Below, piece after piece: positions 1 through 54,711 of a stretch of 54,711 nt of DNA. The stretch comes from Stutzerimonas stutzeri. Lineage in GTDB: Bacteria > Pseudomonadota > Gammaproteobacteria > Pseudomonadales > Pseudomonadaceae. How positions within the stretch are numbered: the first letter of the stretch is position 1; the number at the start of each line of letters is the position of its first letter. The translations under genes were made by a program, and so were the position numbers. The stretch is taken from contig NZ_JAMOIC010000026.1 in the NCBI RefSeq assembly GCF_024448895.1, positions 1 through 54,711 of the forward strand, in the 5' to 3' direction. The notes under the pieces are model-generated. The model was not told the DNA's origin. It made no database searches and saw only the letters and a list, made by a program, of their open reading frames with translations.

Positions 1-300
1 ATGTCGCTTTTCACATCCACCGCCAGTTCGCACCAAGTTTGATGAACGCGTGGATCGGTGAAACGCGATCCACCCTACGGATCGAGGCCAAACCGCAGCC
101 CGTTGGGTGGATGTTGCTTCCACATCCACCGCCAAGTTGCACCAAGTTTGATAAACGCGTGGATCGGTGAAGCGCGATCCACCCTCCGGCTCGGAGCAAG
201 ACCGCGGCTCGTAGGGTGGATGTCGCTTTTTACATCCACCACCGGTTCGCACGGAGCTCAATGAACGCGTAGATCGGTGAAGCGCGATCCGCCTTACGGC
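1..300. repeat. Three tandem copies of a ~110-bp hairpin-rich intergenic repeat
   Basis: Near-identical units begin at 1, 111 and 220, a period of about 110 bp. Each starts with ATGTNGCTT and a segment that pairs GGTGGATGT with ACATCCACC. Each then has a second hairpin in which GTGGATC pairs with GATCCAC across GGTGAAGCGC. The units differ by scattered substitutions, so the copies are not recent. The third copy runs into the stop codon of the substrate-binding protein gene (294-296). There is no spacer diversity of the CRISPR kind. No gene is seen here; the repeat may extend left of the window. Confidence 0.85.
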
Positions 301-1166
301 TTCAGCGCGGCCATCAACGTATCGAGGTTGTGCTCGAACATGCCGAGGTAGGTGCTGGCCGGGCCCTCGCTGGCCAGGGCATCCGAATACAGGGTGCCGC
401 CTACGGTGGCGCCGGCTTCGTCAGCGATCTGCTCGATCAGCCGCGGATCACGGATATTCTCCACGAACACGGCCCGCACGCCTTCGCTGCGTATCTGCCG
501 GATCAGGCTGGCGACGTCAGCCGCCGAAGGCTCGTCATGGGTGGACAGTCCCTGCGGCGCGATGAATTCCAGCTGCCAAGCCTGCCCCAGGTAGCCGAAC
601 GCATCATGGCTGGTCACCACCTTGCGCTGACTTGGCGTCAAGCTCGCAATCTGAGCATCGGCTTTCTTGAGCAATGCGTGCAGACGGGTCAGGTACGCAT
701 CGCGGCGCTCGGCGTAAGCTTCGCGATTGGCGGGGTCCAGTTCACCGAGTGCGTTGGCGATGTTGCGCACGTAGATCTCGGCATTGGCCGGGCTCTGCCA
801 GGCATGCGGATCCGGCACTCGCTCACCGTCCTCATCCAGCATCAACGGAACGACACCGGCACTGGCATTGATGCGTTTGCCGGTGGGCTCGCTGCTGGCA
901 AGGACGCGCTCCAGCCAAGGTTCGAAGCCCAGGCCGTTGGCGATGATCAGGTCTGCGCGCAACAGAGCCTTGGCATCGTCCGGGCTGGGCTCGTAGAGAT
1001 GAGCATCGGCATCAGCATCCACGAGATTGATCAGGTCGATGTGGTCGCCGCCGACTTCGCGGGTCAGATCAGCCAGGATGCTGAAGCTCGTCACCACATT
1101 CAGTTTTTCCACTGCTTGCAACGACAAAGGCAGCCACAAGGCCAGGGCAAAAAGCAGGTAACGCAT
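294..1166 (-). CDS. Metal (probably zinc) ABC transporter substrate-binding protein, ZnuA/AztC-like
   Basis: A 290-residue periplasmic cluster A-I binding protein that should deliver Zn2+ to the permease encoded just upstream. The signal peptide is about residues 1-18 (cleavage near LQA|VEK). The likely metal ligands are His56 (in DADAHLYEP), His121 (PDPHAW), His187 (TSHDAFGY) and Asp262 (YSDAL). A His at the third position is typical of the ZnuA/TroA zinc proteins, whereas PsaA-type manganese proteins have Glu there. The His-rich loop of classical ZnuA is absent. I chose the ATG at 1166 because GAGGTG lies six bases before it; a GTG three codons upstream is possible. It is the third gene of the operon, 10 bp after the permease stop. 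Zinc rather than manganese is inferred from the ligands and the Zur-like operator. Confidence 0.85.
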   Translation of the reverse strand: MRYLLFALALWLPLSLQAVEKLNVVTSFSILADLTREVGGDHIDLINLVDADADAHLYEPSPDDAKALLRADLIIANGLGFEPWLERVLASSEPTGKRINASAGVVPLMLDEDGERVPDPHAWQSPANAEIYVRNIANALGELDPANREAYAERRDAYLTRLHALLKKADAQIASLTPSQRKVVTSHDAFGYLGQAWQLEFIAPQGLSTHDEPSAADVASLIRQIRSEGVRAVFVENIRDPRLIEQIADEAGATVGGTLYSDALASEGPASTYLGMFEHNLDTLMAALKP

Positions 1167-1176
1167 GATGAGCACC

Positions 1177-2040
1177 TCAAACAGTCATGGGAAATGGAGA
1201 CGAGCGCAGCAGACCGTGAACCGGGCCGGCTACCACCGAGAACAAATAGAAAACGCCGGCCAACAGCACGATGCACGGCCCGCTGGGCAGGCTGGCGTAG
1301 AAGGAAAGCAGCAGCCCCAGCCATACGCACACCGCACCGATCAGCGCAGCAAGCGGTAGCAGGACCAGCAATCTGCGGCTCCAGAAGCGCGCCGCGGCGG
1401 CAGGCAGCATCATCAGTCCCACCACCATCAGCGCGCCGATGGCCTGGAAGGCGATCACCAGATTGAGCACCACCAGCGTCAGGAAGGCGGCATGCGCCAA
1501 TGGACCGAAGCGACTGATACTGCGCAGGAACAGCGGATCGAGGCTGTCCAGCGCCAGGGCGCGATAGCTCAGCGCGAGCACCACCAGACTGAACACCGCG
1601 GTGCCGAGCATGCCGTACAGCGTGGTCGTATCGACCGCCAGCGCCGAGCCGAATAGCAGGTGCAACAGATCCAGCTTGCGCCCGGCCAGCCCAAGCAGGA
1701 GCACGCCGCTGGCCAGTGAAATCGGATAAAGCGCAGCAAGGCTGGCATCCTCACGCAGCCCGGTGCGCCGCGTGACCCAGGCTGCTGCGCCCGCCATACC
1801 GAGGCCCGCCACCAGCCCGCCCGCGGTCAATGCTGGCAGGCTCAAGCCGAACAGCCAGAACGCCAATGCTGCACCGGGCAGGATGCCGTGGGCGATGGCA
1901 TCACCGATCAGGCTCATTCGACGCAGGATCAGAAACACGCCCAGCGGCGCGGCACTGCAGGCCAGCGCCACGCCGCCGAAAAGCGCCCGGCGCATGAAGG
2001 CGAACTCATTGAAAGGCGCCCAGAGGATATCCGGCGTCAC
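1177..2040 (-). CDS. Metal ABC transporter permease, ABC-3 (ZnuB/MntB) family
   Basis: A 287-residue inner-membrane permease with about eight hydrophobic segments. Near the N-terminus it has the family region around RRMSLIGDAIAHGILPG, where the conserved SLIGDA..H pattern marks ABC-3 metal permeases. The start is the GTG at 2040, whose bases overlap the TGA stop of the ATPase gene (GTGA), a sign of translational coupling. An upstream in-frame start at 2100 would lie inside the ATPase gene and adds residues with no family resemblance. It should form the channel for the cation released by the binding protein downstream. Confidence 0.88.
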   Translation of the reverse strand: MTPDILWAPFNEFAFMRRALFGGVALACSAAPLGVFLILRRMSLIGDAIAHGILPGAALAFWLFGLSLPALTAGGLVAGLGMAGAAAWVTRRTGLREDASLAALYPISLASGVLLLGLAGRKLDLLHLLFGSALAVDTTTLYGMLGTAVFSLVVLALSYRALALDSLDPLFLRSISRFGPLAHAAFLTLVVLNLVIAFQAIGALMVVGLMMLPAAAARFWSRRLLVLLPLAALIGAVCVWLGLLLSFYASLPSGPCIVLLAGVFYLFSVVAGPVHGLLRSSPFPMTV

Positions 2041-2708
2041 GCGACCTGACCGAGCCGTTGCCGCTCGGCCATGAACTGGCGGATCGGCGCCTTGATGCAA
2101 CCGCTGCGCGCGATCAACAACCCCTCGCAGTTGTTTCGCTCCAGCCCGGCAAGGTTATGGCTGACCAGTAGCAGCGTCCTACCCTCCTGCTGCCAGCGCT
2201 CGACGTGCTGCCACAGCAGTTGCAGCCCCACGTCGTCCAATGCCGCCTCGGGCTCGTCGAGCAACAACACTTGGGCGTCGGTCAGGCTCAGACGCGCCAG
2301 CAAGGCACGCTGCAATTCGCCGCCGGACAGCGCATGCAAGCCCTGGGCTTGAAGGTCGAGCAGCCCCCAATCCATTAATGTTTGACGCAGCCGCGCCTGA
2401 CGCTCGCTGCGCCCCAGTCGGCTACGCCAGAAACCGGCACTGACCAGTTCGGCAAGGCGGATGGGGAATTGCCGATCCACGTGCTGTTGTTGCGGCAGAT
2501 AGGCCACGCCGCCCATGAGCGGAACACCGACATGGACTCGCCCCGCCAGTGGACGATCCAACCCAGCCAATACCTTGAGCAGGCTGCTCTTGCCCGAACC
2601 GTTGCTACCAATGACGGCAGTCAGGCTCCCCGCCATCAACCGCAGATCCAGCGGTGGCGTCAGCGCGCGTCTACCGGCGCCCCACTGCAGGCCATGGCAT
2701 TCGATCAT
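2037..2708 (-). CDS. Metal ABC transporter ATP-binding protein (ZnuC-like)
   Basis: A 223-residue ABC ATPase that powers the metal importer. Walker A is GSNGSGKSS, the signature is LSGGELQRALLARL, Walker B is VLLLDEPEAALD and the H-loop is LLLVSHN, all in the usual order. The start is the ATG at 2708, preceded by GAGGT at a good distance; longer readings to 2972 cross the operator region and have no family similarity. It is the first gene of a three-gene operon (ATPase, permease, binding protein). This order differs from the classical divergent znuA / zur-znuCB arrangement, so this is likely a second zinc importer in the genome. Confidence 0.9.
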   Translation of the reverse strand: MIECHGLQWGAGRRALTPPLDLRLMAGSLTAVIGSNGSGKSSLLKVLAGLDRPLAGRVHVGVPLMGGVAYLPQQQHVDRQFPIRLAELVSAGFWRSRLGRSERQARLRQTLMDWGLLDLQAQGLHALSGGELQRALLARLSLTDAQVLLLDEPEAALDDVGLQLLWQHVERWQQEGRTLLLVSHNLAGLERNNCEGLLIARSGCIKAPIRQFMAERQRLGQVA

Positions 2709-3092
2709 TGTTACCTCGGAAGTGAGTAGTTTAGGGCCGAACGATGTGCGCCCTCGCCAGCACCGATAGGTCTGTCCGAAAGGCGTACGAGGGGGCCAGC
2801 AAGATATATTAAAATCGTTATAACATAACATTATGCGTGTCGACCCCGGTTGGCGCAACCGAGTTGCATGATCTGGGGACGAAGAAGATGCGAGCGAGGG
2901 GTCGAGACCTGAAATTGTCAGAGCCGACCCGTCGAAGCGTCGGATCGAGCTGCGGCAGCGGTTCAGCAGCACCGCAAGGAAGGGAGAGTTCGCGAAGTGA
3001 TACTTAAAGCCAGCAGCATGACGTGGTCATGGCTCGCAGCGGACACTGCTTGGCCGCTGACGCATTGCGCGCCAGCGCGAGCGGACTGAAGC
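2709..3092. other. Intergenic region before the zinc operon
   Basis: About 380 bp with no convincing gene. It holds the Zur-like palindrome (2813-2832), AT-rich promoter-like sequence at about 2800-2812, and a small perfect hairpin CGGTTG-GCG-CAACCG at 2847-2861. The part from 2880 to 3092 is GC-rich and I see no recognisable element in it. No clear terminator for the upstream GntR gene could be found. Confidence 0.6.
2813..2832 (-). promoter_or_regulatory. Putative Zur box upstream of the zinc ABC operon
   Basis: The core GTTATAACATAAC (2817-2829) is a perfect 5-3-5 inverted repeat (GTTAT-N3-ATAAC). It sits within AT-rich flanks with further AAT/ATT symmetry. This matches the known gammaproteobacterial Zur operator GTTAT-ANT-ATAAC. 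It lies about 105-125 bp before the ATPase start, in the only upstream gap of the operon. What is seen is the palindrome; repression by Zur under zinc sufficiency is inferred. Confidence 0.75.
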
Positions 3093-3848
3093 CTAGCGAA
3101 CCGGGCGAGGCTTTTTCTTCGCCAGGGCGAGATGCGAAAAGACGGCGTGCAGATCGTCCGATGCACTGTCTTCATCGAGGTTGAGCTTGCTGTCGATGTG
3201 ATCCATGTGATGCATCATCAGGCTCACGGCCTTGTCACTGTCGCGCGCAGAGATGGCGTCGATCAGCTGGTTGTGCTCGTCATAAGAGCAATGCGAGCGA
3301 TTGCCGCTTTCATACTGGGCAATGATCAGCGATGTCTGCGACACCAGGCTGCGCTGGAAACTCACCAGCGGCGCGTTCTTCGCTGCCTCGGCCAGCTTCA
3401 GGTGAAACTCGCCCGAAAGACGAATACCGGCACCGCGATCGCCGCGGGCGAAGCAATCCTGCTCGTCTTTCACCATCTGCCGTAGCTCGGCCAGCTGGTC
3501 GGCACCTGCATGCTGCACCGCCAGTTCGGTAATGGCCCGCTCGACCAGTCGCCGCGCAAAGAAAATTTGCCGGGCTTCGTCGACGCTGGGGCTGGCGACC
3601 ACGGCGCCGCGGTTAGGGCGCAGCAATACAACTCCTTCATGCCCAAGCCGCGACAGCGCGCGACGGATGATGGTCCGGCTCACCCCGAATATTTCGCCCA
3701 GGGCTTCTTCACTGAGCTTGGTGCCTGGTGCCAGGCGCTGTTCGAGGATTGCATCGAAGATGTGTGCGTAAACGATGTCGTCCTGGGTCCCGGTACGGAC
3801 CTTGCCGCTTTTCGTCGGCTTTTTCAGAGGCTGCAACTGTTCGTTCAT
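3093..3848 (-). CDS. GntR-family (FadR/FCD subfamily) regulator, likely repressor of the purine regulon
   Basis: A 251-residue regulator. Residues ~22-88 form the winged helix-turn-helix (LSEEALGEIFGVSRTIIRRA followed by the wing LLRPNRGAVV). Residues ~95-225 form an all-helical FCD ligand domain, with histidines in EFHLKL, YDEHNQL and MMHHMDH that could hold a metal and a small acid or purine-derived ligand. FadR-type proteins bind TNGTNNACNA palindromes, and such sites recur in front of purine genes throughout this region, including 100 bp upstream of this gene (3948-3959). It is divergent from the AzgA-type permease. A role as purine-responsive regulator is inferred from operators and neighbours; the ligand is unknown. 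Confidence 0.88.
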   Translation of the reverse strand: MNEQLQPLKKPTKSGKVRTGTQDDIVYAHIFDAILEQRLAPGTKLSEEALGEIFGVSRTIIRRALSRLGHEGVVLLRPNRGAVVASPSVDEARQIFFARRLVERAITELAVQHAGADQLAELRQMVKDEQDCFARGDRGAGIRLSGEFHLKLAEAAKNAPLVSFQRSLVSQTSLIIAQYESGNRSHCSYDEHNQLIDAISARDSDKAVSLMMHHMDHIDSKLNLDEDSASDDLHAVFSHLALAKKKPRPVR

Positions 3849-3947
3849 GGTGACTCGCGTCGGAAGTGTCGGCAGAGCGAACTTTACTGCCTTTCAACGT
3901 CTGGCTGGCAGTGGCTGTGGAACAAACATCGAAATAAATCGGCTTTT

Positions 3948-3959
3948 ATTGTGCACAAT
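3948..3959. promoter_or_regulatory. FadR/GntR-type operator ATTGTGCACAAT
   Basis: A perfect 12-bp palindrome with the TTGT-NN-ACAA core, in the gap between the GntR gene (minus) and the NCS2 permease (plus). The identical 12-mer occurs at 15416-15427 before the XanQ-like gene. It is placed to serve autoregulation of the GntR gene. Confidence 0.75.
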
Positions 3960-4068
3960 CAACATTCTGCCAATCTCGACACCTGAAGTCTCAGGTCCGG
4001 CATTCACAAGCAAAGAGCGTCTGCAACGCCGGAATCTATAGCCAACGAGACAAACTCAACAAATCGAG

Positions 4069-4096
4069 TTGCAATTTTTGTATACAAAAGCATAAT
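4069..4096 (+). promoter_or_regulatory. Promoter with embedded GntR operator before the AzgA-type permease
   Basis: A -35-like TTGCAA (4069-4074) and a -10-like CATAAT (4091-4096) are separated by 16 bp. That spacer is almost exactly filled by the perfect 14-bp palindrome TTTTGTATACAAAA (4076-4089). A bound regulator would block RNA polymerase, so this geometry suggests a repressor. The rest of the gap 3849-4216 is AT-rich with no gene. Confidence 0.7.
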
Positions 4097-4216
4097 CGCG
4101 ACAAGCCTTCCTGACCTTTCGGTCAAAAAAATCGAACAGGATGAGCCCTCACCATCACCTGCCCTCGAGAGCACTGCTCTGGGTGATAGACAACAAGAAC
4201 GATGAGGAACACCCTT

Positions 4217-5563
4217 GTGGAAAGCACCAAGCAGGAACAGGCGGCCCTAGGGCTGCAGCCGAAAAACCCCGGCTTGCTCGACCGATTCTTCAAACTCAGC
4301 GCCCACCGAACCACTATCAAGACCGAGCTGCTTGCTGGCCTGACGACCTTCGTCACCATGGCCTATATCATCTTCGTCAATCCCAACATCATGGCTGACG
4401 CCGGCATCGATCACGGTGCAGCCTTCGTTGCGACCTGCATCGGGGCAGCGCTCGGTTGCCTGCTGATGGGCCTGTACGCCAATTGGCCGGTAGGGCTGGC
4501 GCCGGGCATGGGCCTCAACGCATTCTTCACCTACACGGTCGTCGGCGAGATCGGCTACAGCTGGCAGATCGCGCTAGGCGCAGTGTTCATCTCCGGCATC
4601 CTGTTCATGATCATGAGCCTGTCTCGCCTGCGCGAATGGCTGCTCAACAGCATCCCGATGAGCCTGCGCTTCGCCATGGGCGCTGGTGTGGGGTTGTTTC
4701 TCGGATTGATCGGCCTTAAGACCGCCGGCATCGTCGTTGACAGCCCCGCCACACTGATAACCATGGGTTCGTTCGGCGAACCTACTGCCCTGCTCGCCGC
4801 CATCTGCTTTCTGATGATCGCCGTACTCAGCCACCGCAACGTCTTCGGCGCAATTTTGGTGAGCATGCTGGTGGTGACGGGCATCGGCTGGGCGATGGGG
4901 CTGGTCGAGTACAACGGCCTGGTTTCAATGCCGCCTAGCCTGGCGCCGACCTGGTTGGCCATGGATATCGCCGGCGCGTTGAATGTGGCGATGGTGAGCG
5001 TGATCCTGGCGTTCCTCTTCGTGAACATGTTCGACACGGCCGGCACGCTCATGGGCGTCGCTCACCGCGCCAACCTCGTCGACGACGACGGCAAGATCCA
5101 GAATCTCTCGCGGGCCCTTAAAGCCGACAGTACGTCTAGCGTCGCAGGGGCCTTCGTCGGTTGTCCGCCAGTCACCAGCTACGTCGAAAGCGCTGCGGGC
5201 GTGGCAGCGGGCGGTCGCACCGGGCTGACTGCAGTCACCGTCGGGGCGCTGTTCCTCGTCGCGATGTTTTTCGCTCCCCTGGCCGGCATGATCCCTGCGT
5301 ATGCCACAGCCGGAGCGCTGATCTATGTCGCCATGCTGATGATGAGCGGCCTGGCTAACATCGACTGGAAGGACCATACCGATACCATTCCGGCTATTGT
5401 CACGGTTGTGATGATGCCCCTGACGTTCTCCATCGCCAACGGCATTGCGCTGGGCTTTCTGACGTACGCGACGCTGAAGCTGCTGACCGGGCAACGGGAA
5501 AAGGTCTCGATCAGCCTGTATGTGTTGTGTGTGATCTTTATTGCCAAGTTCGCCTTTCTGTAA
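4217..5563 (+). CDS. NCS2 purine permease, AzgA/PbuG clade (adenine/guanine/hypoxanthine)
   Basis: A ~448-residue inner-membrane proton symporter for purine bases, with 12-14 membrane segments. The clade-specific motifs are present: NWPVGLAPGMGLNAFF in the N-terminal half, NMFDTAGTLMGVAHRA, and SYVESAAGVAAGGRTG, with the substrate-site Glu in SYVESAAG. I prefer the GTG at 4217, eight bases after AGGA, because the protein then begins (M)ESTKQEQ as in close relatives; an ATG at 4202 would add five residues. A terminator follows at 5581. It lies next to and divergent from the GntR regulator, with an operator in its promoter. Hypoxanthine or guanine is the most likely substrate, but this is inference. 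Confidence 0.9.
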   Translation: MESTKQEQAALGLQPKNPGLLDRFFKLSAHRTTIKTELLAGLTTFVTMAYIIFVNPNIMADAGIDHGAAFVATCIGAALGCLLMGLYANWPVGLAPGMGLNAFFTYTVVGEIGYSWQIALGAVFISGILFMIMSLSRLREWLLNSIPMSLRFAMGAGVGLFLGLIGLKTAGIVVDSPATLITMGSFGEPTALLAAICFLMIAVLSHRNVFGAILVSMLVVTGIGWAMGLVEYNGLVSMPPSLAPTWLAMDIAGALNVAMVSVILAFLFVNMFDTAGTLMGVAHRANLVDDDGKIQNLSRALKADSTSSVAGAFVGCPPVTSYVESAAGVAAGGRTGLTAVTVGALFLVAMFFAPLAGMIPAYATAGALIYVAMLMMSGLANIDWKDHTDTIPAIVTVVMMPLTFSIANGIALGFLTYATLKLLTGQREKVSISLYVLCVIFIAKFAFL

Positions 5564-5580
5564 GCCGGGCTGACCGATCG

Positions 5581-5609
5581 GCCTCACTGCTTCGGCGGTG
5601 GGGCTTTTT
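5581..5609 (+). terminator. Rho-independent terminator after the AzgA-type permease
   Basis: The stem GCCTCACTGC / GCGGTGGGGC closes on a TTCG loop and is followed by five T. It starts 18 bp after the permease stop codon. Confidence 0.8.
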
Positions 5610-5636
5610 GACGTTTGGGATGGGTGCGGGGTGCGC

Positions 5637-5675
5637 TTGATGGGTATCGCTTCGCTCAACACCATCCGACGGTCG
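5637..5675. repeat. Interspersed GATGGGTATCGC-type repeat
   Basis: The element GATGGGTATCGCTTCGCTCA followed by ACACCATCC is a copy of a family seen again at 6539-6600 and 6625-6656. The ends (GATGG / CCATC) can pair. It lies between a terminator and the LysE-family gene. Confidence 0.7.
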
Positions 5676-5750
5676 AGGCGTAGCGTAGCTTCAGGGCCAC
5701 CGCAGCGCCGGGTCAGATAGCCGAACATACTTTTATCGAGGAGCATCGAA

Positions 5751-6377
5751 ATGAGTCTGGAAACCTGGTTGTTGTTCGCGAGCGCGGCGCTGGTGGTCAT
5801 CTTGATCCCCGGCCCGTTGTCGCTGCTGATGATCAGCAACAGCCTCAATTATGGGCTGAGGCGCTCCTGGCCGGCCTTCGTCGGGGGCGTCAGTGCGTCG
5901 ATCTGCCTGCTCAGCGCCTCGGCATTGGGATTGGGCGCGTTGCTGCTGGCGTCGGAGCAGGTATTCAGCCTGTTGAAGATTGTCGGTGCGCTCTATCTGT
6001 TCTACCTCGCCTGGCAGAGCTGGCAGGAATCCCGTCACCCGGCCAGCGGGCCCAGCGTGGCGACTGCTGAGGTCAGCCCGCGCTTTCGTCAGCTGTTCTG
6101 GCGCGCCTTTGGACTGGGCGCAAGCAACCCCAAGGACATTCTCTTTTTTGCAGCCTTCCTGCCGCAGTTTCTCAGCGCTGATCGCCCGTTCATGCCGCAA
6201 CTGCTGGTGATGATCCTGACCTGGGCGGTTCTGGATCTCTGCTGCAAGTTGGCCTACGGGCTTGGTGCGCATGGGGCGGCGCGCTACCTGCGCACTGGCA
6301 AGGGGCAGGTCTGGTTCAACCGGATCAGTGCTGCGCTGTTTGGGGGCGCGGGGGCGGTTTCGTTGGTGAGTCGCTGA
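5751..6377 (+). CDS. LysE/RhtB-family exporter
   Basis: A 208-residue membrane protein with about six hydrophobic segments. The N-terminal family motif region is VILIPGPLSLLMISNSLNYG (the PGP of the LysE/RhtB superfamily), and ASNPKDILFFAAFLPQF lies in the middle, which is diagnostic for this family of amino-acid and metabolite exporters. The start ATG is preceded by GAGGAG. It stands alone between repeats and shows no GntR-type operator, so a link to purine metabolism is not supported. The substrate cannot be told from sequence. Confidence 0.9.
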   Translation: MSLETWLLFASAALVVILIPGPLSLLMISNSLNYGLRRSWPAFVGGVSASICLLSASALGLGALLLASEQVFSLLKIVGALYLFYLAWQSWQESRHPASGPSVATAEVSPRFRQLFWRAFGLGASNPKDILFFAAFLPQFLSADRPFMPQLLVMILTWAVLDLCCKLAYGLGAHGAARYLRTGKGQVWFNRISAALFGGAGAVSLVSR

Positions 6378-6393
6378 GGATGGTCGCATCGTC

Positions 6394-6656
6394 GTAGGAG
6401 CGAGCTTGCTCGAGTAATTTGTGACCGTCCGCGGTATGGCCGATTGGCGGAATAGGCTGGAACATTGGTCCACCCAGCAGGGCGAAACCAATGCTTCGTC
6501 CAGCGCCGCAAAATACGGAGCACCCCACGAAGCGAAACGCGATACCCATCAGCGGCACCGATGGGTATCGCAGGCTCAACCCATCCTGCGGACGCAACGC
6601 CTTGCCACCGACACCACCCGTAGTATGGCGTTGAGCGAAGCGATACCCATCAAAAC
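6394..6656. repeat. Cluster of REP-like and GATGGGTATCGC repeats
   Basis: A half REP-like unit GTAGGAGCGAGCTTGCTCG (about 6395-6413) is followed by a perfect 12-bp inverted repeat GCGATACCCATC / GATGGGTATCGC (6539-6550 and 6560-6571). An inverted copy containing GAGCGAAGCGATACCCATC lies at 6631-6649. The whole gap 6378-6668 between the LysE-family gene and the uraH terminator has no gene and consists largely of such elements. Confidence 0.75.
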
Positions 6657-6668
6657 CGAGCCCTATCT

Positions 6669-6696
6669 CAAAAAAAACCCGCCTTCAAAGGCGGGT
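6669..6696 (-). terminator. Rho-independent terminator of uraH
   Basis: The perfect 9-bp stem ACCCGCCTT (677-685) / AAGGCGGGT (688-696) is flanked by eight A on the plus strand. Those become the T-tract for the minus-strand transcript. It lies 75 bp after the uraH stop. Confidence 0.85.
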
Positions 6697-6770
6697 CGGG
6701 ACTCAGGGGAGTCAAGGTCTCACGCATGGGAACGGTCACTGCCGCGTCGCTGCAAACGCGGCAGGCGCCA

Positions 6771-7124
6771 TCAGCTACCCCGATAAGTCGAGTAGCTGTA
6801 CGGCGAAATCAGAAGCGGCACATGGTAATGATCCTGCTCAGCGCTGATGCCGAAACGCAGCACCACCACATCAAGAAAGGCCGGCTCGGGAAGCGTCACG
6901 CCACGTGCGCGGTAGTAGTCGCCAGCCGCGAACTGCAGCTGATAGACACCGGAACGGTAGTTGTCGCCTTCCAGCAAGGGCGAATCGCAACGGCCTTCGG
7001 CGTTAGTCTGGCGAGAAGTGACCAGCTCGAGGCGTTCGCCTTCGACCCGATAGAGCTCTATTCGGATATTGCTGCCCGGGCAACCGTGGGCGGCATCCAG
7101 TACGTGAGTAGTCAAACGTCCCAT
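6771..7124 (-). CDS. uraH: 5-hydroxyisourate hydrolase (transthyretin-like)
   Basis: A 117-residue enzyme that hydrolyses 5-hydroxyisourate, the product of urate oxidation, to OHCU. It is a transthyretin-fold protein with the family hallmarks: N-terminal [14 protein letters not shown] with His7, Arg45 in NAEGRCD, the DHYHVPLL histidines (99, 101) and the C-terminal YRGS (114-117). I chose the ATG at 7124 because relatives begin [10 protein letters not shown]; an ATG four codons upstream is possible. It is divergent from puuE, and the gap between them has two GntR-type operators, so both are likely co-regulated. It acts directly after PuuD and before UraD. Confidence 0.95.
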
Positions 7125-7237
7125 AGATTCCAGCATCGCGGATCGCCCGCCGATGCTCGCCTCCTCTAGTGATCAATGGTGGAGTTGGGTCGAGCATAGC
7201 AGCTCGGATAAATAATTAAAGACAGTTTTTAAAGAAA

Positions 7238-7247
7238 TTGTACACAG
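7238..7247. promoter_or_regulatory. Putative GntR operator upstream of uraH
   Basis: TTGTACACAG matches TTGTNNACAA at nine of ten positions. It lies about 115 bp before the uraH start in the 7125-7480 gap shared with puuE. The rest of that gap is AT-rich with no gene. Confidence 0.55.
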
Positions 7248-7384
7248 TTTAAATTCCCAGGATTTGGCCCGTTTTCTGCTCATGCATTCATGCGCAGGCT
7301 TCTAGCGCACATGAACTCAGGTATCCAAATGCGAAATGCCTGTATCCCCTATGGCGGGCCAACGAACAGTCATGAGATTTTTGA

Positions 7385-7414
7385 TTTACAAAGTGCAAAA
7401 CGTTTTGTATACAA
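7385..7414 (+). promoter_or_regulatory. puuE promoter overlapped by a perfect GntR operator
   Basis: A -35-like TTTACA (7385-7390) and a -10-like TATACA (7408-7413) are separated by 17 bp. The palindrome TTGTATACAA (7405-7414) covers the -10. The overlap predicts repression of the puuE-uraD-alc genes. Confidence 0.65.
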
Positions 7415-7480
7415 TTGAGCCATGAAGGTCGCCCAGTACCTCGCAGCGGCGACCCGCGGATCAGACAAGGAATAACAACA

Positions 7481-8413
7481 GTGAGCGCCGACTACCCTCG
7501 CGACCTCATCGGCTATGCCGAGAACCCACCCCATCCGCAGTGGCCGGGTGCTGCCCGTATCGCCCTGTCCTTCGTACTCAACTATGAAGAAGGTGGCGAG
7601 CGCTGTGTGCTGCATGGCGACAAGGAGTCCGAAGCCTTCCTGTCCGAAATGGTTTCAGCTCAGCCGTTGCAGGGCGTGCGCAACATGAGCATGGAGTCGC
7701 TCTACGAATACGGTAGCCGTGCCGGCGTCTGGCGTCTGCTCAAGTTGTTCCGCAAGCACGACATCCCGCTGACCATCTTTGCCGTAGCGATGGCCGCGCA
7801 GCGCCACCCGGATGTGATCAAGGCCATGGTCGCCGACGGTCACGAGATCTGCAGCCACGGCTATCGCTGGATCGACTATCAGTACATGGACGAGGCGCAA
7901 GAGCGTGAGCACATGCTCGAAGCCATCCGCATCCTCACCGACATCGCCGGCGAGCGTCCGCTGGGTTGGTACACCGGCCGTACCGGCCCCAACACCCGGC
8001 GTCTGGTCCGCGAAGAAGGCGGCTTTCTCTACGACTCCGACACCTACGACGACGACCTGCCCTACTGGGACCCGGAGTCGACGCCGGACAAGCCGCATCT
8101 GGTAATCCCCTACACGCTGGACACCAACGACATGCGCTTCACCCAGGTGCAGGGCTTCAACAAGGGTGACGACTTCTACGAATACCTGAAGGATGCGTTC
8201 GACGTGCTGTACGCCGAAGGCTGCGAGGGTGCGCCAAAGATGTTGTCCATTGGCATGCACTGCCGCCTGCTGGGCCGGCCTGCCCGCATGGCCGCGCTGC
8301 AGCGCTTCATCGAGTACGCCAAGGGTCACGAACAGGTGTGGTTTGCCCGCCGTGTCGACATCGCCCGCCACTGGCACTCGACTCATCCGCTTACTCAGGA
8401 ACGCAGCCAATGA
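7481..8413 (+). CDS. puuE: Allantoinase PuuE (polysaccharide-deacetylase family)
   Basis: A 310-residue metal-independent allantoinase that opens allantoin to allantoate. It belongs to the NodB/polysaccharide-deacetylase fold rather than the amidohydrolases. Visible features are SFVLNYEEGGE near the N-terminus, GHEICSHGYRWIDYQ in the middle and the late SIGMHCRLLGRPAR motif. The start is the GTG at 7481, preceded by AAGGA at 7468; reading from 7415 would start inside the promoter region. Its stop overlaps the uraD start as ATGA, so translation is coupled. It is the first gene of puuE-uraD-alc. Confidence 0.93.
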   Translation: MSADYPRDLIGYAENPPHPQWPGAARIALSFVLNYEEGGERCVLHGDKESEAFLSEMVSAQPLQGVRNMSMESLYEYGSRAGVWRLLKLFRKHDIPLTIFAVAMAAQRHPDVIKAMVADGHEICSHGYRWIDYQYMDEAQEREHMLEAIRILTDIAGERPLGWYTGRTGPNTRRLVREEGGFLYDSDTYDDDLPYWDPESTPDKPHLVIPYTLDTNDMRFTQVQGFNKGDDFYEYLKDAFDVLYAEGCEGAPKMLSIGMHCRLLGRPARMAALQRFIEYAKGHEQVWFARRVDIARHWHSTHPLTQERSQ

Positions 8414-8925
8414 CCCCATTCAAGACCATCAAGCCGTCCAAACTCGACCGCGACACCTTTATCTCGACTTTCGCTGATGTCTACGAGCATTCGCCGTGGG
8501 TGGCGGACACCGTATTCCAGTCCGGCGTGGACGAGACGCTCGATTACGTCGAGGTAATGCACACCCGCATGTCTGAGGCGATGCTGGCCGCCCACCACGA
8601 CACCCAATTGGCGCTGATCAACTCTCACCCGGACCTTGCCGGCAAAGCTGCCGTTCGCGGCGAGCTGACCGCCTCAAGCACCGCAGAACAGGCCGGCGCC
8701 GGCATTCATGAATGCACCCCGGAAGAGTTCGCCCGCTTTACCGAACTGAACGATGCCTATAAAGCGAAGTTCGGCTTCATCTTCGTCATGGCCGTCAAAG
8801 GCAGTAACCGGCACCAGATCCTGGCGGCGTTCGAAGAGCGCATGCACAACTCGCAGGATCAGGAATTTGCACGCGCCCTGGCTGAGATCAACAAAATCGC
8901 ACTGTTCCGTCTGCAGGCGATGTAA
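8410..8925 (+). CDS. uraD: 2-oxo-4-hydroxy-4-carboxy-5-ureidoimidazoline (OHCU) decarboxylase
   Basis: A 171-residue enzyme that decarboxylates OHCU to S-allantoin, the last step of urate conversion. The catalytic His73 lies in NSHPDLAGK. The C-terminal half has the family pattern [20 protein letters not shown] followed by KG. The ATG at 8410 overlaps the puuE stop. It is followed 40 bp later by allantoicase. Note that the operon holds the steps on either side of PuuE in one transcript. Confidence 0.95.
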
Positions 8926-8965
8926 GCAAGAGACCCATCAGACGACACGAAGAGAAGAACAACGT

Positions 8966-9961
8966 ATGAAGAGCTACGCCGTACCTTTCGAAAAATACGT
9001 CAACCTGGCTGACGCCCGTCTGGGCACCAAGGCCATTTCCGTCACGGACGATTGGTTTGCCGACGTCAACCGGCTGTTCCAGCCGACGCCGGCCGTATGG
9101 AAGGAGGGCGTGTTCGATGATAACGGCAAGTGGATGGATGGCTGGGAGTCGCGCCGTAAGCGCTTCGAAGGCTTCGACCAAGCGGTCATTCGCCTCGGCG
9201 TGCCCGGCTCGATCAAGGGCGTCGACATCGACACCAGCTTCTTCACCGGCAATTTCCCGCCGTCGGCCTCGCTGGAAGCCTGCTTCCTCGCTGAGGGTGA
9301 TCCGGACGAAAACACTGTATGGACTGAAATCCTTCCCGCGGTAGAGCTACAAGGCAACAGCCACCACTACCACGAGATCGCGTTCGACAAGCCGTTTAGC
9401 CACCTGCGCTTCAACATCTATCCGGACGGTGGTGTAGCCCGCCTGCGCGTGCATGGCATACCGTTCCGCGACTGGAGCCGCGTGGGCGAAAACGAGCAGC
9501 TCGATCTCGCGTCAGCGCTCAATGGTGGTCGCGCACTGGCCTGCTCGGACGAGCATTTCGGTCGTATGAGCAACATCCTCAACCCGGGTCGCGGCATCAA
9601 CATGGGCGACGGCTGGGAAACCGCCCGCCGCCGCACGCCGGGCAATGATTGGGTCATCGTCGCGCTGGGTCATCCGGGCGAGATTGAACGCATCGTCGTC
9701 GACACCCTGCACTTCAAGGGCAACTACCCGGACAGCTGCAGCATCCAGGCGGCCTACGTCAAAGGTGGCACCGACAGCCAGATCGAAACCCAGAGCCTGT
9801 TCTGGCGTGAACTGCTGCCGAGCCAGAAGCTGGAAATGCACGCCGAACACGAATTCAGCGAGCAGATCGCCAGACTCGGTCCGATCACCCACGTGCGCCT
9901 GAACATCTTCCCGGACGGCGGTGTGAGCCGGCTACGGTTGTTTGGCAAGGCAGCGCGCTAA
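8966..9961 (+). CDS. alc: Allantoicase
   Basis: A 331-residue enzyme that splits allantoate into ureidoglycolate and urea. It shows the expected internal duplication of the allantoicase fold: the first half ends in [18 protein letters not shown] (about 150-167) and the second in [18 protein letters not shown] (about 310-327). The start ATG at 8966 is preceded by a purine-rich AGAGAAGAA. It follows uraD closely in the same operon. A 219-bp repeat-filled gap separates it from allA. Confidence 0.95.
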
Positions 9962-9970
9962 GGTCGCAAC

Positions 9971-10046
9971 TTGTAGGGTGGGCTTGCTACCTGACCGTCG
10001 GTGACTACACCGAGGTGGGCTGAAGCGGAGCGCCGCCCTACAGACG
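9971..10046. repeat. GTAGGGTGGGCT-type inverted repeat
   Basis: GTAGGGTGGGCTTGCTACC at about 9973 and the segment GGTGGGCTGAAGCGGAGC... ending in GCCCTAC at about 10041 can pair at their outer ends (GTAGGG / CCCTAC). This is an intergenic hairpin element after the alc stop. Confidence 0.6.
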
Positions 10047-10096
10047 GCATCAGCGGCATCGACCAGATTCCGCCGCCGACATAGACACATAACCCT

Positions 10097-10158
10097 GTAG
10101 GAGCGAGCTTGCTCGCGGATGACGCAACCGAGGATCGCGAGCAAGCTCGCTCCTACAT
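10097..10158. repeat. REP-like pair in inverted orientation
   Basis: TGTAGGAGCGAGCTTGCTCG (10098-10117) and its near-complete reverse complement CGAGCAAGCTCGCTCCTACA (10138-10157) form a long hairpin with a ~20-bp loop. T-tract sequence follows at 10158-10164. It is a copy of the element at 6395 and may also act as a terminator or transcript stabiliser between alc and allA. Confidence 0.8.
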
Positions 10159-10180
10159 TTTTTTAGATAACGAGCACAGC

Positions 10181-10705
10181 ATGCGCACACTCAAGATCGA
10201 ACCGTTGACCAAGGAAGCCTTCGCCCCGTTCGGTGATGTGATCGAAACCGAAGGCAGCGAATACTTCATGATCAATAACGGTTCCACCCGCCGCTACCAC
10301 AAGCTGGCGACGGTCGAGACCGCGCAGCCGGATGATCAGGCCATCATCAGCATTTTCACCGCCGACGCGCTGGATATGCCGCTGGTGATTCGCATGCTCG
10401 AAAGACACCCGCAGGGCAGCCAGGCTTTCATTCCGCTGCTCGGCAACCCTTTTCTGGTCGTGGTCGCGCCACTTGGCGATGCACCTGTACCGGGTAACGT
10501 CCGCGCCTTCTGCAGCAATGGAAGGCAGGGCGTCAACTACCACCGCGGCGTCTGGCACCACCCGGTGCTGACGATCGAAAAGCGGGATGAATTCCTGGTG
10601 GTCGATCGCAGCGGTTCTGGCAACAACTGCGACGAGCATTTTTTCACCGAGGACGAGCTGGTTCTCCTCGACCCCCACCGGGACTCCGAACAGGCCGCCG
10701 ACTGA
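10181..10705 (+). CDS. allA: Ureidoglycolate lyase
   Basis: A 174-residue cupin-like enzyme that cleaves ureidoglycolate into glyoxylate and urea, the final step of the pathway here. Family features are IEPLTKEAFAPFGDVIE at the N-terminus, SQAFIPL in the middle and YHRGVWHHPVL near residue 125, which holds the histidines of the active site. The start ATG at 10181 follows the REP pair. It lies 139 bp before puuD. Its operon status is uncertain because of the REP hairpin upstream. Confidence 0.93.
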   Translation: MRTLKIEPLTKEAFAPFGDVIETEGSEYFMINNGSTRRYHKLATVETAQPDDQAIISIFTADALDMPLVIRMLERHPQGSQAFIPLLGNPFLVVVAPLGDAPVPGNVRAFCSNGRQGVNYHRGVWHHPVLTIEKRDEFLVVDRSGSGNNCDEHFFTEDELVLLDPHRDSEQAAD

Positions 10706-10844
10706 TCAGCGAAGGGCATGACTGGCGACGCTGCCGTGCACAGCGACACCGGAACATGCGTGCTTCAGAAAAGCCGGAAACGTGCGACGAGTCGAATAAG
10801 AAGAAACAGCGGTTGGTACGCCGGCCGTGCAGGAGGTAATTATC

Positions 10845-12122
10845 GTGGAAGCACATCTGACCGAATGGCTGAACCTGAGTATTCGCTGGATTCACATGAT
10901 CGTTGGCGTCGCGTGGATCGGCGCCTCGTTCTATTTTGTCTGGCTGGAAAACAACCTCAACCGCGCCAACCCTCGCGATGGCCTCTCCGGCGATCTCTGG
11001 GCGATCCATGGCGGCGGTATCTATCACCTGGAAAAGTACAAGCTGGCACCGCCGCAGATGCCAGAGAACCTGCACTGGTTCAAGTGGGAGGCCTACACCA
11101 CCTGGCTCTCGGGCGTCGCACTGATGATGGTGGTCTACTACCTCAACCCGTCGCTTTACCTGATCGCACCCGGCAGCGAAATGGCGCCGGCCATGGCAAT
11201 CGCCATTGGTTTCGGTTCGCTGATCGTTGGCTGGTTCGTCTATGACCTGCTGTGCGACTCGCCACTGGGCAAGAAGCCAGCGCTGCTCGGCCTGGTGCTG
11301 TTCGTACTGGTGATCTTTGCCGCATGGGCCTATTCGCAGGTCTTCAGCGGTCGCGCGGCGTACATCCACACCGGTGCACTGATAGGCACCATCATGGTGG
11401 GTAACGTGTTCCGCATCATCATGCCGGCCCAGCGGGCGCTGGTCGCTGCCATCGAGCAGAACCGCACGCCAGACCCGGTACTGCCAGCCAAAGGCCTGCT
11501 GCGCTCGCGGCACAACAACTACTTCACCCTGCCCGTGCTGTTCATCATGATCAGCAACCACTTCCCGAGCACCTACGGCAGCAAATACAACTGGCTGATC
11601 CTGGCGGGCATATCGGTACTGGCCGTGCTGGTACGTCACTACTTCAACACCCGCCACGACAGCAATCGCTTTGCCTGGGCGTTGCCAGCTGCCGCGGTAG
11701 GGATGATCTGCCTGGCATTCGTCACTGCGCCTAACCGCCAGCCTTCTGCGCCGAATCTGGCACCGACGTCGCCCGAGCAGGCCAGCATGAGCGAACAGCA
11801 GACCGGTACCTCGAATGCAACTGAAGCTGATGCTGATGCTGGGGAAGCTGATGCTGGCAATAGCGAGTTCGCCAAGGTCCGTAGCGTCATCGATGAGCGC
11901 TGCACCGTTTGCCACGCCGCACAGCCGAGCAGCCCGCTGTTCAGCGCGGCGCCTGCAGGCGTGATGTTCGATACGCCCGAGCAGATCCGCCAGCAAGCGG
12001 CGAAGATCCATGCGCAATCTGTGGCCAGCCAGATCATGCCACTGGGCAACATGACCAACATGACCCAGGACGAGCGCGACCTGCTCGGTGCCTGGATCGA
12101 CAAAGGCGCCCCGATCGACTGA
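10845..12122 (+). CDS. puuD: Urate hydroxylase PuuD with C-terminal cytochrome c domain
   Basis: A 425-residue membrane-bound urate hydroxylase that oxidises urate to 5-hydroxyisourate and passes electrons to the respiratory chain rather than making peroxide. The N-terminal ~300 residues carry about eight membrane segments with conserved His-rich motifs (RWIHMIVGVAWIGASF, WAIHGGGIYHLEKY). A low-complexity linker rich in Ala, Asp and Glu repeats (ADADAGEADAGNS, about 325-338) leads to a cytochrome c domain with CTVCH at 353-357 and a likely Met ligand in QIMPLGNM. I chose the GTG at 10845, eight bases after a perfect AGGAGG. It is followed by a terminator, so uacT has its own promoter. Confidence 0.93.
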   Translation: MEAHLTEWLNLSIRWIHMIVGVAWIGASFYFVWLENNLNRANPRDGLSGDLWAIHGGGIYHLEKYKLAPPQMPENLHWFKWEAYTTWLSGVALMMVVYYLNPSLYLIAPGSEMAPAMAIAIGFGSLIVGWFVYDLLCDSPLGKKPALLGLVLFVLVIFAAWAYSQVFSGRAAYIHTGALIGTIMVGNVFRIIMPAQRALVAAIEQNRTPDPVLPAKGLLRSRHNNYFTLPVLFIMISNHFPSTYGSKYNWLILAGISVLAVLVRHYFNTRHDSNRFAWALPAAAVGMICLAFVTAPNRQPSAPNLAPTSPEQASMSEQQTGTSNATEADADAGEADAGNSEFAKVRSVIDERCTVCHAAQPSSPLFSAAPAGVMFDTPEQIRQQAAKIHAQSVASQIMPLGNMTNMTQDERDLLGAWIDKGAPID

Positions 12123-12136
12123 TCTCCGCTGCATCT

Positions 12137-12163
12137 GCCGCGCCTCCGGGCGCGGCTTTTTTT
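12137..12163 (+). terminator. Rho-independent terminator after puuD
   Basis: The perfect 8-bp stem GCCGCGCC / GGCGCGGC with a TCCG loop is followed by seven T, starting 15 bp after the puuD stop. Confidence 0.92.
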
Positions 12164-12331
12164 CACCCTGACCTTACTCAGTCACACGCGAAAAGCGAGG
12201 ACTCTGCACGCCCAAATTCAGCCCCAGCGGGTACGACCAAGCCAGAACCCGAGCACCCAAAAAACCTGGCTCCGCATGTTCAGCGGGGCCGCCGCGACCC
12301 TCCAATAACAAAAGCGTCCGAGGTGTTTTGC

Positions 12332-13678
12332 ATGAACGATGTGACCGAGCGGGAAACCGCCCCAGCTACTGAAAAGCGTCTGCCCTTGCTGCAGATGCTG
12401 CTGGTGAGCTTTCAGCACGTACTGCTGATGTACGGCGGCGCAGTTGCCGTCCCGCTGATCGTGGGCCAGGCGGCCGGACTGTCGCGAGATGAGATCGCAT
12501 TTCTGATCAACGCCGATCTGCTGGTGGCGGGCATCGCTACCCTCGTGCAGTCCATGGGCATCGGGCCGGTGGGCATTCGCATGCCGGTGATGATGGGCGC
12601 CAGCTTCGCCGCCGTCAGCAGCATGGTCGTGATGGCCGGCATGCCTGGCGTGGGCATGACCGGGATCTTTGGTGCGACCATTGCTGCGGGGTTCTTTGGC
12701 CTGCTGATCGCTCCGTTCGTCTGCAAGATCGTGCGACTGTTTCCGCCGCTGGTAACCGGCACGGTGATCACCGCCATCGGCCTTTCCCTGTTTCCGGTTG
12801 CGGTGAATTGGGCCGGCGGCGGCAGCGGCACCAGTCAGTTCGGCGCCTTGCCCTACCTCGGCGTAGCAGCGGCAGTCCTGGCCGTCATTCTGCTGATCAA
12901 TCAGTTCATGCGCGGCTTTTGGGTCAACGTTTCGGTACTGATCGGTATGGCGCTGGGGTATGTGCTGGCCGGCAGCCTGGGCATGGTCGATTTGTCCGGC
13001 ATCAGCGCCGCTCCGACATTCCAGGTGGTCACGCCAAATCATTTCGGCGCCCCGCAGTTCCTGCTCGCGCCGATCCTGTCGATGTGCCTGGTGGTGGTAA
13101 TCATCTTTGTCGAATCTGCCGGGATGTTTCTCGCACTGGGCAAAATCACCGGCCAGGAGGTCGACCCCAAGCAACTGCGCCGCGGCCTGTTGTGTGATGC
13201 CGGCGCGACCTTCCTCGCCGGGTTCATGAACACCTTTACCCATTCGTCCTTTGCTCAGAACATCGGTTTGGTGCAGATGACGGGCGTACGCAGCCGCTAT
13301 GTGACGGCCATTGCCGGTCTGTTCCTGATCAGCCTTAGCCTGCTGCCGAAGGCTGCGTTCATGGTCGCCTCGATTCCGGCAGCGGTTCTGGGCGGAGCGG
13401 GCATCGCCATGTTCGGCATGGTTGCGGCCACGGGAATCAAGATCCTGCAGGAAGCCGATATCGGTGATCGTCGCAATCAGCTACTGGTCGCGGTAAGCAT
13501 CGGCCTGGGCATGGTGCCGGTGATGCGTCCCGAGTTCTTCGCGCAGTTGCCGCACTGGATGGAGCCCATCACCCACAGCGGCATTGCGGTTGCGACGATC
13601 AGTGCCGTGACGCTCAATCTGCTGTTCAACGTCCTTGGCGGGCCGGAACGCCATGCCTTGACCGGTGCGCATCACTGA
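12332..13678 (+). CDS. NCS2 nucleobase permease, COG2233 clade (UacT/PucK-like, probable urate)
   Basis: A 448-residue inner-membrane symporter. Characteristic NCS2 features are the early SFQHVLLMYGGAVAVPLIVG with its conserved His, the substrate-site Glu in FVESAGMFLALG and the late motif FAQNIGLVQMTGVRSRYV. In E. coli family members the residues around these two late motifs set xanthine versus urate preference. Here the pattern THSSFAQNIGLVQ resembles urate and uric-acid/xanthine carriers. The start ATG is preceded by GAGG. It sits directly after puuD, which uses urate, so urate uptake is the simplest reading. A terminator follows at 13699. Confidence 0.88.
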   Translation: MNDVTERETAPATEKRLPLLQMLLVSFQHVLLMYGGAVAVPLIVGQAAGLSRDEIAFLINADLLVAGIATLVQSMGIGPVGIRMPVMMGASFAAVSSMVVMAGMPGVGMTGIFGATIAAGFFGLLIAPFVCKIVRLFPPLVTGTVITAIGLSLFPVAVNWAGGGSGTSQFGALPYLGVAAAVLAVILLINQFMRGFWVNVSVLIGMALGYVLAGSLGMVDLSGISAAPTFQVVTPNHFGAPQFLLAPILSMCLVVVIIFVESAGMFLALGKITGQEVDPKQLRRGLLCDAGATFLAGFMNTFTHSSFAQNIGLVQMTGVRSRYVTAIAGLFLISLSLLPKAAFMVASIPAAVLGGAGIAMFGMVAATGIKILQEADIGDRRNQLLVAVSIGLGMVPVMRPEFFAQLPHWMEPITHSGIAVATISAVTLNLLFNVLGGPERHALTGAHH

Positions 13679-13698
13679 CGACCGCTCCGCTCACCCAG

Positions 13699-13725
13699 GC
13701 CCGCCTCGTGCGGGCTTGCTTTTTT
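13699..13725 (+). terminator. Rho-independent terminator after the UacT-like permease
   Basis: The 6-bp stem GCCCGC / GCGGGC with loop CTCGT is followed by TTGC and six T. Confidence 0.82.
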
Positions 13726-13816
13726 CCGCAGCGGCCCGACACTCGACAAGCCGTGGGCCACCGTTAGAATGCCCCGCCTCCCTGACCGCCCGCTCCGACT
13801 GCTGAAGGACTGATCG

Positions 13817-15364
13817 ATGATCGAAGCAACCTGGATCGCTTTCGCGTTCATCCTTGGCCTCGCCGCGCGTTCGGTCGGATTGCCCCCGCTGATCGGCTAT
13901 CTGTGTGCGGGTTTTGCCTTGGCAGGCTTCGGCAACCACTTCGGCGTCGGCCCAACCGACAGCGTGATCCTGGAACACTTGGCACATCTGGGCGTTCTGC
14001 TGCTGCTCTTCACCGTCGGCCTCAAGCTCAAGCTGAGCAATCTGGTGCGACGGGAAGTCATCGGCGGTAGCCTGCTGCACTTCGGTATTTCGAGCCTGGT
14101 GGTGCTGCCCGCGATCCTGGTCTTTCTCGATACCAGCTTTCGCGAAGGTCTGTTGCTGGCGATTGCTCTGTCGTTTTCCAGCACCGTGCTGGCCGCCAAG
14201 GTGCTGGAAGGCAAGCGTGAACTGCGCGCCTTCCATGGCCGGGTGGCGATTGGCGTACTCATCATTCAGGATCTGATTGCCTTGGTGGTGATGAGCATTG
14301 CCAGCGGCAAGGTGCCATCGGCCTGGGCACTGCTGGTGTTCGGCTTGCCATTGTTGCGCCCCTTGTTGTTCCGCCTGCTCGATCACAGCGGCCACGAGGA
14401 GCTGATGGTGCTGCTGGGCCTGATGCTGGCGCTGGTAGCCGGCGGTTTGGGCTTCGAATACGTGGGCCTCAGTTCGGAACTGGGCGCCCTGGCCTTCGGT
14501 GCGATGCTGGCCAAGCACAAGCGGGCCACCGAGCTTTCCAATTCGCTGTGGGCGATCAAAGAAGTCTTTCTGGTGGGCTTCTTCCTGCAGATCGGCATCG
14601 GCGGATTGCCGGGCGTGGACGCCATGCTCTTTGCCGGCGCTGTGGCGCTTTTGCTGCCGCTCAAGGGCGCGCTGTTCTTCTTCCTATTCGTGCTCTTCCG
14701 CCTGCGCGCGCGTAGCGCATTTCTCAGCGCCGCGAGCCTGACCAACTACAGCGAGTTCGGCCTGATCGTTGCCAGCGTGGTGCTGCCGCAATGGCTCACG
14801 CCGCTCGCGATCACGGTGGCCTTGTCCTTCGTCATCTCAGCCCAGCTGAACCGCATTTCCCACCCCTTGTATGACCGGCTAGCCAGAAGGCTGATTCCAC
14901 TGGAGCGCAATACCCGCCATCCCGATGAGCAGCCTGTTTCGCTGGGCGATGCCCAGATCCTGATCATGGGCATGGGCCGCACCGGGCGCGCCGCCTACGA
15001 CCATCTGCAGCATCAGGGCTGGCGTCTGATCAGCCTCGACTCGGACCCGGTGACAGTTGAGAAAAGCGGCGCGAAAGGCCGCCACGTTCTGTTCGCCGAC
15101 GCCGAGGATCAGATGTTCTGGGAGAGCCTGGAGATGAACAAGGTCGAGGCCGTGATCCTGGCGATGAACGATGCCGAGGCCAAGATCATCTCGACCCGCA
15201 AGTTGCGCGGCAAAGGCTTCGAGGGGCTGATCGTCTCGCACGCCATGTACGAAGACATCGCCCAGCAGATCGAAGAAGCCGGCGCGGACCGCACCTACCT
15301 GACCATGAGTGAAGCCGGTGCCGGCCTGGCCGAGCACGTAGCCCGGGAGCTGCGCTCCAGCTGA
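13817..15364 (+). CDS. CPA2-family cation:proton antiporter with TrkA-N domain (KefB/YbaL-like)
   Basis: A 515-residue protein. Residues 1 to ~370 form a Na+/H+ exchanger domain with 11-12 membrane segments (VGLPPLIGYLCAGFALAG; FSSTVLAAKVLEGKRE; IIQDLIALVVM). Residues ~385-505 form a Rossmann RCK/TrkA-N domain (ILIMGMGRTGRAAYDHLQ, then LISLDSDP). Its likely role is potassium or proton homeostasis gated by a nucleotide. The ATG is preceded by AAGGA. It lies between two purine permease genes but has no TTGTNNACAA site before it. It is probably a bystander in the purine island. No glutathione-binding partner gene (KefF/KefG) is adjacent. Confidence 0.88.
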   Translation: MIEATWIAFAFILGLAARSVGLPPLIGYLCAGFALAGFGNHFGVGPTDSVILEHLAHLGVLLLLFTVGLKLKLSNLVRREVIGGSLLHFGISSLVVLPAILVFLDTSFREGLLLAIALSFSSTVLAAKVLEGKRELRAFHGRVAIGVLIIQDLIALVVMSIASGKVPSAWALLVFGLPLLRPLLFRLLDHSGHEELMVLLGLMLALVAGGLGFEYVGLSSELGALAFGAMLAKHKRATELSNSLWAIKEVFLVGFFLQIGIGGLPGVDAMLFAGAVALLLPLKGALFFFLFVLFRLRARSAFLSAASLTNYSEFGLIVASVVLPQWLTPLAITVALSFVISAQLNRISHPLYDRLARRLIPLERNTRHPDEQPVSLGDAQILIMGMGRTGRAAYDHLQHQGWRLISLDSDPVTVEKSGAKGRHVLFADAEDQMFWESLEMNKVEAVILAMNDAEAKIISTRKLRGKGFEGLIVSHAMYEDIAQQIEEAGADRTYLTMSEAGAGLAEHVARELRSS

Positions 15365-15415
15365 CTGGATGCAGCAGACGTGACCGGCTGATGGCCCGGC
15401 GGCTCGCTCGTCATA

Positions 15416-15427
15416 ATTGTGCACAAT
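15416..15427. promoter_or_regulatory. GntR operator ATTGTGCACAAT before the XanQ-like gene
   Basis: A perfect palindrome identical to the one at 3948-3959. A weaker TTGTNNACAA-like site, CTGTTCACAG, lies at 15451-15460, 34 bp downstream centre to centre. The 210-bp gap between the antiporter and the permease holds no gene. Confidence 0.75.
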
Positions 15428-15574
15428 CCGTAAATTTATTGTTTCAACTGCTGTTCACAGGTTGTTATAGTCGAGCCAACCTGACCGATCGAACAGCTTT
15501 CGACGGCCAGTGAACGAGGTCCGTGCAGCCTCGAAAGCCCATGACCGAACAATAACGAATGGCAGGCTTGACTC

Positions 15575-17074
15575 ATGACCGCAACCGAATCCAGGAGCGG
15601 TGACGCTCCCAATCAGGACCTGATCTATCAGCTCGAAGATCGTCCAGGTCCGCTCCCCGCTACCTTCGCCGCGATACAGCACGTGCTCGCGAGCTTCGTC
15701 GGCGTCATCACTCCAACCCTGATCATCGGCAGCGTGCTCGGCCTGGGCGATTACGTACCCTATCTCGTCAGCATGGCGCTATTCGTCTCGGGGATCGGCA
15801 CCTTTATCCAGGCAAAGCGCATCGGTCCGATCGGGGCTGGAATGCTTTGCCTGCAGGGCACCAGCTTCGGCTTTCTCAGTGTGATCCTGGCGGCAGGCTT
15901 CATCGTCAAGGGACGCGGTGGCAGCCCCGAAGACATTCTCGCGACCCTGTTCGGTGTCAGTTTCTGCGCCGCTTTCGTCGAGATCGCCGTAAGCCGTTGC
16001 ATCGACAAGCTGCGCCGGATCATCACGCCAGTGGTCACGGGCACCATCATCTGCTTGATGGGGTTGTCACTGATCAAGGTGTCGATGACCGACATCGCCG
16101 GCGGCTACGGTGCCGAAGACCCCGGCGCCTTGCCGAATCTGGCGCTGGCTGGCCTGGTACTCGGGACCATCATCGTCCTCAATCGCTTCGGCATCCCACT
16201 GCTGCGCTTGTCAGCCGTCATTGTCGCGCTGATGGTGGGTTACTTCGCCGCCTGGATGATGGGAATGGTGGACTTTTCCAGCCTCGCGACGCTGCCGGCC
16301 ATCAGCGTGCCGCAGCCATTCAAGTTCGGTTTCGCGTTCGACTGGATGGCCTTCATCCCCATTGCGGTGATCTTCCTGATCACACCGCTTGAGACAGCAG
16401 GCGATCTGACTGCCAATTCGATGATTTCCCGCGAGCCCGTCAAGGGCCCGCTGTATATCAAGCGGATCAAAGGCGGCATCCTCGGTGACGGCTGCAGCTC
16501 GCTGCTGGCGGCCACCTTCAACAGCCTGCCGATGACGACTTTCAGCCAGAACAACGGGGTGATCCAGCTGACCGGCGTTGCCAGCCGCCATGTTGGGATT
16601 TATATCGCCGGCATTCTGGTCTTGCTGGCGCTGTTCCCCGTGGTGGGCGGCGTGCTCCAGCTAATGCCCAAACCAGTGCTCGGTGGCGCCACGCTGATCA
16701 TGTTCGGCACGGTCGCCATCGCCGGGATCAAGATCCTCGCCGAAGCCGGCCTCAACCGCCGTAACATGCTGATCGTCGCGATTTCGCTGGGTCTGGGCCT
16801 GGGCGTCGCGGCGGTGCCGGACGTGCTCAACCACCTGCCCGAGGTGCTGAAGAACATCTTCGGTTCGCCGATCACAATCGGCGCGTTCAGTGCGATCCTG
16901 CTCAACTTCTTCCTGCCACGCGAGCCGGAGGAACTCGACGACTACGACCCGGACAACCTGATCGAGGATTCCGTTGGCACCAACACCCTGGCGGTAAACA
17001 TCCCCGACTATTCCAAGGTTCATCCGAAAGCGACCACCAGTGATCCGTCCTCGCAGCTGACGCCTACAGGCTGA
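15575..17074 (+). CDS. NCS2 xanthine permease (XanQ/XanP-like)
   Basis: A 499-residue inner-membrane symporter. It carries the motifs that in E. coli XanQ and XanP form the xanthine site: PLETAGDLTANS (Glu-x-x-Gly-Asp) and NSLPMTTFSQNNGVIQLTGV, almost identical to the XanQ stretch. The early His is in AIQHVLASFVG. About 30 C-terminal residues are polar and acidic. The start ATG at 15575 has only a weak ribosome-binding site. A perfect GntR operator lies 150 bp upstream, and a Tsx-like outer-membrane channel follows 75 bp downstream, so the pair may carry xanthine or xanthosine across both membranes. Confidence 0.9.
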   Translation: MTATESRSGDAPNQDLIYQLEDRPGPLPATFAAIQHVLASFVGVITPTLIIGSVLGLGDYVPYLVSMALFVSGIGTFIQAKRIGPIGAGMLCLQGTSFGFLSVILAAGFIVKGRGGSPEDILATLFGVSFCAAFVEIAVSRCIDKLRRIITPVVTGTIICLMGLSLIKVSMTDIAGGYGAEDPGALPNLALAGLVLGTIIVLNRFGIPLLRLSAVIVALMVGYFAAWMMGMVDFSSLATLPAISVPQPFKFGFAFDWMAFIPIAVIFLITPLETAGDLTANSMISREPVKGPLYIKRIKGGILGDGCSSLLAATFNSLPMTTFSQNNGVIQLTGVASRHVGIYIAGILVLLALFPVVGGVLQLMPKPVLGGATLIMFGTVAIAGIKILAEAGLNRRNMLIVAISLGLGLGVAAVPDVLNHLPEVLKNIFGSPITIGAFSAILLNFFLPREPEELDDYDPDNLIEDSVGTNTLAVNIPDYSKVHPKATTSDPSSQLTPTG

Positions 17075-17148
17075 CCAGCCCAAGCACCCGGCGTATCGCG
17101 CGCCGGGTGCAGCTCGTATTCACAACAACAAAACCAAAGGGTATCGAC

Positions 17149-17967
17149 ATGACCTTCAAGCGCGCACCACTTTCGCTGGCGCTGGCCGGCTGCCTGCTGT
17201 CCGCCCCGGCCTTCGCCGATGGGATGCTGCACTGGCAGAACAACAGCCTGACCTATCTCTATGGCAAGGATTACAAGATAAACCCGCCGATTCAGCAAAC
17301 GCTGACCTTCGAGCACGCCAGCGGATGGGACTGGGGCGATATGTTCCTGTTCGTCGACAATATCTTCTACAACGGCGAGAGCGGCAGCGACGGGCATACC
17401 TATTACGGTGAGTTCAGCCCTCGCCTCTCGCTGGGCAAACTCAGCGGCCAGGACATGAGTTTCGGCCCGATCAAGGACGTGCTGCTCGCAGCAACCTACG
17501 AGCGTGGTGAGAGCACCAATGGTGTACCGAATCAGAACTATTTGCTCGGCCCCGCCGTTGACCTGGATGTACCCGGCTTCGACCGTCTGGCGATCAACGT
17601 CTATTACCGCAAACCCGACGGCACCACCGGCAAGCCAGGCGGCCAATGGCAGGTCACGCCAACCTGGGCCATGACCTTCCCGGTGGGCAAATCGGACATT
17701 CTGTTCGACGGCTTCATCGACTGGGTGGTCAACGACGCAGGTTCCGAACGACGCGGGGATTTCATCTCGAAGAACCTGCACATAAATCCGCAGATCAAGT
17801 ACGACTTGGGCAAAGCGCTGGATGGTGAGCCGGGCAAGCTGTATGTCGGCATCGAGTATGACTACTGGTCGGACAAGTACGGCATCGAGGACGGCGGTTT
17901 CGTCAGCGATCTGGTCGGCGGCACTAACCAGAACACTGCCAGCCTGTTGGTCAAAGCGCACTTCTGA
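17149..17967 (+). CDS. Tsx-like outer-membrane nucleoside/nucleobase channel
   Basis: A 272-residue outer-membrane beta-barrel. The signal peptide is about residues 1-24 (LLSAPAFA|DG). The mature protein has the Tsx-family start LHWQNNSLTYLYGKDY, an aromatic-rich region FEHASGWDWGDMFLFVDN, and ends in a C-terminal Phe after alternating residues (SLLVKAHF), as barrel proteins do. AAAGG lies eight bases before the ATG. It is downstream of the XanQ-like permease and ends at a terminator, so it likely belongs to the same operon. Uptake of purine bases or nucleosides is inferred from family and position. Confidence 0.88.
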   Translation: MTFKRAPLSLALAGCLLSAPAFADGMLHWQNNSLTYLYGKDYKINPPIQQTLTFEHASGWDWGDMFLFVDNIFYNGESGSDGHTYYGEFSPRLSLGKLSGQDMSFGPIKDVLLAATYERGESTNGVPNQNYLLGPAVDLDVPGFDRLAINVYYRKPDGTTGKPGGQWQVTPTWAMTFPVGKSDILFDGFIDWVVNDAGSERRGDFISKNLHINPQIKYDLGKALDGEPGKLYVGIEYDYWSDKYGIEDGGFVSDLVGGTNQNTASLLVKAHF

Positions 17968-17983
17968 CCCATACCCGAAGCAT

Positions 17984-18012
17984 GAAAAAGCAGCCAGAGT
18001 GGCTGCTTTTTC
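17984..18012. terminator. Bidirectional terminator between the Tsx-like gene and the chemoreceptor
   Basis: The near-perfect 13-bp stem GAAAAAGCAGCCA / TGGCTGCTTTTTC has a 3-nt loop, with A- and T-tracts on both sides. It serves the convergent Tsx-like (plus) and chemoreceptor (minus) genes. Confidence 0.9.
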
Positions 18013-18089
18013 GTTTCTAACTAGAGCCCGTGCTACTTGTCCGTGAGCCAATGGTCACGACCGGACCGTTAGACAAATCCCTCAACGGG

Positions 18090-20021
18090 TCAGAGCTTGA
18101 AGCTGCCCATCTGCCGGCTGAGGTCGTCTGCCAGACGGCTCAGCGCATGGCAGTCTTCGCGACAGCCCTGCACGTCGCTCGCCGTGGCCTGAGCCAGATC
18201 GGCGATGCCCTGAACATTGTGCGTGATCTCCTCGGTGACGCTGCTCTGCTCTTCGGTCGCGGCAGCCACCTGGGTGTTCATGTCACTGATCGACTCGACC
18301 TGCTCGGTGATGGCACTGAGCGACAAACCCGTACGCTGGCTCGCCTGCACACCCGTACCCGTGGCGGCCTGGCCGGCGCGCATGGAATTGACCGCGTTCT
18401 GGGCGCCGCTCTTGAGGCCCTGAATCATCTGCTGGATCTCATCGGTCGACGCCTGAGTCCGGCTGGCAAGGGTCCGCACCTCATCCGCCACAACGGCAAA
18501 ACCGCGTCCCATCTCGCCGGCGCGCGCCGCCTCGATGGCCGCGTTGAGCGCCAGCAGATTGGTTTGTTCGGAAATGCTGCGGATCACGGCCAGGACCTTG
18601 TCTATGGACGCAACCTGCTCCGCCAGATCAGTGACCGACTCCGCGGCATGCCCGATTTCACCGGACATCGTCTCGATATGTGAAATCGAATCGCTGACGA
18701 CCTTGCGCGCCTCCATCGCCTCACTGCGGGCACCTTGCGAGGCTTGGGCGGCGTTGCTCGCATTGCGGGCAATCTCTTGCACGGTCAGTCCCATCTCATG
18801 GACGGCGGTGGCGACCATGTCGGTCATTTCATGCTGGCGACCGGCACGAGTGGCGGTGTTATCGACCACCTGAGCGACCTGCGCCACTGCGGTGCGCAGC
18901 TGCTGACTGGTACTCAGGGCATCGCCAATCAACTCGCGCAAACTACCGATGAAGCGGTTGAAACCTCGGGCAAGATCACCCAGTTCGTCGGCACGACTTT
19001 CGTCCAGACGACGGGTGAGATCACCGCCACCGCCGCCGATTTCCACCAGCGCATTGGTGACCTGACGGATCGGTTTGACGAGTCCGCGCGCCAGCAACAC
19101 CACCAGGCCGAGGAAGAACAGCGCGATACAGGCGCCGATCAGGCTGATGGTCCACAGCGTGCGACGCGCCTCGGCGAAGATTTCCGCTTCCGGCACTTCA
19201 CTGACCAGCACCCAGCCGAGGCTTTCCAGCGGCTGTGCAATGGCCAGGAAGGCTACGCCCTCCCGCTCGAACCGCACGGCGCCCTGGGTGCCTTTCAGCA
19301 GTTGCTGCGCGGCATCAGTGCCCGTCAGCGCACTGAGTTCGGTGCGGTCGTTGTTATCGGTTTTCGGATGAACCTTGACGCGGCCGTCGCCGTTGATGAG
19401 GTAAACCTCACCACGCTCACCGAAGCGGAAATTGCTGATCAGTTCCGACATGCTCTTGAGGCTGAAGCCAAGACCGGCGACACCCAATGTCTTGCCGCCC
19501 GCTTCGATACGCTGGTTGATGAACAGGGTCGGTTGATGGGAGGCCTTATCGATATCTATCTCGAAGCGCCGCTCGGTGCCGCTGTCGACGAGGCTGTAGA
19601 ACCAGCCGTCACCCGCCGCACTGCGATTGAGCGTGCGAGAGAGCCCGGCCTCGGAGTAATAGTTGCCGCTTCCAAGCACAGCGATTGAGGTTGTCAGTGC
19701 GCTCTGCTGCGCCTTGACACCGTTCAGATATGCACCGATCGCATCGGACGACCTCCCGGTTTCGCCGCTGCGCAGCCAGTCATGCACCAGCGTATTGCTG
19801 GCAATGCCTGCCGTGGCGGTGATCGGCGCCGCCAGGGTGCGCTCGATGTCGTTTCGGATCGCGGCAATGTTGGCAGGCAGGGCCTGACCGACCAGATAAC
19901 GCTCAGCGAGCCGATTGACTGCGGATGAATAAACAAGAATGACGATGAGGGTGCTGGTTAGCAGTGCAGCCCCCATGCTGATGATCAATTGCCACTGGAT
20001 ACTGCGCTGCATGAAAGGCAT
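18090..20021 (-). CDS. Methyl-accepting chemotaxis protein with dCache-like sensor, candidate purine receptor
   Basis: A 643-residue chemoreceptor. The first membrane segment is ~14-34; a periplasmic sensor of ~250 residues (~35-284) has the double-Cache layout; the second membrane segment is ~287-307, followed by HAMP and a signalling domain. The conserved hairpin tip [20 protein letters not shown] is at ~486-505. No C-terminal NWETF-type tether for CheR is present. Two GntR-like sites lie directly upstream (20046-20055 and 20068-20077). Pseudomonas putida McpH is an established dCache receptor for metabolisable purines. Position plus operators make this protein a candidate of that type, but the ligand cannot be read from sequence alone. 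Confidence 0.92.
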
Positions 20022-20045
20022 TACGTCGACCTCGGCTATCGCGTT

Positions 20046-20077
20046 ACGTACACAATATTATTTTTATCTGTATACAA
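20046..20077 (-). promoter_or_regulatory. Paired GntR-like operators before the chemoreceptor
   Basis: CTGTATACAA (20068-20077) matches TTGTNNACAA at nine of ten positions. ACGTACACAA (20046-20055) is a weaker half-conserved copy. Their centres are 22 bp apart, about two helical turns. They lie in an AT-rich stretch 25-56 bp before the start codon. Confidence 0.6.
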
Positions 20078-20215
20078 TTAATATAATCCTGACGCCAGAG
20101 ATCTATCGGCCCGGCCATCATTGGCTTAAGACCGTTCGGCGGATCGCATGGAGAGGAACGCACGAAGGCTCCAGGTCGCAATGCATAAAGCCAGGGCAGG
20201 CCGAGCGAAGACGGT

Positions 20216-20225
20216 TTGTATACAA
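20216..20225 (+). promoter_or_regulatory. Perfect GntR operator TTGTATACAA before the TetR gene
   Basis: A perfect palindrome 113 bp upstream of the RutR-family gene, identical to the core at 4078-4087 and 7405-7414. It suggests that the TetR-type regulator is itself in the purine regulon. The gap 20022-20337 holds no gene. Confidence 0.65.
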
Positions 20226-20337
20226 GCGGGTTAAGCATGCTTATGTAGCCCGTCACTTCCTTGAGACCGGCCGGATGCAGGTGCTAGGATTTCGGCCCGG
20301 CCAGACGGCCTCGCAGGCAGCGAATCGAACAGGCCCT

Positions 20338-20961
20338 ATGTCCAGTATCCGCGAGCGAAACAAAGAACTGATCCTCCGCGCAGCCAGCGAGGAGTTTGCC
20401 GAGAAAGGCTTTGCCGCCAGTAAGACCAGCGATATCGCCGATCGCGCCGGACTGCCAAAGCCCAACGTTTACTATTACTTCAAGAGCAAGGAAAACCTCT
20501 ATCGCGAGGTGCTCGACAGCATTGTGGAGCCCCTGCTGCACGCCTCCGAACCCTTCAATCAGCCGGGCCATCCAGCCGACGTCCTACGTGCTTACATCCG
20601 CACCAAGATCAGGATCTCCCGCGAGCACGCCTGTGCCTCGAAGGTATTCGCCAGTGAGATCATGCATGGCGCACCGCACCTTCCTCCTGAGCGAGCCGAG
20701 CAGCTCAACGCCCAGGCCAGCCACAACATTGCGTGCATTCGGGGCTGGATCGAACAAGGGCTCATGGCCGACGTAGACCCCCACCACCTGCTGTTCAGTA
20801 TCTGGGCCGCGACCCAGACCTACGCTGATTTCGACTGGCAGATCTCGACCGTGACCGGCAAGCCGAAGCTCGATGACGCCGACTATGAAGCCGCGGCCGA
20901 TACCATCATCCGCATGGTCATCAAAGGCTGCGAGGTCAAGGAATCGGCCTCCGTTGGCTGA
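20338..20961 (+). CDS. RutR-family TetR regulator, probable nucleobase sensor
   Basis: A 207-residue regulator. The TetR helix-turn-helix is at ~30-50 (KTSDIADRAGLPKPNVYYYF). The C-terminal domain closely follows E. coli RutR: IRTKIRISREHACASKVFAS, then WIEQGLMADVDPHHLLFSIW, AATQTYADF and VTGK. RutR binds uracil or thymine and controls pyrimidine breakdown and some purine genes. The start is the ATG at 20338, since relatives begin shortly before the HTH. No RutR-type palindrome (TTGACCA-type) was found nearby, so its targets are unknown. A role linking pyrimidine or purine status to this locus is inference. Confidence 0.88.
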   Translation: MSSIRERNKELILRAASEEFAEKGFAASKTSDIADRAGLPKPNVYYYFKSKENLYREVLDSIVEPLLHASEPFNQPGHPADVLRAYIRTKIRISREHACASKVFASEIMHGAPHLPPERAEQLNAQASHNIACIRGWIEQGLMADVDPHHLLFSIWAATQTYADFDWQISTVTGKPKLDDADYEAAADTIIRMVIKGCEVKESASVG

Positions 20962-21149
20962 CGGACTTTTAAGTGTGCGCCCGTTCACGTCTGCAACGAT
21001 GCTTCGATGCATACTGTAGGACGACCGAGCGCTGAGAGAGTCGAAGGTTTTGATAACTTTTTGCGTTATAAGCGCCACCCCATCTTTGACGCGTCTTCTA
21101 TGACGACCAATACTTGCGCTGGGCACCGGCTCGGAAAAAGGAAATTCTT

Positions 21150-23210
21150 TTGACCGCATTGCGCAACAGCTTGTCGAGGAAACTGCTTCGCATCGTGCTG
21201 CTGTCAGCGTTGGCTGTTGGACTGGTATTAAGCTGCGCTCAGATCGTCTTCGACGCTTACAAGACTCGTCAATTGATCAACGCGGATGCACAGCGGATCC
21301 TGCGTATGACCCGCGATCCTTCCACCCAGGCCATCTACAGCCTTGATCGCGAAATGGGCGCCCAGGTCATGGAAGGGTTGTTCCAGCATGAATCGATCCG
21401 GAAGGCATCCATCGGCCACCCTGGCGACGACCCTCTGGCAGTTAAGTCGCGCCCATTGATGACGCAAAGTACACGCTGGCTGACCGACCCGATTCTGGGG
21501 CGCGACCAGGACTTTTCCATCGCCCTGATTGGCCGGCCCCCGTACAACGAATATTACGGCGATCTGAGCATCACCCTGGACACTGCTCCCTATGGCGAGG
21601 ACTTCATCAGCGACTCGGTGGTGATCTTCGTTGTCGGCATACTGCGTGCCCTGGTGCTGGGTCTGTTGCTATATCTCATCTACGAGTGGCTGCTCACTCG
21701 CCCGCTGACCAAGCTGATCGAACATCTTTCCCGAATTAATCCGGGGCGCCCCGGCGAACACACGCTGCCAATGCCCAAAGGGCATGAGCGCAACGAGCTG
21801 GGGCTGTGGGTACAGACCGCGAACGGCCTGCTCGCCTCCATCGAGCACAACATGCAATTGCGCCACGCCGCCGAAAGCAATCTTCAACGAATGACGCAAT
21901 ACGATTCGCTTACCGGATTGCCCAATCGCGTGCAGCTGCAGCAGCAACTGGACAACATCCTCGGCGAGGCCGCGAGGGTTCAGCGCCGTGTTGCCGTGCT
22001 CTGCATCGGACTCGATGACTTCAAGGGCCTGAACGAGCAATTCAGCTACCAGAATGGCGACCGTCTGCTGGTGGCGCTTGCCGATCGCCTGCGCGCCCTG
22101 AGCGGACGTGTCGGCGCGCTGGCCCGCTTGGGCGGCGACCAGTTCGTGCTCGTGCTGTACGGCTTCGAGCAGCCCTATGAGGCAGCCGAACTGGCGCAGA
22201 AGGTCCTCGACGACCTGGAGCGGCCTGTGACGCTCGATGAGCAGAACATCCGACTGCGCGCCACCATCGGCATCACCCTGTATCCCGAAGACGGTGACAA
22301 CACGGAAAAGCTGCTGCAGAAAGCCGAGCAGACCATGACGCTGGCAAAAAACCGATCGCGTAACCGCTACCAGTTTTACGTGGCCAGCATCGACAGCGAA
22401 ATGCGGACGCGCCGGGAGCTGCAGAACGACCTGGCCGAAGCAGTCAAACGCGGTGAGTTCCATCTGGTCTACCAGCCGCAGATCGACTATCGGCTCAAGC
22501 GGATCACCGGTGTCGAGGCCCTGCTGCGCTGGTCCCACCCAAGCGGAAAAATGGTCCCGCCGGACATATTCATTCCCCTCGCCGAGCAGAACGGCAGCAT
22601 CATCGTCATTGGCGAATGGGTGCTCGATCAGGCGTGCCGTCAACTCAGCGAGTGGCACCGCCAGGGCTTCGTCGATCTGCGGATGGCGGTCAACCTGTCT
22701 ACGGTACAGCTTCACCATCCGGAGCTGCCAAAGATGATCGCCAACCTGCTCAGCGTTCATCGGCTGCCACCGGAAACACTCGAGCTGGAAGTAACCGAAA
22801 CCGGGCTGATGGAAGACATTGCGGCGGCCACCCATAACCTGCACTGCCTTCGCCAATCGGGCGCGCTGATCGCCATCGATGACTTCGGCACCGGTTATTC
22901 ATCGCTCAGTTACCTGAAGAGCCTGCCGCTGGACAAGATCAAGATCGACAAGAGCTTCGTCCGGGACATGGCGACCGACGAAGGCGATACCACCATCGTC
23001 CGAGCCATTATTCAGCTGGGTAAAAGCCTGGGCATGCTGGTGATCGCCGAAGGCGTGGAAACGGCTGAACAGGAACGCTACCTCATCGAAGAAGGCTGCA
23101 ATGAAGGCCAGGGCTACTACTACAGCAAACCTGTTGCCGCCACCGAACTGACCACCCTGCTCAACCAGTCTCTGCGATTCGAGTCCAGGCTCAACTCAGA
23201 GCCGCTGTAG
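21150..23210 (+). CDS. bifA: Cyclic-di-GMP phosphodiesterase BifA (GGDQF-EAL)
   Basis: A 686-residue inner-membrane protein. It has a membrane segment at ~11-30, a ~120-residue periplasmic part, a second membrane segment at ~152-180, a GGDEF-type domain with the variant GGDQF (328-332), and an EAL domain with VEALLRW (456-458 EAL) and IDDFGTGYSS (577-578 DD). The GGDQF variant and the length agree with P. aeruginosa BifA, a phosphodiesterase that lowers c-di-GMP and limits biofilm while allowing swarming. I chose the TTG at 21150, six bases after AAGGAA; no ATG fits. The gene order that follows (imelysin operon, MexVW, groESL) supports bifA orthology. Confidence 0.92.
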   Translation: MTALRNSLSRKLLRIVLLSALAVGLVLSCAQIVFDAYKTRQLINADAQRILRMTRDPSTQAIYSLDREMGAQVMEGLFQHESIRKASIGHPGDDPLAVKSRPLMTQSTRWLTDPILGRDQDFSIALIGRPPYNEYYGDLSITLDTAPYGEDFISDSVVIFVVGILRALVLGLLLYLIYEWLLTRPLTKLIEHLSRINPGRPGEHTLPMPKGHERNELGLWVQTANGLLASIEHNMQLRHAAESNLQRMTQYDSLTGLPNRVQLQQQLDNILGEAARVQRRVAVLCIGLDDFKGLNEQFSYQNGDRLLVALADRLRALSGRVGALARLGGDQFVLVLYGFEQPYEAAELAQKVLDDLERPVTLDEQNIRLRATIGITLYPEDGDNTEKLLQKAEQTMTLAKNRSRNRYQFYVASIDSEMRTRRELQNDLAEAVKRGEFHLVYQPQIDYRLKRITGVEALLRWSHPSGKMVPPDIFIPLAEQNGSIIVIGEWVLDQACRQLSEWHRQGFVDLRMAVNLSTVQLHHPELPKMIANLLSVHRLPPETLELEVTETGLMEDIAAATHNLHCLRQSGALIAIDDFGTGYSSLSYLKSLPLDKIKIDKSFVRDMATDEGDTTIVRAIIQLGKSLGMLVIAEGVETAEQERYLIEEGCNEGQGYYYSKPVAATELTTLLNQSLRFESRLNSEPL

Positions 23211-23266
23211 CCGAGCGCTGCTTGCCAGACGCCCTGATTCCCATCACGCCCGCCACGAGCTCCACC

Positions 23267-23950
23267 ATGAAGCGTTTTGTACTGATCGATACCGCCGAGA
23301 TTCCTGATAACGGCGGCGCCCTTTGCCTGTTCGAGTACGGCGAAGACTTCGTCATCAAGATCAAGGGCGGCAACGGCAACCAGCTGATGAATACCCGTAT
23401 GCATGGCTCCGAGGACGCACTGGCGGAAATACCCTGCAGGAAGATCGCCCAGCGACCCCAGCCGCGCGTGCTCATCGGGGGTCTGGGGATGGGTTTCACC
23501 CTGGCTTCGGCGCTCAAGCATCTGGGAGCAGACGCCGAAGTTCAGGTCGCTGAACTGGTGCCCGGGGTGATCGAATGGAACCGCGGCCCTATGGGCGCCA
23601 AAGCCGGTATGCCGATCAACGATCCCCGTACCAGCATACTGCGCAGCGACGTCGCCGACATATTGAAAAGCGAACCGCAAGGCTTCGATGCCATCATGCT
23701 CGACGTGGACAACGGCCCAGAGGGGCTGACCCGCAAAAGCAACAGCTGGCTCTATTCGTCAGCGGGGCTTGATGCATGCGCCAGAGCACTGCGACCCAAG
23801 GGCCAGCTGGCGGTTTGGTCGGCCAGTGCCGATCAGGCCTACTCCCAGAAGCTCGCCAAAGCCGGTTTCAAGGCCGAGGAAGTCCAGGTGTTCGCCCACG
23901 GCAATCGCGGCACCCGCCACACCATCTGGATTGCCGAGAAACGCGGCTAA
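23267..23950 (+). CDS. Spermidine-synthase-like class I methyltransferase
   Basis: A 227-residue protein with a Rossmann fold of the spermidine synthase/methyltransferase type. The nucleotide-binding motif is VLIGGLGMGFTLAS (~75-88), followed by the acidic VAELVPGVIEWN and the post-motif DAIMLDVDNGPEGL. The N-terminal tetramerisation domain of true SpeE is short or missing, so polyamine synthesis is doubtful. The ATG at 23267 starts 56 bp after bifA on the same strand, so they may be cotranscribed. The substrate is unknown. Confidence 0.8.
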   Translation: MKRFVLIDTAEIPDNGGALCLFEYGEDFVIKIKGGNGNQLMNTRMHGSEDALAEIPCRKIAQRPQPRVLIGGLGMGFTLASALKHLGADAEVQVAELVPGVIEWNRGPMGAKAGMPINDPRTSILRSDVADILKSEPQGFDAIMLDVDNGPEGLTRKSNSWLYSSAGLDACARALRPKGQLAVWSASADQAYSQKLAKAGFKAEEVQVFAHGNRGTRHTIWIAEKRG

Positions 23951-24070
23951 GTCCGATGCCCACGAGCAGAGCCCCGGCCGCGCAAGATGAGATCGGACGT
24001 TGCAGCCGGTCCGGGCTGCCAGCTGAGGCGGTTTGTACCTAAGGAGCGATCGACAGCCGCGGCCTGATTT

Positions 24071-24943
24071 TCAGCCCACCATCTGAGCCGCAAGCACCGT
24101 CGCCCCGACCAGACAGAGCACTGCGCCACCGGCGGCATGCCAGCGATAGCGGCGCGCGAGCACTTCCTCCCCGTGACTGGAAAGCACGAAGGGCAAGCCC
24201 TCCCCGGGCCGCATCAGGCGATGCTCAGCAGCTTCGGTACCGGCAAGGCGGTGACGATTCTGAGCCTCGAGACTGGCGGCGAGCCGCACGCGGCTCCACT
24301 CTGCCTGATCCAGCTGGCCGTCACGGTTGTTGTCGAAGCGCTGCAGCAGGCCGGCATAGTCTTCTTTCCACTCCCGCACCACCTCTCGCTGAGCGACGTG
24401 AACATCGAGTCCCTGCCGACCGCCACCGTTGGTACGGAAGTCACCGATGGCATACAACGGCTCATCGGCATGCAGCCGCTCTTCCACGTAGCGATACTTG
24501 CGATGCCCGGTCAGCCAGGCCAGCGCGCCGCGGTGCGGTACACCTCGGGGATGGCGAAGATCACCGGTCCAGCGGTCATACCGAGCAGGAAGCACCTCGG
24601 CGCCCCGCGGATCGACCAGACATTCGCCAGTCGAATCCGATAAGCGCAGCAGCCCGTCACTTGTGCCCTGTTCGATGATTCGCCAAGTACTGCGGTTGCC
24701 GCCGGCCCGATATTCCTCTATCCGATAGCGCCACCACAGACAGGCTTTGCCTGTCAGGGGCGCGAACAGGGGTGGGGCGTCGTCCCACTCGCGGAGCACA
24801 CCGGCAAGCTCTACGTAGCCTTGCGCGGCCGATCTGATCCTTGAGGTTGGAGTGTCCAGCAAATGGCGCACCTTGGACCAGCGAGTGACCCATAGCCAAC
24901 CGCCAAACAGGCACATCGCAACGCCCGCGCCGATAAGTAACAT
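24071..24943 (-). CDS. GIDE/BAM-type membrane protein with an EF-hand
   Basis: A 290-residue protein with a membrane segment at each end (~2-20 and ~270-288) and a long hydrophilic middle. The central part resembles the 'GIDE' (BAM) domain known from mitochondrial MUL1-type ligases and from bacterial proteins paired with LemA (LTGKACLWWRYRIEEY at ~64-79; ~105-125). Bacterial forms lack the RING finger, as here. At 204-215 there is a canonical 12-residue EF-hand loop, DNNRDGQLDQAE, with D1, N3, D5, D9 and E12. The gene follows the lemA remnant by 13 bp. The function of LemA/GIDE pairs is not known; calcium binding is predicted from the loop only. Confidence 0.7.
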   Translation of the reverse strand: MLLIGAGVAMCLFGGWLWVTRWSKVRHLLDTPTSRIRSAAQGYVELAGVLREWDDAPPLFAPLTGKACLWWRYRIEEYRAGGNRSTWRIIEQGTSDGLLRLSDSTGECLVDPRGAEVLPARYDRWTGDLRHPRGVPHRGALAWLTGHRKYRYVEERLHADEPLYAIGDFRTNGGGRQGLDVHVAQREVVREWKEDYAGLLQRFDNNRDGQLDQAEWSRVRLAASLEAQNRHRLAGTEAAEHRLMRPGEGLPFVLSSHGEEVLARRYRWHAAGGAVLCLVGATVLAAQMVG

Positions 24944-24956
24944 TCCGTTCTACAGC

Positions 24957-25528
24957 TCAACCAAACAACGGTTTCAGGTCGACATCCGCCTTGTCTGCCT
25001 CGCTGAACTGGAGCAACGGCGCCTCGCGGAAACCAAAGGCGCGCGCCAGCAGAACATCCGGAATTGTTCGATACGCACGTTGTTCAGATTCACCGATTCG
25101 TTGTACAGCTCGCGTCGGTCCGCGATTCCGCTCTCCAGCCCGCTGATGCGCTGCTGCAGATGACGGAAGCTTTCGTTTGCTCGCAGCTCCGGATAGTTCT
25201 CAGCCAGAGCGAACAATTGACCCAGACCGGCACGCAGGCCGGTTTCGGCTTTCCCCAGCGCACTGACATCACCCTTGTCACGCGCCGCGGCCACTGCATT
25301 GCGCGCCATGACGACCTGTTCCAGCGTACTGCGCTCGTGCTGCATGTACTGCTTGCAGGTCTCCACCAGTTTGGGCAGCTCTTCGTGGCGCTGGCGCAGC
25401 AGCACGTCGATGTTTGACCAGGCTTTGCTTACGCCATGCTTGAGGCGCACCAATCCGTTGTAGAGCACCACCGCAAAAGCGGCAGCGAGAAATAGCAGGA
25501 CCAACACGACAGCGGCGCTCAGGCTCAT
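24957..25528 (-). pseudogene. lemA: LemA family protein, frameshifted near its C-terminus
   Basis: The gene begins MSLSAAVVLVLLFLAAAFAV (one membrane segment) at the ATG 25528, preceded by GGAGAAG. It then reads as normal LemA through VSKAWSNIDVLLRQRHEELP and ESVNLNNVRIEQF. At 25058-25063 a single base is missing in CCGGAA (plus strand). The frame shifts and runs to an unrelated stop at 24974. If one C is restored, the next codons give PDVLLARAFGFREAPLLQF and onward to DLKPLFG with a stop at 24957-24959, the expected LemA ending. It is either a recent mutation or a sequencing error at a short C run. It lies just before the GIDE-like gene, its usual partner. Confidence 0.85.
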
Positions 25529-25620
25529 CAAGACTTCTCCATTGGGATGTCCGGCACTTCGGAGCCAGCATTCTAACGGTAGTGCCAACGGCGGTACGCG
25601 ACCTGCTGCACGCAATTTCT

Positions 25621-25649
25621 TTGCACAAAATGCAAATCTTTCGCATTAT
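25621..25649 (+). promoter_or_regulatory. Fur box within the promoter of the imelysin operon
   Basis: The 19-bp element AATGCAAATCTTTCGCATT (25629-25647) is an 8-3-8 inverted repeat close to Pseudomonas Fur boxes. It falls between a -35-like TTGCAC (25621-25626) and a -10-like CATTAT (25644-25649) spaced by 17 bp. Iron-dependent repression is inferred. Confidence 0.75.
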
Positions 25650-25720
25650 GCTCTGCATCCGTTTGTCGCACCCTACTGCGCAACACGTCATACACAACCC
25701 TGCAAGCAAAGGAACCCGCC

Positions 25721-27061
25721 ATGCTACGCACTCCCGTCTGGGCCACCGCCAGCCTCCTGGCTGTCGCCATTTCACTCGCTGGTTGCGGCGAAGACAAAGC
25801 ACCTGCCGAACAGGCTGCTGCCCCGCAAGCCACTACCCAGAGCGAACCCGCCGCGAGCGCACCTGCCACCGTAAACAGCGAAGCGGCCCAGGCTGTAGTC
25901 AAGCACTACGCCGACATGGCCCACGCAATTTTCAGTGACGCACACAGCACCGCGCTGAAGCTGCAGGAGGCGGTCGACGCTCTGCTCGCCAACCCGACCG
26001 ATGAAACCCTGCAGGCTGCCAAGGACGCCTGGCTCGCCGCACGCGTTCCCTACATGCAGTCAGAAGTGTTCCGTTTCGGTAACCCGGTCGTGGACGACTG
26101 GGAAGGCCAGCTCAACGCCTGGCCGCTGGACGAAGGCATGATTGATTACGTTGAAGGCGACTATCAGCACGCGCTGGGCAACCCAGGCGCTACCGCTAAC
26201 ATCATCGCCAACAAGGAACTGCAGATTGGCGAAGACAAGATCGATGTCAGCGAAATCACTGGCGAAAAACTGGCCAGCCTGAACGAACTGGCAGGCTCGG
26301 AAGCCAACGTCGCGACTGGCTACCACGCCATCGAGTTTCTTCTCTGGGGCCAGGACCTGAACGGCACCAACCCTGGCGCTGGTGAGCGCCCTGTGAGCGA
26401 CTTCATTGAAGGTGACGGCTGCACTGGCGGCAACTGCGATCGCCGCCGCACCTATCTGAAGGCTGCTACCGAACTGCTCGTCAGCGATCTCGAAGAAATG
26501 GTCGGCGAATGGAAGGCCGGTGGTTCCGACAACTATCGCGCCACGCTGGAAAGCGAATCGGCCGAAAATGGCCTGCGCAAAATGCTGTTCGGCATGGGCA
26601 GCCTCTCGCTGGGCGAACTGGCCGGTGAACGCATGAAGGTTGCGCTGGAAGCCAACTCGCCGGAAGACGAGCACGATTGCTTCAGCGACAACACTCATAA
26701 CTCCCATTTCTACAATGCCAAGGGCATCCGTAACGTCTACCTCGGCGAGTACGAGCGTACCGACGGCAGCAAGGTTACCGGGCCAAGCCTGGCGTCCCTG
26801 GTGGAAGGCGCAGACCCAGAGGTCAACAGTACGTTGAAGGCCGATCTGGAAACCACCGAAGCCAAGCTGCAGGTACTGGTTGAGAGCGCCGAGAATGGCG
26901 AAGCCTTTGATCAGCTGATTGGCCCGGATAACAGTGAAGGCCAGGAGAAAGTCCGTGCTGCGATTGCTGCACTGGTACAGCAAACCGGCTCGATCGAAAA
27001 GGCCGCTGCCGCGCTGAACATCACCGATCTGAATCCGGAAACCGCTGACCACGAGTTCTGA
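25721..27061 (+). CDS. icmP: Imelysin-family lipoprotein (IcmP-like)
   Basis: A 446-residue envelope protein. The lipobox LAGC gives a lipidated Cys at about residue 22, followed by an Ala/Pro-rich linker. The imelysin domain carries the diagnostic GxHxxE as GYHAIEFLLWGQD (His202, Glu205), and a repeat half has the mirror helices. P. aeruginosa IcmP (PA4370) is the named relative; insulin cleavage was reported for it, but M75/imelysin proteins are now mostly linked to iron uptake. A Fur box lies in its promoter. It heads a group of imelysin, di-heme protein, imelysin and DUF1513. Confidence 0.9.
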   Translation: MLRTPVWATASLLAVAISLAGCGEDKAPAEQAAAPQATTQSEPAASAPATVNSEAAQAVVKHYADMAHAIFSDAHSTALKLQEAVDALLANPTDETLQAAKDAWLAARVPYMQSEVFRFGNPVVDDWEGQLNAWPLDEGMIDYVEGDYQHALGNPGATANIIANKELQIGEDKIDVSEITGEKLASLNELAGSEANVATGYHAIEFLLWGQDLNGTNPGAGERPVSDFIEGDGCTGGNCDRRRTYLKAATELLVSDLEEMVGEWKAGGSDNYRATLESESAENGLRKMLFGMGSLSLGELAGERMKVALEANSPEDEHDCFSDNTHNSHFYNAKGIRNVYLGEYERTDGSKVTGPSLASLVEGADPEVNSTLKADLETTEAKLQVLVESAENGEAFDQLIGPDNSEGQEKVRAAIAALVQQTGSIEKAAAALNITDLNPETADHEF

Positions 27062-27162
27062 TTCAAGGCGCACCGGGGTGCGGCGCAATGCCGCCCCCTT
27101 CGCGCGCCACGCCTCTGGTGACCGCGTCCTGCGCTCGCTTGGCAAACCCCACCCGCACGCTA

Positions 27163-27181
27163 AATGCAAATTGCTATTATT
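27163..27181 (+). promoter_or_regulatory. Possible second, weaker Fur box
   Basis: AATGCAAATTGCTATTATT shares its whole left half with the stronger box at 25629, but the right half is poorly matched. It lies 55 bp before the di-heme protein gene. It may allow separate control of the downstream genes. Confidence 0.4.
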
Positions 27182-27235
27182 CAGGCCCTCGTAGACTGCT
27201 ACGATTGGCGCCCTGCTACAGGCCATGGACTACCG

Positions 27236-28651
27236 ATGCACCCGCTCTTGCGCCCCGTCACCGTCATCCTGGTGGCCCTCACTCTGATTTCATGCGACGA
27301 GAAACAACCGCGCTTCGAGCAAGCCGAGCCGGGAGAAGCACTGTCCGGGGGCGATGCCACCGTCATGAAGTTCGACCACAATGCCTTCTCGATGCCTGCA
27401 GCCAATCTGGCCCCGGTGCGGCGTCTGGATTTCAGTGTCGGCAACAGTTTTTTCCGCAACCCCTGGGTGATTGCACCGTCGTCCACGACGGCACGCGACG
27501 GCCTCGGCCCGCTGTTCAATACGAACGCCTGTCAGAGTTGCCACATCAAGGACGGTCGTGGCCGGCCGGCTGAAGCCGAGCGCGGCAATGCGGTCTCGAT
27601 GCTGGTACGCCTGTCGATCCCCGGAGGGGCCGAACACGCCGAGGTGCTGCACGAACGCGGCATCGCCCCGGAACCAACCTACGGCGGGCAGCTGCAGGAC
27701 ATGGCAGTACCCGGGGTCGCACCTGAGGGCAAGGTTCGCCTGACATACACCACCCACGTCGAGCGATTCACCGACGGTTATGAGGTCGAGCTGCGCTCGC
27801 CACAGCTGTCGATCACCAATCTAGGCTACGGCCCGATGCATCCCGATACGCAGTTTTCAGTACGCGTAGCTCCTCCGATGATCGGCCTCGGCCTGCTGGA
27901 GGCCATTCCGGAGTCGGCAATACTGGCCAACGCTGATCCGGATGACAGTAACGGTAATGGGATTTCCGGACGACCCAACCGGGTTTTCGATCAGGTAACT
28001 CGCGACACGTCACTTGGACGCTTCGGCTGGAAGGCCGGGCAACCGAACCTCAATCAGCAGAATGCCGATGCCTTCTTTAACGATATGGGGCTGAGTAGCA
28101 CTCTGTTCAGCGGCCGCAGTTGCACCGAAGCGCAGACCGACTGCCTGGCGATGCCTCACGGCGGGGAGCCGGAAGTTAGCGACCATATCCTCGCGCAGGT
28201 CCTTTTCTATTCACGGAATCTGGGCGTACCGGCCCGGCGCAAGGTAAACGACCCCCAGGTGCTGGCAGGCAAAACGCTGTTCCATCGAGCCGGTTGTCAG
28301 AGTTGCCATATGCCTAAATTCACCACCGGCGAGGCCGACGAACCGGAATTGGCCAATCAGGTAATACGACCCTATACCGACCTGCTGCTGCATGACATGG
28401 GTGAAGGGCTCGCCGACAACCGCTCCGAGTTCGAGGCGAATGGGCGTGAATGGCGCACCCCTCCGCTTTGGGGTATCGGCCTCACCCAGACGGTCAGCGG
28501 CCATTCCCAGTTTCTGCATGACGGGCGCGCTCGTAACCTGCTCGAAGCCGTGATCTGGCATGGCGGCGAAGCGGAGCCCGCCAAACAGGCCGTACTCAAA
28601 TTCGACAGCGCAGAGCGCAGCGCTCTGCTGGCCTTTCTTGAATCCCTCTAG
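27236..28651 (+). CDS. Di-heme DUF1111 (thiol oxidoreductase-like) lipoprotein
   Basis: A 471-residue envelope protein with a lipobox LISC (lipidated Cys about 20). Two c-type heme motifs are present: CQSCH at 99-103 and again at 354-358. The body matches the DUF1111 family, related to MauG/cytochrome c peroxidases (NPWVIAPSSTTARDGLGPLF; SGHSQFLHDGRARNLLEAV near the C-terminus). It lies between two imelysin genes. It may transfer electrons to or from the iron handled by the imelysins, by analogy with redox partners in EfeUOB-type systems; this is inference. The ATG at 27236 places the signal peptide at the N-terminus. Confidence 0.85.
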   Translation: MHPLLRPVTVILVALTLISCDEKQPRFEQAEPGEALSGGDATVMKFDHNAFSMPAANLAPVRRLDFSVGNSFFRNPWVIAPSSTTARDGLGPLFNTNACQSCHIKDGRGRPAEAERGNAVSMLVRLSIPGGAEHAEVLHERGIAPEPTYGGQLQDMAVPGVAPEGKVRLTYTTHVERFTDGYEVELRSPQLSITNLGYGPMHPDTQFSVRVAPPMIGLGLLEAIPESAILANADPDDSNGNGISGRPNRVFDQVTRDTSLGRFGWKAGQPNLNQQNADAFFNDMGLSSTLFSGRSCTEAQTDCLAMPHGGEPEVSDHILAQVLFYSRNLGVPARRKVNDPQVLAGKTLFHRAGCQSCHMPKFTTGEADEPELANQVIRPYTDLLLHDMGEGLADNRSEFEANGREWRTPPLWGIGLTQTVSGHSQFLHDGRARNLLEAVIWHGGEAEPAKQAVLKFDSAERSALLAFLESL

Positions 28652-28688
28652 TGCGTCTGCCGCACCCTTGCTTGCCCTGAGGAACACC

Positions 28689-29762
28689 ATGTACCCAAAT
28701 CGATTTCATCGTGCTGTGACCGTTACCGCGCTGGGCTTTCTCTTGGCGGCGTGCGCCCCTTCCGACCCCTACGCTGAAACCAGCGAAGCGCTGACCAACG
28801 ATGCCCTGCTCCCCGCCTATACCGGTTGGGCAGAGGCCAATCGGCGCATGGCAGCCAGCAGCATCGCCTATTGCGCGGACAATGAAGAGCTTGACGATGC
28901 ACGCCAGGCCTTTCTTCAAGCGCAGCTCGCCTGGGCCGGTTTGCAACCGCTGCTGGTCGGCCCGATGGGCGAAGGCAACCAGGCATGGCAAGTGCAGTTC
29001 TGGCCTGACAAGAAAAACCTCGTCGGTCGTCAGGTCACTGCACTGCTAAAGCGCAAACCCGATCTGACACAGGCGGATATCGAGAATGGCAGCGTTGTCC
29101 TGCAGGGACTTACCGCCTACGAATACGTGCTCTATGACAAAGCCGTCGACCTGACAGATAGCGACACCAAGGCGCGTTATTGCCCGTTGCTGGAAGCCAT
29201 TGGTGAACATCAACAAAAACTTTCCGCAGATATTCTGCTGGAGTGGCAAGCAGAGGACGGCATGGCGGAGCAGCTGACCGAGTTCCCCAACGAACGCTAT
29301 GCCGACTCTGAAGAAGCCATCGCCGATCTGCTTCGGGTGCAGGTCACCGCGCTGGACGGCCTGAAGAAGAAGCTGGGCGCACCATTGGGCAGGCAGAGCA
29401 AGGGCTTCCCGCAGCCATTCCAGGCTGAAGCCTGGCGCAGCGATGCGACGCTGGGGAGCATCGATGCAGCACTTGGAGGCGCTCAGCGCCTATGGCTGGG
29501 GCAGGACGATAATGGCCTGAAGAAGCTGGTCCCTGCTGATCAGGCGGATCTGATAAAGCGCATCGACGTAGCCTATGGAACAGCGCGCAAGCATCTGGAA
29601 GACATAATGCTTCCGTTCAGCGAGCTGATTGCCGATGAAGCCGGTCGGGCGCGCCTGGATGCTCTTTATAAGGACATCGATGCCTTGCATCGCCTGCATC
29701 AGAACGAGCTGTCCCGTGCGCTCGGTGTGCAAATCGGCTTTAACGCTCACGACGGGGATTGA
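28689..29762 (+). CDS. Second imelysin-family lipoprotein (divergent)
   Basis: A 357-residue envelope protein with lipobox LLAAC (Cys about 22). Its helices match the imelysin fold (GWAEANRRMAASS; QAQLAWAGLQPLLVGP; LGGAQRLWLGQD). At the position where the first imelysin has GxHxxE, this one reads QGLTAYEYVLYD, so the His is lost. The ATG at 28689 is preceded by GAGGAAC, 37 bp after the di-heme gene. It is probably a partner of the first imelysin with altered metal binding. Confidence 0.85.
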   Translation: MYPNRFHRAVTVTALGFLLAACAPSDPYAETSEALTNDALLPAYTGWAEANRRMAASSIAYCADNEELDDARQAFLQAQLAWAGLQPLLVGPMGEGNQAWQVQFWPDKKNLVGRQVTALLKRKPDLTQADIENGSVVLQGLTAYEYVLYDKAVDLTDSDTKARYCPLLEAIGEHQQKLSADILLEWQAEDGMAEQLTEFPNERYADSEEAIADLLRVQVTALDGLKKKLGAPLGRQSKGFPQPFQAEAWRSDATLGSIDAALGGAQRLWLGQDDNGLKKLVPADQADLIKRIDVAYGTARKHLEDIMLPFSELIADEAGRARLDALYKDIDALHRLHQNELSRALGVQIGFNAHDGD

Positions 29763-29764
29763 AT

Positions 29765-30859
29765 ATGAAACGCCGCGCTTTTCTGGGCTTGGGCGGGGCG
29801 CTGGTGGCCGCCTCGGCGGTCGGCGGCTGGACGCTCGCGCACCACACCGAGCAGCCACTGCTGCTTTCAGCGCGTAACGATGCCGACGGCAGGCACTATG
29901 CCGTCGGCTACCGGCTCGATGGAACGCAGGTGTTCGCAACGCCAGTAAGCGAACGCTGCCATGACGTCTATGCACACCCACACCTGCCATTGGCCGTGTT
30001 CGTCGGCCGTCGGCCCAGCCGCGAGAGCTACCTGATCGACAGCCGCGACGGCACGCTGTTGCAAATACTGGCGTCGCCCCCGGACCGTCACTTTTACGGA
30101 CATGGCATTTTTCATTCCAGTGGTGACCGGTTTTACACCACGGAAAACGACACGGCAGACGCAGGCCGCGGCGTGCTTGGCGTGTATCGCGTTGAAAAGC
30201 GGCGACTCGTGCGTACAGAGGAGCTTTCGACTCACGGCGTTGGGCCGCACCAATTACTGTGGATGCCGGATGGCGAAACCCTGGTGATTGCCAACGGCGG
30301 CATTCGCACCGAAGCCGACAGCCGGGACATGATGAACCTCGACGCCATGGAGCCGAGCCTGGTAATGGTGCGCCGCGACGGCACGTTACTCAGCAAGGAG
30401 CAGCTGCCCGAGCAGATGAACAGCGTCAGGCACCTGGCGGTCGCAGCCGACGGCACCGTGGTGTCAGGTCAACAGTACGAAGGCGACCCGATGGATCAGG
30501 CGCCACTACTGGCTATAAAACGCCCAGGAGCGGCCTTTCAGGCTTTCCCGTTGGGCGAGCCCCAGCGCCAGACCATGAACCAGTACACCGCGAGCCTGGC
30601 TATCAATGATGCGTTGCGCCTGTTGGCGGTAACGGCGCCACGCGGCAACAAGGTATTCATCTGGGACCTGGACAGCGCGGCACTGCGCGAGGAAATCCAT
30701 CTGCCCGACTGCGCCGGCGTAGCGGCCCTCGAGCGGGGATTCGTCGTCAGTTCCGGACAGGGGCGTTGCAGGTTGATCGACTGCACGGCGAAGCGCTTCG
30801 TCAGTACCGCACTGGATTTACCGGCTGGCCTCTGGGACAACCACCTGCGACTCGTCTGA
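29765..30859 (+). CDS. DUF1513 Tat-exported beta-propeller-like protein
   Basis: A 364-residue protein starting MKRRAFLGLGGALVAASAV, a twin-arginine type signal. The rest has repeated beta-strand blades with motifs such as HGIFHSSGDRFYTTEND (~114-130), STHGVGPHQLLWMPDGETL (~158-176) and RHLAVAADG, typical of DUF1513. Tat export suggests folding or cofactor loading before secretion. It begins 2 bp after the second imelysin stop, so it is the last gene of the iron operon. The molecular role of DUF1513 is not known. Confidence 0.88.
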   Translation: MKRRAFLGLGGALVAASAVGGWTLAHHTEQPLLLSARNDADGRHYAVGYRLDGTQVFATPVSERCHDVYAHPHLPLAVFVGRRPSRESYLIDSRDGTLLQILASPPDRHFYGHGIFHSSGDRFYTTENDTADAGRGVLGVYRVEKRRLVRTEELSTHGVGPHQLLWMPDGETLVIANGGIRTEADSRDMMNLDAMEPSLVMVRRDGTLLSKEQLPEQMNSVRHLAVAADGTVVSGQQYEGDPMDQAPLLAIKRPGAAFQAFPLGEPQRQTMNQYTASLAINDALRLLAVTAPRGNKVFIWDLDSAALREEIHLPDCAGVAALERGFVVSSGQGRCRLIDCTAKRFVSTALDLPAGLWDNHLRLV

Positions 30860-30979
30860 ACGACCTCAAGTATCGAAACGGCAGGCCGAAAACGGGATGT
30901 ACTGAGCGGTCATGGACCAGATCGCTCCACTCGATTTGCGGCTCCCGCAAGCGCATCCTTTCGATACGAGACCGCCCTG

Positions 30980-32605
30980 ATGTTCCTGAACAAATCTCTG
31001 CGTGCGCAGTTGTTGTCCCTGATAGGTGGCAGCTTGCTGCTGGTGATGGTCATCGCGCTGGCCAGCTTTTCATTTCTTTCCGACGGCATCTCTGCCTATC
31101 AGCAGCTGCTGAAAGGGCCGATCGAATCCTCACGCTTGATAAACGAGGCCAACCTGGAGTTCAAGGTTCAGGTCCAGGAATGGAAGAACGTGCTCTTGCG
31201 TGGCAAGTCTGCTGAAAACCTGAGCAAATTCTGGCAGAGCTTCGAAAACCAGGAGCGCAAGGTGCAGACGCTGCTCGGCACGCTCGTTCAGGCTAACCAG
31301 CACGACTCAGCACTGGCGAGCCAGATCCAGAAATTGAAGGACGAACACCAGGCGCTAGGCGTCGCCTATCGACGAGGCCGAGACGCCTTCGTCAGCGCCA
31401 GTGGCGACCCCTATGCAGGCGATGCCGCGGTGAAAGGTATTGACCGCGCCACTAGCGAGCAGCTCAGCACGCTGGTCAACCAGTTGCGTGATTCCGCTCA
31501 GGTCAGCTCCGGGAGCATCAGCCATGCGGCTGACCAGGCCATCATCGCCGGCACGCTGGTGATGATCGCAGCCGGTGTTCTGATCGGGCTGCTCAGCCTC
31601 TGGCTGGTCAATCGCAATCTGATCAATCCGATACGGCACCTGATCGATCACATCGCCAACCTCAGCCAGGGCAATTTCAAGGAGCGGGTGGATACCGGCC
31701 GCGCCGATGAACTGGGCCGCCTGGCCGTAGCCGCCAACGTATTGCGCGACTTCCTGGCCGACACCTTTACCCGACTGCAACGCAGCACCTCGGACCTCGA
31801 CAGTGCCAGTGGCGAGCTCAACGCCATCGCCACCCTTATGGGTCAAGGCACTCGGGAACAGTTTTCGCGCACGGATCAGGTGGCAACCGCCATGCATGAG
31901 ATGTCCGCAACCGCACAGGAGGTTGCCCGCCATGCTGCCGAAGCCGCGCGCGCCGCTGACGCAGCGGATCATTCGGCGCAGCAGGGCGAGACCATGATGC
32001 GCTCGACTATCCAGACGATCACTCACATGCGCGGCGAGATCAGTAACACTGCCGACGTCATCCGCCGTCTGGAAGCTGACAGTGGCCGCATCGGCAAAGT
32101 GCTGGAGGTCATCAGAGGCATCTCCGACCAGACCAACCTGCTCGCGCTCAACGCCGCCATCGAAGCCGCTCGCGCCGGCGAGGCGGGACGCGGTTTTGCG
32201 GTTGTGGCCGATGAGGTCCGTACGCTGGCCAAACGCACCGCTGACTCAACCTCCGAGATCCATCAGATCATCGACAGTGTGCAGACTGGCGCGGTGGACG
32301 CGGTGCGCGCGATCGAAGGCGGCCAGGCGCGCAGCGCCGAAGGCGTGGAGCAGGTCACCGAAGCAGGCAGCATGCTGCAACGCATCACCCAGGAGGTCGA
32401 GGCGATCCGCGACATGAACCGCCAGATCGCTACCGCGGCCGAGGAGCAGACGTCGGTTGCCGAAGATATTTCGCGCAACCTGACCGAGATCACCGCCATC
32501 GCCACGACCAATCAGGACAACGTCGAACGCACTGAAAAGGCCAGCCAGAACCTGCATGGTCTGTCGGCGCAACTCACTGAAGTGACCCACCGCCTGGCCG
32601 GTTGA
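30980..32605 (+). CDS. Methyl-accepting chemotaxis protein with helical sensor domain
   Basis: A 541-residue chemoreceptor. Membrane segments are ~10-32 and ~189-211. The periplasmic sensor between them (~155 residues) is predicted all-helical, of four-helix-bundle size rather than Cache. HAMP and the signalling domain follow, with the tip [20 protein letters not shown]. The linker after HAMP is normal. It begins 120 bp after the iron operon. No operator of the purine type lies upstream. The ligand is unknown. Confidence 0.92.
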
Positions 32606-32622
32606 CCTCATCCACCCAGCAC

Positions 32623-32640
32623 GCCCCGTCTCGGCGGGGC
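32623..32640 (+). terminator. Possible terminator hairpin after the second chemoreceptor
   Basis: The stem GCCCCG / CGGGGC lies 18 bp after the stop, but no T-tract follows. The remaining gap to 32894 shows no gene and no clear promoter. Confidence 0.4.
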
Positions 32641-32894
32641 CTCGCTATCGCCATAGGCTGGTGGCGAAAGTTAGCCCTCGATGCACGCCCCTTGTCAGCA
32701 CCAATAGCCGAAGACTGACTTCTCGCTTTACTTGCGCACGGTTCGCGACTAATTTCCTTGTCTTCCTGTCCCCGGGACAACAACCAAAGCCATGACCGGC
32801 GCATGTCTGTGCCAGTCACAGCTCGTGCATCCTGAACGGCTGCCTCGTTACTCGGCAGTGGCTAGCCGGCTCATCTCTCCAAGGAATACGGAAA

Positions 32895-34049
32895 ATGTTG
32901 CGCCGCATGCTCATCATGCTCGGCGCGGTGATCGTCGTAGTACTGATCCTCGCCGCCATCAAGTTCAACTCCATTTACACACAGATCCAGCAATTCAAGG
33001 CACCGAAGCCGCCGATCAATGTCGAGGTAGTCGAAGCCAGCAGAGCCCCTTGGCAAAGTCGGCTTCCGGCCATAGGCACCCTCACTGCCTCGCAAGGCAT
33101 CGATCTTTCGGTGGAGATCGCCGGCACCATCAGCGACGTCCAATTCACCTCGGGTGAAAAGGTGCGCAAGGGCCAGCCGATCGTGCTGCTCGACAGCGAA
33201 ATCGAGCAAGCCACTCTGGCCGCTGCGGAGGCCGATCTTCACCTGGCCAAGGTCGAGTTCGAGCGCGCCCGGAGCCTGGTCGATCGCCAGGCCATCTCTC
33301 GTAGCGAGTTCGACCGGCTCAACGCCGAGTCGCAGAAAGCGAAGGCCAGCGTGGCTCAGCTGAAGGCCAGCCTGGCGAAGAAACGCATCCTGGCGCCCTT
33401 CTCCGGCACCATCGGCATCCGACAGGTCGATGTTGGTAACTTCGTCGCGGCAGGCACGCCCATTGCGACTCTGCAGGACTTGTCGACCCTCTTCGTCGAT
33501 TTCTATCTGGCCGAGCAACAGGTGCCATTGCTGGCCATCGGTCAGCCCGTGCGAGTCCGTGTCGCGGCTTTCCCTGGTGAAGCGTTCGAGGGCAGGATCG
33601 TTGCGCTGAACCCGAAGGTGGAGATCACCACACGCAACGTGCAGATTCGTGCCGAGTTGGCCAACCCGGGCGAGCGCCTGTTGCCAGGCATGTTTGCCGA
33701 CCTCCAGGTGCTGCTGCCAGGCGAGAAGCAGGAGGTCATCGTCCCGGAAACCGCGATCACCTATACCCTCTACGGCAACTCGGTTCTGGCGGTGAAGGAA
33801 GGTCAACCACCCGAGCCTGAAGACGGCGCTGAAGCGCCCCCACGCAGCGAACCCTATCTCGTGGTCGAACGGCGCTTCGTCAAAACCGGCGAGCGCCGCG
33901 AAGGGCAAGTGGTGATTCTGGAGGGGCTCGAGGCTGGCGAACAGGTCGTCATAGCCGGACAGCTCAAGCTGGACAGCGGCGCACACGTGGCGATCGCCGA
34001 GAAACGCACACTCGAACTCGAGCAAAACAGCCGGTCCGACGCACGCTGA
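32895..34049 (+). CDS. mexV: RND efflux periplasmic adaptor (MexV-like)
   Basis: A 384-residue membrane-fusion protein that would link the RND pump to an outer-membrane channel. It has an N-terminal membrane anchor (~1-24) without a lipobox. The lipoyl half-motifs flank a helical hairpin (~95-170), followed by beta-barrel and membrane-proximal domains (RVAAFPGEAFEGRIVALNPK; PGMFADLQVLLPGE). Gene order next to the imelysin cluster matches P. aeruginosa mexVW. It is followed 28 bp later by the pump gene. Confidence 0.85.
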   Translation: MLRRMLIMLGAVIVVVLILAAIKFNSIYTQIQQFKAPKPPINVEVVEASRAPWQSRLPAIGTLTASQGIDLSVEIAGTISDVQFTSGEKVRKGQPIVLLDSEIEQATLAAAEADLHLAKVEFERARSLVDRQAISRSEFDRLNAESQKAKASVAQLKASLAKKRILAPFSGTIGIRQVDVGNFVAAGTPIATLQDLSTLFVDFYLAEQQVPLLAIGQPVRVRVAAFPGEAFEGRIVALNPKVEITTRNVQIRAELANPGERLLPGMFADLQVLLPGEKQEVIVPETAITYTLYGNSVLAVKEGQPPEPEDGAEAPPRSEPYLVVERRFVKTGERREGQVVILEGLEAGEQVVIAGQLKLDSGAHVAIAEKRTLELEQNSRSDAR

Positions 34050-34077
34050 AGCGTCGGCTATAGGGACATCGATCGTC

Positions 34078-37000
34078 ATGGCTTTTACCGATCCATTCAT
34101 CCGTCGTCCGGTGCTCGCCAGCGTGATCAGTCTGTTGGTCGTGCTGCTGGGATTCCAGGCTTTCAACAGCCTGGTGATCCGCCAGTACCCGCAGATGGAA
34201 AGCGCGCTGATCACCGTGACCACCGCGTATCCCGGCGCCAATGCCGAGACCATTCAGGGCTACATCACCCAGCCGCTGCAGCAGAGTCTGGCCAGCGCCG
34301 AAGGCGTGGACTACATGACCTCGGTCAGCCAGCAGAACGTCTCGATCATCTCGGTCTACGCCCGTATCGGCGCGGACACCGACCGGCTCTATACGGAACT
34401 GCTCAGCCAGGCCAACTCGGTGAAGAACCAGTTGCCGCAGAACGCCGAAGACCCTGTGCTGAACAAGCAGGCCGCAGACTCCACGGCGCTCATGTACATC
34501 AGTTTCTACAGCGAACAACTGAGCAACCCGCAGATCACCGATTACCTGTCGCGCGTGATCCAGCCAAAGCTGGCCACCCTGCCCGGCATGGCCGAAGCGG
34601 AGATTCTCGGCAATCAGGTCTTCGCCATGCGCCTCTGGCTGGATCCGGTGAAGCTGGCCGCTTATGGCCTGTCCGCCGGGGATGTGAACGAGGCCGTACG
34701 CAAGTACAACTTCCTCGCCGCCGCTGGCGAGGTTAAGGGCCAATACGTCGTCACCAGCATCAATGCCGATACCGAGCTGAAGACACCGGAAGCCTTCGCC
34801 GCCATTCCGCTGAAAACGCAGGGTGACAGCCGCGTGCTGCTCGGTGATGTGGCACGGGTTGAAATGGGTGCCGAGAGTTACAACGCCATCAGCTCGTTCG
34901 ACGGCATTCCTTCGGTCTACATCGGCGTGAAAGGGACTCCCAGCGCCAACCCTCTGGACGTGATCAGCGAAGTGCGCGCCGTGATGCCGGAGATCGAGTC
35001 GCAGCTGCCGCCAGGGCTGAAGGTCACCATCGCCTACGACGCGACGCGCTTCATCCAGGCCTCGATCGACGAAGTGGTGAAAACTCTCGCTGAAGCAGTG
35101 GTGATCGTCATTGTGGTGGTGTTCCTGTTCCTTGGGTCGCTGCGCTCGGTATTGATCCCGGTTGTTACCATCCCACTGTCGATGATCGGCGTGATGTTCT
35201 TCATGCAGACGATGGGCTATTCGATCAACCTGCTGACGCTGTTGGCCATGGTATTGGCGATTGGCCTGGTGGTGGACGACGCCATTGTTGTGGTGGAGAA
35301 CATCCATCGGCATATCGAGCAAGGCAAGACGCCATTTCAGGCGGCAATAGATGGCGCTCGCGAGATCGCCATGCCGGTGGTCACCATGACCATTACTCTG
35401 GCAGCGGTTTACGCACCCATCGGCTTTCTCCAGGGCCTTACCGGTGCCCTGTTCCAAGAGTTCGCGCTGACATTGGCCGGCGCGGTGCTGATCTCCGGCC
35501 TAGTGGCGCTGACGCTTTCGCCGATGATGTGCTCTCGCCTGCTGCGCCATGAAGAAAATCCCTCTGGGCTTGCACACCGGCTTGACCTGATCTTCGATCG
35601 GCTGAAGCTGCGCTACCAGCGCGCCCTGCACGGCACCCTGAACACACGCCCGGTGGTGCTGGTGTTCGCCGTGCTCGTGCTCGGCCTGATTCCCGTACTG
35701 CTCAAATTCACCGAGAGCGAGCTGGCACCCGAGGAGGATCAGGGCATTATTTTCATGATGGCCAGCGCGCCTCAGACCGCCAACCTCGATTACCTGAATG
35801 CCTACACGGATCAGTTTCTGGAGATCTTCCAGGCCTTCCCGGAGTACTACTCCTGGTTCCAGATCAATGGCTTCAACGGCGTGCAGAGCGGTATTGGCGG
35901 CTTTCTGATGACGCCGTGGGACGAGCGGGACCGCACTCAAATGGAGGTGCTGCCAGAGGTCCAGGCGCAGATCGACAAGATCCCGGGGCTACAGGTCTTC
36001 GGTTTCAACCTGCCGTCTCTGCCTGGCACCGGAGAAGGTCTGCCCTTCCAGTTCGTGATCAACACCGCGAGCGACTACGAGTCGCTGCTGCAGGTGACGG
36101 AGCGCATCAAGGAAAAAGCTCAGGCATCTGGCAAGTTTGCCTTTCTCGACGTCGATCTGGCCTTCGACAAACCGGAAGTCGTGGTCGATATCGACCGTGA
36201 AAAAGCCGCGCAGATGGGCGTCACCATGGAAGATCTCGGGCTGACGCTGGCTACACTGCTGGGCGAAAGCGAGATCAATCGATTCACCATCGAAGGCCGC
36301 AGCTATAAGGTGATCGCGCAGGTCGAGCAGGCCTACCGGGACAATCCCGGCTGGCTGAGCAACTACTATGTGAAGAATGGTCAGGGTGAGATGTTGCCCC
36401 TGTCCACGCTGATCAAGGTAAGTGACCGCGCGCGTCCGACGCAGCTGTCCCAGTTCCAGCAGCTCAACGCCGCAACCATCCAAGGCTTTCCGATCGTCAG
36501 CATGGGCGAGGCCATCGAAACGCTACGCGCCATCGCGCAGGAGGAAGCGCCACAGGGCTTCACCTACGATTATGCAGGCGCGTCGCGCCAGTACATTCAG
36601 GAAGGCACTGCGCTGTACACGACGTTCGCCCTTGCGCTGGCCATCATCTTTCTGGTGCTGGCCGCACAGTTCGAGAGCTTCCGAGACCCGCTGGTGATCC
36701 TGGTAACGGTGCCGCTATCGATCTGCGGTGCCCTGGTGCCGCTGTTTCTCGGGCTGTCGAGCATGAACATCTATACCCAGGTCGGGTTGGTCACCTTGAT
36801 CGGCTTGATCAGCAAGCACGGGATCATGATCGTCGAGTTCGCCAATCAGCTGCGTCGGGAGCAGGGACTGAGTCGTCGGGAAGCTGTAGAAGAAGCGGCT
36901 GCGATTCGCCTGCGGCCGGTTCTGATGACAACAGCCGCGACCGTATTCGGCATGGTGCCGCTGATACTGGCGAGCGGTGCGGGCGCGGTGAGCCGCTTCG

Positions 37001-37125
37001 ATATAGGAATGGTGATCGCCACAGGCATGACCGTCGGCACGCTGTTCACGCTGTTCGTATTGCCGGCGGTATATACGTTGATTGCAAGCCCTGACAGGGC
37101 TAAGGCGCCGGTGGCGTCTCATTAA
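34078..37125 (+). CDS. mexW: RND multidrug efflux transporter (MexW-like)
   Basis: A 1015-residue inner-membrane pump of the HAE-1/AcrB class with 12 membrane segments and two large periplasmic loops. The proton-relay Asp400-Asp401 lie in GLVVDDAIVVVEN. Start and end are in line with MexW (about 1018). No outer-membrane channel gene follows, as for MexVW, which uses OprM encoded elsewhere. A GC hairpin without T-tract (37131-37147) follows the stop. Substrates cannot be told from sequence. Confidence 0.9.
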   Translation: MAFTDPFIRRPVLASVISLLVVLLGFQAFNSLVIRQYPQMESALITVTTAYPGANAETIQGYITQPLQQSLASAEGVDYMTSVSQQNVSIISVYARIGADTDRLYTELLSQANSVKNQLPQNAEDPVLNKQAADSTALMYISFYSEQLSNPQITDYLSRVIQPKLATLPGMAEAEILGNQVFAMRLWLDPVKLAAYGLSAGDVNEAVRKYNFLAAAGEVKGQYVVTSINADTELKTPEAFAAIPLKTQGDSRVLLGDVARVEMGAESYNAISSFDGIPSVYIGVKGTPSANPLDVISEVRAVMPEIESQLPPGLKVTIAYDATRFIQASIDEVVKTLAEAVVIVIVVVFLFLGSLRSVLIPVVTIPLSMIGVMFFMQTMGYSINLLTLLAMVLAIGLVVDDAIVVVENIHRHIEQGKTPFQAAIDGAREIAMPVVTMTITLAAVYAPIGFLQGLTGALFQEFALTLAGAVLISGLVALTLSPMMCSRLLRHEENPSGLAHRLDLIFDRLKLRYQRALHGTLNTRPVVLVFAVLVLGLIPVLLKFTESELAPEEDQGIIFMMASAPQTANLDYLNAYTDQFLEIFQAFPEYYSWFQINGFNGVQSGIGGFLMTPWDERDRTQMEVLPEVQAQIDKIPGLQVFGFNLPSLPGTGEGLPFQFVINTASDYESLLQVTERIKEKAQASGKFAFLDVDLAFDKPEVVVDIDREKAAQMGVTMEDLGLTLATLLGESEINRFTIEGRSYKVIAQVEQAYRDNPGWLSNYYVKNGQGEMLPLSTLIKVSDRARPTQLSQFQQLNAATIQGFPIVSMGEAIETLRAIAQEEAPQGFTYDYAGASRQYIQEGTALYTTFALALAIIFLVLAAQFESFRDPLVILVTVPLSICGALVPLFLGLSSMNIYTQVGLVTLIGLISKHGIMIVEFANQLRREQGLSRREAVEEAAAIRLRPVLMTTAATVFGMVPLILASGAGAVSRFDIGMVIATGMTVGTLFTLFVLPAVYTLIASPDRAKAPVASH

Positions 37126-37180
37126 CCGTCGGCACCGCGACGGTGCCGGACCGATCCAACTGAGGGCTATGTGGAGATCG

Positions 37181-37208
37181 GTAGGTGCGCGGCTCAGCTG
37201 CGCCCTAC
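37181..37208. repeat. GTAGG-type inverted repeat
   Basis: GTAGG-T-GCGC (37181-37190) pairs with GCGC-CCTAC (37200-37208). It belongs to the same loose family as the element at 9971-10046 and overlaps the 3' end of the small secreted protein gene. Confidence 0.65.
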
Positions 37209-37424
37209 AAGGCTCTGTGATAGGCCGTACATGAACAGCAGAAGGTCCTGATCGGGACGAGCATCCGAGAACGAAGCTCGGGCCACGCTTGGAACTGCGC
37301 AATGACTGCTGAGTTCGCTACGAGCGACAACCCTGGCATCTGGTTCACTCCAGGCGGCCGCACACAAGGATGCGACACCGAGCGAACCAACCAGAAACAA
37401 TCCTCGAGCAATTTCAAGTTTCAT
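37194..37424 (-). CDS. Small secreted hypothetical protein
   Basis: A 76-residue protein with a clear signal peptide (MKLEIARGLFLVGSLGVASL, cleavage near CAAA|WSEPD). AAGGG lies eight bases before the ATG at 37424, which argues for a real gene. The mature part (~50 residues) holds one Cys and ends DLLLFMYGLSQSLVGRS. I do not recognise a family. The last codons and stop lie within an intergenic hairpin (GTAGG...CCTAC, 37181-37208). Confidence 0.65.
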   Translation of the reverse strand: MKLEIARGLFLVGSLGVASLCAAAWSEPDARVVARSELSSHCAVPSVARASFSDARPDQDLLLFMYGLSQSLVGRS

Positions 37425-37597
37425 CGCGCAAACCCTTGTTATTAGGTGAATCGAGTAGCTCACCATAGTCGACAATTTCGAGGGGTGCGCAAAAAAAAGA
37501 CAGGTGGTTACTTATTGAGCAGAACTTGCTCGACTCAAACTGTCCGCCGCTCGGCGATTATCGCGCTCCAAGCGTCCTGACACTTTCTGAAAGACAC

Positions 37598-37626
37598 AAA
37601 AAAGCCCCGCACTAGGCGGGGCTTTT
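37598..37626. terminator. Terminator of groESL
   Basis: The stem GCCCCGC (37604-37610) / GCGGGGC (37616-37622) has an A-tract to the left and four T to the right. On the minus strand the A-tract becomes the T-tract, 22 bp after the groEL stop. Confidence 0.9.
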
Positions 37627-37648
37627 ATGACGCTAGGTGCCGGCTGGC

Positions 37649-39313
<1,665 letters not shown>

Positions 39314-39357
39314 TCAAATCTGTTGATGGAACGCAGTTCGCTATAAGCGAGCGCTGA

Positions 39358-39651
39358 TCAGGCTTCGACGACGGCGAGAATCTCGTTCTCGCTCATCACC
39401 AGCAGGTCTTCGCCGTCAACCTTGACGGTGTTGCTGCCGGAGTAAGGGCCGAATACAACCTGATCGCCAACCTTGACGGCCAGCTGACGGACTTCGCCGT
39501 TGTCCAGAACGCGGCCAGTGCCTACAGCGACGATTTCGCCACGGTTTGGCTTCTCGGCAGCGGAGCCCGGCAGCACGATGCCACCAGCGGTCTTGGTTTC
39601 TTCTTCGCTGCGACGAATCACGACGCGGTCATGCAGAGGACGAAGCTTCAT
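39358..39651 (-). CDS. groES: Co-chaperonin GroES (Hsp10)
   Basis: A 97-residue cap subunit starting [20 protein letters not shown], with the mobile loop [19 protein letters not shown] and the ending [18 protein letters not shown]. The length is exactly that of Pseudomonas GroES. It is first in the groESL operon. Confidence 0.99.
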
Positions 39652-39796
39652 TGTCGATCTCTCCTAGTACAGTGGTTTCCATGCCGATGTTGTTTCATCG
39701 ACGGGTTGGCAAATCCGGCGGTGCCGGTTGCGGCCCGCTACGCGAGCCGCAGAAGACGGACTGTCAAAATGCGACAGCGACCTTGCGGTGACCGCT

Positions 39797-39824
39797 ACAT
39801 GCGGGCGTCAAAAATGATTTCAAG
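39797..39824 (-). promoter_or_regulatory. Sigma-32 (heat-shock) promoter of groESL
   Basis: On the minus strand, CTTGAAA (39818-39824) is followed after 12 bp by CCCGCATGT (39797-39805). This closely fits the RpoH consensus CTTGAAA-N12-16-CCCCATNT. No CIRCE inverted repeat was seen, so RpoH control is the expected mode. Confidence 0.8.
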
Positions 39825-39861
39825 GGCTGAACGCGGATTTTTTGCATCCGTGACGATAAAA

Positions 39862-39884
39862 AAAGGCATGCGAGGCATGCCTTT
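39862..39884 (-). terminator. Terminator of fxsA
   Basis: The perfect 10-bp stem AAAGGCATGC / GCATGCCTTT with loop GAG is flanked by a long A-tract on the plus strand. That makes a U-tract in the minus-strand transcript, 17 bp after the fxsA stop. Confidence 0.88.
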
Positions 39885-39900
39885 TCATCAGGAGCAGAGG

Positions 39901-40365
39901 CTATTTATCGCGACGCTCCCATTCACCCTCGATGACGTTGGGCCGCTGCGGCCCCTCCCGATGCGCCTGCTGCTGGTGCAGGTCATCGGAGAATGCCCGG
40001 CGGCGCTGAGCCTGCGCCTCGACACGACGTCGGACAAAGCCGAGAAACAGTTTTCGCGACGGCGGAAACAGGACCAGCAACGCCACGATGTCGCTGAGAA
40101 ATCCGGGGAGGAACAACAATCCGCCCGCTACGGCCATCATCAGGCCTTGAAGCATTTCCCGCTCCGGCAATTCACCCCGGGCAAGGCGCTCACGCGCGCG
40201 CCAGGCAGTGGCAAAACCGGCCAGACGCATCAGCAGAATGCCCGCCATGCCGCTGATGATCAGCAGCAGGATGGTCGGCAACACCCCGACAGAGCTGCCG
40301 ACCTTGATCAGCAACGCCAGCTCGGCCAGCGGAAACAGGAGAAACAGCAGTAAGAAAATTCGCAT
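39901..40365 (-). CDS. fxsA: FxsA family membrane protein
   Basis: A 154-residue inner-membrane protein with membrane segments at ~2-20, ~28-48 and ~75-97. The C-terminal tail carries the conserved RPNVIEGEWERRD. E. coli FxsA was found by its ability to ease F exclusion of phage T7 when overproduced; its normal role is unknown. Position just upstream of groES is the same as in other pseudomonads. Confidence 0.9.
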   Translation of the reverse strand: MRIFLLLFLLFPLAELALLIKVGSSVGVLPTILLLIISGMAGILLMRLAGFATAWRARERLARGELPEREMLQGLMMAVAGGLLFLPGFLSDIVALLVLFPPSRKLFLGFVRRRVEAQAQRRRAFSDDLHQQQAHREGPQRPNVIEGEWERRDK

Positions 40366-40491
40366 CGATAGTCCTTGGCGGAAGAACGGCTTCCGAATTC
40401 GTGTAGATGACGGCAGGGCAGCGCAAATTCAACCCATCCGCGAAAGAGGCTGTAACTGGATTATTCTCCGGTGCGCTTACACGAGGCTTAA

Positions 40492-41193
40492 TCAGCGCTT
40501 CGCCATTGCCACCAGCGCCTGCCGGACCGCGCCGGGACTGGTGCAACTTTCGGGGAATGCCAGCCAATGAATGGCATGACCGATACCGAGGTGGAAACCT
40601 TCGCTGTCGATGCCGACCATGCGGGCCTCCGGTATCGCGGGCAGGTCGGCTTGCCGGACGTAATGGGCGATCGCTGCAGCGTGATCCTGATTCATGTGAT
40701 CGAGCATGTCGATCTCACCGCCCGCACCCGCAAAAGGGTTGGCCAGCGCAACATCGTCCAACCAGTGAATGGCGCCAAAGCCACCGATGTATCGCCAGCG
40801 CACCGGCTTCAACATCCAGAAATCGAAATCGTGAACGCGGTGATAGTCGCTGGATTCGGGAAAGTAGCGGTAATAGCGCCCGGCCGCCGCTCCCACAGCA
40901 GCGTCATCGATAATCCGCTGCGCCTCGGCCAGCAAAGTGAGGCGCCCAGTGGCCTGAACGTCCTCTGCGCCCCGCTCGGCTACCAGCAGCGAGCAGTGCG
41001 GATCGGCCTCCAGGTTCTTGGTGTGCTGGGCGATGCGGCTGATCAGAATCAGCGGCCAGCCTTCTTCGCTCAGGCAGTAAGGCACCGCTGAGCCAAATGG
41101 AAATCCCGGCATGGCTTTCGAGTGAGTGGAGAGCACAGCGCGGTATTCCTTGAGCAGGAGTTGTCGGGCATGCTTGGCGGCTTCGGCGCTCAC
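40492..41193 (-). CDS. HugZ-like heme-utilisation / PNPOx-fold protein
   Basis: A 233-residue protein. Residues 1-145 form a split-barrel PNPOx-like domain (PFGSAVPYCLSEEGWPLILI; ISRIAQHTKNLEADPHCSLL). Residues ~155-230 form a DUF2470-type domain (DMLDHMNQDHAAAIAHY), the arrangement of HugZ/HutZ heme-degrading proteins. In HugZ a C-terminal His binds heme; the late GIGHAIHWLAFP could supply one. The function as heme oxygenase is not assured in pseudomonads, since many members lack the activity. Confidence 0.75.
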   Translation of the reverse strand: MSAEAAKHARQLLLKEYRAVLSTHSKAMPGFPFGSAVPYCLSEEGWPLILISRIAQHTKNLEADPHCSLLVAERGAEDVQATGRLTLLAEAQRIIDDAAVGAAAGRYYRYFPESSDYHRVHDFDFWMLKPVRWRYIGGFGAIHWLDDVALANPFAGAGGEIDMLDHMNQDHAAAIAHYVRQADLPAIPEARMVGIDSEGFHLGIGHAIHWLAFPESCTSPGAVRQALVAMAKR

Positions 41194-41293
41194 AGGTGCT
41201 CCTCGAGGGCGGGATCATTTCGACGGAGCCCAAGCATAACGGTTTCATCAGCGAACGTCGTTTGGCGGCATTCGAAGGTAAGAGGAGTTGGGC

Positions 41294-42052
41294 ATGCAAT
41301 TGAAAGACAAGGTCATCATCATCACCGGCGGCGGTCAGGGACTAGGCCGTGCAATGGGTGAATACCTCGCAGGCAAGGGCGCCCGACTGGCGTTGGTCGA
41401 CCTCAATCAGGATCGGCTGGACGACGCTGTAGCGGCGTGCAAAGCGGCCGGCGGGGATGCACGCGCCTACCTGTGCAACGTCGCCAATGAAGAGCAGGTC
41501 AGCCACATGGTGAATCAGGTCAGCGACGACTTCGGAGCCCTCGACGGCCTGGTCAACAACGCAGGCATTCTCCGTGATGGCCTGACCGTCAAGGTCAAGG
41601 ACGGCGAGCTGTCGAAGATGAGCCTGGCGCAATGGCAGGCGGTGATTGACGTCAACCTCACCGGGGTTTTCCTTTGCACGCGGGAAGTCGCCGCAAAGAT
41701 GATCGAGCTGAAACGCCAGGGCGCGATCGTCAACATCTCTTCGATTTCGCGTGCGGGCAACATGGGTCAGGCAAATTACTCAGCAGCCAAGGCCGGTGTA
41801 GCGGCCGACACCGTCGTATGGGCCAAGGAGCTGGCGCGCTACGGCATTCGTGTTGCGGGCGTTGCGCCCGGCTTCATCGAGACCGAAATGGTCGCCAGCA
41901 TGAAACCTGACGCATTGGAAAAGATGACCGCGGGCATTCCGCTCAAGCGGCTCGGCAAGCCTTTGGAAATCGCCCACTCTGTGGCCTACATTTTTGAAAA
42001 CGACTATTACACCGGTCGGATTCTGGAATTGGACGGCGGACTGCGCCTCTAA
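41294..42052 (+). CDS. Short-chain dehydrogenase/reductase (FabG-like)
   Basis: A 252-residue NAD(P)-dependent oxidoreductase. The cofactor motif is [10 protein letters not shown] (~11-20), then [10 protein letters not shown], the catalytic Ser in ISSISRAGN and YSAAK with Tyr and Lys. It ends with a tail typical of 3-ketoacyl-ACP reductase-like SDRs. AGGAG lies eight bases before the ATG at 41294. It is divergent from the HugZ-like gene. The substrate is unknown. Confidence 0.88.
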
Positions 42053-42065
42053 AAGGCCTAACGAA

Positions 42066-42088
42066 ACCGGGCGCCTAAGGCGCCCGGT
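42066..42088. terminator. Hairpin between convergent SDR and DUF481 genes
   Basis: The perfect 10-bp stem ACCGGGCGCC / GGCGCCCGGT with loop TAA has no strong T-tract on either side. It probably ends transcription from both genes. Confidence 0.6.
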
Positions 42089-42114
42089 CAGTAACAAGGA
42101 TCGTTGGCCGGCCT

Positions 42115-43119
42115 TTACCAGCCCACGCCAAAGCCCACGCTGTAACGCGTTTCGTCCATATCGCTTTCCGCGCCGCTGACGATGTCCTTTTCAGCCTTCA
42201 AGTTCAACGAGGCCCAGTCGGTGACTTTGTATCGCAGCCCTACTTCAGCATCCAGCTCGTAATCAGCTACGTTTTCAAGCGGCTTGCCGATCTCACCGTT
42301 GCTGAAAAGCTCGAAGGTCTTACCGACCAGATAGCGGTTGTAGTTCCACTTCATCGCTAGCGAATAAAAATCTTCTTTATTGCCGTTGGCAAACTCGTAA
42401 TCACTGCGGTTGGCCAATGCAGCGAGTGAGAACGCACCCAGCTCGTTATCCCAGAACTGATAACCGGGACCGGTACCAAGGGTGCGCTGACGACGTACAT
42501 CTTCGATCCTGTCGCGCTTGTACTCCAACCGCCCCTGCCAGAACCAATGCTCGTCGATGAATCGGTCAAGCGCGTATTCGGCGTCCCAGTTATCCGTCGA
42601 GGTGACATCGTTGCGGTATTCGCGGGTGTAATTGGCGGAGGCGTTATGTCGCCACAGGCCATGGCGCGCGGAGTTCTTGAAGGATATATCGTAGTCATCC
42701 GTATCCGTCTCGGCGCGCTTGTAATCCAGCGCAACGTCCACGTTGCCCTTCCAGGTCAGGTCGTGAACCAGCGGTTTTGGACGAATGATCTGCGAGATGC
42801 TGGCGAGTTTGACCGGATGCGCCGCGCCACCGTTGTTCAGAACAACCGTACCGTCGTCAGAAGCCTGCAGCGACTTGGCGACCTCACCGGTCACGTCATC
42901 CTGCTTGATCAGCAGCTCCTGATTGGACTCCAGAGTGGCCACCTGACTCCACTTCACCGGAATCGAGCCACCGTATTCGGTTTCGATGAGCAGTTTGCCG
43001 CCATCGAGAAGGCTGATCTTACCGGTCAGGCGGTCGCCGTTTTTCAACCATACGGTGTCGGCGAGCGATGGCAGGGCGATTACGGAAAGGGATATGCAAA
43101 GGAGCGTTCTGGAAAACAT
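42115..43119 (-). CDS. DUF481 family outer-membrane or periplasmic protein
   Basis: A 334-residue exported protein with a signal peptide (MFSRTLLCISLSVIALPSLA). Residues ~25-105 form small beta domains (DTVWLKNGDRLTGKISLL). The rest is a predicted barrel with alternating aromatic strands and the end VGFGVGW, typical of DUF481 proteins related to YdiY. The function is unknown; a few family members are induced by acid or salt stress. Confidence 0.85.
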   Translation of the reverse strand: MFSRTLLCISLSVIALPSLADTVWLKNGDRLTGKISLLDGGKLLIETEYGGSIPVKWSQVATLESNQELLIKQDDVTGEVAKSLQASDDGTVVLNNGGAAHPVKLASISQIIRPKPLVHDLTWKGNVDVALDYKRAETDTDDYDISFKNSARHGLWRHNASANYTREYRNDVTSTDNWDAEYALDRFIDEHWFWQGRLEYKRDRIEDVRRQRTLGTGPGYQFWDNELGAFSLAALANRSDYEFANGNKEDFYSLAMKWNYNRYLVGKTFELFSNGEIGKPLENVADYELDAEVGLRYKVTDWASLNLKAEKDIVSGAESDMDETRYSVGFGVGW

Positions 43120-43268
43120 AGAGGGCTGGAAATCTGCGCAAGTGCGGTTAGAAAGGCGGCATTATCCCTATGCTTCTGTTCACAGCAAGCACAGACCGCT
43201 GAACGGGTTCCGAGTTCAGCGTCTTCGCCCATTCAAACCACCCGGAACAGCGGGGACACAGGAAAGCC

Positions 43269-43628
43269 ATGACCGACCGATTGCCCTCACCTCCGCTAGC
43301 GGCCGACGCCGAATCTCGCCGGGCGGCAGTTTATCTGGTCATGGCGCAGATACCAGAAGGCAAGGTGGTGAGCTACGGCGAACTTGCTCGCCTGGCCGGG
43401 CTGGGCCGCGCTGCACGCTGGGTTGGGAGACTGATGTCACAATTACCGGATGGCACCCGTTTACCCTGGCACCGGGTCATCGCAGCAGGCGGACGGCTGA
43501 GCCTTCCAGCCGGTAGCGTCGCCGGACACGAACAGCGCATGCGTCTGCGAGCCGAGGGCGTAACCATCATCAACGACCGCGTCGACATACGTCGGCACGG
43601 CTGGCAATCGGCGGAGCACAGCGGGTAG
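43269..43628 (+). CDS. atl: Alkyltransferase-like DNA-binding protein (ATL)
   Basis: A 119-residue relative of O6-methylguanine-DNA methyltransferase. The methyl-acceptor Cys of the family motif PCHRV is replaced by Trp (PWHRVIAAGG, about residue 66), the hallmark of ATL proteins. These bind O6-alkylguanine and flag it for nucleotide excision repair without removing the alkyl group. The HTH region and the Arg finger area (GLGRAARWVGRLM) are kept. It is 34 bp before ampG. Confidence 0.88.
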   Translation: MTDRLPSPPLAADAESRRAAVYLVMAQIPEGKVVSYGELARLAGLGRAARWVGRLMSQLPDGTRLPWHRVIAAGGRLSLPAGSVAGHEQRMRLRAEGVTIINDRVDIRRHGWQSAEHSG

Positions 43629-43662
43629 AGTGCGCGCTTCATATCTATCGCCGTCCCGTCAT

Positions 43663-45363
43663 ATGTCCCGTGAAACCTGGCGCACCGCCCTCGCCGCCTA
43701 TGCCAGCCCTGCCTCCATTACGCTGCTGATCCTCGGCTTCGCTGCTGGCCTGCCGGCGATACTGGTTTTTTCCACGCTATCTGTCTGGCTGCGTGAAGCC
43801 GGTGTCTCGCGCGAAACCATTGGTTTTGCCAGCTGGATCAGCCTGGCCTATGCGTTCAAATGGGTATGGTCGCCGATGCTCGACCAATGGCGACTGCCGT
43901 GGCTTGGCGCGCTGGGACGACGCCGATCCTGGTTAGTGCTGTCGCAGGTGGTGATTGCAATCGGATTGATCGGCATGGCGTTGTGCAATCCGCAGCACAA
44001 CCTAACGATGCTGATCGCCCTTGCAGTAGCGGTGGCCTTCGCGTCTGCGACCCAGGACATTGCCATTGATGCCTATCGCCTGGAGATTGCCGAAGACAAG
44101 CTGCAGGCGACCCTGGCGGCGAGCTACATGACGGGCTACCGGATCGCCATGTTGCTGGCGAGCGCCGGCGCGCTGTTTCTTGCCGAGTGGCTGGGTTCGA
44201 CAAATGTGGAGTACAGCCAGTCTGCCTGGGCGCTCACCTACGTCATCTTTGCGCTGCTGATCCTGCCGGGACTGGTGACCAGCCTGCTGATTCCCGAGCC
44301 TAAGGGCGCAGCGCCGCTGCCCAACGAGCCTTCCATATTCAGTTTCAACCATCAGCTTGCCGGGGTTGGCTTGCTGCTGGTCCTGCTGATTTCCGTCCCG
44401 GCGATGATCAACGCCTTGATCGCACAGGCCTGGCCACGTGCAATTCTTTATCTACTATTCATCATTGGTTCGCTATCACCCTGGGGCCGTACGCTGCTGA
44501 CGCCAGTACGGCAGATGCTGCAACAGGCCGGTCAACGGCAACGCCCGTCACGATTCGACTTCGTTCATCAGGCGGTCTCGGTGATCGTACTGATCATTCT
44601 GATGGTCTCGATTACCGGCATGTTCCAGTCCTACTGGGGCGGCTACTGGCCGCGCGGAACCATGTACCTATTGATCTGCTGGGGTTGTCTGTGCGGCCCC
44701 GGTCGAATTCTGATGGGCCCGGTGCTGACCCCGATCACCGACTTCATCGTGCGCTATCGCTGGCAGGCACTGCTGCTGCTGGGGCTCATCGCTACTTACC
44801 GGATGTCGGACACGGTGATGGGCGTAATGGCGAACGTTTTTTATATCGACCAGGGTTTCAGCAAGGATCAGATCGCCAGCGTCAGCAAACTCTTCGGGCT
44901 GATCATGACGCTGCTGGGCGCTGCATTCGGAGGCCTGCTGATCGTGCGCTTCAGCATTCTGCCGATTCTGTTCATTGGCGGTGCGGCATCTGCGGCAACC
45001 AATCTCATGTTCATGTTGCTCGTCGAGATGGGCGCAAATCTGAACATGCTGATCGTGACCATTTCCTGCGACAACTTCAGCGGCGGGCTGGCCTCCACCG
45101 CCTTTGTCGCCTATCTCTCGAGCCTTACCAATCTCAAGTTCTCGGCCACTCAGTACGCCCTGCTCAGCTCGTTGATGCTGCTGTTGCCGCGCCTGCTGGG
45201 CGGTTATTCCGGTGTCATGGTCGAACGGCTTGGCTACAGTGACTTCTTTCTGGTAACCGCCTTGCTGGGCATACCGACGCTGGTGCTGATTGCCTGGCAA
45301 TGGTCGCGTACCCGCAAGCAAGCCGACTCGTCAGACCCGCTGACAAGCACCGAACGAAGCTGA
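43663..45363 (+). CDS. ampG: Muropeptide permease AmpG
   Basis: A 566-residue MFS transporter that imports GlcNAc-anhydromuramyl peptides for cell wall recycling and so feeds AmpR signalling for beta-lactamase. Start ITLLILGFAAGLPAILVFST; SQDIAIDAYR-type motif ATQDIAIDAYRLEIAED, typical of AmpG; end VERLGYSDFFLVTALLGI. Like P. aeruginosa AmpG (594 residues), it is longer than the E. coli protein because of two extra membrane segments in the middle. The ATG at 43663 is preferred over an in-frame start at 43630. A terminator follows. Confidence 0.93.
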   Translation: MSRETWRTALAAYASPASITLLILGFAAGLPAILVFSTLSVWLREAGVSRETIGFASWISLAYAFKWVWSPMLDQWRLPWLGALGRRRSWLVLSQVVIAIGLIGMALCNPQHNLTMLIALAVAVAFASATQDIAIDAYRLEIAEDKLQATLAASYMTGYRIAMLLASAGALFLAEWLGSTNVEYSQSAWALTYVIFALLILPGLVTSLLIPEPKGAAPLPNEPSIFSFNHQLAGVGLLLVLLISVPAMINALIAQAWPRAILYLLFIIGSLSPWGRTLLTPVRQMLQQAGQRQRPSRFDFVHQAVSVIVLIILMVSITGMFQSYWGGYWPRGTMYLLICWGCLCGPGRILMGPVLTPITDFIVRYRWQALLLLGLIATYRMSDTVMGVMANVFYIDQGFSKDQIASVSKLFGLIMTLLGAAFGGLLIVRFSILPILFIGGAASAATNLMFMLLVEMGANLNMLIVTISCDNFSGGLASTAFVAYLSSLTNLKFSATQYALLSSLMLLLPRLLGGYSGVMVERLGYSDFFLVTALLGIPTLVLIAWQWSRTRKQADSSDPLTSTERS

Positions 45364-45364
45364 T

Positions 45365-45389
45365 AAAAAGCCGGCATAGCCGGCTTTTT
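45365..45389. terminator. Bidirectional terminator between ampG and the MscS-type gene
   Basis: AAAAAGCCGGC / GCCGGCTTTTT with loop ATA, perfect 11-bp stem with T-tracts on both strands, between two convergent genes. Confidence 0.92.
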
Positions 45390-45405
45390 CGTATCTGGTG
45401 GCCGA

Positions 45406-46230
45406 TCAGCGCTGAACCAGATGCACAACCCGTTGCGGAAACGGAATGCCAATACCCGCCTCGTCAAATCGCTCCTTTACCCTTTCGGTAAAGCCGAACG
45501 TCACCGGCCAGAAATCCCCAGTGGCCACCCATACCCGCAGTGAGAGGTTCACTGAACTATCAGCCAGCCCGACAACGTGGACTACCGGCTCGGGGTCGCG
45601 CAGGACGCGCTCGTCATCGGCAATCTCGAGCAGGATCTTGCGCGCCAGCTTGATATCGGCGCCGTAATCGATACCAATGTTGATATCGGCCCGACGACGC
45701 GGCTCTCGGGAGAAGTTGGTGATGTGGCTATTGGACAGGCTGCCGTTAGGCACCACGATGGTCTTGTTGTCGGCGGACTTGAGCACCGTATGAAATATCT
45801 GTATCGAATGCACCGTGCCTGATACGCCCTGCGCCTCGATCCACTCACCTACGCGAATGGGCCGGAAGACCAGGATCAGCACGCCACCGGCGAAGTTGGC
45901 CAGGCTACCCTGCAGCGCCAAGCCAATCGCCAGACCCGCCGCACCGATGACTGCGATGAAAGAGGTGGTTTCCACCCCGATCATCGAAGCCACGCTTATC
46001 AGCAGCAGCGCCTTGAGCACGATGCTCGAGAGACTTTCGATGAAGCCGTGTAACGATGGATCGACCTGGCGGCGCTTCAACAAGTTGCCGACCTTGGCAA
46101 CAAACTTGTTGATCAACCACCAACCGAGTAGAAAGGTAAAGAGCGCAAGCGCGACCTGAGCGCCATACTGAATAACGATCGGCAACCAGGCTTCGGAAAG
46201 CTCAACCAGATAATCGACACTGAAATCCAT
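45406..46230 (-). CDS. MscS-family small-conductance mechanosensitive channel
   Basis: A ~274-residue channel with three N-terminal membrane segments and a soluble C-terminal vestibule. The pore-lining third segment reads AAGLAIGLALQGSLANFAGG, the MscS hallmark with alternating Gly and Ala. It is followed by the beta domain (FRPIRVGEWIEAQGVSGTVH). It opens on hypo-osmotic shock to release solutes. The ATG at 46230 fits the family start; an upstream start at 46263 would add 11 residues. Confidence 0.9.
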   Translation of the reverse strand: MDFSVDYLVELSEAWLPIVIQYGAQVALALFTFLLGWWLINKFVAKVGNLLKRRQVDPSLHGFIESLSSIVLKALLLISVASMIGVETTSFIAVIGAAGLAIGLALQGSLANFAGGVLILVFRPIRVGEWIEAQGVSGTVHSIQIFHTVLKSADNKTIVVPNGSLSNSHITNFSREPRRRADINIGIDYGADIKLARKILLEIADDERVLRDPEPVVHVVGLADSSVNLSLRVWVATGDFWPVTFGFTERVKERFDEAGIGIPFPQRVVHLVQR

Positions 46231-46323
46231 TAGCGAGGAGACTCCTTGGAACACCGAGCGCACCTTTCCAGGCCAGTCGCTCGGTTAATGCGGGGAAGTA
46301 CGCGCGGTTGCGCGGGCTAAGAC

Positions 46324-46803
46324 TCAATCACGGAAGTTGTTGAACTGCAACGGCATGCCGAAATCCTTGGCACGAAGAAGTGCGATACCTTCTTGCAGAT
46401 CATCGCGCTTCTTACCGGTGACGCGGACCTGCTCACCCTGGATGGCAGCCTGTACCTTGAGCTTGGCGTCCTTGATATGCGCGACGATCTTTTTCGCCAG
46501 CTCCTTGTCGATCCCTTCGCGCAGCATGACTTCCTGCTTGACCGATTTACCAGACGGGTAAGGATCCTTGAATTCGAGGCATTGGATATCGATCTTGCGC
46601 TTGACCAGGCTCAACTTGAGGATTTCCAGCATCTGCTCCAATTGGAAATCAGCATCGGCGGTCAGATTGACGGTCAGTTCCTTGAGTTCGAAACTGCCTT
46701 TGCCACGCAGGTCGTAACGCCGCTCAAGTTCCTTGGTGGCATTCTCGATGGCGTTGGTCACTTCGTGTTTGTCCAGTTCGGACACCACGTCGAACGAGGG
46801 CAT
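46324..46803 (-). CDS. yajQ: YajQ family nucleotide-binding protein
   Basis: A 159-residue cytoplasmic protein that begins [20 protein letters not shown] and ends [14 protein letters not shown], nearly invariant in YajQ. Relatives in Xanthomonas and Pseudomonas bind c-di-GMP with high affinity. The gene stands alone between the channel gene and a divergent response regulator. Confidence 0.97.
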
Positions 46804-46947
46804 GGGGCTTCCTCCTGATGGAAACGGCGCAAGGGTGTGACCCAGCGCGCTTAGCTTGACGGTTCAAATGGGCCATCATTATAACGGTTCAGGGCAATAA
46901 GACCCGACCACCCACCTTCAGGGTCACATCCCTCATCGAGTCCGTAC

Positions 46948-48830
<1,883 letters not shown>

Positions 48831-48874
48831 GGCACCGCTACCCTGCTGCAACACCCTTCGTGCCCGTGGCTGCC

Positions 48875-50890
48875 ATGACCCTGCGCCAGCGCCTTGAAAA
48901 TCTTCCGGTCGGCCGCAAGCTGCTGATCGCCCTGCTCGTACTGCTCGCAGCGGTGCTGCTGGTGTCCAACCTCGCCTTCATTAGTGCGGCCTACTGGATT
49001 TCTCGCCAGAGCGTCGCGCCGCAAGCCATGCATACCCTGGGCGCCCTGCTCGCCACGCCCGAACTCAGTAATCGCGCCCTCGCGTCCGAATCAGCCGCTG
49101 ACGAGCTGTTACAGAAGCTGCACGACTATGCGCCGCTGCGCGCAGCGGTGATCTACGACAACACGGGCAGGCGTCTGGCCCAGCTATTTCGCGGCGACGC
49201 ACTGGACTTGCCAGAGCAGATCAACGCGTTGCCGGCGTGGCAAAAGAGCGAGATGCGCGCCAACCTGCTCGTTGAACTGCCGCAAACCGCAGGTCCGCCG
49301 GGCCATCTGCTGATCGTCGCCAGTAGCGAATTGCCTGGAGCCTTCTATACCGGCACCTTCACGGCAAGTCTGGCCATTCTGCTGGCCAGTGTGCTGCTAT
49401 GGGCGCTGGTCGCACGGCAGATTCGAAGGCTGATCACCCGGCCGATCCGGGATCTCGAAGCGCTGTCCCGCCAGGTCACGCGGGAGGAAGACTATTCGCT
49501 GCGCGCGACCCCTAGAAACCGGGATGAGATTGGCAATCTGGCAGATGCGTTCAACACAATGCTGTCGCGTATGGAGGCCCGCGAGCAGCAGCTCAAACGC
49601 GCCCGTGACGACGCTCAGGAAGCCTTCGACCACGCCCAGGGGCTGGCAGAAGAAACCCGGCATTCCAACCGCAAGCTCGAGCTGGAGGTTCAGGTCCGCA
49701 GCAAGATCGAGAAGAAGCTCACCGGGTTCCAGAATTACCTCAACAGCATTATCGACTCCATGCCCTCGGTCCTTATCGCGCTGGACGAGCAGCTCTACGT
49801 GACCCAGTGGAATCAGCAGGCCAGCGCCCTGTCCGGAACATCCATCGACGATGCCCTGAACCAACCGGTATTCATCGCCTTCGAACCGCTACGGCCCTTC
49901 CTGACTCAGATCCGCCGGACATCCGAACACCATCAGGTCGAGAAGATCGAGCGCGTCACCTGGACCTTCAACGACGAACCCCGACATTACGCGCTGACGC
50001 TCTATCCGCTGATGGGCGGCGGCGGGCGTGGCGTGGTCATCCGCATCGACGACATCACCGATCGCATCAACATGGAAGAAATCATGGTGCAGTCGGAGAA
50101 GATGCTTTCGGTGGGCAGCCTCGCCGCCGGCATGGCCCATGAGATCAACAACCCGCTCGGCGCCATTTTGCACAATGCACAGAACATACGCCGACGGCTG
50201 TCGCCGGATCTGGAACGCAACCGCGAAGCCGCTGAGGAAACTGGGGTCTCGCTATCGGCGGTCAATCAGTACCTGCAACGACGGGAAATTCCTCAGCTGC
50301 TCGACGGCATTCAACAGGCAGGTTCGCGGGCCGCGAAAATCGTCAGTCACATGCTGAGCTTCAGCCGCCTGAGCAACCGGCAGCTGGCCGAGTGCCAGTT
50401 GCCGATACTCATCGATCAGGCGCTGGAGATCGCCGGCAACGACTTCGCATTGATGGACGGTTTCGATTTCCGTTCCATCGAGATCGTCCGTGACTTCGAT
50501 CCGCAGGTCGATCGGGTGCCGTGCATTGGCAACGAACTGGAGCAGGTGCTGCTGAACCTCTTGAAAAACGCCGCACAGGCAATCCACCAGCATCCGGAAC
50601 GAGGCCGCGGGCAGATCATTCTGCGTACCCGGCTGAACCCGCCATGGGCCGAGATCCAGGTCGAAGACAATGGCGGCGGCATTCCGGAGAACATCCGCAA
50701 ACGGATTTTCGAGCCTTTCTTCACGACCAAAGAGGTGGGTCAGGGAACCGGGCTGGGCCTTTCCGTTTCGTATTTCATCATCACCAATAATCACAAGGGC
50801 CAGATGGAAGTGCAGAGCAGACCCGAGCAGGGAACGACGTTCACCCTGCGCCTGCCGCTGACATCGGCCTCAGATACTCCCACGAGCTGA
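48875..50890 (+). CDS. Sensor histidine kinase (HAMP-PAS-HisKA-HATPase)
   Basis: A ~671-residue membrane sensor. Membrane segments are ~15-45 and ~160-180, flanking a ~115-residue periplasmic part. HAMP (ITRPIRDLEALSRQV), a coiled coil and a PAS domain (LNSIIDSMPSVLIALDEQLY) follow. The phospho-His lies in MAHEINNPLGAILHNAQNI. The HATPase has the N-box LLNLLKNAAQAI and G-boxes VEDNGGGIPENI and GTGLGLSV. The start ATG at 48875 is a guess; a GTG at 48860 is possible. Neither has a strong ribosome-binding site. No response regulator with a DNA-binding domain is adjacent; the degenerate GGDEF regulator two genes up could be its partner. Confidence 0.9.
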   Translation: MTLRQRLENLPVGRKLLIALLVLLAAVLLVSNLAFISAAYWISRQSVAPQAMHTLGALLATPELSNRALASESAADELLQKLHDYAPLRAAVIYDNTGRRLAQLFRGDALDLPEQINALPAWQKSEMRANLLVELPQTAGPPGHLLIVASSELPGAFYTGTFTASLAILLASVLLWALVARQIRRLITRPIRDLEALSRQVTREEDYSLRATPRNRDEIGNLADAFNTMLSRMEAREQQLKRARDDAQEAFDHAQGLAEETRHSNRKLELEVQVRSKIEKKLTGFQNYLNSIIDSMPSVLIALDEQLYVTQWNQQASALSGTSIDDALNQPVFIAFEPLRPFLTQIRRTSEHHQVEKIERVTWTFNDEPRHYALTLYPLMGGGGRGVVIRIDDITDRINMEEIMVQSEKMLSVGSLAAGMAHEINNPLGAILHNAQNIRRRLSPDLERNREAAEETGVSLSAVNQYLQRREIPQLLDGIQQAGSRAAKIVSHMLSFSRLSNRQLAECQLPILIDQALEIAGNDFALMDGFDFRSIEIVRDFDPQVDRVPCIGNELEQVLLNLLKNAAQAIHQHPERGRGQIILRTRLNPPWAEIQVEDNGGGIPENIRKRIFEPFFTTKEVGQGTGLGLSVSYFIITNNHKGQMEVQSRPEQGTTFTLRLPLTSASDTPTS

Positions 50891-50905
50891 ACCAAGGAAT
50901 TACAG

Positions 50906-51508
50906 ATGGGCAACAGACTCTCGAAGATCTACACACGCACCGGTGATGCCGGCGAAACCGGCCTGGCCGACGGCCGACGCGTGCCAAAGGATCATCCGCG
51001 GATCGAGGCGATGGGTGAAATCGATACGCTCAACAGCCAGCTTGGGCTGCTATTGGCTGAGCTCGCCGAAGCCCAGACCCGCTGGCCGGCCCTCGCCGAG
51101 CTGATCGAAGTGCTCAGTCCTTGTCAGCATCGCCTCTTCGATCTGGGGGGCGAGCTGGCAATGCCGGAATATCAGGCACTGACAGATGCCGAGGTGGCTC
51201 GATTGGAGGCTGCCATCGATCACTGGAATCAGGAGCTCGGGCCGCTAGAGGATTTCATCATGCCCGGCGGAACACGCCTGATCGCCCTCGCCCACCTGTG
51301 CCGGAGCATGGCTCGTACCAGTGAACGCCGCTGTCAGCAGCTCAACGCCATCGAGCCGTTACGTGCGGTTGGACTGGCTTATCTCAATCGCCTGTCTGAC
51401 CTGTTCTTCGTGGTGGCCAGGCTGATCGCGCGCCGTCAGGGCTGCGCCGAAATTCTCTGGCATGCCGCCAGCGCTCCTGCCAGCGCCGAAACCCAAACCA
51501 ATGACTGA
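50906..51508 (+). CDS. PduO-type cob(I)alamin adenosyltransferase
   Basis: A 200-residue enzyme that moves the adenosyl group of ATP to cob(I)alamin to make coenzyme B12. The ATP site is the N-terminal KIYTRTGDAGETGLADGRRV. The C-terminal RTSERRC and YLNRLSDLFFVVARLI are standard for PduO-type ATRs. The ATG is preceded by AAGGAATT. Its stop overlaps the start of the next gene by 8 bp. It lies 15 bp after the kinase gene. Confidence 0.92.
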   Translation: MGNRLSKIYTRTGDAGETGLADGRRVPKDHPRIEAMGEIDTLNSQLGLLLAELAEAQTRWPALAELIEVLSPCQHRLFDLGGELAMPEYQALTDAEVARLEAAIDHWNQELGPLEDFIMPGGTRLIALAHLCRSMARTSERRCQQLNAIEPLRAVGLAYLNRLSDLFFVVARLIARRQGCAEILWHAASAPASAETQTND

Positions 51509-52529
51509 GCCGACTGCGGACCATCGCGAGCGCCTGCGTGACGGGCTGCACGCGGCGTGGGAAGTGTTCATCGTCCTGCTGGTCTGCATCAACTTGGGGC
51601 TGATCGTATTAGACAGCCTGTTCATCGTGCCGCCGATCAATCAGGCACTGGCTAACTGGCTGCCTGACCTTCATCAGCGATACGACGCCACCATTCATAG
51701 CAACTTCCAGCTCATCGATCTGGGCTTCGTATCGATCTTCGTCCTCGACGTACTGCTCGGCTGGACGATCGCACTGTTCGAGCGACGCTACGCTCGCTGG
51801 TATTACTACCCGTTCGCACACTGGTACGACGTGCTCGGCTGCATTCCGCTGACGGGCTTCCGCTGGCTACGCGTCTTGCGCGTCGGCAGCCTGTTGATTC
51901 GCCTGCAACGGCTAGGCCTGATCGACATGCGCCGCTGGGCAATTTTCGGCGTGGTCCATCGCTACTACTCACTGTTGCTCGAAGAGTTGTCGGACCGAGT
52001 CATGGTTCGGCTGTTCAGCCGCATGCAACAAGAGATCGGCGCCAGCGATGATCTTTCCCGCAGGCTGCTCGAAGAGGTGGTGAGGCCGCGCAAGGAACGC
52101 TTGCTCAATGATCTGTCCCGGCGCATGCAAAGCATGCTTGAGAGCGGTTATCGGGACAATCGGGGAGCCATCGAAGGCTACGTGGGCGGGCTTATTCACC
52201 AGGCGCTGCTTAACAATCCGGAAGTGACCAGCCTGCGGCGGCTGCCCATGGGCGGTCGCGTTGCCGATACGCTCGACGAAGCCCTGGCCGATATTGCCGC
52301 ACGCCTGCTGCAAGGTGCGGCAGAAGGACTACAGAGCCCGCAATTCCAACGGCTGGCGCGCAGTCTGGCTGATGAATTCTTCGAAGCCTGGGTTTATCAG
52401 GACGAACACACCGATCTTGCGCTCGAAGAATTGCTGGTCGACGTGATCGAAGTGCTCAAGCAACAGGTGCTCGATCGACGCTGGAGCCGCTTCGTCGGCC
52501 CCATTCAGCCACCCGCCCCGCCGGGCTAG
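51501..52529 (+). CDS. Ion-transporter-like membrane protein with voltage-sensor-like segment and no visible pore
   Basis: A 342-residue protein. The first ~150 residues hold four hydrophobic segments (ending near VLGCIPLTGF). The last one is an arginine-spaced helix RWLRVLRVGSLLIRLQR (~121-138), with R at every third or fourth place as in S4 of voltage sensors. No K+-selectivity filter or S5-S6 pore is seen. The remaining ~190 residues are hydrophilic and helical (DLSRRLLEEVVRPRKERLL; VADTLDEALADIAARLLQGA). The ATG at 51501 overlaps the adenosyltransferase gene by 8 bp, so it is coupled to it. The function is unknown. Confidence 0.75.
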   Translation: MTEPTADHRERLRDGLHAAWEVFIVLLVCINLGLIVLDSLFIVPPINQALANWLPDLHQRYDATIHSNFQLIDLGFVSIFVLDVLLGWTIALFERRYARWYYYPFAHWYDVLGCIPLTGFRWLRVLRVGSLLIRLQRLGLIDMRRWAIFGVVHRYYSLLLEELSDRVMVRLFSRMQQEIGASDDLSRRLLEEVVRPRKERLLNDLSRRMQSMLESGYRDNRGAIEGYVGGLIHQALLNNPEVTSLRRLPMGGRVADTLDEALADIAARLLQGAAEGLQSPQFQRLARSLADEFFEAWVYQDEHTDLALEELLVDVIEVLKQQVLDRRWSRFVGPIQPPAPPG

Positions 52530-53302
52530 GAAATCCTGTTGGCTGCAGCCACGCCTTCCTGCTGATCCAGACGCGCGCCTACCACCATCTCGGTTGCCCA
52601 TTTCACCAGGATATCGGTGTAGGCCTTCTGACAGCATTCGGTGCTCAACGCGTGATCCGCGCCGAGAATGATCCGGTGCGTCAGCGAGTGCGTCTGATGA
52701 AACGCAGCCCGGTAGCTCATGATAGTGCTGTGCGGAACCAGATGATCATGCTCGGACTCGACGATGAGCACGTCTCCACGAAACTCTGCACAGGCCGCCA
52801 ACGCCCGGTTCTCCTCCGGCGTGACGCGGCGGCCCCGCAGCTGATTGAGAAAATCACGATTCAGCTGCCGTTTCGGCACTATCCAGTCATCGTCCGCATA
52901 CAACGCCGGAACGCGCAGCGCGAGCCATTTCACTGGCCGCAACGTGGTCAACAATGCCGCAAGGTAGCCTCCGTAGCTGGTGCCAACCACGGCGATTGCG
53001 GACGGGTCGATATTGGGGTGCTGCGCCAGCAAGTCATAAGCGGCAAGCAGATCATTCAGATTGTGCTCGCGCGTGACCGTCTGCTGCTGCGCCAGGGTCA
53101 GGGCATGACCACGCAAGTCGAACGACAGGCAGATGCAGCCCAGGCCCGCAATACCACGCGCGCGCGACAGGTCGCGTTCCTGACTGCCACCCCAGCCGTG
53201 CACGAACAGCACGCCGGGCAGCTTGGTCGGCGGCGAGAGAAAGGTACCCGCGATATGTTCGTCGTCAACCAGGATGTCAACGCATTCACTTTGGGTTGCC
53301 AT
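52526..53302 (-). CDS. Alpha/beta hydrolase (dipeptidyl-peptidase/acetyl-xylan-esterase type)
   Basis: A 258-residue cytoplasmic serine hydrolase. The catalytic triad is Ser109 in GTSYGG, an Asp in ESEHDHLVP (~195-203) and His in GADHAL (~229). The oxyanion region VLFVHGWGGSQ lies at 31-41. It overlaps the DUF3182 gene (which ends at 53286) by 17 bp, so the two are translationally coupled on the minus strand. The substrate is unknown. Confidence 0.87.
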   Translation of the reverse strand: MATQSECVDILVDDEHIAGTFLSPPTKLPGVLFVHGWGGSQERDLSRARGIAGLGCICLSFDLRGHALTLAQQQTVTREHNLNDLLAAYDLLAQHPNIDPSAIAVVGTSYGGYLAALLTTLRPVKWLALRVPALYADDDWIVPKRQLNRDFLNQLRGRRVTPEENRALAACAEFRGDVLIVESEHDHLVPHSTIMSYRAAFHQTHSLTHRIILGADHALSTECCQKAYTDILVKWATEMVVGARLDQQEGVAAANRIS

Positions 53303-54413
53303 ATGCCTCCACCGTTACGTATTTGGTGATGAAGCCGACTTCGGCGTCCTCGCCGCGGAACAGCACCGTAGCGCCGTCTGGAATCGTCTGCGCTTCTCCG
53401 TAGACCTCGACCGTGGACGCGCGGACGGCACCGGTCGTGCCCTGCCTGAACGCATCAAGTGCTGCTATCTCCGCGCCACTGGCCCCGCCGATTCGCCAGG
53501 ATTGCTCAAGCACACCCGAACAGGCGCGGCCTCGACCATCGATTCCCTGAGCGATGTCGTAATTGCGACGTGAGGCGAAGAAGCCTCGAAAGCATGCCGA
53601 GGCCGCGTCGTCGTAGACTTGGGCCTGTGACACCGCCAGCCGTGCCTTTTCCGGGAGGTCGAGCGCCATTAATGCATCGAAATCGCCATTGGAAATCACC
53701 AGGTCGGAGCCGCCATAAACCGTCTCACCCGAGTTATCGGTCGTGAGCCGCTGGGTCCCGTAATAACTCAGCGTGCTCCCAGCAACCCGAACCTGCCCCA
53801 CGCTGAAGGTAATTACATGCTCCAGGTTGGCTTCGAGCACGAGCCCGTACTGCGCCAGCTCTGTCTCATCGATGTGCTCCAGAGCTTGGTCCAGCGATTG
53901 CACAGTCGTGATCCGCTCTTGTCCCCGCCCGCCGGTGGCGCGTACCGGTTTGAGCCTCACCGCCCCTTCATGCAGCAGCCGGCGTCCGGCTTCGCGCGCA
54001 TCGTTCAGCGAGAACACGCTGTACCCCGGTAGTACGCTGCCGATGACTCGACTGACGAAGTCGCGAGACCAGCCGATGGGTGCATCGGCATCCGGGCGAA
54101 CCAGCGGATGAGTGATGGCCTTGGTCTGAACGAATGGCTGCGGCACTACACCGCCGAACAGGCCTTCTTCACCATCGAGACCCAGTTCGCGCGCTGCTTT
54201 GGTGCCAACGATAGTGCCGGATGGAACGAAGTACAGTGATTGCGAATATTCGACGTTGCTATCGTATTCGCCGAGGAAGGTCATGCCCTGAAGCGACGCG
54301 AGACGCCTGGCAAGTTGCTCGTGCACGGTTTTCTCGTGCAAGGGTTCGCTAGGCCGATTGGCCAAGGTCACTACAGCCCCTCGGGGCGTTTGCGGCGTAT
54401 CCGCATTGATCAT
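53286..54413 (-). CDS. DUF3182 family protein
   Basis: A ~375-residue cytoplasmic protein. It shows an ATP-grasp-like middle (GAVRLKPVRATGGRGQERI; LAQYGLVLEANL at ~200) and C-terminal beta-rich stretches. I recognise it as DUF3182-like; no function is established. The ATG at 54413 is preferred because family members start near MINADTPQTPRGAVV and a GGAG lies upstream; an in-frame ATG at 54524 lacks a ribosome-binding site. It is the first of two coupled genes with the hydrolase. Confidence 0.7.
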   Translation of the reverse strand: MINADTPQTPRGAVVTLANRPSEPLHEKTVHEQLARRLASLQGMTFLGEYDSNVEYSQSLYFVPSGTIVGTKAARELGLDGEEGLFGGVVPQPFVQTKAITHPLVRPDADAPIGWSRDFVSRVIGSVLPGYSVFSLNDAREAGRRLLHEGAVRLKPVRATGGRGQERITTVQSLDQALEHIDETELAQYGLVLEANLEHVITFSVGQVRVAGSTLSYYGTQRLTTDNSGETVYGGSDLVISNGDFDALMALDLPEKARLAVSQAQVYDDAASACFRGFFASRRNYDIAQGIDGRGRACSGVLEQSWRIGGASGAEIAALDAFRQGTTGAVRASTVEVYGEAQTIPDGATVLFRGEDAEVGFITKYVTVEAYGNPK

Positions 54414-54642
54414 CGGTGGGCTTGCTCCATGGACTGCTGATACATGCGCGGCGAGCGGCTGATACCGCCCGTTTCGCTCGTTATCACCCGAGCCAAAGCG
54501 GTTCCGGTGTAAAGGAATAGACATTGGATGTCGTCTATCTATCCTTCTTTTTGCAATCCAGCACGACTACACGGCTCTGCAGACACAACGAAAAAGGGGG
54601 AGCAGATTGGATCTGCTCCCCCTTTTATCTTTACCGCTGCTA
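54414..54642. other. Intergenic region with a bidirectional terminator
   Basis: It holds a strong hairpin AAAAGGGGGAGCAGAT / ATCTGCTCCCCCTTTT with loop TGG (54592-54626), with A- and T-tracts on both sides. It ends the ahpF transcript (minus). No further gene is seen. Confidence 0.85.
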
Positions 54643-54711
54643 TCAGTCTTCTACGGAGCTGCGGATCAGGTGGTCGAACGCGCTCAGCGAGGCCTTGGCG
54701 CCTTCACCGAT
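54643..54711 (-). CDS. ahpF: C-terminal end of alkyl hydroperoxide reductase subunit F (partial)
   Basis: The minus strand reads IGEGAKASLSAFDHLIRSS followed by VED and a stop at 54643-54645. This matches the C-terminal end of AhpF, where IGEGAKASLSAFDYLIR is conserved. Only the last 22 codons are in the window. AhpF is the flavoprotein that reduces AhpC to remove peroxides. Confidence 0.82.
   Translation of the reverse strand: MGEGAKASLSAFDHLIRSSVED

Follow-up and report, generated by a model that had tools for sequence, protein, structure and literature searches.

Are the palindromes that recur in the promoter gaps of this purine-catabolism locus operators of the GntR-type regulator encoded beside them, and how far would such a regulon extend? 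The window, by which we mean the whole stretch of 54,711 nucleotides analysed, probably has a Stutzerimonas as its host. By comparison with relatives and with UgmR of P. aeruginosa, we put at about 0.87 the probability that its purine-catabolism genes form the regulon of a UgmR-type FCD GntR repressor acting via TTGTRYACAA and released by urate.

The palindromes and the purine-catabolism core

The core features are given below; bracketed counts refer to 80 named Pseudomonas and Stutzerimonas loci, for which 300 bp upstream of each gene were scanned for RY-centred sites.

3093 to 3848, minus strand: gene for a GntR repressor of the UgmR (PA1520) type, 251 amino acids (PF00392 and PF07729 FCD over cut-off; relatives at 71-98%)
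3949 to 3958: predicted operator TTGTGCACAA, 100 bp upstream of the gntR start, with autoregulation predicted (exact RY site in 77/79 named gntR promoters)
4078 to 4087: predicted operator TTGTATACAA before azgA, within the spacer of TTGCAA-16-CATAAT (38/38)
4202 to 5563, plus strand: AzgA-like NCS2 purine permease gene (PF00860; the AzgA label is the readers' own and comes from no model)
6771 to 7136, minus strand: uraH, hydroxyisourate hydrolase (TIGR02962 over cut-off)
7238 to 7247: predicted operator TTGTACACAG, nine of ten bases, before uraH (exact RY site upstream in 31/31 named uraH loci)
7405 to 7414: predicted operator TTGTATACAA before puuE (exact site in 30/30)
7481 to 8413, plus strand: puuE, allantoinase (TIGR03212 over cut-off)
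8410 to 8925, plus strand: uraD, OHCU decarboxylase, without its own operator (TIGR03164; 0/30)
8966 to 9961, plus strand: alc, allantoicase, without its own operator (TIGR02961; 0/18)
10181 to 10705, plus strand: allA, ureidoglycolate lyase, without its own operator (NF002949; 0/30)
10827 to 12122, plus strand: puuD, urate oxidase (N-terminal family), without its own operator (PF06181; 0/30)

Exact copies of TTGTNNACAA were found at five places in the window (3949-3958, 4078-4087, 7405-7414, 15417-15426 and 20216-20225), whereas shuffled windows held 0.39 on average and none of 100 reached five. The sequence-only reading had counted at least six good copies; the palindromes are real, but they comprise five perfect and two near copies, the latter (7238-7247 and 20068-20077, CTGTATACAA) being two of 18 matches at up to one mismatch. 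With 9.87 matches at up to one mismatch expected and 18 reached by 2 of 100 shuffles, a lone near match carries little weight, and the copies at 7238 and 20068 acquire theirs through conservation only. Both copies it had called weaker, 20046 (ACGTACACAA) and 15451 (CTGTTCACAG), match at eight of ten bases; that at 15451-15460 was dropped, its centre being TC, which departs from the conserved operators. The centres of the seven window operators are AT, GC or AC. The recognition consensus then proposed, TNGTNNACNA, is too loose for naming sites (24 window matches against 5.69 expected) and gives way to the conserved operator, TTGT-RY-ACAA.

The complete 5.39 Mb genome contains 21 exact palindromes, and at the genome background rate 0.05 would be expected in the 16.3 kb that hold five (Poisson P ~2e-9). 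Four copies of TTGTATACAA exist in the genome, three in the window and a fourth at C2:287044, upstream of an NCS1 permease gene. Fourteen of the other 15 palindromes were inspected (C47:11152 was left out), and most of them, as we read the loci, sit within or next to unrelated ORFs; the TTGTGCACAA copies on C6 and C15 fall inside ORFs, and one of the 14, TTGTCGACAA, precedes another FCD GntR gene. Among one-mismatch matches, again by our reading, C6:277487 begins 25 bp upstream of a MATE-like ORF, and those on C4, C9, C14 and C24 appear unrelated.

The regulator itself is probably the orthologue of UgmR (PA1520), as judged by sequence. Close relatives (71-100% identity) occur in 107 of 198 family genomes, and uraH, puuE, uraD, allA and puuD all lie near gntR in 20/20 regions, taken from 20 of the 107. 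The primers that PMC1173109 gives for PA1520 align with the window gene, with two mismatches at codons 146-150 and one at codons 218-223, a comparison that covers the primer stretches only. In P. aeruginosa, going by the available text of PMC12694930, where Xu et al. 2022 (doi 10.1111/1462-2920.16088) is cited, both gcl and PA1513-1518 (the allantoin cluster) are bound upstream and repressed by UgmR, and uric acid, unlike allantoin, relieves the repression. The type of regulator is thus already published, and the core of the window, a probable orthologue adjoining the same purine genes, belongs to that kind. From this account of UgmR we infer that the linked GntR likewise binds and represses, and that urate is its inducer.

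Conservation of the operator and its association with the regulator

Exact RY sites lie upstream of gntR in 77/79, azgA in 38/38, uraH in 31/31 and puuE in 30/30 named loci (the last two counts coming from one common gap), against shuffle means of 0.07-0.11; allowing one mismatch, 78/79 gntR promoters have a site. The form TTGT-RY-ACAA accounts for 173 of the 184 exact palindromes in these loci. In the same 300 bp no RY site with up to one mismatch was found upstream of uraD (0/30), alc (0/18), allA (0/30), puuD (0/30), kef or tsx, and in 420-base upstream stretches non-RY one-mismatch matches numbered one for uraD, one for allA and two for puuD. For lysE there was one exact site in 23 and, in a separate count, one site with up to one mismatch in 15; xanP1 had sites in 1/22 (matches at ≥60% identity). 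YR one-mismatch matches upstream of gntR (8/79) and azgA (12/38) were counted against the main reading.

The site also goes with the regulator. Among 30 puuE loci from genomes without a close GntR orthologue, an exact site is present in 21/24 where a 38-43% homologue is encoded and in 0/6 where there is none (Fisher P 1.4e-4, same-genus genomes not being independent). Counted against the main reading are genome L196, in which the homologue is present and puuE lacks a site, and two further puuE loci without one, L198 and L199, in genomes with two puuE copies. Sites, conservation, association with the regulator and the RY centre are thus observed directly, and conservation appears to extend the published repressor system over Pseudomonas and Stutzerimonas, narrowing the operator to TTGTRYACAA. 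The regulator, palindrome and target list of the sequence-only reading stand, with binding predicted; no paper giving TTGTATACAA together with GntR was found in the literature searched.

By our reading, the puuE operator holds the -10 of a possible promoter, TTTACA-17-TATACA. Scanning for consensus promoters gave matches in the azgA gap and two in that between mcp and tetR, but neither the uraH/puuE gap nor that of the xanthine permease yielded one, which was counted against the main reading. This -10 would fit the view that the palindromes are AT-rich promoter elements (TATACA, TACAAT) recurring as promoters without a common repressor. Such a view is barely credible: all ten bases are conserved, outer TT and AA included, GC and GT centres exist, the azgA site falls in a promoter spacer, and where the regulator is missing none of six puuE promoters has the site.

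As had been claimed, no TTGTNNACAA with up to one mismatch lies upstream of puuD or allA in the window. The genes puuE, uraD, alc, allA and puuD share a strand, with a 4 bp overlap followed by gaps of 40, 219 and 121 bp, and read-through from puuE is therefore simpler than the graded regulon that had been suggested, which is not needed. Even so, allA-puuD may be controlled separately, since in the 219 bp alc-allA gap (46-249 bp in 16 relatives) a run of seven T comes after a long inverted repeat. The terminator scan does not report this repeat, its loop exceeding the length the scan allows, and the consensus scan gave no promoter-like match in either the alc-allA or the allA-puuD gap.

Permeases, chemoreceptor and the mcp/tetR gap

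Beyond the core, the following features were considered.

15417 to 15426: predicted operator TTGTGCACAA upstream of the second permease gene of xanthine type (9/9 unnamed and 7/8 named loci; 300 bp upstream, matches at ≥60% identity)
15575 to 17074, plus strand: NCS2 xanthine-type permease gene (TIGR03173)
17107 to 17967: Tsx-like channel, downstream of the xanthine-type permease (PF03502)
18090 to 20021, minus strand: McpH-like purine chemoreceptor gene (8BMV McpH, E 7e-70; YRWFN at the five positions of the purine motif)
20068 to 20077: predicted operator CTGTATACAA, nine of ten bases, 46 bp upstream of mcp (conservation in counterparts)
20216 to 20225: predicted operator TTGTATACAA in the mcp-tetR gap (exact copy)
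20338 to 20961, plus strand: RutR/YcdC-like TetR gene, a possible PA1504 counterpart (PF08362; TIGR03613 under cut-off)

The second xanthine permease has a site in 9/9 loci outside the named set and 7/8 within it (≥60% identity, 300 bp), and in 8/8 named loci when 420-base upstream stretches are taken. Upstream of the unlinked NCS1 permease a site with up to one mismatch was found in 8/8. For gcl, 12/12 genomes outside the genus of this genome have a site and 0/11 inside it do (12/23 overall), a pattern we read as a change of the regulon and not of the regulator. Within 450 bp upstream of gcl in this genome there is no site. The want of an RY site upstream of both xdh and gcl here was counted against the main reading; upstream of xdh/guaD (L083) a single one-mismatch match, TGGTCAACAA, has a CA centre and was not counted. 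Compared with P. aeruginosa UgmR, as described in the available text on it, gcl here lacks a site, and there are extra sites before the purine-type chemoreceptor, the second xanthine permease and the NCS1 permease and in the mcp/tetR gap. Neither the NCS1 permease site nor the pattern of gcl sites by genus was found in the literature searched.

The chemoreceptor aligns with P. putida McpH (PDB 8BMV) over the sensor domain and appears from these matches to be a McpH-like purine sensor. At the positions of Y121, R129, W140, F167 and D/N169 it carries YRWFN, sharing Y, R, W and F with McpH, and 22 of its 23 best matches carry YRWF[DN]; L320 has HRWFD. The available text of PMC11245519 lists the YRWFN variant for another receptor. 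It also gives an 80-fold loss of adenine affinity for D169N in McpH, and the window receptor naturally has N there, an observation counted against the main reading. Unlike mcpH, the gene sits in a purine cluster, and no control of mcpH by UgmR is reported in that text. Counterparts of mcp, unlinked cases included, have an RY site with up to one mismatch in 16/22, 11 of the 16 at -56 to -61, and lack it in 6/22.

Upstream of tetR, 14/28 counterparts have an RY site with up to one mismatch, and in 13/28 it lies at -108 to -143. Between the end of this site and a conserved promoter-like block there are 21-53 bp, and the site may serve the divergent gene instead of tetR, which also speaks against the main reading. 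That exact sites occur in only 6/22 for mcp and 4/28 for tetR was counted against the main reading. Sites before a McpH-like receptor and a RutR-like TetR were not found in the literature searched; nor was any paper found there that joins chemoreceptor, uric acid, purine degradation and repressor in Pseudomonas. An assignment of the TetR as E. coli RutR, the pyrimidine regulator, was rejected (TIGR03613, 169 bits against a cut-off of 368; PRK15008, 156.5 against 230).

This TetR could itself be the main regulator, with the palindromes as its operators, and a counterpart does occur in 28/28 genomes searched, near gcl in some. The motif of E. coli RutR differs from these palindromes, however, and a site with up to one mismatch precedes tetR in 14/28 promoters against 78/79 for gntR. 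Binding before the allantoin cluster is, moreover, reported for UgmR in the available text of PMC12694930, and we consider a TetR-led system very improbable.

FCD paralogues and the proposed regulon

The GntR at 3093-3848 had been called the only such regulator here, which is correct for the window; in the genome, Pfam FCD matches at 11 places, which would make ten genes should two of the pieces belong together. One of these paralogues, for example of the PmiR type, might bind the palindromes in place of the linked GntR. A PmiR-type gene indeed has TTGTCGACAA, a nearly identical operator, in its own promoter, but this palindrome is CG-centred in 28/28 genomes (up to one mismatch), whereas the purine-gene sites are RY. 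An exact site in the linked gene's own promoter (77/79) and the 21/24 against 0/6 distribution at puuE also argue against such a paralogue, which we regard as very unlikely. The eight other FCD loci, for several of which the choice of ORF is doubtful, have no exact TTGTNNACAA in 250 bp upstream.

The linked GntR was also compared with PmiR, reportedly the 2-methylisocitrate repressor. The best-scoring solved relative by sequence is PDB 7xp0/7xp1 ("Probable transcriptional regulator"), which we take to be PmiR. The linked GntR and PmiR have TTGT/ACAA half-sites in common, and each has a palindrome in its own promoter; PmiR differs in the CG centre, which no window operator has, and in its recognition helix and wing (SRGPLREAIHRL and PHVGA, against SRTIIRRALSRL and PNRGA). 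With the same half-sites and a different centre, the centre may be what separates UgmR from PmiR; this sharing was not found in the literature searched. AlkR, a VanR-group FCD protein, has according to the available text of PMC12042122 an operator, ATTGTCAGACAAT, with the same half-sites that covers the -10, and an AlphaFold model places the arginines of its wing in the minor groove; it differs in its three-base centre, acyl-CoA ligand and alkane-gene targets.

In the proposed mechanism, a repressor dimer would bind TTGTRYACAA operators overlapping or flanking the promoters of gntR itself, azgA, uraH and puuE (with uraD-alc and perhaps allA-puuD). Further predicted targets are the second xanthine permease, the McpH-like chemoreceptor, the mcp/tetR gap and one unlinked NCS1 permease. 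During purine degradation urate would bind the FCD domain and the repressor would leave the DNA, with a joint rise of uptake, urate-to-glyoxylate enzymes and purine chemotaxis.

A wider reading, to which we give even odds as a whole, has UgmR switching purine chemotaxis together with purine consumption, FCD repressors with common half-sites told apart by their centre, and the TetR as a candidate gcl regulator. UgmR would repress the McpH-like receptor across Pseudomonas and Stutzerimonas and, with the receptor or instead of it, the genes of the gap between the RutR-like TetR and its neighbour, which varies between mcp, a binding-protein-like gene and moaA. UgmR, PmiR and AlkR of one cell would share TTGT...ACAA and be kept apart by an RY, CG or three-base centre, read by wing and recognition helix, and the UgmR-controlled TetR would be a candidate for the regulator, so far missing, through which gcl responds to allantoin.

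If these extensions are true, purine chemotaxis would be tied to urate-controlled catabolism, and the glyoxylate branch (gcl) would lie outside the regulon in one genus. The PA1504-type TetR would offer a handle on the UgmR-independent induction of gcl by allantoin, a question raised in the available text of PMC12694930, and one would have a natural system for testing what keeps paralogous FCD repressors off one another's operators.

Palindromes and the purine gene cluster

The promoter gaps of the window contain five exact copies of TTGTNNACAA, at 3949, 4078, 7405, 15417 and 20216. In 100 dinucleotide shuffles of the window the mean was 0.39, and none reached five. The whole genome (5.39 Mb) holds 21 exact palindromes, with five inside 16.3 kb where 0.05 would be expected (P ~2e-9). 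The observation of repeated palindromes in promoter gaps was confirmed. The sequence-only reading had listed at least six good copies and, at 20068, one matching at nine of ten positions; five of them are exact, and the copy at 7238, like that at 20068, matches at nine of ten. Because one-mismatch matches in the window (18 against 9.87 expected) are only about twofold over chance, these two copies rest on conservation.

The product of gntR (3093–3848) comprises a GntR winged helix-turn-helix and an FCD domain. Its neighbours encode an AzgA-like NCS2 permease, uraH, puuE, uraD, alc, allA and the urate oxidase puuD, together with two xanthine-type permeases, a Tsx-like channel, a chemoreceptor and a RutR-like TetR. 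A set read as znuABC-like zinc uptake genes also adjoins gntR (294–2972), and 5 of 20 relatives have a znuC match next to gntR.

UgmR (PA1520) of P. aeruginosa is reported (Xu 2022, as cited in PMC12694930) to bind upstream of gcl and PA1513–1518, to repress them and to be released by uric acid but not by allantoin. Primers for PA1520 in PMC1173109 align with the window gntR at codons 146–150 (GEFHL; 2 mismatches) and 218–223 (IDSKLN; 1 mismatch), and the PA1520 deletion described there ends at codon 145, in agreement with this alignment. On this basis the window gene, compared over the primer stretches, was taken as the orthologue of UgmR. A relative of at least 71% identity was found in 107 of 198 family genomes searched, and RLSGEFHL is present in 100/100 orthologues; its Ser presumably stands where FCD metal sites have Asp. 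Further UgmR paralogues (L333–L340, 42–54%) also carry RLSGEFHL, with no exact TTGTNNACAA in the 2.6–2.8 kb fetched around them.

Conservation of the sites and dependence on the regulator

Sites were counted over 300 bp upstream in 80 named loci (the best 80 among the matches listed, from genome contigs), using only loci in which both the gene and the whole of this stretch were present. The nearest named relative among the matches listed is Stutzerimonas zhaodongensis (96%). RY denotes the purine-pyrimidine centre, TTGTRYACAA.

Exact RY sites upstream of four genes in the named loci
gntR: 77 of 79
azgA: 38 of 38
uraH: 31 of 31
puuE: 30 of 30

Shuffle means for these counts were 0.07–0.11. As gntR and azgA share one gap and uraH and puuE another, their counts cannot be treated as independent of one another, and the same holds for related species. 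When only matches with at least 60% identity are counted, an exact site precedes the second xanthine permease (15575–17074) in 7/8 named loci and 9/9 of another locus set. By centre, the exact palindromes across the 80 loci were 173 RY, 9 YR and 2 RR/YY; the reversed pattern occurred 17 times.

No RY site within one mismatch was seen in the 300 bp upstream of uraD (30 loci), alc (18), kef (10) or tsx (12), nor of allA or puuD (0/30 each), bearing out the earlier remark that the latter two lack a comparable site. Two relatives in which the second xanthine permease was not found have an exact RY site between tsx and kef (L070:3048, L071:4761), which may serve tsx or another gene. The genes uraD, alc, allA and puuD share the strand of puuE and lie downstream of it, the first overlapping it by 4 bp and the others separated by gaps of 40, 219 and 121 bp. 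Read-through from puuE is the simplest explanation of their missing sites. Counting against this, a long inverted repeat in the alc–allA gap (9962–10180), GTAGGAGCGAGCTTGCTCGCGG ... CGCGAGCAAGCTCGCTCCTAC, with a run of seven T after it, might interrupt the operon; it resembles the REP repeats of Pseudomonas, and a terminator and promoter scan of this gap reported nothing. The −10 of a possible TTTACA-17-TATACA promoter falls within the puuE operator, and the azgA operator sits in the spacer of TTGCAA-16-CATAAT. These positions fit a mechanism in which bound repressor would block RNA polymerase.

Dependence on the regulator was examined at puuE in genomes without a close orthologue (71 of 91 covered; puuE, E up to 1e-60, in 35; 30 matches fetched). 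Where the genome has a 38–43% homologue (E < 1e-40), an exact site precedes puuE in 21/24 loci; where the best homologue has E 2.5e-20 or worse, an exact or RY site was found in 0/6, one of which (L197) has another, non-RY one-mismatch match. Fisher P was 1.4e-4, which is optimistic because the six site-free loci fall in three genera. The three misses are L196, whose puuE lacks a site though sites surround the homologue's own gene, and L198 and L199, whose genomes have a second puuE match outside the fetched loci. The homologue gene adjoins puuE in seven fetched loci. The earlier interpretation, a GntR-controlled purine regulon with predicted operators, is supported.

Candidate further targets

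TTGTATACAA has four genome copies, three in the window and one at C2:287044, 154–163 bp upstream of a permease gene (PF02133) matched by TIGR00800 and two allantoin-permease models under their cut-offs; the adjoining gene was read as ureC from its translation. Counterparts of this gene, gcl, the chemoreceptor and tetR were sought in 28 of the 107 genomes. This NCS1 permease was found in 8/28, with a site within one mismatch in 8/8, though one of these loci, L218, may be a paralogue, being only 41% alike. For gcl (23/28 genomes), a pair of UgmR-type sites, one or both of them exact, lies near −36 and −164 to −193 in 12/12 loci outside this genus (L258–L269), compared with 0/11 having any site within one mismatch upstream within it. 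Elsewhere in the genome, CTGTATACAA at C6:277487 (L087:1501) starts 25 bp upstream of a MATE-like transporter ORF, a possible further target or chance.

The chemoreceptor (18090–20021) has a sensor domain matching McpH (8BMV, E 7e-70), with Y, R, W, F and N at the five positions of the purine motif defined in PMC11245519; YRWF[DN] is kept in 22/23 best matches. Since the D169N change is reported to have reduced the adenine affinity of McpH 80-fold (same source), the N-bearing receptor probably, though not certainly, binds purines. An RY site within one mismatch precedes 16/22 of its counterparts (6 exact; 300 bp upstream; shuffle mean 0.31, largest 2), at −56 to −61 in 11 of the 16. Ten of these 16 receptors (L306–L313, L316, L317) are on another contig than gntR or >2.8 Mb away. 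Promoters of tetR (20338–20961) have such a site in 14/28 (4 exact; shuffle largest 3), at −108 to −143 in 13. The divergent neighbour of tetR is mcp in L270 and L271, a binding-protein-like gene in L273, L276 and L279, and moaA in L285 (confirmed by model match), L286, L289, L291 and L296, while L281, L282 and L287 gave no clear assignment; promoter-like TTGAG-N17-19-TANNAT precedes tetR in 26/28, 21 to 53 bp past the site. The site may therefore act on tetR, on its divergent neighbour or on both.

In the literature searched, the sites at the chemoreceptor, the tetR gap and the NCS1 permease were not found in print, nor were the lack of sites upstream of gcl in this genus or the RY versus CG centre; Xu 2022 may contain some of these.

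Operator centre and probable inducer

A PmiR-type GntR gene adjoins genes read as prp-like, and the DNA-binding part of its product is nearly the same as that of solved structure 7xp0, which we take to be PmiR. In 28/28 genomes its promoter region carries a CG-centred palindrome with at most one mismatch, and in 25/28 an exact TTGTNNACAA, nearly always with CG, once TG and once CA. In this genome the gene at C1:51161–51834 (L085:3162–3835) looks interrupted: its FCD matches fall in two pieces, and relatives match its open frame no further than residue 145. At C38:16660–17037 lies a further FCD match that spans the whole domain and has PmiR-like residues.

A third FCD regulator, AlkR, protects ATTGTCAGACAAT (PMC12042122); its half-sites are the same as in the UgmR-type site, but three bases lie between them. 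The wing of RY-site regulators includes a basic residue (PNRGA or PNRGG in 100/100 orthologues; PGKGA, ANRGA or PNRGA in the 38–43% homologues), and their helix arginine is followed by R or K; PmiR has wing PHVGA and helix PLRE. In paralogues L337–L339 a PNRGA wing is combined with E following the arginine, so the wing may be insufficient by itself to determine the centre. From these three regulators (UgmR, PmiR and AlkR) we infer that the centre may keep these repressors apart.

The purine repressor system is already known in kind, and urate as its inducer would carry over from the P. aeruginosa report, on which it rests. No RY site lies upstream of xdh in this genome, which would make the production of urate independent of the switch that urate controls.
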